Positions 1-64,000 of a DNA stretch of 64,000 nucleotides are shown here, one piece after another. Source of the stretch: Thuidium tamariscinum (lineage: Eukaryota; Streptophyta; Bryopsida; Hypnales; Thuidiaceae); the NCBI GenBank assembly GCA_947034885.2, contig OX344751.2:43677082-43741081 (forward strand). Reading direction: 5' to 3'. Made by a program: the position numbers and the translations under genes. Position 1 is the first letter of the stretch; the number at the start of each line of letters is the position of its first letter. The notes below the pieces were generated by a model. It had not been told where the DNA came from and ran no database searches. It was given only the letters and a program-made list of their open reading frames with translations.

Positions 1-701
1 AGAAACTTGAGAGATATAACTTCACCTCAAAAAGTTCTGAAATTTGAAAATGAATTGGTTTTTTCATCAAACCAACAAAATTTACAATTGATAAGGTTAT
101 CCTATACAAAAATTTAGGACCACATAAGGAGCCATGATTGCCTTTTGACTTTTTAATAATCTCCATACTATGAAAGGCAAGAAAATGACAACTTGTAGTT
201 TGTGACAAAAGTTGTCTTTGATGGCACCCAAAAATGAATGAAGGCTGTGACAATAACAATATCAAAATTATTATAAGTTGTCCCTTGCAACCAATACCAT
301 TTTTTTTTCTAACTAATGGCTTACAAACACTGATTGTTTATGAGTTTGAATTGGCTTGATGAAGTAGCTAGGGCCTTAGTTAAATCCTAATAGTATTCTA
401 CGCACACTAAGTGTGTGATGAATGAAAGTGAATTTTTCTATGTAAGACAAAAGTGCAAATGTTCATCTTTGTGATTTTGAATGAAAAGGGACAATTGCAT
501 ACAATAATGTCACCTCTGATGAATGATTTTGGTTTCTTTCAAGTAAATGATTCACATAGTGTCAAAAAGAATGATTTTCAAGGTGATCAACTCCTCTTTC
601 TAGGATCAAGGTACACTTTGTTCTTTTGCCTTGTAGTGGCTACCTTATTCTTCCATTTAGAATCAAATGACAACTCATGGAATTGGGTGCACTACAATAT
701 G
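1..701. other. AT-rich DNA without a recognisable gene
   Basis: No convincing coding region is visible. The longest open frame, 453-710 on the plus strand, has no family resemblance and the same AT-rich composition as its surroundings, so I treat it as chance. Confidence 0.6.
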
Positions 702-902
702 ATGGAGTGATTTAAGTGAGTTTAAAGTACAACCCTAGTAGTAAAATTATAAATAATGACCTTTAAACGAGAATTTTTTTTGTAAGAATTTACTAGAAAT
801 ACATGTGTTTTTGGAAATATTTTACTAAAAACCTTCTAAAAAGTCATTATTTATAGTCTTAGTACTAAACTATACTGAAAAACTTACTTAAAACACCCCA
901 TT
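702..902. mobile_element. Small foldback element (MITE-like)
   Basis: The two ends are inverted copies of each other. The left end reads ATGGAGTGATTTAAGTGAG and the reverse complement of the right end reads AATGGGGTGTTTTAAGTAAG. The similarity continues inward to a shared ATAAATAATGAC block. No coding capacity. The target duplication is not clear, so the superfamily is open. Confidence 0.6.
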
Positions 903-2259
903 TTGTGATAGTAGTGAGATATGCTCAAATCCCATACTTTGACTGAAAATCATATAAGATCTCTAATAAAAAAAGCTTTTCAATTGACTCATAATCATAC
1001 CTCATCATTGCAATCAGTTTGAATCTTAAAACTTTAGAGGTAGAAATGAGATTTGTAATTGATTCCATCAACTTTGATGAAATGAAGGTCATGTATTTAG
1101 TGTAGTATGTGATATGAAAATCCAACCCATTTATGGATGATTTGTGCTTATGTTTTTTGTATTGATTAATCCCAACAATTTTTTGACTATGTTTTTACCA
1201 AAAACACTCCAAAATTGTCATTTCTAGTACAAGTACCAAATTTTAGAGAATAAAAAAAATTTAGACACATATGAATATATGATTTTGTGGTAAACTGGTT
1301 TGATGAGACGTGGAAATTTTTTTAGAAATTTCCGCAATGTAGGTTGTAAGATAATAGCCTTTGAATTCACAAAACTTCTTTTATAATCCTTCAAAAAATT
1401 GGGCAAATTTCTAGTTCAAAAGGTTAGTGTATTTTTATGAGAAAATGTCCAAAATAGTAATTACTCTTTCGATTCATTATTCAAGGCAAGTTGACTTGTA
1501 TACTTATAAATATTTAGATCATTTTAAATTCTACAACATATAGGAAAGAATACTAAGTAGAAAATGATACCAAGCAAAATACTAAATTTTTAAGAATTTT
1601 GTTATGGAAAAAAAATGCTATTTCCATTGGTTGAAATATTTTAATAAACAATCTACAATGAATTTTTAAATTTTTTTTTTCAAAACCCCTAAAAATTGAG
1701 TAAAGAAAAGGACTTCAAAATTTATTTCAGTAGAGATGTTCTATAACAACCTACAACTAAAACTCCTCCTAACTTTCATTTCATTAATCAAATAGAATTT
1801 GTCAATGCCTTCTACTTTAATATAAATTTAGAAAACAAGTTTCAATTTTTTATTTCTTCAAAAGTGATTTTTTTTTTTAAATTGACCCACCTAGTGACCT
1901 AGGTTGGCAAGAAATCAATGAAAATTACATATGATACAATAACTTTTGAACCAAGTAGTCCAAAGTTATGAAATTTATTGGGTCTTGACAAATCTCTTTA
2001 GGCACACACTATGGAAAATAAATTTCAAAGAAATAAATAAAAATTCCATTCATAGTGAGTTGCCTATAATCACTATGCTTCCAAAAAACATAATTTGGTC
2101 CTTTAGAGGTTCATACTAACTTTTAACTTCAAGAGTGCAAAATTCTAATACAAATGAAATTAATTGATTATGATAAATATAACTGACAACCAAAAATTGG
2201 AAAATTGGCATTTTGGACAACTGCATGAAGTAGCCATGGACACTTTAGAGTTTAGACTT
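903..2259. other. AT-rich DNA, nothing recognised
   Basis: No gene, RNA or bounded repeat could be supported. Short open frames on the minus strand (about 925-1406) are AT-rich chance frames. Confidence 0.55.
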
Positions 2260-2543
2260 TTAATTTCCAAAACATAGAGGGTACTATATATTGCCTACAC
2301 CTTGAATAATCTATTGATTAATTATTGAATCTTTAACTACTCTTATATTAAATTCTCCCTCATACTTTAGGCCCAAAAAACTAAACCAATTATAAACACT
2401 ATTTGTCCAACTAATCTTGAAACTATCATATATCTTATTCAAAGGAAAAAAAGACTAGGTCTTTTTACTTAAGCATCTTGTGTCTTGAATCAAAAGACCC
2501 CATCTTATACAAATCTAAATTTTTTAAATCATTTGGTTTCTCC
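2260..2543 (-). repeat. 3' flank of the ankyrin-PGG gene, extra copy
   Basis: About 2260-2420 resembles the sequence just downstream of ankyrin-PGG copy 1 (about 22,020-22,180). About 2450-2543 resembles the 3' flank of copy 2 (about 48,260-48,357), including the shared AGACTAGGTCTTTTT. The block therefore mixes downstream sequence from both copies and adjoins an orphan coding fragment. Confidence 0.7.
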
Positions 2544-2710
2544 TCAATAATCTATCCACTTCCAATCCTTGAGTTCATTTTTGTACTCAAGCGTATTGGA
2601 GGAATTTTCTACCATACTTTTGACCAGAAAAACTAAACTTACTATACACACCATCCCTCCAATCAATGTTGGAACTATCATACACCATTGATACTTCAAC
2701 AATGGTGTCT
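2544..2710 (-). pseudogene. Orphan C-terminal fragment of an ankyrin-PGG membrane protein gene
   Basis: On the minus strand this encodes about 55 residues matching the last membrane segments of the PGG proteins at 22-24 kb and 48-51 kb, including LKYQWCMIVPTLIGG and VFLVKSMVENS, and it ends at a natural stop (2544-2546) after DWKWIDY. The end matches copy 2 rather than the longer tail of copy 1. Upstream of 2710 the homology stops abruptly and no ankyrin repeats or earlier membrane segments follow, so this is a truncated duplicate. The fragment keeps the Trp codon (TGG) that is a TGA stop in copy 2, which helps show that the copy 2 stop is a mutation. Confidence 0.8.
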
Positions 2711-2769
2711 TGTTTTGGGGGCAATTTGGAAAAACAACTTACATGATTCATTTGTGAATGAAATTTTCC

Positions 2770-3190
2770 TAATTTTTAAAAAAAAATTGGAAAAGGTTAG
2801 GTTTTCTATTTAGAAAAATCTCACCATTGGAATCACTACATTTCAATCCCATCTTAGACCTATTGATGATTTAGTTTTTCATTCAATCTTGAACCTATTT
2901 CTACTTGATAATTTCTTAAAGAATAAAAATCAATCTTTTTTTTCTTTAGACCTTCAACTTAACTCTTCAAGACTAAAATTTTAATTCATAGTCTATAGAG
3001 CAAATTTTTCTTACAAATGACGATCAAAGTAATTTGAAATTACAAACTAGTGTTCAAAAAAACTTGTTTCTCCAACTTTAATTGCATATACCTTCCAATT
3101 TGTATAGTCAAACTTCATGAAATTTTTACCACATGATTTTAGATAAACAAGATACAAGATCGTATGGTTGGATTCTAAGAAGAATTTTTT
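2770..3190 (+). repeat. Dispersed AT-rich repeat, copy 1 of 3
   Basis: This segment is similar, in inverted orientation, to about 10,830-11,270 and, in direct orientation, partly to about 43,925-44,140. Shared landmarks include AATTTCATGAAGTTTGAC (read on the minus strand here) and CCAATGGTGAGAT. No terminal repeats or coding frame identify the element type. Confidence 0.65.
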
Positions 3191-3334
3191 TTGTTTCCAT
3201 GGTTAAATGTAGTAAAAGTGACAATTTTAAGTGTTTTTTGAGAAAAAGGATGTCCTTGGTCCTTTAAGGGTAAACAAAGATTTATCATTAAAGATACTAG
3301 TATCTTGGTATGAATGGTTTTTTATCATCAATTT

Positions 3335-4057
3335 GGGTCGTTGCAAGAAACATTTACCGGTTTTGTCTCAAAATGGCCTATTTCGATGAATCCTATGACT
3401 TTTGGAATAAATTTTTTTTAAGTAAAATAAAATATGGATAATTTGAAGAGCAATGAGAATATTGTGTCTCTTAAAATTCATATCTAAGAAAATTTAAATC
3501 TAAAAGTTACGCACAAAAAAAGAACAATGAAAAATACAATGAAAATAGACACTTCGATGTCTGATTTTTTAAAAATAGTATTATTTTTTTATTTCTTAAA
3601 AACATCCATTTTTCCTAACTTAAGATGCTTCTCTTCAACCATTTTCATCTTTGAGAAAAATATTTTGTGTTCTCTAAAAGTGTTCCTTGGTACTGCACTT
3701 TGAGCATATGTGGAAGGTGGACAATTTTCTATTTTTAGAAAATTTCTTTGCAGTCTTTTGTAACTTTAGCAAATGTCTTTGCATGCCAATTTTGAGATTA
3801 AAATTTTCATTTTTGGGTCAGAAATTGGACTAAAACCCCACAAAATGGCCAAAGTAGACATCCAATCGGGGGCTATTTAAAAATAGTTAAATAATTCTTA
3901 AATTTTAAAAAAACTACATTATGAGTGGAACTTTTATTTGTACCTTTATTTCAAGTTTCTTATAAATTGGACAAACGATGCAAAAGTTATGAGTAAAAAA
4001 TCACATGTCCAAGGCCAAGAGGGCATAAAATAGGACAAGTATTTCTTGCAATCACCC
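3335..4057. mobile_element. GGGT-family inverted-repeat element, copy 1
   Basis: Terminal inverted repeats: the left end begins GGGTCGTTGCAAGAAACA, and the right end reversed begins GGGTGATTGCAAGAAATACT. The element is flanked by a perfect 4-bp duplication ATTT (3331-3334 and 4058-4061). About 720 bp long with no transposase frame, so non-autonomous. The interior is similar to copies at 14.3, 28.1, 38.4 and 49.5 kb. Confidence 0.85.
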
Positions 4058-4694
4058 ATTTGAACATTCTAAAAATAAAAATGTCAAAAAAGCTGTTCAA
4101 TGTTACACATTATTAATAGCATATGTATGTTTGGTAAGAATTGACATTCAGCATTTGGGAATAAATTCCATTTAATTTTCAATAAATTTAGGATTTTTCT
4201 TAGAATTAGTTAAATAAGAAATGTTTTCAAAATCTAGGCAATGATGAATGCTAAGATTACTTGGAATGGGGTACCTTATGTGTATTCAATTTGGCATGAA
4301 CATGCCAAAATATTTTAAATTTAACAATTTGACAGTGCGACAAATAAATAAGAATTTTTCAGTTTTGGACAATCTATGAGGATACTTGTAATTTTAGATT
4401 GATTCTTTCTATTCCTATGTAAATGTGTTTCTCTTTCTAATTTTCCTCAAGAACAATTTTTTCAAATTTTTAGAAATAGTTGTAAATAATTTTTCCAAAT
4501 TTTTCCATCTTCCGAATTTTTTTGAGTTATCTATGAAATTGACCTACACGTACAATACTTTGGAAGAAAAAACAAAGGACAATGGTGTCAAGTTCTACAA
4601 ACATGTCCCTTCCAACTCCTCTCAAAAAATTCTCCACCACTGAGATTGTATTATATTCAATACTTTTCAATTTTGTTCACAAAAAATGATGTTG
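4058..4694. other. AT-rich DNA, nothing recognised
   Basis: A 72-codon open frame at 4425-4643 (plus) is rich in Phe, Leu and Asn, as expected from AT-rich sequence, and resembles no family I know. No other feature supported. Confidence 0.5.
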
Positions 4695-5114
4695 CTCATA
4701 GTTCAGTTAAAATGTAGGGATTGTGTTAAAAGTCAAATTTTAGACCTCATTTAGGCATAGTAGAAACCCTTTTGTTTAAAAACTCCAACATAAAAGAAGT
4801 TGGTGAATCAAACTAAGCTTTTTTTCAAAAAATTTGTTTGAGGTTTTGAGACTCCACCTAAAAGTTATAGGCAAATTTCACAAAGGGGTTGGAAGGAACA
4901 TTTTTTTGAACATTTTCAAACACCCTCTATGAAATTTGTCCATAACTTTTTGTTGGAGTCTCTAAATTTCAAACAGATTGATGGAGATAGAAGTCATATT
5001 GAATCTCCAAATTTTTTTGGTTTAGAGGTTTTTAAAAAGGGTATTTTACTATGCCTAAATGAGGTCTAAAATTTGACTTTTAACACAATTCTTGCATTTT
5101 CACTTAATTATGAG
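4695..5114. mobile_element. Foldback element of about 420 bp
   Basis: The left arm (CTCATAGTTCAGTTAAAATG...) and the right arm reversed (CTCATAATTAAGTGAAAATG...) pair. A long well-matched block follows, including AAAAGTCAAATTTTAGACCT and AATGAGG. The arms are roughly 70 bp with weaker internal symmetry. No coding capacity and no clear target duplication. Confidence 0.7.
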
Positions 5115-6289
5115 TGGTAGAACTCCTTTTAGTCCTATTTCACATATCCCACATGGATTGTTTTACCTACCACTAATCCACATGTATAAAAAGCTTTTCT
5201 TTTCATCATCAATCACACAAAATTGAGTAAGTGGCTCAAGTAAGTATGTATCAAAAAATCAGTAAGGGGCACAAAAAGTTGCTTATTATGATTTATTTGA
5301 CAACTTAATGTTGTTCATTTTGCTCCCCTGTATTCTATTGCCTTGGTTTTGTGGTCTGCCATCTTTGGCAAAATTCACACTCACACTATACGGATGCAAC
5401 ATTTTTGATAGACTTTCTATTCCTCTTTTAATAGTTGTATTTGTCATCAATTTGGAGTTGTTGTCTAGCTTGAAATTCTTTACATGGCATTTCTTCCTTT
5501 TATATATATATATATTCAAATCAACAATTGGGATTTTGAACTACTTGAGTTGGATCTTAGATTAATTCTAGAAAATCCAACTTGGACTCTAAAGCCCTTC
5601 TACTATATTAGACTTGTAGGCAAACTTTGCACGGAGAGCTACAATGTCAAGTAAGTAATTATAGTGGCATGTGGACCTAGTGGGTGAGGAAAAGTTGAGT
5701 AAAAATTCCACTCAGTCATTTCCTTCAAGATTGACCAATCTCTACCAATAGGCTTGTCCACCAATTTCAATGAACTTTGAAATGATTGCTCTTCAATGCT
5801 TACTAAGACCAGCAAGACAATTGATGGAATCTTCTTGTCATCTAGTGTTTTTTTTGTCTACCAATCTCACATGGTAGGAGGCAAGCCATAAGTCCTTCTT
5901 TGACACCCAAACTCTCAAGAAGTATTGCCATGCAGGCATTTTGAAGTCATATGGGACTCAAGGATGTAGTATCAAGCCCCAACTAACTCCTAACTTTGAT
6001 AATTAGTGATCTACCAATCAAATTTTGATCATTTTTGGCCTTAGAATATCAGCCTTAAGATTTAGAGCAAATTAATGGAACAAATAAAATAAATGAACAT
6101 TTTCTCTCTCACTATTCAATGCAAGAAATGCCATTATTTTCTTAGGAATACTGTACATTGAAGTTATGAATATTTTCAAATTAGACATATTTTTGGGAAT
6201 TTGAATTGTTGGTCTTCGCATCTAACATCTAGAAGACTTAGAAAACCAATTTGGATTTTCTAACAATTCAAGCAATCTCTCTTGACTTT
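5115..6289. other. AT-rich DNA with a short TA microsatellite
   Basis: A short (TA)n run lies at about 5502-5514. Overlapping short open frames on both strands at 5286-5565 are mutually exclusive and unsupported. No gene seen. Confidence 0.5.
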
Positions 6290-7010
6290 GCTCTTAGCTT
6301 GAGATAGGTGGTTTTTTGCTTGTAACTTTTGAATCATATATCAATTTTAGGTGACATATAAAATAGAGGTATATATAGAAGTTTTAGACATTGAGTTATT
6401 TTTTTCAATTTTTAAAAATGAGTTTACTATTTCCAAATAGGCCCCAATTGAATGTCTACCTTTGACATTTAGATGAGGGGGGTAGTAGTACTAGTTTCGC
6501 CCCAAAATGTGAATTTGAATGTCAAAATTGGGAGACAAGGATTTTTATTAAAGTTACATAAGACCACCAAAGATTTTCTAAAAAAATAAATGTTCACCTT
6601 CCACATGATACATGTACTCAAAGTGAACTAATTTGTGCAATTGCAAAGAACACAATTTTTTTCTAGAAGATACATGTGGTTGAGAAGGAGCATCTTCAAA
6701 ATAGGGAAATAATTTTCTTTTTAGTTTATATTTTTGAATTTATTTTACTATTTTCTAAAATCAAATTTCAAAATATCTATTTTCATGGAATTTTTTATTG
6801 TTTTTTTGGTGCATAAACTTTAAATATAATTTTTTAGTCTTGAATTTTCACAAGCATGCTATTTAGGGTGCTTCACAAATTATCCACATTTAATTTTATT
6901 TTTAAAATGTTATTTCAAAAGTCACATAACAACATTTTAATCTTTAAGGTCATTTTGATAAATATTTTCAAAGGAACGAGTTTTTTTCTAGTTTCATGTC
7001 AAAATGGTTA
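6290..7010. mobile_element. Degenerate GGGT-family element
   Basis: The interior resembles the GGGT family in inverted orientation: a block with TAGGTGGTTTTTTGCTTGTA, then one with CAAAATTGGGAGACAAGGA, and finally TTTCATGTCAAAATGG. Both terminal repeats are too eroded to define, so the boundaries are approximate. Probably an old copy. Confidence 0.5.
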
Positions 7011-7599
7011 GTTTAAAATATATTATAAAAAGAAAATTGTTTTCTAGTATAATGTGTAGATTGATGCCTACTCAAAAAAAATTGAACCACTGAATCCCAA
7101 ATCATGAGGTGAAGTTTATGACTTTTATATTGTACACAATGAAACTAAGAGAATCCATATTAGTTGTTTTTTGAGCTCAATTAAGAGGATTACTAAATAA
7201 AATTATAAAAATGAAAATAAAGGATACCCAATGTTTACTAAAACATTCCTACCATTAGATCAATGATTTTCAAGTTATTTGTAGTTTAGTTTTTTTATGG
7301 TTTAATTTATACAATAGTGCCTTCAACCTTTTATTTTTCAAAGATGAAAATGAAGTTTTTTTGGCAAACTTTTTTTACATACATTCTGAATCCATTTTTC
7401 CAACATATTGTATTGTCTAATCACACAAGACTTACATGTTTTTTTCAAAAAATGTTGATAGATAAAATTTCATCTCTTAAAAGATCTTAAAAAACACTTT
7501 TTAAAGTTTAGGCACATTGAAATTACAATTAGTGGAGATTTTTACCCTAAAAGTTTAGGAAAGTGTCATGCTTTGGATATTGAAGTAGTTTTGGACCTC

Positions 7600-7960
7600 A
7601 AAACATTGTAGTTTCTTAGATTAAAGTTTATTTTTTTCATTAACAAAATGAAATCACATATAGAATTTTGACTCTCTTGAAGATGAGTTGTTTTGTCATT
7701 ACTTCAAAATTGGAGAATGTTGGTTGTAAAGTCTAGTGTTTGGTTTAATTTTCTAATCTAAAAAAATCAAAATATTGAGCACTATTGCTTTCATGAGCAT
7801 TATGGATCTAAGGTCAAACTTCATTGTATTGCATGTTCACCAATCAAGGTTACAAATTACAAATTTTATTTTATTTTTATGGAAAATCTACCATGCAAAT
7901 TTCTCAATGTAATAAACATTTCAAATCAAACATGTTTAAATATTGTTTGAATTGACATCA
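7600..7960 (+). repeat. Fragment of the large duplicated segment
   Basis: Similar to about 30,720-30,960 and 37,200-37,450, with shared blocks such as GAATGTTGGTTGTAAA and ACTATTGCTT. It shows that part of the 25-40 kb duplicated segment also exists here. No coding frame. The sequence between 7011 and 7599 holds nothing I recognise. Confidence 0.65.
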
Positions 7961-8462
7961 ACATGAATGTGGAACACCTTGTTTTGCATAGTTGAGTGCA
8001 ACTTGAACAAGTGCAAGATTCTCGAATTAATAAGCCATTTCTTTCACATGAGCTTATTGATTGTATGAGTATATGAGAGCTAAAGTTTTGTTTGATGTAC
8101 TTTTATGTGAAATATCTTAATTAGTGTTGTCCTAAGAGCATCCCTACGGTTCAACTACTAGCTATGCAAACTAGGTAATTGGCCAAGTTAGGTTAAAATT
8201 ATTGCCCCATTCCAAATACAACCAAGGTAACCTTTGCCAAATTTGATGACCAAACAACAAAATGAAGAGCCTTGGCCATGGCTCAATAGGAAGGTGACTA
8301 CACTTTTGATCCTAATTTTGAGGTATAGACCTCTAAGTTATCCTTCAATTTCATTTTTTGTATAAATGAAATGCTTATAAACATTTTTATCTACAATAAT
8401 GTATACTTTACTTGTCTCAAAAGAAGAGAGAAAAAAATATGTGAATCTTGGTTTGAAATTTC

Positions 8463-8645
8463 AAGTGTGAAGTGGAGTTCACTATATTCTCTTGAAGTGA
8501 TAGGAGGTGTCTCAATCCATGTGGGACAAATAAAAGCATGACTTTGAAGGAGCTTCTTCAAGTTCATGCTCTTATTTGTCCCACATGGATTGGGACACCT
8601 CCTACTGCACCAAGAAAATATAAAGTGAGCTCCCCTTCACACTTA
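8463..8645. repeat. Long hairpin 1 of 3
   Basis: The arms pair over about 80 bp. The inner core (8502-8534 with 8572-8603) is nearly perfect around AATCCATGTGGGACAAATAA, and pairing continues almost to the tip through AGCATGA/TCATGCT. The length and quality would allow a foldback transcript able to feed a Dicer-like enzyme; transcription is not shown. Confidence 0.75.
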
Positions 8646-8655
8646 GATATTCATG

Positions 8656-8800
8656 TCTTGCTACATCCACTTGGAGTGAATGCAGGAAACTTATCCCATG
8701 TAGGATGTTTAAATTGAAACTAGATATATTTGACTAGTTTTAGTTTAACTTTCTACATGGGATGAATTTCTTCCATCCACTCCTTGTGAATGTAGCAAGA
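8656..8800. repeat. Long hairpin 2 of 3
   Basis: The arm starting TCTTGCTACATCCACTTGGA pairs with the reverse complement of the arm ending at 8800 (TCTTGCTACATTCACAAGGA when reversed), with a matched core TCATCCCATGTAG. The short loop lies at about 8725-8736. Confidence 0.75.
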
Positions 8801-8830
8801 TGTAGGTTTGCAAAAGGACAAAGCTGACAA

Positions 8831-8946
8831 TATCCACAAGAGGTGGTGTGAGGTGCTCCAATCCATATGTGATGTATGAATTTTCCACTAGTTTAAATTC
8901 ATACATCACATCTGGATTGGAGTACCTTCCTCCCTCCTTTGTAGAT
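8831..8946. repeat. Long hairpin 3 of 3
   Basis: Arms with ATGTGATGTATGAATTT and AAATTCATACATCACAT pair perfectly. The outer parts pair as CTCCAATCCA with TGGATTGGAG. The motif CAATCCAT/ATGGATTG also occurs in hairpin 1, which suggests duplication of a hairpin unit. Confidence 0.75.
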
Positions 8947-9226
8947 ATAGTGAGCTTTATGCCTTTGCAAACTCAAAGCAATTTGTGAACTCCTCATGCA
9001 AGGAGAGTTAGACCTCAAAGAATAGAAAACTAGTTTTGGGGGGTTTTAATTTTAGGAAAAATAAACAAGATTCTTTGATATACAAGAGTATTTGTTCCTT
9101 TTAGAAAGTTGCCTTCACTATTTTGCACTAGTGTAGATGATTGCAACATGGGTTAGCCACAACTAAAGAGCACTACAAAGATCCTGATTCTAAGTTTGAA
9201 TTTTGTGTTAGCCGTGGGGATGTTCT

Positions 9227-9896
9227 AAGGAAGTGCCATGTGAGTGCCACTCAAAAATTGACAATTTCCAAAAATATCCTATTATTTGAAGATATTTTGC
9301 AATTAGTATGATATTTTAAAGAATTTATATTGTAAAGATGTAAATTTTCATTGTATATTGAAAACTTTTGTAGATTAACTGTATAACATTTCTAACCAAG
9401 CTAAACCATTCTCCTATGTAGGTTGAGATCATTTTTCCCTAGACCCCTAGGAGTGAATTTTGTTTAATCTACACAAAGTCAATGGCTAATTGGAAAGTTG
9501 CAAAAATTAAATAGATGGCTAGGAAGTTGTCATGCTAGAGACTCCTACTTTATCTTGGTGCAAAAGGGCCCCCAATGTTAGGTTGATAGTTTTATGTGGC
9601 CACTCTTTAAAGTTCTTTTTTGGTCAAGACATCTTATATTCTTAGAACACCTATTTGTGAGAGACACTAGGTTATGCTTTTGAAAAGTGTTTCACATATG
9701 GACTCCCAAAAAATTTGTAATCACAATTCAACCTAATTGGAATATTGGTGTATTATAATGTTTTGTAAAAAATTGGTTGGGGAAGGACATATAGCTTTTC
9801 CTCTACCATCATAATAAACTCTTTCCTCATATTTCTAGGAATCCTAAAGTTTTAATCATCCAACTCATCAGTGCAAGAATCCTCTTTAAGGTAGGA
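9227..9896. other. AT-rich DNA, nothing recognised
   Basis: No gene or bounded repeat could be supported in this stretch. Confidence 0.5.
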
Positions 9897-10203
9897 GGTT
9901 CATAAACCGCTCATCTAAGAGCTGAAGCTGACTTTTGGGGAGGTAGAACTTCTTAAAATATTTTTCAGTAAATTTTCCTTGAAAGGCAAGAGAAATTGGC
10001 ATCTAACCCAAGTTGTTTCATATTTTTTGAAGCTTTGTAGAATTAGTTATGAATTTCTGAAGTTGCAGAAAAGTGCATTTTTGTGAGCTCTAAAACCGCC
10101 CACCTCCTCAAATGCACACCACTTGTACATTGGAAAGTGCAAAATGTACTTCTAGAGCCTGATTGGTTTTAGAACCTTCTCCATTTTAGGACCTCCTACC
10201 TTA
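9897..10203. mobile_element. AGGAGGT-family MITE, copy 1
   Basis: The left end is TA-AGGTAGGAGGTTC and the right end reversed is TA-AGGTAGGAGGTCC. TA at both sides is consistent with a TA duplication. About 300 bp, non-coding, similar to copies at 33.6, 41.1 and about 46.0 kb. Confidence 0.7.
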
Positions 10204-10336
10204 GCCATATGCAAGCGTTACATGGCCACAACAATTGCAGATGTATTGCCAGTTGGCAGACCAAGAATTTACTTCTCATCCAAATTGGAATTCTACATCT
10301 TCTCATCATGCTGGGATTGATTCATTTGAATGAAGG

Positions 10337-10624
10337 TAAGGTAGGTACACCCAAAAGCGCCACTTATTCATACTGAGCCTAGTTCCTACTATTAATTAGT
10401 TCAAATTTTTATGTAGTCTTGTTGGCAAGTGAAAGCATGTTCCAACGCACCAAATAATGCAGGATTTGGATACCGAATGCAAAAGGTATGCAAAAGTTAT
10501 TAACAGTCAAAGTCTGTTTCTGAAAGCGCCATCTACAGTCTATGAACATGACTGATTTTGGAAATGTATGTGCACTGTAGATGGCGCTTTTAGGAACAAG
10601 GCGCTTTTGGGTGTACCCACCTTA
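10337..10624. mobile_element. AGGTAGGT-family MITE, copy 1
   Basis: Terminal inverted repeats AGGTAGGTACACCCAAAAGC and (reversed) AGGTGGGTACACCCAAAAGC, each preceded by TA. A further internal pair, GCGCCATCTACAGT and ACTGTAGATGGCGC, makes an inner stem. About 280 bp, non-coding. The TA at every copy's edge suggests a Tc1/mariner (Stowaway-like) origin. Confidence 0.8.
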
Positions 10625-10829
10625 TTACCTTAATTGAGACATGTCTTAAGAGCCTTGTTCATTTCGATTCTCACATCTTTTTGCCCATGTAATGTGTAAT
10701 TTGAGCGCAGTAATCATAAATGAATTTGTTTACATTAAAGGAAATATCAACTGCCTAAACGCTCAAGGTCAAAAACCACTCAAAAGTGCCATTTTCGGTG
10801 CATTCATCCAAAAGAACCAAAAAAAGTGT

Positions 10830-11270
10830 TTTTATAGAATGTAACCGTAGGATCTTCCACTTTTTTTGTGTGAGATCATGTAGTAAAAATTTCATGAAGT
10901 TTGACCGTGTAGATTGGAAGATATGAGCATTCTAAGTTTGAAAACATAGTTTTTTTAAACAGTGTCCTGCAATTTCAGATGACTTTGATTGCCATTTGTT
11001 GAAATTTTTTACACTATGGAATTTTAATGAAAAAAATTGTGTTTAAAAATTGAGTTGAAAGTCTAGGAATTTTTTTTAAATGCTTGATTTTCATTCCTTA
11101 AAAAATTATTAAGTAGAGGTAGGTCCAAGATTGAAAGAAAAATTAAATTGTTAATAGCTCTAATATGGAATTGAAACACAATAATCCCAATGGTGAGATT
11201 GTTCTAGCAAGAAAATATAACCTTATCAAGCAATTTTTTGAAAATTTTTCGAAATTGTATTCAGAAATGA
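10830..11270 (-). repeat. Dispersed AT-rich repeat, copy 2 of 3
   Basis: The reverse complement matches about 2770-3190 with many shared blocks, including AATTTCATGAAGTTTGAC and CAATGGTGAGAT. No coding frame. Confidence 0.65.
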
Positions 11271-12391
11271 ATCCTATAAGTTATTTTTTCAAAAACTGCC
11301 CAAAAATAAGATTGTTCGTAACTTTCACATAACTAATCCAAATGGAATGAATCAAAGCTTCACATGTAGACAAAAATATAATATATAAGATTAAAAAATA
11401 AAAAATAAAAAATTCAAGTTTTTGTGGATTTATTTTTTTGCCTGCCGAGTTAAAATCCGCGCTTTTTGTGGTATAAATTTTGTTCCTAGGCACCAATTGA
11501 AATAAAAACTATATTCCCACAAAGCTAATCAGTTTTCCTATCTTATGAGAAAATTTCAAGAAGATTCATTAAAAATTGTCCCCCGAGGGGACAATGGGAT
11601 TTTAGGGGTTAATCTTTCATTAAAAGATTCGATATTGACACAACCATCGGCAACTGGGTCTGTCCCACAAATTGCATTGTCCAAAACTTCAGTTAAGCCC
11701 ACAACACTGATGAAGACCTTTGAGATGAGCCAGCGACCTGAGCAAAATGAAAAATGAATAGTGCATCTCATATATAAGTTAAGGAAGTATCTCCCGATGA
11801 ATCAGAGAGCAAATCAGTAATTGCTTCAACAAATTTGCTAACCATGCAAGTTGCTGCCTGGAAAAATTGGTCTTCACACTTCTTACACTACCTAGCATAC
11901 ATGCAAGCTCCTCTGCTCCAGGCTGAAGCATGTTCGTATCTGATGGAGGATATTATCTAAACATTCTGACTAGGCAATGCACTCAGTACAACACTTAGAC
12001 TACCAAATCAGCTTGCTGGGGCATAGGTCAAAGACATACAAGCTCAACCGGTGGCAACATCCGGCTCAATTGTAGCTCGCAGGCAAAAGCGAGCCATGCA
12101 ATAAAAGTGCAATTCAATGTGCTCCTGGTATTGTCATGCCACGGAAAGCATAAGTTGATAAGAAAAGGACGATTTAAAGCAGATTACTTCCGAAGAAAAA
12201 TGACCCCAATTTAATTGGATTCAAGCACTCAGCTGTTCGATTCTCACTCCAAATCAGTTCTTGTGAAGATGATTAGGGTTTGTAGCTGAAACAAAAGCAT
12301 GAGTACGTCTTCTGTGATTAACCAACAAGAAGGGATGCAAACCTTCACAACCACCATGACCACAGACTTGCCCACAAGCTTCGCCTCCATG
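11271..12391. other. Non-coding DNA of more mixed composition
   Basis: Less AT-rich than the preceding 10 kb. A 70-codon frame (11,545-11,757, plus) and its antisense partner have no family resemblance, and the related sequence near 40,940-41,040 does not preserve the frame. No gene supported. Confidence 0.5.
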
Positions 12392-12668
12392 TAAGGTAGG
12401 TACATCCAAAAGCGCCACTTATTCATACTGAGCCTACTTCCTGCTATTAATTAGTTCAAATTTTTATGTAGTCTTGTTGGCAAGTGAAAGCATGTTCCAA
12501 CACACCAAGGAATGTAGGATTTGGATACCATATGCAAAAGTTATTAACAGTTAAAGTCTGTTTCTGAAAGCACCATCTACAGTCTGAGAACATGACTGAT
12601 TTCGAAAATGTATGTGCACTGTAGATGGCGCTTTTAGGAACAGGGCGCTTTTGGGTGTACCTACCTTA
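12392..12668. mobile_element. AGGTAGGT-family MITE, copy 2
   Basis: Ends TA-AGGTAGGTACATCC and (reversed) TA-AGGTAGGTACACCC. Same internal stem, GCACCATCTACAGT with ACTGTAGATGGCGC. Very similar to the copy at 10.3 kb, so comparatively recent. Confidence 0.8.
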
Positions 12669-13483
12669 AGGTACGTAGAACCGATCACTTAAGCAATTAT
12701 AGAACAGATCATGAGGAATATGAGGCTGGGAGAGAATTTTGTATCGAAGGTTTCAATGTGATGATCAAAGTCCAAAACTAGAAATGAAGCCAAACTGGCC
12801 ATCACTCATCAGATATCACCTGTTGTACAATACATCCACTAAGTTTCTAAGTCACATCCAGTACAGTACATCCAGTAAGTCACTGTGCAGCAGTGATCCC
12901 AGAAACATTTCTGCAAAATTTGACATGGGAGCTATGACCATGGCCTGACTTGGAGATACTCTGGCCACAGAAATTTTGGTTGGTGGAACTGTGAAGATAA
13001 TGGTAATTTGGAAGTGTGGTTTTTTGCCTACTTTTTTTTTTCTCAGTAGAAAAAACTTTGCTACATGTATAAATTCCTCTTGCAAGGCTGAATACTAATT
13101 CTGGATTTTGATTTTTGTTAAGTTGCTCTCAAAAATATATTGAGTAAAAGGCAAGAACTAATCTACCATATTCTTTTGGGCCAAGTTGCTCACAAAATAC
13201 AGTTAAGTAAAAAGCATGCACTACTATTCCATTTTTTTTGTGGCTATGTTGCTATAAAAGGAGTCTATTTTGTGATGCAACTTCAGAATATCCCAATTGC
13301 AATACCAATACAAAATGAATCAATAATACAAACTGAATCAATACCAATACAAACTGAATCACTAAGAGATCCCAAATGCAATACCATACAAAATGAATAA
13401 ATTGCTTGAATTGATTGAAGTATAGTTTTATAAAAGTCCAATAACATTGTTACATGTCTTCAAAATCTGCTTCACTACACACT
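12669..13483. other. Non-coding DNA with a short degenerate tandem repeat
   Basis: About 13,300-13,400 holds repeated units around AATACAAACTGAATCA. The segment near 12,780-12,840 resembles sequence flanking the MITE at 41.1 kb. No gene seen. Confidence 0.5.
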
Positions 13484-13550
13484 AAAAAAACTTAACATCC
13501 ACTAACCAGGGAATTGAACCCTGTGAACTACCCATTTTGCAGTGTTAGTG
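13484..13550 (-). ncRNA. tRNA-like minihelix with a Pol III B-box and T-run terminator
   Basis: On the minus strand CACTAAC (13,544-13,550) pairs with GTTAGTG (13,500-13,506). Between them CAGGG-TTCAATT-CCCTG forms a perfect T-arm whose 3' strand is directly followed by the acceptor-like strand, exactly as in a tRNA. GGTTCAATTCC fits the Pol III B-box. A run of seven Ts (13,484-13,490) lies downstream as a possible terminator. Only about 20 nt separate the 5' strand from the T-arm, so D and anticodon arms are missing: this is not a functional tRNA. It may be a decayed tRNA-derived SINE head or a coincidence. Confidence 0.4.
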
Positions 13551-13599
13551 AGTTGCACATCACAAAACAAACAACACACATTAGAGGGTTAGTGTAAAA

Positions 13600-13900
13600 A
13601 TAAGAACGCCAAACTCCAGCTCCGGATTCAATTCTTCCCACAGCGCTGTCTTCACGCAGAACCAGCCCCGCACATCACCCGCCTTCCCGCAACAGCAGAC
13701 TCCGTCAGTCTGCCAACAACAACAAGCTCCAGTTGCCCACGACCCCAAACAGCACGAAACAGGGACCCAAATCGGAGAGCCCAGACACCCTCGAACACCA
13801 AGCTCTACAACCCCAACAGCACGAAGCAGGACCCAAATCAGAGAAGCCCATACAGCAAGGTCCACTATCTCTGGAGTAAAAGTAAACTTGAGTTGCAAGT
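13600..13900. repeat. Locally GC-rich segment with a two-copy tandem motif
   Basis: About 13,743-13,783 and 13,811-13,850 are near-identical units containing ACAGCACGAA and GACCCAAATC. The segment is much richer in C and G than its neighbours and lies just downstream of the transposase pseudogene's end. The 105-codon minus frame across it has no family resemblance. Confidence 0.5.
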
Positions 13901-13981
13901 CGGGCCTAATCTCATGAAAACTAAGGGATCAAATTTCCAATATAGAAATTGAGGATATTATTTAATTCTCACTACTCTACT

Positions 13982-14349
13982 TCACGCATCCCCTTGTCTA
14001 CCAACCTTCACTGCACTTTTCCAAGACTGAATAGCTTCCATATAAGGAAAATTGTCAAGAGATAAGTAGTTTTGACCAAACATCTGCACAACAAGGGGTA
14101 AGTGTTTCCCTAATCAGTTTCTTTAACATGATTTGAGAAATTTGAGATTAGAAAAACATCTCTCATCCTCCACAGAGCCAAGAACCATACAACATCCTAT
14201 ATCAGCCAATTTGAAATACTCTGAAATCAACTTCCGCAAATGCAATGACTGATCTAGTTTTTTCCACAACTTAATGACAGGATTTATGTGAAAAGGAGGC
14301 CCACAAGCAGCTTATGCATTGGACCTCATGGTGATCTTGAACAAGTGTT
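13982..14349 (-). pseudogene. Transposase pseudogene, C-terminal part beyond the insertion
   Basis: Contains KLWKKLDQSLHLRKLISEY, LGSVEDERCFSNL (the hAT C-terminal dimerisation signature) and FPYMEAIQSWKSAV before a stop at 13,982-13,984. Two in-frame stops follow FLKSC, and an upstream frameshift separates it from the preceding segment. The order and spacing match the family, so this is the same gene resumed after the insertion. Confidence 0.75.
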
Positions 14350-15420
14350 GGGTCGTTGCAAGAAACACTTACCGGTTTTGGCTCAAAATGGCTCAAAATC
14401 AATGAGTCCTGTGAGTCCTACGACCCTTTGAAATAAATTTTTTTTAAATTAAAAAAAATATGGATAATTTGAAGAGCAATGAGAATATTATGTCTCTTGA
14501 AATTCAGACCTAAGAAATTTTTTCTCTAAATGTTATAAACAATGAAAAATACAATGAAAATAGCTCTTTTTTCACTAATTTGGTAAAAATAGTAAAAAAA
14601 TTCAAAATATGAAAATGAAAAATCATTTTTTTCTTCAAGTAAAGGTCTTTCTTTTCCAACAAATTTCATCCATAAGAGGATTTTCAGCTCCTGTACAAGA
14701 CTGCGAGTTCCCAAACGTTGGGAACGCATTGGGAATTCTGGGAACGCGATGCTGATGTGGTCGAGCGACTGCCATGTCAGAAAATAATAATTTTTTATTA
14801 ATTTTAATTAAATATTAAATATTTTTTAAATATTTTTTTGAATCATTTTTTTTCTCTTTAATACATTCTGAAGTTTTTTGAAAAAAAAAATTTTAATTTT
14901 TAATTTTCAAAATTCAAAAATTCAGACCAGCAGGGTGCTGGTCTGTAGCAGTGGGAACAATTTTGGGGAACACCCCTGAAACGGTCTCCTGGGGGACCAG
15001 AAATCCTCTTATGTTTGGAAAAAATAAATTCTATTTTCTACGCTTGCGCAAAGTCAGCCACTTTGACGACATGTGGAAGTTGGACAGTTTAATATTTTGA
15101 AAAATACTTTTTAGGGATTGTGTAACTATACTATAGATCTAAGTATGCCAATTTTCAGCTCAAAATTTGCATTTTGGGGTCAAAAATAGGACTAAAACCC
15201 CCCAAAATGGCCAAGGTAGACAGCCAATCGGGGGCAGTTTAAAAATAGTAAACTAATTTTTAAAAAATTGAAAAAATTACACAACATATAAAACTTTTTT
15301 GTGAACCTTCATTCCAAATTTCAAGTTGATAGGGCAAACGATGCAAAAGTTATGAGCAAAAAACTACCTGTTGGAGGTCAAGGGGACAAAAAATAGGACA
15401 AGTGTTTCTTGCAATCACCC
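14350..15420. mobile_element. GGGT-family element, copy 2, inserted in the transposase gene
   Basis: Ends GGGTCGTTGCAAGAAACACT and (reversed) GGGTGATTGCAAGAAACACT. The flanks are TGTT (14,346-14,349) and TGCT (15,421-15,424), a 4-bp duplication with one mismatch. The length exceeds 1 kb only because a second element (14,671-15,013) sits inside it. Closest relative in the window: 49,493-50,230, in inverted orientation. Confidence 0.8.
14671..15013. mobile_element. CATTAG-family MITE, copy 1, nested
   Basis: Ends CATAAGAGGATTTTCAGCTC and (reversed) CATAAGAGGATTTCTGGTCC. The host element is uninterrupted in its relative at 49.9 kb, where TTTCATC runs directly into TTTGG. Here the same two words flank the insert with nothing duplicated. 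Interior: AT-rich centre with G/C-rich ends containing GGGAAC motifs, as in copies at 44.7, 45.2 and 54.7 kb. Confidence 0.8.
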
Positions 15421-15677
15421 TGCTGTTGGTTGTCCAAGTTGGACGCAGAAAGCATTTCGGGAGCTGTGTAAGGATTCTCAGAGCCAGAAACGGGTTGCCC
15501 CTTACTTACAGCCTTTGGAATTGCAAAAAATTCCTTTAGGATTGCCAAGTGATGGCTGAAACTCTCCTCAACACCATCTTGGCGCCAATATTGGGGATAT
15601 ATAATCCCAAAAGCATCCAGCAGAGATTGCTGTAGAAACCTGCGGTCAAGCTCAGCAATCAAAGACTGGGCGATCTC
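15421..15677 (-). pseudogene. Transposase pseudogene, second exon (5' part)
   Basis: Encodes AQSLIAELDRRF and DAFGIIYPQYWRQDG followed by HLAILKEFF, a segment typical of the late part of ZNF862/DUF4371-type transposases. The frame is open until the insertion point at 15,420/15,421, where the GGGT-family element begins and replaces the expected continuation. Confidence 0.7.
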
Positions 15678-16257
15678 TGCACAGTAAAGACCAACATGTG
15701 AGAAACAATGTCATCAAAGACAGAAAGCACATGACATTGAAGCAAAGGGAGTTCTTGGTTGCATCATTCCCACCCTCAAGTTTACAAAGCACTTGTTATG
15801 ACTGAAACAGACCAAGGGCCCCAAAAATTTTCTAAAAAAAAAAATGGGAGTTATTGCATCAGTCCCGCCTCCGCAAAGAACCTGCTGCAATACAAATGGA
15901 CTGAACTAGCCAACGAATTTGCAAAACAAAAAAAATGGGTTTAGGTGTATCGATCCCACCTGCAGCGCACAAGAACTGAAACAACAAACAAGAATTGAAC
16001 AATTGAAGCTACAGGAACTGAAACAACAAACACATGTCCAAAATAACCCCAACAATAAAAAATGGGTTTTTGTAATCGTCTCCAACCCTGGTTCACTTAA
16101 AACTTGTAGTTGGAAGAGACAATATAGAAGCAAAAACGATTTCCACAAATGAAGGCATAATTTCGAAACTGAACTTACAAGCAAAGGCAATACAAGAAAT
16201 GCCATATACAAAACAATGACATTATACACAAAACCAGAAAGGGAATCGAAGAATTAC
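15678..16257 (-). other. Putative intron of the transposase pseudogene, with a three-copy motif
   Basis: Donor CAG|GTAATT at the high-coordinate end and acceptor TGTGCAG|AGATC at 15,678. Inside, an A-run followed by ATGGG and then a short pyrimidine-rich segment occurs three times (about 15,834, 15,927 and 16,055), and the phrase GAACTGAAACAACAAACA occurs twice (about 15,971 and 16,015). Intron status is inferred from the splice sites and from the protein continuing on both sides. Confidence 0.6.
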
Positions 16258-18195
16258 CTGAAAATTGTCATTCAACATTCTCTTGCGCCCTGTTGTACTG
16301 CTCTTGGGTGACATAGAGATGTGCCCCTGTCAACTTGTCATGGCACCTTGCAAATATTTGGGCATACTGAAAGTTGAAAAGCAAATGGCAGATGCCACTG
16401 TCACTAGCCAAAGGCCGCCATAGCAAAGGAATGTCTGAACTAGACAAAGAAACTAAGTCACAGTAACAAGGAAAATCCACTTTGTCAAAAGTAGTGGATG
16501 CTTCCACAAACATCCGAGACAGTTCAACTTGGCAAAGCTTCAAGGCTTGCATATAATCACCAATGAAGATATCACGACATCACGTGCTTGTGACAACTTT
16601 ATCAATGAGTGCACAACATTTACCAAAGGGATAAAGCATGTTAGAGATAGAAACAGCTCAATATCAGAGAGGAGATCAAAATTATCAGCAGCCCCCTGTA
16701 TAGGCTTTGATCCAGGGCCAGAGGTCATGTCAGCGCCCATTTTGACCAACAGGGTGCGGTACTCAGACAAGATTCTAGCGGCAGGACTCCGCATTGAAAT
16801 CCACTTGGTTTCTACGTTTCGGAGCATTTTATTGCCCTTAGTTTCCATGAGATCAGCTAGTCTATGCAACTCAGCGTGGCATTTGTTACTCCGACAGAAA
16901 TAACTGTAGATTGACTAGAAGAGGCCCTCAAGCCGTAAGACCATAGGAAATTTAGAGATAGTCTCCACAACAAGATTCAAACGGTGACTGACACAACTTG
17001 CTCCTATGAGAAATGGTACCCATTTCTCTCTGATCTGGGTTGTCACTCCCGTTTTTGGCCCCTAGAATGTGCTCACACCATCGGCTCCAAAACAAATCAA
17101 CTTCCTAGAAATTTCCTCACGAGTTAATCCTCCCTCATTCAACAATCCATCCATGATAAGATCTGTCAAATGATCTGTCGTTCCACTCTCAGAGACGCAA
17201 GACAGCAACAAAAGATGTGGGATGCACTCCCATGAAGACATTGCATACACATGAATCCCCAACCAGGAGGTCCCATCGACGGCAGTTACCTCATCGGCAC
17301 TCAACGAAATGAAACTAGTAGACTGCACAATCGATTTCAAGGCAGACATCACAGACAAGTGAAGATGCTCGTTCATTTCCCAACCAATTGTCTCACTCCA
17401 GTGCTTATGGGGAAGATTTTTTACCTTGAGTTGTTTGAGCAAATTCTCTTGCCGTTCATAATCGCACATAGGGCGACCGTGTATCAAAATGTGGAGTAAA
17501 GTACAGAATTGAACCTGTTTTCTCTTGTACCCACCCTCCAGGCCTCCTTGGAGTTGATCGGCCACCGTCGCTCTCTTCTGTCCCGCCTAGAGCTTCACGA
17601 ACTGGAGGTGCTGGCAGTCGCTCTTGACAAAAACGTCACCTTTCTTGAGATGCGCAAAAGGAACGCCGTCCTCTCAACAAACCTGCTTACCCTCGTGCTT
17701 TTCCAGATCATCAACCTTTGGAACCAGCAACTTGCACCTCCTCAAAATGGAAGTGCGGCTGTGACAGATGACACCCGTAATGTCGCCCTCCGCGTTAAAC
17801 TCGCCCTCAGCCTAGGCGAATTTGCACGCCCAAACCTCTTGCCACCTTCGCGTGATAGTTCTAGATGCAGTTTTTGTGCGTTTCCGCCTGGTCGTAGCAG
17901 CCTCTACTGGTCTTTTGGCCAATTGGTGACCATCGCAATCACTCCCAAGATTGATGATCGGAGAGACAACGGTCACATCAGAACCCAAGAGCTTAAGTGC
18001 CGCAGGATCAGAAACAAGCTGCGAGAAGCGCGTCTGCATAACGTGGATGATCTCCACCTCCACCTCTGCGCCAAGGCCTCCGTCTTCGCCCAACGCCGTG
18101 TTCGGGACCAAGTATTTGCCCACTCCGTTGACGTTTTGGCTCGATTCAAACGTCTTTACTTGAAAATTTTCGGGCAATTTCAAGCGCAGTGCCAT
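16258..18195 (-). pseudogene. Transposase pseudogene, first large exon
   Basis: Carries the zinc finger and most of the RNase-H-like core. The start at 18,195 (MALRLKLPENF) is the first ATG in frame after a possible acceptor (GGGGTGCAG), so an upstream exon cannot be excluded. The exon ends at a CAG|GTAATT donor (16,257/16,258). Just before the donor a TGA interrupts the frame. After removal of the intron the frame would run QFS-E-IAQSL across the junction. A 319-codon open frame on the opposite strand (17,509-18,468) is a shadow of this exon. Confidence 0.75.
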
Positions 18196-19429
18196 CCTAC
18201 ACAAGGCTACGATCCTGCACCCCAACCACCTAAAGCCCAGAACATCCAAAACAACGTGCACAGAAAAGAAATTGACAGGAACAATACAAAAACCACCGAT
18301 CTGGAAACAATGGCTGCAATCCAACACCAAAACCTCAACACCCCAAGCCCACAAGGTTGCAGTCCTACACACATCAACACCCAGAGACCACCGTCAGCCA
18401 AGGAAGCACAGCAAAAAAAAATAGAAACAAAAACAAATGCAAGAGGGCAATTACCAATACAAATATAGAGGGAATTGCAAACCAGAGGCTTTGACCACGA
18501 TCGCCAAAGAGCAAATTCACATGCACAACTCCAGCACTGATTGCAGAATACCAATTCTCAATTGCACAGCTATGGAAGACACACACAGAGAAGAAAACCA
18601 ACAGCACAAAATCAAGCGTGGTGAAGAAGAAACGAACACCCATTTTATGTCGGATCATGGCACCGTTTGATTGCCTCAACGCGCCTCCTATTCCAGACTG
18701 TTGTTAATGCAAGAGTTAGGGACCCAGAGGAACTAATCCCCAAACTGTCTAAGAATTTGACAACAGGAAGGAAGTAGCATTGGTGCGATGGCGCTTGAAG
18801 ATTCAAGAAAATGCATAGTTTCAAATGGAGGAGCGAGTGAGCAACATGGCAGCTTTCCCAGCCAAGGAGAGAAACAAATTTTGAAGCACAACGTTATTAT
18901 GGAAGGATCCAAGGATTGCATTGAATGTAGGAATTAATGTGCGCAAGATGCCAAAGCGCTGCTTTGAGAGTCTGAGATGATTGCTACAGTAAATGCTACT
19001 GAGGGGATGCTCAAGGAGAGAGATGAACTATCCCCCCAAAGCAACCCTAAAACCTTCAGGCAAACCCCAGGCTAATTTGGGCCGTCCAATGTCGCAGCGC
19101 TTGCAATCTTCAGCCGTCAGATCTCGAAAGCGTGGGCTAATTGTAGCCGCCAGATGAAGCCGCCCGGCTCCTAGATTGACGCTTCAGATTGCAAGATTGT
19201 GACTGCTTGGGTTTCGGTTAGTAAATCCATGCTACAGGTAGATGCGAAAAATGTACGTAATGGCAAGTTTCTTCGACAACCTTTCGGGATTCTGGCTCAA
19301 AATGTTTCTCAAACCTTGAATTTTCCAATGTACCTGTAGCACCAAGATTTTCTTGGTAAAAATCCTACGAAAATTAGCCAGTTTGGTGATCACTGCTGTG
19401 CAATGTGCATCAGTGAGTTAGTGGATGTA
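18196..19429. other. Upstream region of the transposase pseudogene, no gene resolved
   Basis: Moderately GC-rich up to about 19,250, as expected for an old 5' region; the core-promoter position is not clear. Several open frames on both strands (for example the hydrophobic minus frame 18,374-18,679) lack family features. Confidence 0.45.
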
Positions 19430-19670
19430 CTATATTTTAGAACACTTTTTGGTGATGAGATTTGAAAAAGAAAAACACCAAAATAATGTTTTGTACATTT
19501 CAAAATGCAAGCAATACAAAGGTCTTTTGTGGACTTCTATACCATATAAAATTAACTATTTTAAAAATTCCTTTGGTCAATAGCTACAAGTTTGTTAAGA
19601 AACATCCTCACCAAATTTCACCTCAAAATTTGTTTTTTTTTTGTTCAAAATAGTACTAAAAATCCCTAAA
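19430..19670. mobile_element. Decayed fragment of a GGGT-family element (foldback subfamily)
   Basis: Similar to one arm of the foldback element at 26,320-27,408: a TTTTTGGTGATGAGATTTGA block, then ACCAAAATAATGTTTTGTAC, then AAAATTCCTTTGGTCAATAG. No terminal repeat remains on either side. Confidence 0.5.
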
Positions 19671-21599
19671 TTGAAAATTGTAACAAATTAACTAAATTGA
19701 ATATGAAATATGAAATGAATTTTTATTTATTTTAAAAATAAGGATACCAATTGCAATCAAGATATCTAGAAATTGCTTGGGGAGATTATTATTGTTTTTT
19801 TAGAAAACTACGTAAGTTAAAAGATAGGGTTCATTTAATTAAAAGGGAAATTTTTTTATATAATATGTAGGATTACTATAGGGTCTATGAAATGCTACAC
19901 ACTCTATTATATATAAATTAAGGTGTGTAAAAACATCATGTAGTAGGAAATTTTTATTAATAAGTTAGCCTTGACAAATAGAAGTTGTATAAATTTTTCA
20001 TTGTACAATGAATATAGATGTAGATAGATAATTTCATGTAGATGACAAAAATGGGCACAATCAAGCTTAACAAATATGCAATGAAGGATAATACACTAAA
20101 ATTTTGCCATGATACCAATAGTATACATAATAAAAATTAAATACAAGTATAAGTCATTGACCAAAAGTGCTAGAAATTGCCTCATTTAGCATGAATAGGG
20201 AGTTTATCTTAATTGATTCAACAAACTAAAAAATTTACAAGATGAGAACAAAATTTATAGTCCATTTAACTTAAATCTTTGAAGCAATATATTTCATTAT
20301 ACACAATCATATTGATAGAATGTTTACAAGATGGTTTGAATGGAGATTTTGGAAGTATTTAGAGTTAAACTTCTTCTTATTCTCTAAAGCATGGAGGGTG
20401 TTTTGGAAGAAGAAAAGTCCAAATAGCTAGTTTTAGATGCATTGTTTGGTTTTAAAAAAAATTTAATTGTACAGAAAAATTATTGAACAAGTAAGGCAAT
20501 GTGTAGAAAAACATTTAGCCCATTTGTCTTAGCTTGTAGATTGAAAGATTATAATGTTTGAGGTGAGAATTTTCTTTTATTCCTATAAAACAAGGGCAAT
20601 GAACTTTAAGCCTTCTACGAGTAAAATTTTGTGACCATTCATGAGTATATGATGTTAGATTCATTCATGAAAAATTTCAAAAGCGAAGATGAAATTTAGC
20701 TTATTCTAAATCAATCTACAATAAAAGGAGGTTAAATGCATTGGCAGTACACTAATCATTTTTTGATGTTTCTTGTGCAATGAATAAATTTTTCATTTGA
20801 AATTCAAGTTCAATAAAAAAAATAATTTAATGGAATATGTGAGAATTTTTTTTTAAACTTTGACTTTATAGGTATTAAAATAATAAAACTTGAAGTTAGA
20901 AGAAAATGTTTTTTTATGAAGTTGCCCCAATATAGCTATCAAAGTTTGACTTGTCTTAATGTGATTTGAGAACTAAATTTTTCTTGGACACTGGAATGCC
21001 ATATTTTATTAGTTGCATATAGGCCAAATTTCAAAAGTAGATGAATGTTTTTGCAAAAGATGTACTCGAGATGCCTAAATTTCCCGGCCTACCAAGAGAA
21101 TTTAGGGGAGCATACCTTTGATTTGGATCCCCAATTGGAAAAACTTATATTTTCACTCAAAGACATACATGTTCACATCTTGTGTCAAAATTTTATAAAC
21201 ATCCAACAAAATTCACTTTACAAGAACCTACCTAGATTTTCAATAGACTATTCAATAAACTATTGGACTTAGTTAGAGGTTAAAAACTACCACTTTGTCA
21301 ATGGCACTAGAATTGAATTGATTGTTGTTAGTTTCATGGTGGATATCTTGTATATGTATGTAGTAGAAGGAAAGAAGATTTTGTAAAGAATGGTGGAGGT
21401 AGGAAAAAATTAGACACTTGAAATTTAAATTTAAGATAGCCCTACTTTATAATTGACAAGAATAAATTTACAAAATAAATTTACAAAATCTATAGGGTAC
21501 TCAAAATATGTCCTATATATCTTTTTATGTAAAAATACGGTCATCTTAAATACTAAAATTAAGGTAAATAGCCCCACATCAAACACCCTCTTCACTCAA
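19671..21599. other. AT-rich DNA, nothing recognised
   Basis: No gene or bounded repeat supported. A 75-codon frame at 21,045-21,272 has no family resemblance. Confidence 0.5.
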
Positions 21600-21744
21600 G
21601 TGTATACCTTAAATTACAAGGAGTGATCTCCCCAAGAGAAATAGTTTTTGTTTTTTGCATTGAGTTTATAATTCAAAAGTTAGAGCCTTGTTAAAGAGGT
21701 AAAAAAAAATGCAACAAATAGTACAAGTGTTTCTTGCATTCACC
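21600..21744. mobile_element. Right-end remnant of a GGGT-type element with mixed interior
   Basis: The last bases, AACAAATAGTACAAGTGTTT then CTTGCATTCACC, match the terminus of the foldback element at 26.3 kb. The adjoining interior (AATAGTTTTTGTTTTTTGCA, TTCAAAAGTTA) matches the GATC-type elements near 30.6 and 37.1 kb. The left end is missing. Confidence 0.55.
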
Positions 21745-22158
21745 TTAGTTGGTCTTTTTTTAAATTTATATTAGCTTCTAGCTTCAAGAGTGCGAAATTG
21801 GCATACATTTATAATTAGACATTAAATATTATTATATTACAATATTTTGGAGTTTTTGTTTTGCAACCAAAAATATCAAATGAAATTAATCGATTATGGT
21901 ACATACAAGTAACAACTAATAAATTAGAAAATTAGTATTTTTGACAAACTAAAATAAAGAAATGTAGTAATTTTGACAATCACATAGAGATGTCATGGAC
22001 ATTTTAGACTTCTACTTTCCCAAATGATAGAAGGCACTATATATCTTCCATACCTTGAATAATCTATTCATCAATTATTGAATCCTTCACTATTCTCATA
22101 CAAAAAATTTCCTCATACTTTAGGCTTCTAAAACTAAACTAGTTATAAACAACATCCC

Positions 22159-24464
22159 TCAATCTAATGATTCTAATTTTGAAACTATCAATTCTAGATC
22201 TAATTTAAGCTCAAATTTTATTGACTTAAATATTTTCTCCAAGTTTCGCAAACGATTGATTTGTTCTAGATAACCTTTCCCCTTGGAATCCTTGAATGGA
22301 TTGGTATACTCGCATGTATCAAAGGAATTTTCCACCATATTTTTTACCAAAAAAACTAAACTAATTATACACACCATCCCTCCAATCAATGTTGGAACTA
22401 TCATATACCATTGATACTTCAATAATGGCGTCAATACTATAGTTCCAGCTATTGCAAATGCTATTATTACAAACAACACTGAACATGCCAAAAGGAACGA
22501 AGTCACCAAAAGATTTATACGAAGCTTCTCCACAGTTTTCTTGATAAATAAGTGGCTCCTTGGTAACACACTTCGAGCACCACAAACAACGGTTGCAATG
22601 GCAAAATAGAAGGAAAGGGCATTGAATATCCAAAATGCACGAAGTGGAATGTTGTGCTCAACATCCACATAATTGAGGTCAAAAGATGAAGAGCTTGAAT
22701 ATCCTTCTCCAGAATAGGATGTATAATTCAAAAGTGGTTGCAACCATGAAGCAAAGGTAACACTAGCAATGAGCGCTGCACCCACAAGAATGGCATTAGC
22801 GGCATCTACATAGACTTGGCGATCTCTATAGAGCCTCTCCATGAAGCTTTTAACAGGATCACATTCCATGAGTGCTGCTTCAATATCCTTGAATTTATCC
22901 CCCCCTTCAAATGCAAGTTGGATAGGAGGTCCAAGGTTTTTGCTACATGCTTCATTTAATCGAATTTTTTCTTTGAAGGAGTCCAAAAGAGCAATCACAA
23001 ATTGTGTGTTGCAACAAAGAACGGCCACATAGAAGATAGAGTATCCCAATTCATCCAAAGCTCACATCAAATGTAGGGTCTTGAGCAAGATTTTGCACAA
23101 TACTTGTCACGGCATCAGAATTGTGAGGTTTCGCTGCAAGGTAATGAATTGGCATCCATTTCTTTTGATCTACTGCATTGACATTTTGGGAAGGCAGCTC
23201 TCTCATGAGTTTGACATCTTCATGTTGGGCAGCTGAATAGAAGGGATCTTCCTTTGCCATAAATTTCAGCAGCATGTCTAAATTTCCGATCTTGCAAGCA
23301 TAACTTGAAGGCATTTGATGCAACCAATTTTTGCCATTGACATGAGCACCCCTCTCCAAAAGCGCATCGACAATGAGAATATCCCCACCTACAACAGCCA
23401 AGTGAAGAGGTGTATATAAAATGATGGTCGCCTCACGGAAAATATTGTGATAGGAGTGATATATAGTCGTCTCTAGATCCACGGGTGATCCGAGTAATAG
23501 CTTCTTCAGATCAGAGCTTGTTTCTAAGATCTTCAGAACCATCTTCAGATCCCCCATCAAGATTGCCGCGTCCAAGGATGTCATCTTGAACCCTGACAGG
23601 AAACATTCTGGAAGTTCATAGTCAATTTCTAATTCGTCGTAGCTATCCAAACAAGGATCGACTCGTAATTTCGCCACGACTGTCGCAAACCAGGGATAAG
23701 TCTTGACTTTGTCATCAAGAAACGCAGTAGTAAGACTATTGTACACATCAGTCAATGTTAAAAACCTTATCCAGTTCTCCCTCAAATTGCGCACTTGTTG
23801 CTCTTCCGTCAGTGACCATGGAGAAGAGGCTTCGCCACCATCTCCTCCACCACTACCATTGCTGCCCACCGCTCTGCAGGTCCAGGCCCCGTCTCCACAG
23901 CGGAAGTGACCTCTGGCTCCTGCATAGCAAAAGGCAGTCGTGAGCACTTCACTCAACAACCACACAAATCCCAACACAAATTGCACTTGCTCAAATTCTA
24001 GGGCTCAGCATATATTCTTGCAAACCGTTGTTGCTGGTACAATCAGTTTGCTAATTCATGCATGGGCACTAAGGCCAACCCGACAAAACGCAAAATCCAA
24101 GTAGAGAACTGGAACGCAAAAGTGGCAAGCACACTTCTAGAACCCAACCCCTTAACCCACGGTTTGCAACAACGCTTGCTGATAACACTCAAATGTGGTC
24201 CAAAGTTCCCAGGAAACATGGTCCAATTCAATGAACAACGTTCTGGAGCATGTGAGGTAGAAAACGTTGCAAGCTTGCTCAAGCAGGTTTCACATAAAGC
24301 ATGGTTGCTGAAATAAATCGCTCAGGCAGGTTTCAAAACTAGTCATGTAGCTAAAGACGTTGCTAAACCCTTCAAAGTCCATTCAAATTGAACATTCCAA
24401 TGGTGGCAGTCATTCTTACCTCAAGCGCAGGCACCGGATCGGGGTCGACAGTGTTGCCTTCCAT
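22159..24464 (-). pseudogene. Ankyrin-repeat PGG-domain membrane protein gene, copy 1 (frameshifted)
   Basis: Two-exon model: exon 1 at 24,420-24,464 (MEGNTVDPDPVPALE, donor GAG|GTAAGA), intron 23,920-24,419, exon 2 at 23,919-22,159 (acceptor TATGCAG|GAG). Exon 2 has a Gly-rich stretch, a helical region (SLTEEQQVRNLRENW), ankyrin repeats (TPLHLAVVGGDILIVDALL onward) and a C-terminal PGG-type domain with four membrane helices, beginning NAILVGAALIASVTFASWLQ. Such proteins sit in plant membranes and are best known from ACD6-like defence regulators; this one's role is unknown. Compared with copy 2 it lacks 1 bp near 23,873 and 2 bp at about 23,062 (CTTTCACAT became CTCACAT), each breaking the frame. 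The usual Pro-Gly-Gly after the first helix is absent (QPLLNY). The tail extends about 25 residues beyond that of copy 2. Confidence 0.85.
23920..24419 (-). other. Intron of ankyrin-PGG copy 1
   Basis: Bounded by GAG|GTAAGAATG and TTTTGCTATGCAG|GAGCC. The donor is identical and the acceptor AG position is conserved in copy 2 (50,771-51,238), and both join the same two protein segments in phase 0. This strongly supports the splice model although no transcript is available. Confidence 0.75.
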
Positions 24465-24614
24465 TTGTTCTGATAAATGCCCCCCGCAAGATTACAAAAT
24501 ATAACAAAGGTCCAAGCTTCAGAACCCCGTGCACTTACAAGCCGGCCTCAGACGTACCAGCAGCTAAAGCAGAAAAGAAAATGAATCAACACAACACAGC
24601 GTTCGCTGGTCGAA
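24465..24614. promoter_or_regulatory. Possible bidirectional promoter region, copy 1
   Basis: About 150 bp between the ATG of the ankyrin gene (minus strand) and the ATG of a short divergent frame (plus strand). The same arrangement and almost the same spacing occur at 51,284-51,432. No TATA box could be placed with confidence, so the promoter call is inference from position. Confidence 0.35.
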
Positions 24615-24809
24615 ATGTCTGCCGCCCAGTCTCACGAACGACACAAACTCGGTCGGATAGAAGAAAGGTCCTTGGATATATGCAGCCCAACTCAGCGTCG
24701 ATGGATTCACCCAGCTTTACTTCAAGAAACTCATGCACATCGACCCCACCTTCAGGCCCAGCGTTGCCTCAAGGTGTGTGTGTCAAGCACTCTCGACTCC
24801 GTCCTTTAA
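24615..24809 (+). pseudogene. Short divergent reading frame upstream of the ankyrin gene, copy 1
   Basis: Begins MSAAQSHERHKLGRIEERSL. Compared with the 59-residue frame at 51,433-51,612 it has a 9-bp in-frame deletion, then an extra 10 bp after CSPTQ that shifts the frame. Beyond that point the nucleotide sequence still encodes the related LYFKKLMHID in another frame. I recognise no family. The start and first 30 codons are shared with copy 2, so it may be a real small gene, a first exon, or a conserved leader; here it looks broken. Confidence 0.35.
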
Positions 24810-24954
24810 CGATCTCAAGCAACCCAGATCGAGAATTGGCCCCTAACTCAAGAGAGGTATCGATGTGAAAATTCAAACGAAATGGTGAGGCGATAAAACC
24901 AGCTTGCGAGGATTGAACAACGAGAAGATCGATTGCAGCGCAAAGTTAACTTAC

Positions 24955-25640
24955 TGGAAGTCTGGTTCAGCTCTACAATGCAATGCAGTACACGGCACAA
25001 CTTGGTCATTACTGAAAAGGAGTGCATAAATGTAGTGCTGCGTGCTAGCTGGAATCAATGAAGCTTTTTCCGATTCCCGAACTTGCAATGTGCCCTTGCG
25101 TACTGCGCCAGCTAACGTGCAGTGAACAGGATTTGACAGGCCAGAATATCTGGATCACAGTTGACACAGTCTGTGCCGCGGTTCGTATAATTATCCATGT
25201 TTCGTAATACTGCATAAGCAAGGACGATAACTACTTAGTACGAGATGGAATAACCATTTGTCTTGTTGTGGCACTTTTGAATATTTAATTACAGCCTGTA
25301 TAGGATTTGACTGTGCTGGCGGGACTCTTGCTGCCTTGGAGCCATCCGAGGAGAAAGATTTTGGTGGTAACTCGGCAATACTGATTCCACGGAAAAACTA
25401 CTCTTGGGTACAGACAGTTCATTTCTGTTACAAAACAGGCTCACAGGGGTTTACAGAAAGTGAGGTCTTCCTGCAAGAAAACGTGCAGCAATTGTTTCTT
25501 TTATGTCAAGGAGTAAGAAATAACTTCGTGGATGGAAGCGCCACACTCACTTGATCTTGCTGAAATCTTCAGAGCGGTGGCGAGAGGAATCAGGCTCAGA
25601 GATTCATTCTGCTTCTTGGAGCTCGAGCAGTCATGAAATT
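24955..25640. repeat. Upstream block of the ankyrin gene region, shared by three copies
   Basis: The block is well conserved with 32,395-33,320 and more weakly with 51,850-52,140. Open frames at 25,258-25,554 and 32,971-33,264 overlap it but differ by frameshifts and do not conserve a common protein, so I regard it as non-coding (possibly old promoter or leader sequence). Confidence 0.55.
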
Positions 25641-26319
25641 GAAGATAAAATCAATCTGCGGTAATCATCTGGATACTTACACGTTGCACTACTTATTCAA
25701 GTCCTCTCTTTTATCTGGAGCATATGAATGGAACAAGTTAAATGACTGTTATTTGCAAATATCTGCTCTGAGCATACAGACTGCATTTTTTCAATTTAAA
25801 ATTCCACAGGCTTCTTTCAAATTATCCCATATACCCTTTGAGGATTGATGAAGAAACACGGACTCCACTATACTGACCTTTCCTCCTTTGCTTTTCACAA
25901 CCCATCATTTAAGTACTTTCTTTCTAAAATTTTTATGAGATAAATTTGGTAGTTGTATGATACATGATATAAATGTTTTGAAATTATAAACATTATTTGA
26001 TTTTTTTTAAATTCACTTCATTTCAATTGTTGTAGCCATTGCTTTCCAAGAAGTGTTTCACACTTAGTACTTGGTATTGTCAAATTCAAAATCTTCTAAG
26101 TGATGGTGACTTGACTTAAGCTTATTATAGTAGAGGGGCCCATTACTAATTGGTGCCCCATCAGGTTCTCCATTGGCAATTAATAATCTTTTCTGAATGA
26201 CTTTAGATGTTGGTCATAGGTCAATTCAAGTCCAACTTTTGCCTTTCAAAATTCATAGTAATTTCAATTCAAGAGATAAAATCACCAAATTTTTTGCAGT
26301 CCCCATCATTTTTGTCTAT

Positions 26320-27408
26320 GGGTGAATGCAAGAAACACTTGTACTATTTGTTGCGTTTCGTCACATCCTATTTTTTTATTTTTCTTTTAGCCATAACTTT
26401 TGTATTTTAGCTCCAAATGACTCAAAATTTATAGGGAAGATACTTATAGATATTATATATCTAAAATGAATTTTTGAGATTTTTCAAAAATAATTTATTA
26501 TTTTTAAATAGCCTTGAAAATTTCTCACAATACTTGATTTAAGGGTTTTTAGCACCCCGTTTCTCCAAAAAAACGAAATTTGACCTAAAATTTGGAGAGC
26601 ATGGTCTCCTAGTAGACTTACACCTACTGTCCAAAGGAATTCTAGAAATACTTATTTTTAAGTGTTGTATAAGTCCACAAAGAGTGCTTCATTCTGCGTT
26701 TTTTTTCAAAAGTATAAAACATTATTTTGGTGAATTTTTTGGTTAAATCTCATCACCAAAAAGGTTTTCAAGTTTAATATTTTTATGTATTTTTCAAAAA
26801 AATAATACTATTTTTAACAAATTAAAATGTCACAAGTTGTATTTTCTTCACTAGAACTTTGGACATAGAATTCTCATAAAATTCCAGTGAAGAAAATACA
26901 ACTTGTGACATTTTAATTTGTTAAAAATAGTATTATTTTTTTGAAAAATACATAAAAATATTAAACTTGATAAACGTTTTGGTGATGAAATTTGACCAGA
27001 AAACTCACCAAAATAATGTTTTATACCTTTGGAAAAAAATGCAGAATGAAGCTCTCTTTGTAGACTTATACAACACTTAAAAATAAGTATTTCTAGAATT
27101 CCTTTGGACAGTAGGTGTAAGTCTACTAGGAGACCATGCTCTCAAAATTTTAGGTCAAAATTTGTTTTTTTGGAGAAACGGGGTGCTAAAAACCCTTAAA
27201 TCAAGTACTGTGAGAAATTTTCGGGGCTATTTAAAAATAATAAATTATTTTTGAAAATCTCAAAAATTCATTTCAGATATATAATATCTATGAGTAGCTT
27301 TCCTATAAATTTTGAGTAATTTGGAGCTAAAACACAAAAGTTATGGCTAAAAGAAAAAGAAAAAATTAGGGTGTGACAAAAGGCTTTAAGTGTTTCTTGC
27401 ATTCACCC
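26320..27408. mobile_element. GGGT-family element, copy 3: almost complete palindrome
   Basis: Left arm 26,320-26,852 and right arm 26,886-27,408 are inverted copies over about 520 bp with few mismatches, around a 33-nt loop. Ends GGGTGAATGCAAGAAACACT on both sides. Perfect 4-bp duplication CTAT (26,316-26,319 and 27,409-27,412). The unoccupied site exists in unit B at about 34,370-34,385 (TTTTTGTCTATGCACCTTTG). No coding capacity. Confidence 0.9.
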
Positions 27409-28077
27409 CTATGCACCTTTGAAAATATTTTCTTTGCCTTGCACTACCTTAGATTATGTTTAGATGTGCGCATTTGATCAGTTATAGTCCCTCTACCAAA
27501 AATAATTAATCTACCTCTCAGATTAATTAAAACTTAAGCATTCATGAAAGATATAATGATTTGGATACTTACTTGTTGCACTATAGTTTTGAAGCCTCTC
27601 CATTTTATCTATAATTAAGTTAAAGAACAAAATATTGGAGCAAATAAAATGAATGAATGTATTGTTGTTTAGAAACTTTTGTTGTGAATATAAAGACTGC
27701 ATTTTTTCTATAAGTTCTCACCTTATTTCAAACTATCCCATATCCATTGAAGATTCAAGAAGAACAATGGACTTCACTATAAAGCCCTCTATGCAACTAT
27801 GCCTCTACTTTTACAATCCATCAATGAAGCACCTTCAATTTACCACATAAATTATTTAAATATTTGGTGATTGTACATGATACATGACTTAAAATGAATA
27901 GAATTTAAAACATAATGTGACTTTAATTTTATTTGATTTCAACTCTTATAGCCATTACATTTTGAACAAGAAAATTTGTCTCACTATTTTGAATTTTTTT
28001 TAATCCAATGTGCTCTCTAGCTACATTATATTTGGAATAATAGTCGTTAAAAAGTCTATCAATGTTTACATGTCCTT

Positions 28078-28790
28078 GGATTGTTGCAAGAAACACTTAC
28101 CGTTTTTGGTTCAAAATGGCCTATTTTGATGAGTCCTATGACTTTTGGAATAAATTCTTTTTAAGTAAAATAAAATATTGATAATTTGAAGAGAAATGAG
28201 AATACTCTGTTTCTTAAAATTCATACCTAAGAAAATTTAACTCTAAAAGTTATGCACAAATAAAAGCATAATGGAAAATATAATGAAAATAGACACTTTG
28301 ATGTTTGATTTTTTTTAAGTAGTGAAAAAAATTTAAAAGATAAAATTTAAAAATATTTTTCCTAACTTCAAGATGCTTTTCTTCAACCATTTTCATCTTT
28401 GAGAAAAATAAATTGTCTTCTCTTCACATGCGCAAAGGTAGTTCACTTTGAATACATGTGGAAGTTGGACAATTTACAATTTTTAGAAAATTTCTTTGTG
28501 GTCTTGTGTAACTTTAGTAAAAGTCCCTGCATGCCAATTTTGAGCTTAAAATTTTCATTTTGGCGTCAAAAATAGGACTAAAACCCCCAAAATGGCTAAA
28601 GTAGACATCCAATTGGGGGCTGTTGAAAAATAGTAAAATAATTTTAAGATTTTATAAAAAAATTTCATTACGTTTGGAACTTTTACATGTACTTTTCTTT
28701 CAAGGTTTTGTGTCAAATGGACAAACAACGCAAAAGTTATGAGTAAAAAACCACCTGTCCAAGGCCAAGGGGACAAAAATAGGACAAGGG
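28078..28790. mobile_element. GGGT-family element, copy 4, right terminus lost
   Basis: The left end, GGATTGTTGCAAGAAACACT, and the interior match copy 1. At the right the sequence stops at AATAGGACAAGG and runs straight into the flank, so the last ~17 bases of the terminal repeat are deleted. The empty site is in unit B at about 35,045-35,065 (TATGTCCCTTCATTCATTTT). Confidence 0.8.
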
Positions 28791-29642
28791 CTTCATTCAT
28801 TTTGCATTAAATCATTAGCCTTTTGAACTCTGCCACTTTATCTAGGATGCATTAGACTATGACTATTTGAAGTCTACTTCTTCATTAGATTAGATCTTCT
28901 TTTTTTGCAATTTCATAATTATTTTCTTAATCTAATACTTGATACATTTATACATAAAAATTTATTAAAACTAAAATATGTAAATAAATGAATTTACATA
29001 TACATATGCAACATTCTTAGAAAGTATAAATGATTAAATAACTTTGATTCGTAACAAAGCTTTCAATGTTTGTTACACTAGAATCTATTTAAAATACATT
29101 GATTCTTAGGTTTTGAAACTTTTAGAATAATCCTATTATCCTAATGTATAAAAATAACTCATAATTTTGGAAAATATTTGAAAATCTATTCTAGGACTTA
29201 TGATAATCGACAAACCATTTATAAGTTAGTATACCTAGATATGTAGATTCAAAAAAAGATATCATATATTCTACTTTGAGCTTAATTCCTATGTTTTGAC
29301 AATGAACTCTCATCTTCAAACTATCTCAAACCTACTAAGGATTCATGATGGACTATTGATTTCATTAAAAAACAACCTCTTCACCCTTCATTCTCATCAA
29401 ATGTCAATGAAGTAAGTCTTTCACATTGCCATCAAAAAGTTCTTGATGGTTAATGGTAATTGGACTATTTTGAACATTTTTCTTTTGGACAATTTGGTTA
29501 GGGTACAAGGTGCAACAAATTACAAGTTTTTTAATAATGAATCAAACATCAAGTTTGGGGATTTTGAGCCACTTCGAATATTGACAACTATGTGACATCC
29601 GGCTTGTGTAGTGTAAGTAGCAATAGGAAAAAAAGTAATAAA

Positions 29643-30706
29643 AGATCATTGCAAGGAAGACCCACCATTTTTAGTAGAGTTTTACAAAAGTGTTGCTATC
29701 CTTTTCTATAACTTTTGAATTATGAACCCAATGCCCAAAACAAAAATCTATTTCAAGGTGACTTGATTGTAATTGTATCTTTTATTTTTTTTAAACTCAA
29801 AAAAATCATTTTATAATTAAAAGAAAATTGTGTTAATTTGTCACACTTTTAGATTTAAAGATTTTGGATACAATTGAGTTGTTTAAAGTAATGATTTTTG
29901 GCTGAAATTTTTGTGGTACATTCTTATAGTAGGCGGATATGATCCTATCAAAGGGCTTCTAAAAATTCATAACCCTATGTCCTCTACATTTGTGCAAATA
30001 GGCGTCCATCTATGCACATTTTTAAACTTTAAGAATGGTTTTGACCTCATGTTTTTTTTAAAATCTCACTTTCATTAAGTCCTTACAACTTGCTAATGTT
30101 TAGTTTTTTATTCAAATATAATTGATTTATTATAAATTAAAAACTAGACATATTTCTTTACTATCTAAAATTCTATCTCCAAGAATCCAACATAGAAAAT
30201 ATATACTTTGACATTTTAATTTGTAAGAAATAGGAAAAACAATTTTCATGAAAAATAATAATTGGCCATCTGGGAAGACTTTGTGGTGATGAGATTTGAC
30301 CAAAAATATGAGATCAAAACTATTCATAAAGTTTAAAAGAGTACATGCATATTGCACAAATGTAGAAGACATAGGGTTATGCATTTTTAGATGCCTTTTG
30401 ATATGATTATGTCCACCTACTCCATAATTGTACCATGAAATTTTTAGCCAAAAATCATTAATTTAAACAAGTCAATTGTATCCAAACCCCCCAAAGCCCA
30501 AAGTGTGACAAATTAACAAAATTGACTTTTGATTATCAAATGTTTTTTTTTTAATTTTGAAAAAAAAAGGATACAATACAATTAAGAGACCTTGAAATAG
30601 ATTTTTGTTTTTAGCGTTGGCTTCATAATTCAAAAGTTATAGTGGAGGGTATTTGTAATTTTGCAAAACCCTACCAAAAATGGTCACTCTTTCTTGCAAT
30701 AATCCT
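29643..30706. mobile_element. GATC-type foldback element, copy in unit A
   Basis: Left end GATCATTGCAAGGAAGACCC; right end reversed GGATTATTGCAAGAAAGAGT. The interior is a long imperfect inverted repeat (for example CCTATGTCCTCTACATTTGTGC on the left against its complement on the right). The terminal core TTGCAAGAAA is shared with the GGGT family. It sits at the same place in unit B, so it predates the duplication. Confidence 0.7.
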
Positions 30707-31489
30707 AGTATTTTAGGATTAAAGTTCCATTTCTTTCATTATAGATATAAAATCACATGCAAAGTTTGACTTTTAAGATTAGTTCTTTTGCCATTACTTC
30801 AAAATTGATGAATGTTGGTTGTAAAATCTAGTATTCAATAAAATCTTCAAATTTGGATAGGAATGTCTAAACATTGAGAACTATTGCTTATATAAGCAAT
30901 ATAGATGAACATTTAATATTCATATTACAATGCATTCATCAATCAAGACTAGAAATTTAATTTAATTTTTGAATTGAAAAAAGTTCAAAAAACATATATA
31001 GTTCCTTGTTAAGAATGTTCAAACCCAGAAAGAACTTTGAAGGCTTTCTACATATAATTATTAACCACATGGAGGTGGTTCCTTTTTGCTCCAATAGAAA
31101 ATGAGAGCCCCTTGCAAGTTGCAACACAACTTCCTAGCCATCCAAATGACTCTCTACAATTGTCCAGTCATTCAATGACTTAGTTTGTGCAAATTAAACG
31201 AAATTGACTCTTAGAGATCTAGGAAGGGATTATTCCAATCTTAAGAAAATCCAAAAGAACTCATTTGAAGTCAACCTATAGTAGAAGATTTATACTTTTC
31301 ATCCTTAATTTTGAAGATGAATAGTTGTAGCATTGTCTTCAATACACAAAAAAGTTTCTTGTCATTGATTGGACACTAAATGTCCTTTGCGTCCCTTTTG
31401 GATTAAATTGCAACTCTAGAGGCATTCAAAGATTCTATGGAAAGTTGAGTGATGCTGGACATAAAGTCCAATCAAAATTGCTTATTGAA

Positions 31490-32383
31490 TTCAAATCAAT
31501 TTACATTGCCATCTAAAAAATTCTTCACAATCAATGATAATTGGACTATTTGAACTTATTTTTTTGACAATTTGGTGAGGGTATAAGGTGCAACAAATAA
31601 GAAGCTATTCAATAATGAACCAAACATCCAATTTGTGGATTTTGAGCCACTTCAAACATTGACAATTATATGACATCCTTATGTACTTTAAGCAATAATA
31701 GAGAAAAAAAGAAGTAATAAAGGATCATTGCAAGAAAGACCCACCATTTTTGGTAGAATTTAACAAAAGCGTAGATCCTTCCCTATAACTCTTGAGTTAT
31801 GAACCCAATGCCAAAAAGACAAATTTATTTCTAGATGTCTTAATTGTAATTGCATCACTTTTAATTTTTTTAAACTTTAAGAAATCATTTTATAATTAAA
31901 AGTCTATTTTGTTAATTTGTCACACTTTTAGGTTTAGGGATTTTGGAATTTGGATACAATTGAGTTGTTTAAAGTAATGATTTTTGGCTGAAATTTTTGT
32001 TGTACATTCTTGTAGTAGGAAGACATGATCCTACCAAAAAGGCATCTAAGAATTCATAACCCTATGTCCTCTACATTTGTCCAAATAAGTGTCCCATATG
32101 TACACACTTTTAAACTTTAAGAATGGTTTTGACCTCATATTTTTGGTCAAATCTCATTATCATTATATCCTTACAAATTGCTAATGTTATGTTTGATTAT
32201 TATTTTCATTGATTTTGTGACTAGTCTATGATTTGAAATAGAATGACCTATACAACAAAAATAGATTTTACACAAGTATAGTTAATTCATTATGAATGAA
32301 AACCTAGAAATATCTCTTTTCTATCTAAAATTCTATCTCCAAGAATCCACCATAGAAAATACATACTTTTGACACTTTAATCA
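31490..32383 (+). repeat. Partial third copy (unit C) of the duplicated segment
   Basis: Matches about 29,430-30,200 of unit A, including the left half of the GATC-type element (from 31,732, GGATCATTGCAAGAAAGACC). It ends abruptly at about 32,383-32,395, where sequence homologous to 24,955 begins. This junction is the visible breakpoint of the duplication. Confidence 0.7.
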
Positions 32384-32727
32384 ACTTAATGGTAGCCTGG
32401 TTCGACTCTACAATGCAATGCAGTACACGGCCCATGCAACTTGGTCGTTACTGAAAAGGGGTGCAAGAATTGAGTACTGCGAGCTAGCTGGAATCAATGA
32501 AGCTTGTCCCGATTCTCGAACTTGCAATGTGCTCTTGGGTGCTGCACCAGCTAACGTGCAGTGAACAGGATTTGACACGCCAGAATATCTGGATGAGAGT
32601 TGACGCATTCTGTGCCGCGGTCCGTAGAATTATCCATGTTTCGTAATACTGCACAAGCAAGGACGATAACTACTTCGTACGAGATGGAATAACCATTTGT
32701 CTTGGTGTGGCACTTTTGAATAATTAA

Positions 32728-32949
32728 CTAGGGTGGCCCATGCCGTTGCCACGGTCTAATTTTTTTAATGTATAGAAACTTCAAAATTCAATAACTTTCA
32801 TGTTGTAGGTTGGAACATCATGAATCAAAGCCCGTGCACCCCTCCTTGCCGAGGGCTTTCCGACGGTACCAAACATGCACCCGGGGAACTCACGGTCCAG
32901 GAGATCTCAACGTAACAAACAAACAAACAAACAACGTATCTTCTTAGGG
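32728..32949. mobile_element. Short insertion with a (CAAA)n tail, possibly a retroposon
   Basis: Unit A reads GAATATTTAATTACAGCCTG where unit B has about 220 bp inserted between GAATAATTAA and ATTACAGCC. The insert begins CTAGGGTGGCCCATGCC, is locally GC-rich, and near its right end has AACAAACAAACAAACAAAC. ATTA at both edges could be a target duplication. No Pol III boxes seen; type uncertain. Confidence 0.5.
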
Positions 32950-33336
32950 GGATTACAGCCTGTGTAGAATTTGTGTGACTCTTGCTGCCTTGGAGCCATC
33001 CGAGGAGAAACTGAAGATTTTGGTGGTAACTCGGCAACACTGATTCCACGGAAAACCTACTCTAGGGTACAGAATTATAGTTCATTTCTGTTAAGAAACG
33101 GGTTACAGACACTGCGTGACAGTGAGGTCCTCCTGCAAGAAATCGTGCAGCAATTGAGTTTCTTTTATAAGCTTGGACGGAGTAGAACTTCACTTCATGG
33201 ACAGACTGAAGCGTTCCTGCCCTTGCAGCCGAAGTCTTCAGAGCGGTGGCGAGGTGAATCCTGAAGGCTCAGAGAATCATTCTGCTTCTTGGAGCTCGAG
33301 CAGCCATGAAACTTGAAGATAAGGTAAGAGGTCCTA

Positions 33337-33613
33337 TAAGGTGGGTACACCTAAAAGCGCCACTTTCTCATACTGTGCCTAGTTCCTGTTATTATGTTGT
33401 TCAAATTTTTTTACAGTCTTGTTGGTGAGTGAAAGCATGTTCCAACGCACCAAAGAACAGTGGATTTGGATACCGTATGCAAAAGTTATTAACAGTCAAA
33501 GTGTGTTTCTGAAAGCGCCATCTACAGTCTGGGTACATGACTGATTTTGAAAATGTATGCACGTTGTACAGAGCGCTTTAAGGCACTGCGCGATTTTGGG
33601 TGTACCCACCTTA
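33337..33613. mobile_element. AGGTAGGT-family MITE, copy 3
   Basis: Ends TA-AGGTGGGTACACCTAAAAG and (reversed) TA-AGGTGGGTACACCCAAAAT. The internal GCGCCATCTACAGT is present. More diverged than the copies at 10.3 and 12.4 kb; absent from unit A. Confidence 0.75.
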
Positions 33614-33924
33614 ATGGACCATCTAAGGGCTGAAACAGAATTTCAGGGAGGTCAAACCTCTAGAAATATTTTTCAGTAAATTTCCCTTGAAGGACAAGTA
33701 GAATTGACATCTAACCCAAGTGGTTTCATATTTTTTTAAGCTTTGTGGAATTAGTTATAAAATTTTGAAGTTGATGTGGCATAGGGCTCTAAAATGGAGC
33801 ACCTCCTAAAATGTACACAATTTGTACATTGTTGAAGGCTATGAAAAAGCAATATGTACAACTATTGTACATTTAAGATAGGGCACCATTTTAGAACCCG
33901 CTTCATTTAAGAGTCTTCTACATT
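33614..33924. mobile_element. AGGAGGT-family MITE, copy 2, left end damaged
   Basis: The interior closely follows the copy at 41.1 kb (CCATCTAAGGGCTG, CATCTAACCCAAGT, GATAGGGCACCATTTTAGAA). The right end is TTTAAGAGTCTTCTAC. The left terminal repeat is missing; the element abuts the MITE at 33,613. Confidence 0.65.
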
Positions 33925-35957
33925 ACAATCAGTCTGCGGTAATTAGTCTGGATACTCAGTTACACGTTGCACTACAATTTCCATTTTATCTATCAAATTA
34001 ATGGAGCATATGAATGGAACAAATCAAATGAACGAATGTATTGTAATTTGCAACCGGAAAGGGACCCATTACTATCCGGAGCCCCATCCAGAGCCCCATT
34101 GCCAATCAATAGCCAGGGTACCATATTTCTAACCAAGGTTGGAACAAATTTCCATTTTTTCCTTGGAGTGTATGTTTTTGTACTTTTCAAGGTTTGAACC
34201 AATAAGTTCATGACACATAAGTAAGTGAGTGGAAAAGTAGTTCTTAAATGATCTAAATTGAATGAATCTAAATGTTGGTCATAGGTCAAGTCCAACTTTT
34301 GTCTTTCAAAATTTATAGTAATTTCAATTCAAGAAATAAAATTATCAAAATTTTTGCAATCCCCATCATTTTTGTCTATGCACCTTTGTAATAATTTTAT
34401 TTGCCTTGCACTACCTTAGATTATGTTTAGATGTGCTCATTTGATCATTTGATTAGTTATGGTCCCTCTACCAAAAATAATTAATCTACCTCTCAAATTA
34501 ATTAAAGCTTGAGCATTCATGAAAGATATAATGATTTGGATACTTACTTGTTGCACTATAGTTTTGAGGCCTCTCCATTTTATCTACAATTAAGTTAAAG
34601 AGAAAAAGAACAAATAAAATAAAATGAATGAATGTATTGTTGTTTGGAAGTTTTTGTTGTGAACATAAAGACTACATTTTTTTAATAAGTTGTCAAGTTC
34701 CAACTATCCTTATTTCAAATTATCCTGCCTTTGAAGATTCATGAAAATGATGGACTTCACTATCAAGACCTCTTTGCCTCTACTTTTTACAACCCATCAA
34801 TGAAGCATCTTCATTTCATGACATAAAATTATTTAAATATTTGGTAGTGTATGATACATGACTTAAAATTAATATAATTTAAAACATTAGGTGACTTTAA
34901 TTTTATTTGGTTTCAACTATTTTAGTCATGAAATTTTGAACAAGAAAATTTGATTCACTATAATGAACTTTATTTTTATCCAATGTATTCTTTAGCTATA
35001 CTATATTGTGATACTAGCCGTTAAAAAGTCTATCAATATTTATATGTCCCTTCATTCATTTTGCATTAAATCATTAGCCTTTTAAACTTTGCCACTTTAT
35101 CTAGGATGCATTAGACTATAAGTATATGAAGTCTTCTTATTCATTAGATTAGGTCTTTTTTTTTGCAATTTTATGATTATTTTTGTAATCTAGTACTTGA
35201 TACATTTATACATGAAAATTTATTAAAACTAAAATATATAAATAAATGAATTTGCATATACATAAGCAACAAATTTATAAAATATAAATGATTAAATAAT
35301 GTTGATTTCTAACAAAGCCCTTGTTTGTCACACTAGAATCTACTTAAAATGCATTGATTATGAGGTTTTAAAATTTTTAGAATAATCTCACAATGACAAT
35401 GAATGCATTTTAATGATGAATGCATTAATATTCATCATTGATTATGTTTGTATTCAAAATAACTCATAATTTTGGGAAGTATTTGAGAATTTATTCTAGG
35501 ACTTGTGACAATTGACAAACTACTTATAAGTTAGTATATCTAGATATATAGATTGAAAAAAAGATATCATATATTCTACTTTGAACTCAATTCCTATGTT
35601 TTGAAAATAAACTTTCATCTTTGAACTATCTCAAATCTCCTAAAGAATCATGATGGACTGACTATTGATTTCATTATAAAACAACCTCTTCATTCTTCAT
35701 TTTCATTAAATGTCAATGAAGTAAGTCTTTCACATTGCCATCAAAAAATTCTTGATGGTCAATGGTAATTGAACTATTTTGAACATTTTCTTTTTTTCAA
35801 CAATTTGGTTGGGGTATAAGGTGCATCAAATTACAAGGTGTTTACTAATGAATCAAACATCCACTTTGTGGATTTTGAGCCACTTCAAACATTGACAACT
35901 ATGTGAAATCCTTATAGTTGTAGTGTAAACACCAATAGAAAGAAAAAGAGTGATAGA
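33925..35957. other. Unit B non-coding stretch
   Basis: AT-rich sequence colinear with unit A (about 25,650-26,310, 27,430-28,070 and 28,800-29,640). It contains the empty sites of the elements at 26.3 and 28.1 kb. No gene seen. Confidence 0.6.
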
Positions 35958-37200
35958 GGATCATTGCAAGAAAACCCCACCATTCTTTATAGAGTTTTGC
36001 AAAATTGTAACTACCCTTCCTTATAACTTTTGAATTACAAACCCAATGCCCCAAACAAAAATCTATTTCTAAGTGTCTTGATTGTAGTTGTATCTTTAAT
36101 TTTTTTGAAATTTAAGAATTCATTTTACAAGTAAAATTCAATTTTGTTAATTTGCCACACTTTGGAATTTAGGGATATTGGATACAATTGAGTTGTTTAA
36201 AGTAATGATTTTTGGTTGAAATTTTTGTGTTATATTCTTGTAGTAAGCGAATATAATCCTACCAAAGGCTATCAAAAAAATTCATATATAACCCTATGTA
36301 TGTCCTCTACATTTGTGCAAATAGGTGCACCATGTGTGCGTATTTTTTTAAACTTTAAGAGTGGTTTTGACTTCATATTTTTGGTCAAATCTCATTATCA
36401 TTTAGTCTTTACAACTGACTAATGTTCAGTGCTTTATTCTAGTATAATTAATTTATTATAAATTAAAACCCAGATATAATTATCCCTTTACTATCTAAAA
36501 TTCTATCTTCAAGAATCTACTATAGAAAATACATACTTTGACATTTTTAATAGGAAAAAATAGGAAAACAATTTTTATAAAAAATAACAATTGTCTGTTA
36601 GAGAAGACTTTGTAGTGATGAGATTCACTACAAAAAATGGGGGTATAAATGACTTGTCCACAATGCCTTGCACCGACAACAATGGCTACAAAATGACTAC
36701 AAAATGACTATTTTACAATCATTGTTGTCCATGCAATCATTATAGACAAGTCATTCATACTCCCATTTTCTTTTAGTGATTTGACCAAAAATATGATGTC
36801 AAAACTATTCTTAAAGTTAAAAATGTCCATGAATGGAATGCCTAATTAATTGCACAAATGTAAAGGTTTTAGGGTTGTGCATTTTTAGATGCCTTTTGAT
36901 AGGATCATGTCCACCTACTACGAAAGTGTACCACAAATTTTTTTGCCAAAAATCATTACTTTAAACAAGTCAATTGTATCCAAAAAAATCCTAAACCCAA
37001 AGTGTGACAAATTACCAAAATTGACTTTTGATTATAAAATCTTTTTTTTATTTTAAAAAAAGGGATATGATTATAATTAAGACAACTAGAAATAGATTTT
37101 TGTTTTTAGTGTTGGGTTCATAATTTAAAATTTATAGTGGAGGGTAGTTGCAATTTTACAAAACCCTACTAAAAAAAGGTTAGTCTTTCTTGCAATGAGC
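35958..37200. mobile_element. GATC-type foldback element, copy in unit B
   Basis: Left end GGATCATTGCAAGAAAACCC. Right end CTTTCTTGCAATGAGC. The interior matches the copy at 29.6-30.7 kb except for a 153-bp CACTA MITE at 36,626. Confidence 0.7.
36626..36778. mobile_element. CACTA-type MITE
   Basis: Starts CACTACAAAAAATGGGGGTA and ends (reversed) CACTAAAAGAAAATGGGAGT. The inverted repeat continues through ATGACTTGTC. Perfect 3-bp duplication ATT on both sides (36,623-36,625 and 36,779-36,781). The unit A sequence at about 30,287-30,302 (GATGAGATTTGACCAAAA) is the empty site. Terminus and 3-bp duplication define it as a CACTA derivative. Confidence 0.9.
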
Positions 37201-38411
37201 TTAGTATTTTAGGAAAAAAGCTCCTTTTTTTCATTAAAGATATACAATCACATGAAAATTTTGACCTTTTAAAGATTGGTTGTTTTGCCATAACTTCAAA
37301 ATTGAAAAATGTTGGTTGTAAATCTAGTATTCAATTTAATTTTCAAATCTAGATAGAAATGTGTAAACATTGAAAACTATTGCTTTTTATAAGCACTATG
37401 CATCAACGGTCAAATTTTAGAGCACAATGTGTTCATCAATCAAGACTAGAAATTAATTTTTTCTTTGAAATGAGAAAAAAATATGCATTTTTTTGTTAAG
37501 GCTAAATGTTAAATCTTGTAATTAAAAGTTGGCCCAATCCTATGGCTCAACATGGGATCCACCCCGATCACGAGACTTCGATGATCATGCAGCTATGCTA
37601 CATAGGGACTCTACAAGATAATGTTTGCATAGGGCTATAATACTGTAGGACATGAACCTTGTTGAAATTTAGGACGACCACCACCACCACCATCTTAAGC
37701 TAGGCAATGGATTAGTTTTTTAGATTCTTTTTTAAACTATGAACTAATTTACATACATGACATTAATTTGTCTTACCTCCTACCACCCCATGTGTATATA
37801 TAGAGTTGTCTTCTCAACGCAGAATACAAATCACAAAACACAAAATACAAATCACAAATTATAAAATTTAAAAAAAAAAGTTGAAATAATTATTGTAAGT
37901 TCTACTACATCAACATTTAAGGAACAATTTAGAGAACATATTTCAAAGTTCATGTAGGATGTATAAAGTTCCATCCATCCATCTCCTTACAATGTACTTT
38001 ATGGCAATTATATTATCCTACAAGTCCTATATAGAATGAACACTTTAGATATTTTAGAATTATAAAAAATTTCTTTTAGATGAGGCTTGTTTGTTACATG
38101 TCCTACATCAACTTTGAAATATGGATTAAAATAAATTTTGGATGTGGTAATCATAAAAGTCATATTCTTTAAAGGTTAATTAAAAAAATGTTCTCTAAAT
38201 TGTTCCTAAAATGTTATTATGGAAAATTTTATTAAACTGGTTGTATTCCATTTGCCAAATTTCAAACTATGCAACTTGAACTAAAAAGTGACATCTAAGA
38301 CAAGTATAGATTTTTAGGCATCTAAGATTCTTATAGATCTCAAATAATCTATGACAGGTATAGATTTCAAATTGCATTGTTTAAAACATCTTAGACAGGT
38401 ATGGATTTTAG

Positions 38412-39143
38412 AGGTGATTGCAAGAAGCACTTGTCCTATTTGTTGTCCCCTTGGCCTTGGATAGGTGATTTTTTGCTCATAACTTTTGCATCGTTTGTCT
38501 ATTGTACACAAAACTTGAATTTCAGGTATACATAAAAGTTCTAAACATAACGTAATTTTTTGAATTTTTTTAAAATTATTTTACTTTTTTTAAACAAACC
38601 CCAATTGGATGTCTACCCTTGGCCATATTGGAGGATTTTAGTTGTCTTTTTTACCCAAAAATGAAAACTTTAAGCTCAAAATTGGCATGCAAGGACCTTT
38701 ACTAAAGTTATACAAGACCACAAAGAAATTTTCTAAAAATAGTAAATTGTCCAACTTCCACATGTGCTAAAAGTGGACTACCTTTGTATACGTGTACAAA
38801 AGACAATTTATTTTTCTAAAAGATGAAAATGATTGAACAAAAGCATCTTGAGGTTAGGAAAAATAGATTTTTGATTGAATTTTTTTGAATTTTTTTACTA
38901 TTTAAAAAAAATCAAACATCAAAGTCTCTATTTTCATTATATTTTCCATTGTGTTTGTTTTGTGCATAACTTTTAGAGTTAAATTTTCTTAGGTCTAAAT
39001 TTTAAGACGCACAGTATTTTCATTTTTCTTCAAATTATCCCTATTTTATTTTATTTAAAAAAAATTTATTCCAAAACTCACATGACTCATCAAAATAGGC
39101 CATTTTGATCCATAAGTAGTAACTATTTCTTGCAATTATTCCT
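38412..39143. mobile_element. GGGT-family element, copy 5, inside the Mutator-like element
   Basis: Left end AGGTGATTGCAAGAAGCACT; right end (reversed) resembles GGAATAATTGCAAGAAATAG. The interior matches copies 1, 2 and 4 in inverted orientation. The termini are eroded, and a 4-bp duplication (TTAG versus CTAG) is only suggestive. Confidence 0.7.
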
Positions 39144-39186
39144 AGACATCTACAATATATATAGATTTCAAAAATCTATGATATAT

Positions 39187-39908
39187 GGGTGATTGCAAAA
39201 AACACTTGTCTTATTTTGTATCACACGCTGCATTCTGATTTGTTTTTTGGCCATAACTTTTGTGTTTTATCTCCGATTCATTCAAGATTTGTAGGGAAGG
39301 TACTCATCACTATCGTAAACCTTCTATAATTTTTTCATAATTTTCAAAAATAGTTTACTATCCAAAAATAGACCCCAATTGGATGTCACACTTGGCACTT
39401 TAGGAATTTTTAGTACCTGAGCTATACCTTTTTTTAATGATTCTAACATGAAATTTGGATGAAATGGTCTTCTAGTAGACTTCTAGCTCTCCAGGGAAGG
39501 GTTTTTTTTTAAAGTTAATTTTGTGAGGTGTAGAGGTCTACAAAGTGAGCTCCCTTCTGCTTATATTTTGAAACATATAAAATATTATTTTGGTGATTTT
39601 TTTGTGAATGACCATCTCCATAAAGTTGTTGCAAATGGCCACTTTTTATTTTTTGAAAATATCTATTTTTACCATTTTTCCCTAATTAAAACATGAAGGT
39701 ATGTATTTTCTGGAGGTTTGGCACTTTTCAAGTTTACCTACTTAGAGAATTTTTCTATCCATTTCTTTTGGTGAAAACCTTCATCTTAGAGGTATATACA
39801 CTATTCATATTTTTTAATTTAAAAAATAATTAATTTTCTAATTTTAAAGTTCTCCCAAAAAAATCAGCCAAACGCAACAAATAGGACAGGTGTTTCTTGC
39901 AATCACCC
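39187..39908. mobile_element. GGGT-family element, copy 6, inside the Mutator-like element
   Basis: Ends GGGTGATTGCAAAAAACACT and (reversed) GGGTGATTGCAAGAAACACC, with a perfect 4-bp duplication ATAT (39,183-39,186 and 39,909-39,912). The interior is closer to the palindromic element at 26.3 kb than to copy 5. Confidence 0.85.
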
Positions 39909-40620
39909 ATATTTAGATTTCAAACTGCATAGTCTGAATTGTAAAAGGTATCAAAGTAATAGAAAGTCACAATGTTAATGAAATTTGTCATTGTTGTAGT
40001 AGAACTTACAATAATTATTTCATCTCTTTTGTGATTTTTATTTTGTAATTTGTAATTTGCATTTTGTGATTTGTATTTTGCATTGAGGAGACAACTCTAT
40101 ATATACACATGGGATGGTAGGAGGTTAGACAAACTATGTGGTATATACAAATTAGTTTGTAGTTTGAAAAAAAAATTTAAAAACTAATCCGTTGCTTAGC
40201 ACAAGATGGTGGTGGTGGTGGTTATTTTCAACAAGGTCAATGTCCTACAACATTACGGCCCTATGCAAACATTGTCCTATGCAGCTATACAATCAGCTGG
40301 GTCCTATAATTGAGGTGGATCCTACATTGGGCCCCGTGGTGTAGGCCCACTTTCGATTACAAGATTTAATGTTGGGCCTTGTTAAGAATGTTCAAACCTA
40401 TAAAGAACTTTGAAGACTTTCTACATAGAATTATTAACCTCATAGAGGTGGTCCCCTTTCACTCCAATAGAAAGTAAGATATCCTAGTAAGGCAATTTCT
40501 CAACCATCCAAATGACTCTCTAAAATTGTCAAGTCATTCAATGATTCTATGCAATTAAAACAAAATTCACTCTAAGAGATCCAAGGAGGGATTATTCCAT
40601 TCTTCAAGAGAGATTGGTTG

Positions 40621-41137
40621 ACGCTTGTTAAGAATGTTGTGCACCCATCATCTTTTAAGAAAAAAATTAAAAATGTAGACTACAATAGTTATGGCAAAGT
40701 AAAAAATTCCTTCTTATTCAATTTGGAACTCCCAATTTGTTTTGTCACGTTAGGATTGATGCATATGAATGAAAGTAAGTGGGACACATCTTAGAACCTT
40801 ATTCATTTTGATTCTCACATCTCTATGTCAGTGTAATGTGCATCAACAGGAGCTTAGGTCAACTTCCCCATTAGATACTCCTCCCTGAGTATAATAATCA
40901 TAACAAATTTGTTTACTCTAAAGGAAATATCAACTATTTAACCTTTCATCAAAAGATTTGATAATGATACAGCTGTAGGCCACTCATGATTTGTAGAAGT
41001 AGAGTCTAATTCATTCATAGACATTAGGTCAGAAATTTGTTATTCTCAAGAATGATGAGCTGCAGAATTTGAGTATGATCAGCTAAAGAAAATCAACCAA
41101 AATGAAAACGGAGCCAAACTCGCCATCAGACATCAGC
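40621..41137. other. Non-coding DNA, partly related to 10.3-11.7 kb
   Basis: Short blocks near 40,740-40,830 and 40,940-40,980 resemble sequence around 10,310-10,690 and 11,610-11,660. No gene supported. Confidence 0.45.
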
Positions 41138-41467
41138 TAAGGGAGGAGGTCCATAAACTGACCATCTAAGGGCTGGAACAGAATTTTGGGCAGGTCAAAC
41201 ATCTTGAAATATTTTTCAGAGAATTTTCCTTGAGAGACAGCTTGAATAGGCATCTAACCCAAGTCGTTTCATATTTTTTGGAGCTCTCTAGAATTAGTTA
41301 TCAAATTCTGAAGTTGAAAGGGCATAGGGCTCTAAAATGGTGCCCTAGCTAAAATGTACACTGTCAGTACACTGCTGAAGGCTATGAAAATGCAACATGT
41401 ACAAGAACTGTACATTTAAGATAGGGCACCATTTTAGAACCCGCTCCATTCAAGAGCCTCCTCCTAT
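41138..41467. mobile_element. AGGAGGT-family MITE, copy 3
   Basis: Left end AAGGGAGGAGGTCCATAAAC, right end reversed ATAGGAGGAGGCTCTTGAAT. ATCAGCT occurs on both outer sides and may be a duplication, so the TA reading suggested by copy 1 is not certain for this family. Confidence 0.7.
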
Positions 41468-42115
41468 ATCAGCTGGTGTGCATCCTCTTGCTCACCTCGT
41501 CACAGAGGCGATTTCAAAACACCTTCCAATTAAACTCAATCTTTTGTAACTTTTACATACAGTTGAGTTATTTGTAAAGCCTCCCCCCACTTTGGGCATG
41601 ACTTTTTTTGAAGTTGAGAAGGCAACTATAGTTGAAGCATCAAACTTTTTTTCAAGATACTTATGTCACATGACTTCAAAGTGGGGACCAAACTTTTTTA
41701 GGCACCATTTTGATGGAAAAATAAGTTTCATACTCACTTTTATTTCGACTTTTTTCACTCAACCGACTTTTCCACAAAACTCATGGCTTGAAACCTTGGT
41801 TTAGTGTACTTAACGAATAACTCAAGTATCCAAATAACAGATTCATAAATGAGTTACAATCCTCTCTCACTTGCAACAACATTACATAATGGTTTGACTA
41901 GAATAATATGCACATTTTGAAACCGCAGACTGCCTTGGAATTGCAATGAAGTGCAATTCAACTAGCTTCCTAACAAGAGCAAAATGAATAGTTCAAAATC
42001 ATGCAACAATTTGGATTTCTTCTATACACTATCTACTATTTCATAGAGATCCTTTGGGAACTTCAACATGATTCCTACACAACATGCAATTCAAAATTCT
42101 GGTCCAAAGTTCCCC

Positions 42116-42391
42116 TAAGGTAGGTACACCCAAAATGGCTCCTGACCTTAAAGCGCTCTGTACAACGTGCATAGATTTTCAAAATCAGTCATGTACCCAG
42201 ACTGTAGATGGCGCTTTCAGAAAGACACTTTGACTGTTAATAACTTTTGCATACGGTATCCAAATCCACTGTTTTTTGGTGCGTTGGAACATGCTTTCAC
42301 TCACCAACAAGACTGTAAAGAAATTTGAACAACATAATAACAGGAACTAGGCACAGTAGAGAAACTGGCGCTTTTGGGTGTACCTACCTTA
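42116..42391. mobile_element. AGGTAGGT-family MITE, copy 4 (inverted)
   Basis: Ends TA-AGGTAGGTACACCCAAAAT and (reversed) TA-AGGTAGGTACACCCAAAAG. The interior is the reverse complement of the copy at 33.3 kb, with ACTGTAGATGGCGC. Confidence 0.8.
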
Positions 42392-44687
42392 ATCTCAGCT
42401 AAAATTGTCGGGATCCAAAGATTTGAAAGATTATGGGACCTGACTTAACTGTATTGTACAGTAACAAGGACACCAACATACAAACATGAAAATCTCCAAC
42501 TCATGTCCACAAAACTAAACATCTTTCTCCACGTTAGCTCAAATGGAAATTAAAAAATCTACAATTCAGCACCCCAATTGATGTCAATAATTTGCATCAA
42601 ATCCTTGAATACCAGTACCAGTATCCAAAACAATAGTCTCAATTGGTCTCACAGGTGCGGTTTTGTTTTGCAACTCTGCCATGACCGCACTTGACTTCAT
42701 CATTCAAGTTGAAGAAAACGATCAGTGTGTGCAAGATCAACAACAAAGAAGAAGACAACAAGGCCTAAAACCCAAACCCTAATTGAAGAGAATGAAATAT
42801 GATGGAGGAGAGGGTTGGTTTTGTATGTCATAATTTGTATTAACCTTTGAAGGACGGACCAATGGCTCTGAAAATCATGCATTTTGATACCGTATGACAT
42901 CACCTACTTTGAAAAAGCCAAATATATTCATTGGAAGTCAAAATACTATAGAAGATCTTCCCTTTCCACTCCCAATACCAATGATGAAAAGTTGCATTTT
43001 TGTCCTAAAAGGAAAGATTTTTTGTCATTTAAAGGATTCTAAACGTCCAAAGCAGCATTCAAGGGTTAAATTATCCAAATCAATGTGGAATGGGGAATGC
43101 GTCACGATTATACTAAATACCCCACGGATGATGATGGTCATTTTAGCTTGAAGAGTCACTACATCCATAACCCTTAAAAGGCAAATTCTTGACTTTGGAA
43201 ATCATCCATTTTGATATTGTGGGAATCATTATTGGTATAAAAAAACAAACTCTATAAGCACTCATTGGAAGTCAAACTATTGTAGAAAATTCTCCTTCTT
43301 GTCCTTAATTTTGAAGATGAATACTTGCACTCTATTCTATATAGGAGAATTTCTTATCATTAATTGGACAAAAACATTTGTGGCATTGTTTATGGGCAAA
43401 ATCCTTTGTTTACTATTGTACAATTTGAAAATGGTGGATCTCTAAGGAGAGAGAGAGGGGTTCAACAAAGGTTTAGACTATATTATGAAATCAAATGAAA
43501 TTAAGACATGTACTTAGAGTAACAATAGCATGTTACAATCCATTCTAAGGAATTAACTAAAAATCTATTTTCGAGGAGATGAAATTGCATTAGCTTCATG
43601 GATATAAAGTTTTATTTTTAGACAATCAAAGCCTAATTAGGAGCAGAATTTGCACCATCCAAAGCTCAAAAAACACTTTCTTTAGTAAGAAAACAACTAT
43701 AGAATCTTAATTTATTTTTTTTAAACTAAAAAAAATTTGATTTTTTGTAGATTATGTTTTGCTTGCTTGGAAAATCTTGGATTCATTCTATTTGAATTAG
43801 TGATGTGAAAGCTATAAAACTTCTTGTTTTGCAAAAAATCTTTGCATCCCCTTGAAAAATAACATATTGAAGTATTGAACTCAATTTTTACAATTTTCAA
43901 ATATAGAATTCCACAAGGATCAATTCTTTAGATAGAAAAATCTCACCTTTGAAATTAGAGTATTTTAACTTCATCTTAAAGCTACTAATGATTAAGATTT
44001 TCATTCTACTTAGTACATACTTCTTAAGAATTTAAATTAAAAGATAATCAAGTTGTTGGTTTCTTAAGAATCTCACTTTAGACTTTCAACTTCACTCTTC
44101 AATATATAAAATTAGAAATTCAAAATTGTAGTATTAATGATATATATTTTTAAGACTCAAAGCCTTATAATGATGCCAAGTGATGTGCGATTGAAAAGCT
44201 TGTTTTCTTTAATTTAAAAGCAAAGTATCCATCAATTCAAAAAAAAGTATCCGTCAATTTTTATATCTTGCATACAATCTAGTAGATTATGTTTTTGAAA
44301 TTTTATTGACACATTCTTAACCTTGTCTAGTGCAAAATCCCATGATTACAAATACAAACAAGAAAATAAAATATTAGGTGTAAATAAATTTCCTTGCAAT
44401 AAAAAATGATAGTTTGAAGTGGATTTTAGAATAAAAGACTTAAAGATTCTGCAAGTGAACAATGAAATAAATTGGAGATTATGAAAATAGAATCTAATTT
44501 TTTTTATTGGAGATATGAAAATTTTGATCCTTTGATTTTGAGGCTTCCCATCCCCAACTATCCTTCAGTTCCTTAATTAGCTGATAAAATGTACCTGACA
44601 TTTTTTTGTTGATAAATGATAGAAAATCCTTCTACATAGGAGAGAAGTGCATCTATAGATGATTGACTTCCAATGAATACTTTTTGG
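42392..44687. other. AT-rich DNA; two repeat fragments, no gene
   Basis: About 43,255-43,380 resembles unit A at 31,270-31,400, so the duplicated segment once extended to here. About 43,925-44,140 is a partial third copy of the dispersed repeat at 2.8 and 10.9 kb. Open frames at 42,700-42,903 and 42,894-43,151 are unsupported. Confidence 0.55.
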
Positions 44688-44968
44688 CATTAGATGAAAT
44701 CTGAGGGCATTAGGAGACCGTTTCGGGTCTGTTCCCGAAACGGCTCCCAATGCCGCAGATCCTCGTCAGGCCGACATTTATGAAAAAAAAAAAAAAAAAA
44801 AAAAAAAATTTTTTTTTGGGTCCTGAAATATGAAAATAAGTCCAAAAAAAAAATTTGAAAAAAAAAAAAAAATATTACGTGGCAGTGTCCCGACCACGTA
44901 GGATTCGGGTTCACAGGGCAGAAACTGCGTTCCCGCAGTCTCCTAATGCCCTCAAATTTCTTCTAATG
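44688..44968. mobile_element. CATTAG-family MITE, copy 2
   Basis: Outer ends CATTAGATGAAAT and (reversed) CATTAGAAGAAAT, followed inside by a perfect 17-bp repeat TGAGGGCATTAGGAGAC. The centre has runs of A and T around GGTCCTGAAATATGAAAA, shared with the copies at 45.2 and 54.7 kb. No target duplication visible next to the ends. Confidence 0.85.
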
Positions 44969-45240
44969 ATTTTTTCAAAATAGATGATTTACACTATAGT
45001 AAAAGGAATGATTTCTATGGTCACCAATCCATCTTTAAGGGTTAACAAGCAGCTTAGCTAATACGACCATGGATCCACATGCATCTTTTGGGGATTTAAC
45101 AACACAATCCTCCTCTTTTGCAGCCATAAGTGCAATAATCCCAGCATTGTATGGTACCTACACAAAGACCAACATTGAAGCTTGAAAAATTCCAACTCAT
45201 GTCTTTGCAACACCCAACATAATTCTCCACTTCAACTTAT

Positions 45241-45526
45241 CATTAGAAGAAATCGGAGGCCTCCAAAGGGCCATTTTGGGGTTGTTCCCCGAAATTGTTC
45301 CCTAACTGTTGGCCGGTGTCAGGGCGGCATTTACCCAAAAAAAAAAATTAAAAAAAAAAAAAATTCATGTCCTGAAATATGAAAAAAAACTCATTTTTTT
45401 TAATTAAGTAAATTTAATGACGTGGCACTTTCTCGACCACGTCGGATTTCAGTTCACGCCGCAGAAACTACGTTCTTGCAGTCCGGGAACCTGCAGTCTT
45501 CTAATGCCCTCATATTTCTTCTAATG
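45241..45526. mobile_element. CATTAG-family MITE, copy 3
   Basis: Left end CATTAGAAGAAATCGGAGGC and right end reversed CATTAGAAGAAATATGAGGG. Shares GTCCTGAAATATGAAAA and TCGACCACGTCGGATT with copies 2 and 4. Flanks TTAT and AAAG show no duplication. Confidence 0.85.
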
Positions 45527-45984
45527 AAAGAGATGGTTGTTATTATGACCCTCTCCTTCAAAGTGACCCTATAAGAGGCTTTAACCCATTAAATTTAAAT
45601 CATTTTTTTAGGCTCATCAGCGATTGGGGTAATGAAATCAATTCATTTTTTAGATTATTGTGACAATATGTCACACAATGACACAATGACAATGAAAATG
45701 AGGTCAAAAGAGGTAATAACTACCTATCCATACAAATTTAGCAATTTTGGAGAGGTGGCAATTGTGAGTGCAATTTCTTTTTTGTCTCCCTTTCTGTCGT
45801 TGCTCAGTTTCTAGAATCTGAGGAAAAAAACTTTTGGTTTGGATGATAAAAATAATAAATTCTTTGTGAGATTTTTCATGAGTATTTCTTCAATCCCACT
45901 CCATCACTCTCAAGGTCACTTCAATATCTTGCACTTGAATCATGCGAGAGAATTTTACTTATCAGAATGCCTAAAGATAAGAGG
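45527..45984. other. AT-rich DNA, nothing recognised
   Basis: A 60-codon frame at 45,632-45,814 is unsupported. No other feature seen. Confidence 0.45.
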
Positions 45985-46270
45985 CTCAAAAAACTGACCA
46001 TCTAAGCACTGATGTGCCTTTTTTTTATCTCCTGATATGGAAATATTTTTAGTTTATTTTTCAGTGAAAGAAAAATAGATGAGGAATCTAACACAAGTTG
46101 TTTTATATTTTTTGAATCATTATTGAAGTAGTTATGAATTTTCAAAGTCAATCTAGTATAGGTCTCTATTTGTGATCATAGGCTCTTGGAAACCCATCTA
46201 GTTTGAAAAAAAAAACCCACGGCTTGTTCAAAAACTAGCATTGCAAAATGTATAAAGCAATGAAAATGGT
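45985..46270. mobile_element. AGGAGGT-family MITE, copy 4, degenerate
   Basis: Recognisable from AGGCTCAAAAAACTGACCAT, TATTTTTCAGTGAAAG and CTAACACAAGTTGTTTTATA in the same order as the copy at 9.9 kb. Terminal repeats decayed. A second left-end-like sequence (TATAGGAGGAGGTTC) occurs at about 46,717. Confidence 0.5.
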
Positions 46271-47860
46271 TTCCAAAAGCATCCCTTTTGAAATCTGAAA
46301 TGAATGCTTGAATTAGTCACTATTTCAAATGTTTTAGTACTTGTAAGAAGATAGTTGAACAATGAGTTTTTATTTTGAATTAAATTAATAGACACCTAGT
46401 CACTTAGTTAGGAATGAACCTAATGTGGCTCTTAAACCATCCATTGAAGAAATAAAGACAGATCTAATCCAATTCTATTGTAATCCACAGTTCATTTTCC
46501 CCCAATTCAAGTTTCCATTTCACAGCCCCTAGTGGATGGTTGGAATTGCCTAGTCGGTCTTAGAGCGCTCTCCTATACTGACTCTTGCTTGTGATATTTC
46601 CACTCTTATTGAACTTGCATTCAGCACATGTGACACTAAAGATATCTTAGATGGTGAATTTATAATCCATCTCAAGTATGATGTTTTCTCAAATTGTAGT
46701 GAAATCCTGCATCACTATAGGAGGAGGTTCAAAAATCGCTCAGGCTTTTCAAACCACCCCTACAAAACTTCCTGAAATCGTGCAAAAGATGAACTCCAGA
46801 GAACGCAATTTTTAGTTACAGTGAATAACAAAGAGGCTTGGGCGATTTATGGATACATTGCATGTGCATTCACTGATCAGAATGAGTGGTTTTCAATAAA
46901 AGTAGGAATTTTGAATTACTAGAAGGGGATGGAAGTGCAGTAAATGAAATGTAGTACTCTGCTTGTGGAAATGGGTAGTGAATAAAATAAGCATTATTAG
47001 CGCACGATTTTAAGAACCTCACTTGCACTGTTTACAATGCTTTTGGTTTTCATTACTACTCTACCTAGGAACACTAATAGCGACCTAAGGCACTTCCACT
47101 TTGATTAAGCTTTAAAAAAAATAGGTGACTCAAAAAAATATGCTGAAAACTCGCTCTGAATCCTCTTCAATTTCTCCTTCCCTACCATATTTTTCCAAAC
47201 TCTGAACTACCACCCTTCTCCACACAGAGAGCCTTCTTCCCTTAGATGGTCCATTACTGAGCCTCCTTCTCTAAAGGTATCCTATGTTCCCACTTGAGCT
47301 TAACCCTTAAGTGTCCCAATCCATTTTTGGATTTTTGCACATTTTTGCTTATAGCTTTGTACATATATATCATTTACCAGAATTTAATGAATTTGGTTAT
47401 TACATAAGGTTGTCTTTTCTAGATTCAAGTATTACATTTGATAATGAGAAGTTAGTTGGATGAAACAGGCCCTGAAGTCCTCTGTTCATCGTCCAGAATA
47501 TGGACATCGGAGAGCTCCACGGTTAAGCAGGCAGTATTTTGGGGAAAGAAGGCTAAAAAATTAAAAATAACAAAGAGTATTCCCACCAGCGTGGATCACG
47601 GTTTCCTGAGCCTACATGGCAGCTTCATTGGTGTGCATGTGGAAGTGTTGTTGTTCACAGTGAAGGCTCTGACTTAATTGGAGACACACAAAAAAAACCC
47701 AGAGGACATCAGGTCTCAAAATGACCAGTTCACAGCAAAAAAAGACATGAGGGAGCATGACCATTTGAACGGTGCCTCGCACAGGCGCAAAATTCCACAC
47801 TTCATTGACAAACACTGGGCAAATGAAGGAGCAATCTGGTCGCTATTGAAGCAATTGCTA
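46271..47860. other. Non-coding DNA of mixed composition
   Basis: Frames at 47,456-47,677 and 47,678-47,944 are not conserved and have no family features. No gene supported. Confidence 0.45.
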
Positions 47861-47979
47861 AGAGCATCCCCGTGCCTGCACTTCAAACATTCTGAACCAT
47901 TGATCTTCCTCTTAGGAAGAAGATCAGTGGTCCATAATGCTTAAAGTATTGCTTTGAAGTGTAGGCATGGGGATGCTCT
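47861..47979. mobile_element. Small foldback MITE
   Basis: Left end AGAGCATCCCCGTGCCTGCA, right end reversed AGAGCATCCCCATGCCTACA. Pairing continues through CACTTCAAA and the inner palindrome GATCTTCCTC/GAAGAAGATC. GAGCATC termini are common among plant hAT-type MITEs; an 8-bp duplication is not visible. Confidence 0.75.
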
Positions 47980-48059
47980 ACATTAAAGCGAGCATCACAA
48001 GGCACCTTGCGCGCTGGAACTCAAACTATCTGCAACCTTCACTAGAAATCCAGCATAAC

Positions 48060-48245
48060 GTTAAATCCTACCATCAAAGGTGGGCCTAGCGAGATAAAAC
48101 TTGTTTTACTAGGGGTTGACAAGGGTTTAGGGTTTATTTTTGTGTTGGATTTTTGGTTTGTTTCGACCCACCATGTAGCTAATTTAGGGTCTCTGATTAC
48201 AAATATGAATTTAGAATTCAAAAACAATAAAAAATAAAAATATGT
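48060..48245. mobile_element. GTTAAATCC-family MITE, partial copy
   Basis: The left end, GTTAAATCCTACCATCAAAG, is identical to the full copy at 52,686. The inner part has AATTTAGGGTCTCTGATTAC, related to the interior of that copy. The right terminal repeat is missing; the 3' flank of the ankyrin gene follows. Confidence 0.65.
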
Positions 48246-49492
48246 CCTATTCAAAGAGAAAAAAAAGACTAGGTCTTTTTACTTAAGCACCTTGTGTCTT
48301 GAGTCAAAAGACCCCATCTTATATAAATCTAAAATTTTTAAATAGTTTGGATTCTCCTCAATAATCTATCTCCTCCCAATCCTGGAGTTCATTTTTGTAC
48401 TCATGTGTATTGAAGGAATTTTCTACCATACTTTTGACCAAAAAAACTAAACTAATTGTACACAACACCCCTCCAATCAATGTTGGAACTATCATACATC
48501 ATTGATACTTCAACAATGGTGTCAATACAATAGTTCCAGCTATTGCAAATGCTATTATCACAAACAACACTGAACATGCCAAAAGGAATGAAGTCACCAA
48601 AAGATTTATACGAAGCTTGTCCACAGTTTTCTTGATGAATAAATGGCTCCTTGGTAACACACTTTGAGCACCACAAACAACGGTTGCAATCGCAAAATAG
48701 AAAGAAAGGGCATTGAATACCCAAAACACACGAAGTGGAGTATTGTGTTCAACATCCGCATAATTGATGTTGGAAGATGAAGAGCTTGAAAATCCTTCTC
48801 CAGAATAGGATGTATAATTCAAAGGTGGTTGCAACCATGAAGCAAAGGTGACACTAGCAATGAGCGCTGCACCTACGAGAATGGCATTAGCGGCATCTAC
48901 ATAGACTTGGCGATCTCTATAGAGCCTCTCCATGAAGCTTTTAACAGGATCACATTCCATGAGTGCTGCTTCAATATCCTTGTAGCGATGGCCCCTTTCA
49001 AATGCAATTTGGATAGGAGGTCCAAAGTCTTTGTTGCATACTTCATTCAATCGAATTTGGTCTTTGAAAGAGTCCAAAAGTGCAATCATAAATTGTTTAT
49101 TGCAACGAAGAATAGCCACGTAGAAGGTAGAGTAGTTGAGTTTATCCAAAGCTTTCACATCAAATTCGTTGTTTTGAGCAAGATATTGCACAATCCTTGT
49201 CACAGCATCAACATTGTGATGAGGAAATGTTGCAAGGTAATGCAATGGCGTCCTTCCGTTCTCATCCCTTGCATTGACATTTTGAAAAGGCAACTTTTTC
49301 ATGAAGTCGATGTCTCCATTTCGTACAGCTATATGGAAGGGATCTTTCCCCATTGTATCCTTCTCCAACAATTTCCCCAACAAGTCTATACTTTTGATCT
49401 TGCAAGCATAATCTAAAGGCATTTGAGATGACCAATTTTTGTAATTGACATCAGCGCCCTTGTTCAAGATTGCATCAATGATGTGGATATCT

Positions 49493-50230
49493 GGGCTTTG
49501 GCAAGAAACACTTGTCCTTTTTTTTGTCCCCTTGACCTTTTGGAGGTAGTTTTTTGCTCATAACTTTTGCATATTTTGTTCATTTGACTTGAAACTTGAA
49601 ATGAAGGTGCCTACAAAAGTTTTACATTTTGTGTAATTTTTTCAATTTTTTCAAAATTAATTTACTATTTTTAAACTGCCCCCGATTGGGTGTCTACCAT
49701 GGCCATTTTGGGGGGTTTTTAGTCCTTTTTCTGACCCAAAAATGAAAATCTTGAGCTGAAAATTGGCATGCAAGGACATTACCTAAAGTTACACAATACC
49801 ACGAAGAGATTTTTTGAAAATAATATATTGTTCAACCTCCACATGTCGTCAAAGTGGATGACTTTGCGCAAGTGTGGAGAATAGAATTTATTTTTTCCAA
49901 AGATGAAATTTGTTGTAAAAGAAAGACCTTTACTTGGAGAAAAAAAGGATTTTTTATATTTATTTTTTGAATTTTTTAACTATTTTTACCAAATTAGTGA
50001 AAAAGAGCTATTTTCATTGTATTTTCCATTGCCTATAACATTTAGAGAAAAAATTTCTTAGGTCTGAATTTCAAGAGACATGATATTCTCATTGCTCTTC
50101 AAATTATCCATATTTTTTTCAACTTAAAAAAAAATTATTTCAAAGGGTCACAGGACTCACAGGACTCACAGAACTCACTCATTTTGAGCCATTTTGAGAC
50201 AAAACCGGTAAGTGTTTCTTGCCACGACCC
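49493..50230. mobile_element. GGGT-family element, copy 7, inside ankyrin-PGG copy 2
   Basis: Left end GGGCTTTGGCAAGAAACACT, right end reversed GGGTCGTGGCAAGAAACACT. Perfect 4-bp duplication ATCT (49,489-49,492 and 50,231-50,234). The intact coding sequence of copy 1 at about 23,378-23,390 shows the site without the element. Carries the uninterrupted version of the sequence that hosts the nested MITE at 14,671. Confidence 0.9.
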
Positions 50231-50770
50231 ATCTCCACTTGCAATAGCCAAGTGAAGAGGTGTATATAAAATGCTAGTCTTTCGGGGGGAAATAGCCGAC
50301 ATGAAGCGATACGAAGCCCTCCCTTTATGCACAAGTGATCCGTGTAATAGCTTATCCGGATCAGAGCTTGTTTGTAAGATCTTTTGAACCATCTTGAGAT
50401 CCCCCATCAAGATTGCCGCGTCCAAGGATGTCATCTTAAACTGCGACACAAGACCTCTTGAAAGGCTACCATCAATTTCCAATTCGTCGTAGCTATCCAA
50501 ACAAGGATCAACTTGTAATTTCGCCATAACTGTCGCAAACCAGGGATGAGGCCTCAATCTAATGTTGAGAGAAATCCCAGTAGAAATCTGGTCCTCATCA
50601 GTCCATGTTAAAAACCTTATCCAGTTCTCCCTCAAATTGCACACTTCTTGCTCTTCCGTCAGTGACCATGGAGAAGAGGCTTCGCCACCATCTCCTCCGC
50701 CACTGCCACTGGTGCCCGTCCGCTCTGCAGGTCCAGACCCCGTCACCACAGCGGAAGTGACCTTTGGGTT

Positions 50771-51238
50771 CTACAAAACAAAGGCAGTCGTGAGCACTAC
50801 ATTCAGCAACCATACAAATCCCAACACAAATTGCACTCGCTAAAATTCTAGCAACATTCTTGTATACCGTTGTTGCTGATGCAATCAGTTTGCTAATTCA
50901 TGCATGGGCACTCCAACCCAATAGACGCAAAATCCCAGCAGAGAACTGGAACGCAAAAGTTTGTAATTGCAGGCAAACCCAACCCCTTAACCCACGGTTT
51001 GCTGCAACGCTTGCTGATAACACTCAAATGTGGTCCAAAGTTCCCATTAAACGTGGTCCAATTCAGTGATCAACGTTCTGGATCGAGCATGTAAGGTAGA
51101 AAACGTTGCAAGCTTGCTCAAGCAGGTTCTACGAAAAGCATGTTTGCTGAAATAAATTGCTCAGGCTAGCTGAAGACGTTGCTAAACCCTTCAAATTCCA
51201 TTCAAATTATACATTTCAGTGGTGGCAGTCATTCTTAC
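50771..51238 (-). other. Intron of ankyrin-PGG copy 2
   Basis: Donor GAG|GTAAGAATG and acceptor TTTGTTTTGTAG|AACCC, matching copy 1 in position and phase. Confidence 0.75.
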
Positions 51239-51283
51239 CTCAAGCGCTGGCACCGGATCGGGGACGACAGTACTGCCTTCCAT

Positions 51284-51432
51284 TTGTTCTGATAAATGCC
51301 CCCCGCAAGATTAAAGAATGTAAATAAGATGCGAGCTCCAAAACCCCGTGCACCGACAAGCAGGCCACAGACGTACCAGCAGCTAAAGCGGAAAAGAAAA
51401 GAATCAACGCAACGCAGCGTTCGCTGGTCGAA
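51284..51432. promoter_or_regulatory. Possible bidirectional promoter region, copy 2
   Basis: 149 bp separate the ankyrin ATG (minus) from the ATG of the 59-residue frame (plus), against about 150 bp in copy 1. Regulatory function is inferred only from geometry and conservation. Confidence 0.35.
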
Positions 51433-51612
51433 ATGTCTGCCGCCCAGTCTCACGAGCGACTCAAACTCGGTCGGCTTGAAGAAAGGAAACGAAGGATCGT
51501 GGATCTATGCAGCCCAACTCAGTTCACCAAGCTTTACTTCAAGAAACTCAAGCACGTCGACGTACCACACCTTCCGGCCCGGCTAGGTAGTGTCGCTTCA
51601 AGTAAAATCTGA
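51433..51612 (+). CDS. Small divergent reading frame upstream of ankyrin-PGG copy 2
   Basis: A 59-residue frame starting MSAAQSHERLKLGRLEERKR and ending VASSKI. The N-terminal half is charged and probably helical, with no membrane segment or signal peptide. The related frame at 24,615 shares the start codon and about 30 codons, then shifts frame. I do not recognise the family. It could be a first exon, a small protein or a chance frame kept only by the duplication. Base use is more GC-rich than the AT-rich surroundings, like the ankyrin exons. Confidence 0.35.
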   Translation: MSAAQSHERLKLGRLEERKRRIVDLCSPTQFTKLYFKKLKHVDVPHLPARLGSVASSKI

Positions 51613-52273
51613 GCGTCACTTACTCAGATCTCCTCCCTTGAGCGATGTCAAGCAAAGCAGACCGAGAATGGGTTGCCAACTGATGAGAGTTATCGATGTG
51701 AAGGTGGAAACCAAGTTGTGAGGCGGTCGAACCAGGCTGCGAGGATTTATCCACGGCGAGCGGATCGATCGATTGCAGCGCACAATTATCGGTGACCTTG
51801 CTCGACTGTGAACACGTGCCTTACAAGAACACTGTAGAGTACTGCTAACAAGTTATAATTAATCAATGAATCATTTGCAGTTGCAGTGGACGAGTAACTA
51901 ACTATAGGACTACCTTACTTAGCTTTGACAGGCTTGGAATCCTGGATCAGGGTTGACAATGCTGTGCCCTCGGTTCGCCTTACTGGCTTATTTCCGTGTT
52001 AAATTATTCAAATTGCATCAACAAGCACGATAACTTCTACGTGTTGGAATATGAGTGGTTTGGCCTGTCATGCCAGTTTTGAATACATTACAGTATTGGA
52101 TGCCACTGTCCTGGCGGGATTCCTGCTGCCTTGCAGACAGTTGTTCACTCCTGAAGTTTGAATCCCATGTACTGTACTGCAGGCGGGAATGAAGCCTGCC
52201 ATGGTATTGGTGCTATTTTATTTTATTTTAAACAGATGAAATGGGATTTCATTGCAAAGGTGAGATAAGCTTA
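51613..52273. repeat. Diverged third copy of the ankyrin upstream block
   Basis: About 51,850-52,140 resembles 25,120-25,340 and 32,530-33,000 (TTTGACAGGCTTGG, GGTTGACA, CCTGGCGGGATTCCTGCTGC) but is much more diverged. No gene. Confidence 0.55.
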
Positions 52274-52548
52274 TAAGGTGGGTACACTTAAAAGTGCCAT
52301 TTTTTGGTACTCTACCTAGTAACTATTACTGGTCTGATCAAATTTTCATATAGTCTTCTTGGTAAGTGAAAGCACGTTCCATTCACTAAAAAATGCAGCA
52401 TTTGGATATAGTATGCAAAAGTTATTAAGGTTCAAAGTCTGTTTTTAAAAGCACTCCAGCTAAATAGGTACATAATGGAATTCAGAAATGTACAGCAACT
52501 ATAGATGACACTTTTAGGTGAGGTGCAATTTTAGGTGTACCCACCTTA
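52274..52548. mobile_element. AGGTAGGT-family MITE, copy 5, diverged
   Basis: Ends TA-AGGTGGGTACACTTAAAAG and (reversed) TA-AGGTGGGTACACCTAAAAT. The interior is the most diverged of the five copies. Confidence 0.75.
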
Positions 52549-52685
52549 GAATCGCCAACCACAAGTGGCTTGGTGGGGACAGAGACACAAACACCAAACA
52601 AGCAACAAGGACAGGCTGGATAAGAGGGGCAAGAGTGAGCCATCAAACAGAGCTCCAATCATCCAGCCCCTTCAATTAGTAGAGC

Positions 52686-52926
52686 GTTAAATCCTACCAT
52701 CAAAGGTGGCCCAGTAGATGGATTTCCCATCGGGGGAAAGCCCACTAATTTTTAATTTTTTGCAAGTCCTGAATTCATATTTGCAATTAGAGCCCCTAAA
52801 TTAGTTGGGAGGGGTCTAGAGCATACTCTACACATGGCTTGGCAAAACAAAAGGCTTTTATTGTACTTTTATCCGGAGAAACAAAAATTTACCTTGTTGG
52901 CCCCACCTTTGATGGTAGGATTTAAC
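52686..52926. mobile_element. GTTAAATCC-family MITE, full copy
   Basis: Perfect terminal repeats of more than 20 bp beginning GTTAAATCCTACCATCAAAG on both strands and continuing GTGG. The centre contains TGAATTCATATTTGCAATTA, related to the partial copy at 48,060. Target duplication not clear. Confidence 0.8.
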
Positions 52927-54007
52927 ATTGAGCCTTCAATTGAAATCTATCCAATTTAGAGGGGATGGTCACTTGCATCCTCAACAATACAACTCACTAA
53001 AATATACTTCCAACCAATCACAAGTCACATAACTTGCAAAAGCAATAAGTAAGCTATCATTTATTATGACGACTTGCTAATCCTAAAAGAAAATATAGCT
53101 TGTAGAGGGATAGTGACCCCTTGAAATATGGCTTATTTGGTATACCAAAGTGAAGGTAGAGGCTGATAGATGCTAAAATTGATTGCTTATCATCCAAAAA
53201 CGAGAAGGATTGGGATATTTGCCTATTTGGAGGAGTGTAGGAGATGCTCTTAGGCTCATTGGCCAAATCATGGAAGAAAGAATGTTGATATTGGTGCCAT
53301 GATGTTCGTAAAAGCATGACCTTTGGCCATTGGACTAATTGAGGAAAGACTTCAATCTATTATGGGATGGCAACCCATTTCAAACCACTTAACCTTTACC
53401 TCTTAAAGGACAAACTTAAAACCACTAATTTCAAGCTTTGTTGGCCATCACTCAATTTTCTACCATTTTGGAACCAAATATATAGAAAAAAAAATTATAT
53501 CTATTATTCATAGATGAAATTACATGTCTTCTTTACTTCACAAAAAAATTTATATTTTTTAGAGGGAAATTCATTTATATGATAATTTTTTTTAAAGTAA
53601 AGAAAAATCACATCAAAATTAATTTTTAAAAGAAATGAAAATTTCACCATGTATATACATCATAGTGACAAACAGCATGGTGTAAACTCAATTTCTATCT
53701 CAATCTATGGTTAGAATGCAATAGACATTGAAGATACATCCAAAGTTCAAATTGCAATAAAAATATTCATTATGACAATTTTTTCAAAACTCCATTAGAA
53801 TTAGAAACTAGAATGGGTGACCTTCATTTTGTTACTTGGGCTCAAATTCAAAAAAATGTCATTTTTGTAGAGAAAATTTCAGATTTAATTCAAGGATCAA
53901 CAACCTCCCTAATGCACTAAAATAGCATATTTTTTAATTTGTCTTTTTAATTACTTTTCAACTACATGAAAACAAACCTTAGTCTGACTAAAAACTAAAA
54001 TGGATAG
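52927..54007. other. AT-rich DNA, nothing recognised
   Basis: An 86-codon minus frame (53,057-53,317) lacks family features. No other feature seen. Confidence 0.5.
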
Positions 54008-54451
54008 GGGCGAAAGTACACTAATAGGAGCCAACTTGGGCGTAACCACTGCTTTTTTTTGAAGAATCTTCATTCTAACTCTTAGATATGAATTAAAACA
54101 TGAAAAAAAATTGTAGTGCATTGTTTTTTAGTTATAGCTATTTGATATAAGACAAAAAAAAATTAAATATGTTTACTTTCTAAGTATGAAAAGGACAAAA
54201 ATGTAGCTGTAACCACTGCTTATTTGGTTGAATAAGCAACCCATCATAAATGAATTGAAGACTCTCTTGAATGAACAATCAACAACTTATAGTAGAATAG
54301 TCTAATATGAATCCATCATGAATGATTTATGGATCCAATTTGAACTATTTGGATAAATATGCAATGATTTGTGAATGGAATATTCCATTAAGGACCTCCA
54401 TAAGCACCTCCCTAACGTCTACGAGTGGCTCCTATTAGTGTGCTTTCACCC
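54008..54451. mobile_element. GGGCGAAAG-family element with a 4-bp target duplication
   Basis: Left end GGGCGAAAGTACACTAATAG and right end reversed GGGTGAAAGCACACTAATAG, both continuing GAGCC. Perfect 4-bp duplication ATAG (54,004-54,007 and 54,452-54,455). The GGGT-like terminus and 4-bp duplication link it to the GGGT family, although the interior is unrelated. Internally GTAACCACTGCTT occurs twice. Non-coding. Confidence 0.85.
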
Positions 54452-54693
54452 ATAGTCTTTGTAACTCAACATGAAAAGTCAACAAGAAAAAGTGGATGAA
54501 AAATTCCTTTTAATGATTTCTTATAAGGTCGCTAGACTAAATGGTTCTAGTAGCAGTCTAGGGTTAAACACCGCCAATGCCACTATCTAGTCAATGAATG
54601 AGAGAGCATCTTGTTGTATAGGACAAATTAAAGTACAACTATTCAATCTCAGAATTGGACGTGGAAAGGGAAGATCTTCTACAATAATTTAAC

Positions 54694-54977
54694 CATTAGA
54701 AGATTTTGAGACCATTAGAAGATTGCAGGTTTTCGGATTGTGGGAATGCAGTTTCTGCCACGTGAACAGAAATCCGACATGGTCGAAAGAATGCCACATC
54801 ATAAAAAAAATTGAAAAAAAATTGAAAAAAAATTAGGGCTTTTTTCATATTTCAGGACCCCAATTTTTTTTAAAAATTTTTCGATAAATGTTGGCATGAC
54901 AACAACTAGCAGTTCGGGAATAGTTTCGGGAAACAGCCCTGAAACGGCCCTTTGGAGGCCTCAAATCCCCTGTAATG
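54694..54977. mobile_element. CATTAG-family MITE, copy 4
   Basis: Left end CATTAGAAGATTTTGAGACC, right end reversed CATTACAGGGGATTTGAGGC. Shares TTTCATATTTCAGGACCC with copies 2 and 3 in inverted orientation. No duplication at the edges (AAC / TTT). Confidence 0.8.
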
Positions 54978-55539
54978 TTTCAATGTGTGCTTTTAGAATT
55001 TTCTAATCTAATGATTCCTATGGTATCAAAATTGATGAATTCATGGCCACCAACCTATTGTTTAAGGATTAAGCAATTAGGCATATCTACCGAATGCTAG
55101 TGTTGAAGGATAAAATTCTTGTAAAGGGAATTGAATTCAAAAAAGTTTGAAATTTTTCACATTTTATTTGTCAAAAATGAAATTACTATGAGTTTTTTCA
55201 TGAAAATTGTGTAAAACCTATTCTTGTTACATAGGTCATTCTATATTCAATTATAGGTTCATTAGAATATCAATGAAGGTATTTTTGTAGCTTTCAATGT
55301 ATATATTATGATCATTCAATGCGTTCAATGTACACTTCTAGGACATTTATGTTATTTCAAGTTGTCCGACTCTATTTGAATTGGACCATGAACGACGAGT
55401 GATTGAAAATAGAGTAGCCTCTAGAACAAAAAGGGGGGAGGGGAGTTTGATTTGCCTACTCTAAGATGCTTTATATGGTATTTTTTCCCTCAATTTACAT
55501 TCAAACAAAAGATTAAGACTTGAAATTGCACAAGTTGGG
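54978..55539. other. AT-rich DNA before the retrotransposon
   Basis: No gene or repeat recognised. Confidence 0.5.
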
Positions 55540-55903
55540 TGTTACGACCAACCCATGTTCGTAACAACTGGACGGAATACCCACTGGAGGGAGAACGGAG
55601 AAGGATACGGTTACTCAGACGTTATCAATTATTGCAGAGTTAGTTTCATCGTCTCTCTCGCTGGTCTGTAAATACTCCCGTGAAGGGGTTATTCTTCACG
55701 TAACCTTTTATCAATCGATCTGATCCTGAGGATCCCGTTTGTCCATTTCGGTGTCCTTTCCTGAAGCTGTTTGCTGACCTCCGTTTGGGTTCTAGTCTTG
55801 TTGTCATCCTGATTTCCTTCAACCCGAACCCATTCCGGAAGTCCTGCTGGTCGTATGACGGAGCGTCGATAATCTCCGGATTCGGTTGTCCTGAGTTGTG
55901 ACA
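55540..55903 (+). repeat. 5' LTR (right border inferred)
   Basis: Begins TGTTACGAC right after AAGTTGGG. A candidate end is GTTGTGACA at 55,903, which mirrors the start imperfectly as LTR ends do. GGTCTGTAAATACTCCC may be the promoter region. No primer-binding site matching the usual initiator-Met tRNA could be seen downstream, so the right border is uncertain. Confidence 0.6.
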
Positions 55904-56024
55904 TTAGGTTACGTCATCTTTTGTCCACACTCCGAGAAGGACTGAGAGATATTTTTATTTTGGGTCACGGACTATTTGACTGTAGGAATTTTCATTGATT
56001 TGTTAAAATTAAAATTAGTCGACC

Positions 56025-57143
56025 ATGGATTGAGAAGGACCAAAAAGTGCAAGAATACTAAGAGTGCGGGAGGAGGCAGGAGCTGAGTGGGCTGAGTTCA
56101 TACAGCAACAAATCCAGGCAGTTTTCCAATCAGCATTACCCCACATGGTACAACAAATTGCAGACCGAGCGATGACCTTGCCGCCACAGGCTTTACCTCC
56201 TGTCAGTATTCGGGACTCCGGGCGGGAGCCACAGCAATCTGGAAAATATGATGAGGTTGGGAGTGCGGAGAGGGGGTCCAAAGTGGCGGAGCCTGAGAAG
56301 TTTGTGGGGAAGCGGGGAGGAGAAGTGTATCGTTGGTTTGCTCAGCTAAGGTTAGTATTTCGGGGAAAGCCCCGCACTTATCGACACGATGAGGACAAGG
56401 TCGCATATGCCCTCTCTTACATGGGTGGAGCCGCATAAAATTGGGCCATGCCCCTCTTGCAAGCCTTGGATGAAGGGCGTCCTCATGAGATGTTGGTAGA
56501 TTACGGTGCATTTCGTGAGGCAGTCATTGCAGTTTACGGTGATATTGATCGGAGGGGGAATGTGGAAGACCGCCTCGGAAGGATTAAACAAACCGGCTCA
56601 GTTGCAGGGTATATTTCTAACTTCAATGAACATGCCGCTCAGGTTGATTGGAATGAATCCAGTTTAGTGGCGAGATTTCATGGAGGTCTTAAAGATGAAA
56701 TTCTTAACTCAGTGGCTACGGCGGAAACACAACCACGCAATCTTCAAGAGTGGATGGCGATGGCATCCAGGATTGATGAGAGGTTGTGGGCCCGACGCCA
56801 AACTCGCCGGCCGTTAACTCCGTATTCCAACCAATCTCAGACTTCTTCTTCGAAACTATCAATTGGTACCACTAGGGATCACACCGGTCGATTTCAAGCA
56901 CTTCCAGAAACCTCTGGACCGGTGCCTATGGAATTGGATGCAGTTCGAGTGACCACCGCATTAGCAAAAATAGCAACGGAACGGCTTGACTACCAAAAGC
57001 AAGGAAGATGTTGGGGTTGCAGTCAGGTTGGTCACATCCGATCGAAATGCCCGACTAATCCATCTAAACCTTTATTTTTGTTGGCATCAGAGGGATTTGA
57101 AATGAATAGCACGGTTTCGGGAAAAGGCAACGCCCGGGACTAA
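56025..57143 (+). pseudogene. Retrotransposon gag
   Basis: The frame opens at ATG 56,025 but has TGA at the third codon, and TAA at 56,436 splits it after GGAA. Visible parts are the retrotrans-gag core (KFVGKRGGEVYRWFAQLRLV, then VAYALSYMGGAA), the late capsid region (RFHGGLKDEIL) and a zinc knuckle CWGCSQVGHIRSKC (CX2CX4HX4C) near 57,007-57,050. Gag coats the element's RNA in the cytoplasm. Pol lies in a different frame downstream, either by normal frameshifting or by decay. Confidence 0.85.
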
Positions 57144-57169
57144 GGGAATGGACTTGGTGCCCGAGCAAT

Positions 57170-59617
57170 GTGCAAACAGCTGCCGCTACTATATCAAAGG
57201 AGCAATCATTCCATGAAGAGCAGCAAGAAGAGAACGCCGATCCGTTATACCTTAGAGCTACGATGGATCCTGGGTCCCATCTCACCTTGGCCGCTCAAAT
57301 AAATTCATGGGCGGTAGAGACTTTGGTGGACTCTGGGGCGACGGGGGTATTCATGCATCCGGATTTTGCTAAGAAATGTCGAGCTACAATTCAACTTAAG
57401 AAGGTGCCTCGAGAGGTGCGGGTTATTGATGGGCGCATGATTAATTCGGGCTTGATCACGCATGAGGCTACTGTTCAATTGAAAGTGGCGGACCATTATG
57501 AAACTTTAATTGCAGATTTGACCAACACTGGCCGTTACCCTTGCATTTTGGGAACTCCCTGGTTGGTTGAGCACGACCCAACAATACGGTGGTCGAAGAA
57601 ACAAATATTCTTTGACTTTGATTACTGCCACGCCAATTGCATCCGAAGCACGAGAGTCGTTCCAGTCGCCATGGCTGGCTGCGATCAAGTTGGTGGTACG
57701 GAGATCAGCCAAGGAGGGGCCCGCAGCGGAATATTAGCTGCGCCTGAAGTATTCTCGGAGACTCCGAAGGTGCTGCAAAAGCCAACCCTGACGCCCAAGC
57801 AAGCGATGCGACGACTAAGGCCGCCGAAGTTGGTGGCCCCGAAACACGCCCTGGTGTCAGCAGCAGCGTTCAGGCTTTCCGCCAAAAACGCAGAGATCTA
57901 TATGCTAACAATATCGGAGATGGATGATATCAACGGTAAGGGGCTGAAGGATGATGGGAGTTCAATCCCGCGAGAGTACTAGGATTTGCAAGGAGTTTTT
58001 AGTGAAAAAGCATCGAATGAATTATCGGAACATGGAATGTCTGACATGAAAATTGACTTTAAGGAGGGTCAGGAACCAAAAAATACTGGTTTGCGACCCA
58101 TGTCTTCCGCGGAGTTGGAAGAGCTTTGGGGATACTTGGAAGAAAATTTGGGCAAAGGGTGGATTCGAAGGTCAAAATCACCGGTCTCGACCCCCATAGT
58201 GTTCGCTCGGAAAAAAGACGGATCAATTCGGGTTTGCATCGACTACAGAAACCTCAACAAAGTTACTCTCCGGAATCGTTACCCCTTGCCATTGATTCCA
58301 GAGCTCACGGATCGACTGGTGGGGGCGACTATATTTACTAAATTGGATGTCCGGCAGGCATACCATCGAATTAGGATGGCACGGGGTCACAAATTCAAAA
58401 CATCGTTCAAAACTCGTTATGGCTTGTTCGAATATCTGGTAATGCCATTCGGTCTTATGAATGCTCCAGCTCAATTTCAAGCACATATGCAATTTATTTT
58501 TGGTGATCTCCTTGACATCTCCGTTGTAATCTACTTGGATGATATTTTAATTTTCTCAAAAAATATAGAAGAGCATCGTCAAGTGGTGCGGGAAGTTCTC
58601 CAACGCTTATACAAATATGGCCTATTTGTCAAGGCTTCCAAATGCCAATTCCATTGTACATCAATTGAATTTCTAGGCATGATAGTTTCAGCTCAAGGTT
58701 TGGAAATGTGTGAAGATAAAGTACAAATTATCAAGGATTGGCCCACACCAAAGAATGTTAAAGAAGTCCAGGCATTCTTAGGCTTTGCCAATTTCTACCG
58801 CAGATTTATTTCGGATTATTCACGAATTGCGGTCCCTCTTACCACATTAACACGTAAAGATCAACAATTTCAATGGAACCCTCAAGTCGATCAAGCATTC
58901 ATTGAACTCAGAACCCGGTTTTGCAAAGCTCTAGTGTTACTCCATCCCAACTTCCAAAAGCCATTTATTATTGAAACGGATGCTTCGGACATGGCAACCG
59001 GGGGGATCCTTTCTCAACATGGCGATGATGGCCACTTGCATCCTTGCGCCTATCGCAGCTCAAAAATGTCACCGGCCGAACAAAATTACGACATTTACGA
59101 CAAACAGTTATTAAGTATTGTGTTAGCATTTAAAGATTGACGAGTTTATTTGGAGGGTTCTCCCCATCAAGTCAAGGTAATTACAGACCATAAAAACCTC
59201 GAATATTTTTTGACTACTAAACAGCTTAACCGTCGTCAAGCTCGCTGGGCGGAGTCTTTATCTGCATTTTCTTTTGTAATCCAACATCAACCTGGTTCGA
59301 TGAATGGCCGAGCTGATATTCTATCCAGACGATCTGATATTACGGAGGAGGCGGGACATCAATCGAGACCCCTTCTAAAGCTCGCAGCGTTAGAAACTTG
59401 TCAACCCGTATGGACGGACCAACAACTTCTGACACACATCAGGGCAGCACTAAGGGAAGATTCGACGCTGCAGCTAATTCTGGCATTTTTCGAAAATGGC
59501 GCAGACTGGGCCCCACTCGACATCCGCAAGCGGTTCCAACATTATACCTGGGCCGATGGCCTTCTCCAATTTCACAATACAGTAGTGGTACCAAATGACA
59601 AAAATATCCACAGGTAG
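57170..59617 (+). pseudogene. Retrotransposon pol: protease, reverse transcriptase, RNase H
   Basis: Protease: VETLVDSGATGVFMHPDF with the catalytic D-S-G near 57,330. A TAG at 57,980 follows. Reverse transcriptase: CIDYRNLNK, MPFGLMNAPAQFQ and the catalytic YLDD at 58,532-58,543, then the connection region (FLGFANFYRRFI). RNase H: TDASDMATGG, then YDKQLLSIVLAF, where the usual catalytic Glu (KELL) is Gln. A TGA at 59,138 stands where Trp is expected, followed by VITDHKNLEYF. The frame is otherwise continuous to 59,617, just before integrase. All three in-frame stops are single-base changes from sense codons. Confidence 0.9.
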
Positions 59618-59839
59618 ATTCACTATAAGAAACCCTCGTCGTGGATAATTGAGTCCAAAACATGTCTAGCTATATTTGAAAACATCCTGGTCCGTGAACA
59701 TAGACATCACCCAAAATCCCTTATAATGGACACGGGAAAAACAAGAACAAATTCGGGGTAACAGGGCCAGAAACTACTGTGTTCTGTACAAACATCGGCT
59801 GCAGCACAACGACTTGACGGGGGAGCTACCTGACTCCTC

Positions 59840-59935
59840 GATGCCACGTCACTGCCACGTCATTGGACAGCGACACGTGGTTAAGGGGACCACGTCTGAG
59901 GGTGAGGTGGCACGGTGAATGAGTGACGTGGACCC
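59840..59935. promoter_or_regulatory. Subterminal repeat cluster of the CACTA element
   Basis: CCACGTCA (59,841 and 59,852 regions), CACGTGG (about 59,874), CCACGTC (about 59,890), GGTGGCAC and TGACGTGG (about 59,924) lie within 100 bp in both orientations. In En/Spm elements such motifs bind the element's DNA-binding protein; binding here is inferred. Confidence 0.6.
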
Positions 59936-61097
59936 CTTTCCATTCCCGATCGCCACTCTGCAAAGCGGCGAAACTGAACTTCTGCGGTCGTTCCACTGAT
60001 CCTGTGGACGTCGTCTTACAATTTGTCTGCACAATCAGTGAGGAGAAAACGTTACGGGGAAGCTCTCAGTGGGAGGGGGTCGCGTCGAGAGAGAATTTTG
60101 TTGTCACACGGCCGGGTTACAGAGTACAAGGCTGCCATCTCCGGTGAACATTACGCCGTTCTTCCCATGTTTTCCGGTTCCCGGCTTACAGTGTTTCGAA
60201 AGCAGGCTTCAGCTTGCGTGCGCTTGTTGTCACGTTTATATCATTTAGGAAATTGCTGCCAAACGTTCAAGGGTACGTACTTTGACTTATAGGGTGACGA
60301 ATAACCCAAGTTGTGCCTCCACGTTTTGTTTTTGGGAAACAGTGGATATAAAGCATGACTCATGGACTGCTTCGAACGAGGACATGAATCACGTTCTGCA
60401 GATGTGGAAGAATGCTGGTGGTCACCCACGGCCACTCCGAGAGACATTGGGTTCGGTGTTTTGGACCGACTGACCTGTGTCAATGTGATCATACTCAATG
60501 TGGGCAAGTCTTTGCATGTACGATCTAGTGCCACAGTGGTGCCATTCAGATGACAGCAAAATAGTTTTCAGTCGACGATGACGTTAATATAGTGCATGAG
60601 AGCCTTTGCACGTTACACTGAAGCGCATCGACCTCTTCCAAGAATGCCTACTGCAACATGTCGAGAAACAGCTACCGACGTTGGAAGCAAACATCACAAA
60701 GTGGACACGAGTTTAGCCAGGACGTTGGTTCATCCTTGAAAACGTTTTGTAATGTACTACAGTGAGCTCCGTGCTACTGTATACATGTTAGACTGTGTCC
60801 GTTTTACTTCAGAGTCTGTCTTGTGAAGTTGTTCAACCAATGAAGTTTGAGCGACAATATGACCTTCAACTCAAGCTGGTAATTTTGGTTTAGGGTGAAA
60901 GCCAAAAATCCGAGTGCACTCTCGGTCATTTAGAGAATGCATTGTTCAGTTGACTTTTGGGATGAGTGAGGACAACGTTTACCCGGTAACGCACTGTACT
61001 ATACTTTTTTGTACAAAATATACTTCCAACTCTTTATTCATTATGACGAATATACATAGTATACACAACGTTCAAGTCAACTTTTTTTTTTTGAAAA

Positions 61098-64000
61098 TCA
61101 AGCCTTCCTACAAAAACTAAGCAGAACTACAGAAGTCGATATTTGAACAATGTTACAAAATACTGAGACACTAGGATGCTTTGCCTGCACATACGTACAG
61201 TCTAGGCTTTCCCGATGAAGCACTGTCCTCTGTAATTGACGTCCTCCTTGAAGCAACGCTACCATAATTCCCTGCAAAAAATCGTTTGCGAAGAAGTTCG
61301 TCATCTGCCTCAGAGAGGGCTGAAAATCCCCTCGAGACGCCGCATACAACTCGCTGAAATCAGGGTGCACTGTACAGTAGATATCTGCAATCCACATAGT
61401 AGAAATGAGATGTTAGTAACATCCTTGGATCTTGAACTGAAGCTCTTCGAGTGCAATGAATTAAATTGTCCAATTAACAGTGGACTGTAACTACTACCTA
61501 CACTACCCGACCGTTATGCAGCACTTCACGTTCGACAAAAATTAGGTGCAACTGAAGTTTAGAACTCAGTGACCAAGTTCAGTGCTATGTACAGACAAAA
61601 ATGTGCAACTTGTAAGGCCCCGAACTCATTAAGCCAGCTGATCACTCACCACACTGAGGAGAGAGATGTGACTTCACTTCTTCTTCATTCCTTCCGCTCT
61701 CTTCACATTCTGTGTGGAAAACATTCCCACAAATGAAAACAATGCAACTGTCATCCTAGTAAGGCTTCATAACTGTTACGTGTTCACACAAAGGCAACTA
61801 CCATGACTGACCCCACGAATTCCTGAAAACAAGAAACCAACTTCAACGACAGACTGCCTGCCATGGGCAACAAGAAAAGGATCAAAGACGAACCTTAGTT
61901 GCCATGGAAGCTGGCTTTGAAGCGCTTGCTCCTTTGGGACCCACTGACTTTGAAGCCTTCGGCATTGCCACGTTGGATGCAGACTTGGGCGCTTGTGACT
62001 TGAATAGAGCACTTCGCTTTACCTTGGAGGTTGCATCGATGACCGGACCTTCCTGCCATACATCCACCAACCACGTTTATCCTGTCAATAAGTGATTGAA
62101 GTGTTCCTTCATGCGGAAGTGAACTACCTTAACAATTCCACTGAAAACCTCTGTTCCGCATTGCTATAGCATGTTACTGATCATAATTTGTATGCAAATA
62201 CAAATCAAGGACTCGTGAGCTCTGGCATTCTACGATATCGCGATTGCATGACAATAGATGTGGGAAGCAGTTTACCTCATCGAAGTCCTCCAGGTCGGTC
62301 ACTGAAGGCAATTTACTGTTCGGCGATGCCGGAATGGGAGACTCTCCGACACCGTGTTCTCCGACGTGGTTGTCAATTTCATCACTTCGACATGGCAATA
62401 TGTTCGTGTCCGCCGACTTGGTGCAGTCCTATAAGCGCCCCACTTCCTCAGGCTCCTGAAGAAGGGCGTTCAAAAATTCCTAGACTTGGCGATCTCCTGA
62501 AGCGCCCTCTTTTCCCGGAGACTGTGCAACGGTTTCTGCATGTCGGGCTGTAACGTTACCTGAGTCATCAATCGCAGCAGGTGACAACAATGCATTCATT
62601 GTCAATGACGTAGTAACAGCGTCGGAGCTGAGGAGTGGCATCTCTAGGCCCTTGCCTGATGTCACAGCCTCTACGCAATTCAATTGCACAGTCTTGCCTT
62701 TGCCAACTTGGGAACTCAAGAGGGTCTTCAGCATGTCCTCCATGCGTGAGTGAGATTGGACCATTCGTTCTTCAAGGCGCGACACAGTGCCTTCCATGTC
62801 AAAGACACGAGCACGTATATCCTCCATGTCGGTCCCCTTCTACAACGCAGCCTTCCATTTCTCTGTTTGTTGGTTAGTGTACTCTTTGGCCACTTCGTCC
62901 GTTATTTCGGTTTGGAATGGCTTCCGATTGTGCATCAAAGTTTAAACTCAAACAAAAGAATTATTTGTACAGCATCAGTAACTGAATGAAACGGGAAAGT
63001 TCGGCCTCTGAACTATTTCGATGACAACTCCTGCTTAGCAGCAAGCCATGCGGTCCTCATAGATTCAAAAAATCTAATGCTATGGGCTTCTGCATTGCTA
63101 AGGGGAGAGCAACTATACTCTGGGAGCTTCTTCCCAAACTAATGAACGCTTGATAGTTTCCCTCTGTACCCACTCAGTAACATTCAAATTCACAGCAATT
63201 TCATAAACAGTCGGGTTCATCATGAGGACACTGTTCGGTGCACACGACACATGCATGGAAAACATACACGCACATGCCTGAATGGAGAAGCGACTTTCGG
63301 ACAGTTGGACTAGGGCAGCACACAAATTTGGGAAAAAATACAAACTAACTCACCAACTTGACGATGACATCTCTTTCTATCGCTTTCAATTGAGCAGTCT
63401 TAGATCCTTTTCCTTGAGAAATGCATCGCATGTACTCCGACATGACCACTGATTCATCAGACTTCCGTCTGTTCACCAATGTCCGCCACTGCTCCTCTGT
63501 GACATCGGGAGGCCTCATCTGCCCAGCGTCCACTAGAGTGTTGAGTCTCCAACGAGTGGTGATAAGTATTTTGGTTATGATAGGACCCATGAACTTCTCA
63601 CTCAGTTTGAATGACTGGCCCAGCATGTCCCACTCTGTTGGGGCACCAGAACACATAAAATGGTTAGATGCTGTTGAAGTGAGTCCCTACCACCGGCTGT
63701 TCAAACTGCTTCTGACTGTACACACACTAACAATATAGAAAAGAGTTTCGTAACACGCAATACAGAAAATACTTTCCAAATTGGAATGACGTGCTCCTCC
63801 TCATTGACTGTAGTGCGTCTTGACTAGCATGGCTGCTGTCCACTGCTTAGACCTGTGTCGTGGACTCAAAAAAGGACAAATTGAACAAGACATGAAGAAC
63901 ATCAGACATACCTTCATAAAGCCGCTTGAACAACTGCGACCTGTGCGACAGTGGTTGCGAATCCCGATTGCACGTGGGATCTAGACTTTTCGCATACTTT
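61098..64000 (-). CDS. Multi-exon gene inside the CACTA element (En/Spm accessory or transposase-related)
   Basis: Likely exons, read right to left: 63,912-64,000 (ends LFKRLYEG, donor AAG|GTATGT), about 63,354-63,656, a segment about 62,480-62,940, about 62,276-62,400 (ends LEDFDE, donor GAG|GTAAAC), 61,894-62,081 (acceptor TTGACAG, donor AAG|GTTCG) and 61,384 downward (acceptor GATTGCAG). The encoded parts are a Transposase_24-like segment, a coiled coil, a basic Ala/Ser/Lys-rich segment and a C-terminal part (ELYAASRGDFQPSLRQM). This resembles the DNA-binding protein gene of plant En/Spm elements. An in-frame TAG near 62,843 suggests it may not be intact. Joins are inferred; the 5' part is outside the window. 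Confidence 0.5.
62480..62940 (-). CDS. Coiled-coil segment of the CACTA gene
   Basis: The minus frame reads KPFQTEITDEVAKEY, then EKWKAAL, a TAG, and MEDIRARVFDMEGTVSRLEE followed by a further heptad-like stretch (RMVQSHSRMEDMLKTLL). Coiled coils commonly follow the Transposase_24 region. The stop between the two halves is either decay or a splice boundary. Confidence 0.45.
63345..63656 (-). CDS. Transposase_24-like segment (Ptta/En/Spm)
   Basis: Contains TTRWRLNTLVDAGQM, PPDVTEEQWRTLVNRRKSDE and SQGKGSKTAQ, the order seen in the plant En/Spm 'transposase_24' region (proline, EEQW, Ser/Lys-rich, G-S-x-x). Followed by a possible donor TTG|GTGAGT near 63,354. The match is recognised by eye only. 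Confidence 0.45.
   Translation of the reverse strand: MCSGAPTEWDMLGQSFKLSEKFMGPIITKILITTRWRLNTLVDAGQMRPPDVTEEQWRTLVNRRKSDESVVMSEYMRCISQGKGSKTAQLKAIERDVIVKLVS

Follow-up and report, generated by a model that had tools for sequence, protein, structure and literature searches.

What kind of element carries the GGGT ends found in the moss Thuidium tamariscinum, and what moves it? The question was raised by a stretch of 64,000 nucleotides of contig OX344751.2 (positions 43,677,082 to 43,741,081; hereafter the window), for which a preliminary description had listed seven bounded copies. Twelve sites in the window matched the 20-bp terminus GGGTGATTGCAAGAAACACT at three or fewer mismatches, against 0.02 expected from dinucleotide shuffles. 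All seven start coordinates were real, but two good ends were found in only five of the seven: the copy at 28078 was without its right tip, and the right end of the copy at 38412 was degenerate. The members of the family in the window, with their target-site duplications (TSDs), were as follows.

3335..4057, plus strand: subfamily A copy, 723 bp; TSD ATTT/ATTT
6291..6848, strand not assigned: diverged fragment of the A/B group; ends not found
14350..15420, plus strand: subfamily A copy, 1071 bp; TSD TGTT/TGCT; nested insertion at about 14671-15016
21706..21745, minus strand: lone end; partner not found
26320..27408, plus strand: palindromic (fold-back) copy D; TSD CTAT/CTAT; empty site at 34259-34537
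28078..28788, plus strand: subfamily A copy; right tip lost (roughly the last 20 bp); empty site at 34902-35200
38412..39141, minus strand: subfamily A copy; degenerate right end (about 39141); flanks TTAG/CTAG if the boundary lies there
39187..39908, plus strand: subfamily C copy, 722 bp; TSD ATAT/ATAT
49493..50230, minus strand: subfamily A copy; TSD ATCT/ATCT; empty site at 23250-23533 in a paralogue

The perfect 4-bp duplications reported for four copies (ATTT, CTAT, ATAT, and ATCT) and the one-mismatch duplication reported for a fifth (TGTT/TGCT, at 14350) were all found again. The lone end at 21745, the fragment at 6291-6848, the palindromy of the copy at 26320, the insertion of about 346 bp nested in the copy at 14350, and a sibling family, family F, were additions to the earlier list. 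The copy at 26320 was a near-complete palindrome, with arms that matched at 95% over 380 nt and at 86% over 155 nt, and on either side of the copy at 49493 lay pieces of the reading frame of an ankyrin/PGG gene.

Genome-wide, the exact 20-mer terminus occurred 3,256 times, and the reversed control did not occur at all. The ends had the form GGGT...ACCC, with a terminal inverted repeat (TIR) of about 21 bp, GGGTGATTGCAAGAAACACTT. When 48 ends from 24 copies were aligned, conservation was high through position 21 except at positions 5 and 6 and then fell, with TTT at positions 28-30. Most of these 24 copies were picked by the terminus motif, so the conservation of bases 1-20 is partly due to selection; the fall after position 21 and the TTT are independent of it. 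Conservation of terminal inverted repeats across copies is what is expected of TIR (class II, subclass 1) transposons. Forty-one of 44 two-ended copies were 711-760 bp long. Several diverged subfamilies, together with the palindromic copies, had these ends in common; some of them were barely alignable inside and shared little beyond the 21-bp end, and their lengths were nearly constant (about 710-760 bp, with palindromic forms of about 1.1 kb).

The length of the TSD was determined in the 44 two-ended copies, which are a sample of the copies in the genome; the partnerless ends (28078, L022, L023, L025, L029, and L030) were left out of the count. The 4-bp flanks were identical in 27 of the 44 (mean of the mispaired-flank control, 0.60) and within one mismatch in 38 (control, 4.19). 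When lengths of 2-10 bp were compared, 4 bp alone exceeded the control. This check of the duplication length bore out the 4 bp proposed for the family from the window, and a fixed TSD length is again as in TIR (class II, subclass 1) transposons. Six of the 44 copies differed at two or more of the four flank bases, among them L009 and L010 despite their exact ends, and the copy at 38412, whose boundary is uncertain.

The common plant superfamilies, with duplications of 2, 3, 8, or 9 bp, had been judged not to fit, and they did not. PIF/Harbinger elements duplicate 3 bp and hAT elements 8 bp; in our sample the flanks matched exactly over 3 bp in 2/44 copies (control, 1.09) and over 8 bp in 0/44. 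In PMC10741241, Tc1/mariner elements are described with a 2-bp TA duplication, CACTA elements with CACTA/CACTG ends and a 3-bp TSD, and Mutator-like elements with a TSD of 7-12 bp. The GGGT elements had neither the ends nor the TSD of CACTA, their 2-bp matches stayed near the control (5/44 against 4.47), and exact matches were absent at 7, 9, and 10 bp (each 0/44) and at 11 bp (0/24). An origin from Mutator or fold-back elements whose TSD length is atypical would account for the near-complete palindromes at 26320 and in family F, a form that these copies share with fold-back elements. Most of the family members seen are, however, non-palindromic, with an inverted repeat of only about 21 bp, and together with the lack of any exact match at 7-10 bp this makes such an origin very improbable.

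Duplications of 4-6 bp can also be left by solo LTRs. For Ginger elements, PMC10741241 gives TG...CA ends, TIRs of 40-270 bp, and a TSD of 4-6 bp. The TSD length of either kind thus overlaps 4 bp, but the ends here were GGGT...ACCC instead of TG...CA, the inverted repeat was about 21 bp, and no copy matched exactly at 5 or 6 bp (0/44 each); we give solo LTRs and Ginger elements almost no weight.

The copies were non-coding. The longest stop-to-stop frame among 23 copies was 96 aa, and a Pfam search with 11 stop-masked translations gave nothing at the curated cut-off, the sole listed hit being sub-threshold (E 0.18). A transposase gene was therefore absent from the sampled frames and copies, as in non-autonomous TIR (class II, subclass 1) elements and in agreement with the status first assigned to the family. 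An Rfam search of the window returned nothing at the gathering score. Short, non-coding, A+T-rich, and high in copy number, with inverted repeats and TSDs, the elements resemble plant MITEs of the Tourist, Stowaway, hAT, and Mutator types. They differ from these in a TSD of 4 bp, versus 2, 3, 8, or 9 bp, and in their greater length, plant MITEs being mostly shorter than 500 bp according to PMC10741241. We concluded that the family very probably consists of non-autonomous cut-and-paste DNA transposons (large MITEs) that were moved in trans with a 4-bp duplication of the target. A transposase supplied in trans would recognize the 21-bp ends and make a 4-nt staggered cut in the target, and repair of the resulting gaps would then create the duplication.

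The three empty sites claimed in the window, for the copies at 26320, 28078, and 49493, were present, and each was consistent with one target copy. The exact right border at the second was blurred by the lost tip, and the paralogue carrying the third was only about 75% identical. Family F, a diverged and older relative of the GGGT family, was found at three places in the same region.

29643..30705, plus strand: palindromic member of family F, with about 76% identity along its length and GGATCATTGCAAGAAAGACCC-like ends
31722..32201, plus strand: one end of family F with the part next to it; the stretch is present here for the third time
35958..37201, plus strand: copy of family F within the other half of the segmental duplication, flanked by TAGA/TAGT

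The flanks of family F (TAAA/TAGT and TAGA/TAGT) gave no exact 4-bp duplication. Family F is older than a segmental duplication in the window, and the copies at 26320 and 28078 are most likely younger than it.

No transposase linked to GGGT ends was found among the copies and loci read. Two loci considered as long copies, L029 and L030, were rejected, as their unpaired ends were due to nested insertions. Seven frames of at least 110 aa were present at L022, L023, and L025; three of the seven were scanned with Pfam and had no match, and one further frame was PsbO. Rare subterminal variants were represented by 130 ends, and the 100 listed included two pairs that faced each other across about 0.7 kb, with no pair spaced 1-15 kb apart. 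Six of the rare-variant ends were read: four belonged to B-group copies of ordinary length, L081 was F-like, and L082 had about 400 bp outside the listed top hits followed by a B-like stretch. One F-type end, L028, had no partner end and no inverted repeat of at least 25 nt across 1.7 kb. On contig C1, two F-type ends on the plus and minus strands faced each other 4.16 kb apart (17,931,496-17,935,653), a pairing whose probability of arising by coincidence among the listed ends is about 0.1-0.2, given the number of ends and the genome size. This 4.2-kb interval, known from its ends alone, is the best lead to an autonomous form.

DUF7869 elements, which are abundant in this genome, were another candidate for the mobilizing activity; they gave 150 scored matches among 854 first-look candidates, with many intact frames of 950-1076 aa; the literature searched held no mention of DUF7869. 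The comparison covered 3' ends at 20 loci and six longer stretches. At one locus (L050, also L069) a GGGT-type end with two mismatches lay just beyond the gene. It lay, however, beyond the point where the likeness among DUF7869 copies stops; 18 of the 20 fetched loci had no GGGT-type end at five or fewer mismatches, and at L065 a whole GGGT copy was present as an insertion. The likeness ended at ...GTGTT or ...TGTT in classes I and III and at ...GGCCTT in class II, with unlike flanks. Among nine other class I loci, eight had no GGGT end at this place, and at L066 the sequence broke off after 13 bases. In the class I copy L049 the alignment with the L069 end ran on for another 7 bases, an agreement that we attribute to chance. 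DUF7869 was disfavoured as the autonomous partner because its observed 3' element ends differ from the GGGT ends, and movement of the family by these elements is improbable.

Sola, Chapaev, and Academ had been named as possible but unproven by termini alone, and this caution was upheld. PMC10741241 describes Sola elements as flanked by 4-bp TSDs, found in Physcomitrella, with TIRs of 11 to 1124 bp, and as uncommon in flowering plants; a table in PMC9033089 lists Physcomitrella Sola1. The GGGT elements share with Sola the 4-bp duplication, inverted-repeat termini of variable length, including the long forms at 26320 and in family F, and occurrence in a moss. Sola has a DDD transposase, whereas the GGGT copies are non-coding and about 730 bp long, and the two are likened by description. 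Repbase's rule for relating a family to a known one asks for an equal TSD length and agreement over bases 1-11 (PMC4455052), and profiles for 17 DDE/D superfamilies are described in PMC10294476. With its 4-bp duplications and its occurrence in a moss, Sola is the best fit among the known plant superfamilies; membership is not claimed because no transposase is linked to the ends. That a Sola transposase moves the elements as non-autonomous members of its own superfamily, of the Sola1-like kind present in Physcomitrella, has somewhat less than an even chance, the link being TSD length and moss precedent only. More weakly than its action in trans, the transposase might belong to Sola or to a close 4-bp-duplicating relative.

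Elements of a superfamily undescribed, or unreported in plants, with 4-bp duplications would also explain a TSD that matches none of the usual plant lengths; this is nearly as likely as membership of Sola. The exact terminus strings were absent from the viral and prokaryote collections, and four terminus-derived strings did not occur as letters in the papers searched; this absence is weak evidence, as such sources contain few or no plant transposons. It is unlikely that one transposase, of a superfamily undescribed in plants or at all, has been a long-span mover of at least six subfamilies.

The window yields relative dates of insertions around the segmental duplication. The exact termini, together with the sibling family and the candidate long interval, permit a direct search for the autonomous partner. 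The abundance of MITEs with a 4-bp TSD suggests that a transposase other than those usual in plants has been extensively active in this genome.

Twelve sites in the window match the terminus GGGTGATTGCAAGAAACACT with 3 mismatches or fewer, whereas shuffled sequences gave 0.02. Seven bounded copies with GGGT termini had been proposed in the preliminary description (named here by their window start: 3335, 14350, 26320, 28078, 38412, 39187 and 49493). Direct reading of the coordinates, termini and flanks confirmed all seven starts, and two clear ends were found in five of the copies; 28078 lacks the right tip, and the right end of 38412 is degenerate. The flanks of the five two-ended copies were ATTT/ATTT, TGTT/TGCT, CTAT/CTAT, ATAT/ATAT and ATCT/ATCT.

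In the genome containing the window (363 Mb, 19 contigs), the exact 20-mer of the terminus was found at 1,596 sites in forward and 1,660 in reverse orientation, and the reversed-pattern control gave 0. Target site duplications were tabulated for 44 two-ended copies. Six were from the window, 17 were from 20 regions picked among 100 listed places of the exact 20-mer (10 of these regions for two exact ends facing each other), 18 were from 20 regions drawn from 40 listed matches to an A-type end query, one was encountered in region L027, and two were in other loci (L065, L070). Six others (28078, L022, L023, L025, L029 and L030) were left out of the count, as each showed one end without a visible partner. 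The 4-bp flanks were identical in 27 of the 44 copies and differed by at most one mismatch in 38. When the left flank of one copy was paired with the right flank of another as a control, the corresponding numbers were 0.60 (largest 2) and 4.19 (largest 9). No duplication length of 2, 3 or 5-10 exceeded the control range in the 44 copies, leaving 4 bp, the length first read from the window copies, as the sole one of 2-10 above control. Four further two-ended copies, read later, showed three exact 4-bp duplications and one with a single mismatch. The target was weakly A...T, with A as the first base in 16 and T as the last base in 14 of the 27 exact duplications. In L009 and L010 both ends were exact and the flanks unmatched; these are possibly products of recombination between copies. 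L023 contains a PsbO-like exon, which marks the host as photosynthetic.

Across 48 ends of 24 copies, bases 1-21 were near-invariant except positions 5 and 6, and TTT was recurrent at positions 28-30; the conservation of bases 1-20 is partly built in, because most copies were picked by these bases. Past the conserved end, the two ends of one copy were unlike in most groups. The subfamilies, distinguished by their interiors, were as follows.

Group A: left end ...ACTTACCGG
Group B: left end ...ACTTCACG
Group C: both ends ...ACTTGTCC
Group D: copy 26320
Group E: the copy in L070
Group F, a diverged sibling family (29643-30705, 35958-37201, 31722): ends like GGATCATTGCAAGAAAGACCC

The right 240-280 bp or so is common to A and B at about 75-95% identity, and A and C share about 73% identity across 240 bp at the right; the left halves align slightly better than shuffled sequence and no more. 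Copy 26320 forms a palindrome whose arms span 380 nt at 95% and 155 nt at 86%. Several groups carried a subterminal ATAACTTTTG-like motif, which might, as a guess, be a transposase-binding site. The length was 711-760 bp in 41 of 44 copies, a clustering seen despite the barely alignable interiors of some subfamilies. Two insertions had inverted ends as judged by eye: one of about 300 bp within an A copy (L030 587-886; AGTGTCCTCCCC-like), and a repeat of about 346 bp nested within copy 14350 (14671-15016, also L024 1052-1414; CATAAGAGGATTT-like).

Non-autonomous status of the elements was supported: stop-to-stop frames reached at most 96 aa across 23 copies, and 11 stop-masked translations, covering some of the frames of the groups, gave no Pfam match at the cut-off, the single listed match (E 0.18) being below its own. 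Broken frames on the reverse strand at 15423-17586 start where copy 14350-15420 stops and look transposase-like by eye (SADEVTAVDGTSWLGIHVYAM...); four pieces of them scanned against Pfam gave no match. An LTR retrotransposon at 56439-59617 has Gag, reverse transcriptase and RNase H frames.

Family F was missing from the preliminary description. Its ends occurred 526 times genome-wide at up to 1 mismatch (control 0), and copy 29643-30705 is palindromic across its length at about 76%. Two F copies in the window had flanks TAAA/TAGT and TAGA/TAGT, with no exact 4-bp duplication. Among 100 listed of the 526 ends, one facing pair lay 4.16 kb apart (contig C1, 17,931,496-17,935,653).

The joined flanks of three copies were aligned to the window, and each of the three empty sites noted earlier was consistent with a single target copy and no element.

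34259-34537: empty site of 26320, inside a segmental duplication
34902-35200: empty site of 28078, inside the segmental duplication
23250-23533: empty site of 49493, in a paralogous ankyrin gene only about 75% identical
About 24948-30982 and 32383-37479: the segmental duplication, pieces 80-90% identical
31500-32201: third partial copy of the segmental duplication

The occurrence of F copies with their flanks in both halves indicates that F is older than the segmental duplication. Copies 26320 and 28078 lie in one half only; they were most likely inserted after the duplication, and their clean loss from the other half instead is less likely.

DUF7869 elements, abundant protein-coding elements of the same genome, were considered as a possible transposase source. 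Of 854 first-look candidates from a profile search (PF25273), 150 were scored matches, many of them in intact frames (950-1076 aa). These proteins are hugely amplified (L049-L068, L069-L074), with many matches on contig C11, and no mention of DUF7869 was found in the literature searched. At least three classes with distinct 3' element ends were seen. In a sample of 20 loci and six 9-kb stretches, a GGGT-type end lay near the DUF7869 gene in L050/L069, and 18 other loci had no GGGT end within 5 mismatches. Class I copies lose similarity before the L069 end; eight of nine other class I loci had no GGGT end at that place, and L066 is cut off there. The alignment of L049 (class I) runs 7 bases further, which we put down to chance. 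The 3' ends of classes II and III also differ. In L065, a DUF7869 element is interrupted by a GGGT copy with flanks TGTA/TGCA. DUF7869 elements are thus disfavoured as the mover, since the 3' ends examined in this sample were unlike GGGT ends. Class II elements (L071, L072, L073) have a 974-aa frame, are 95-99% identical over 6-8 kb and terminate in a hairpin-like ...GTCTCATTTTAACGAATAAGGCCTT; no matching inverted repeat was found across the 11.5 kb inspected, and tandem repeats of about 354 bp, estimated from match offsets, lie on the 5' side. Rare-variant ends formed no facing pair at 1-15 kb among 100 listed of 130.

Seven plant TIR superfamilies are named in the part of PMC10741241 consulted. 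Among those whose descriptions there were compared, Sola (4-bp duplications) and Ginger (4-6 bp, TG...CA ends) overlap the GGGT family in duplication length, and Ginger was excluded by its ends, TG...CA against GGGT...ACCC. Sola is reported from Physcomitrella (PMC10741241; a table in PMC9033089), and the Repbase rule for non-autonomous families, as excerpted from PMC4455052, uses the duplication length and bases 1-11. In duplication length the GGGT elements act like Sola-type or other 4-bp transposons, but they are not filed as Sola. An origin from an undescribed superfamily is possible. We concluded that the GGGT family is genuine, that its members are non-autonomous DNA transposons making 4-bp duplications, abundant in the genome and diverse among themselves, and that it most likely belongs to an already known kind of transposon.
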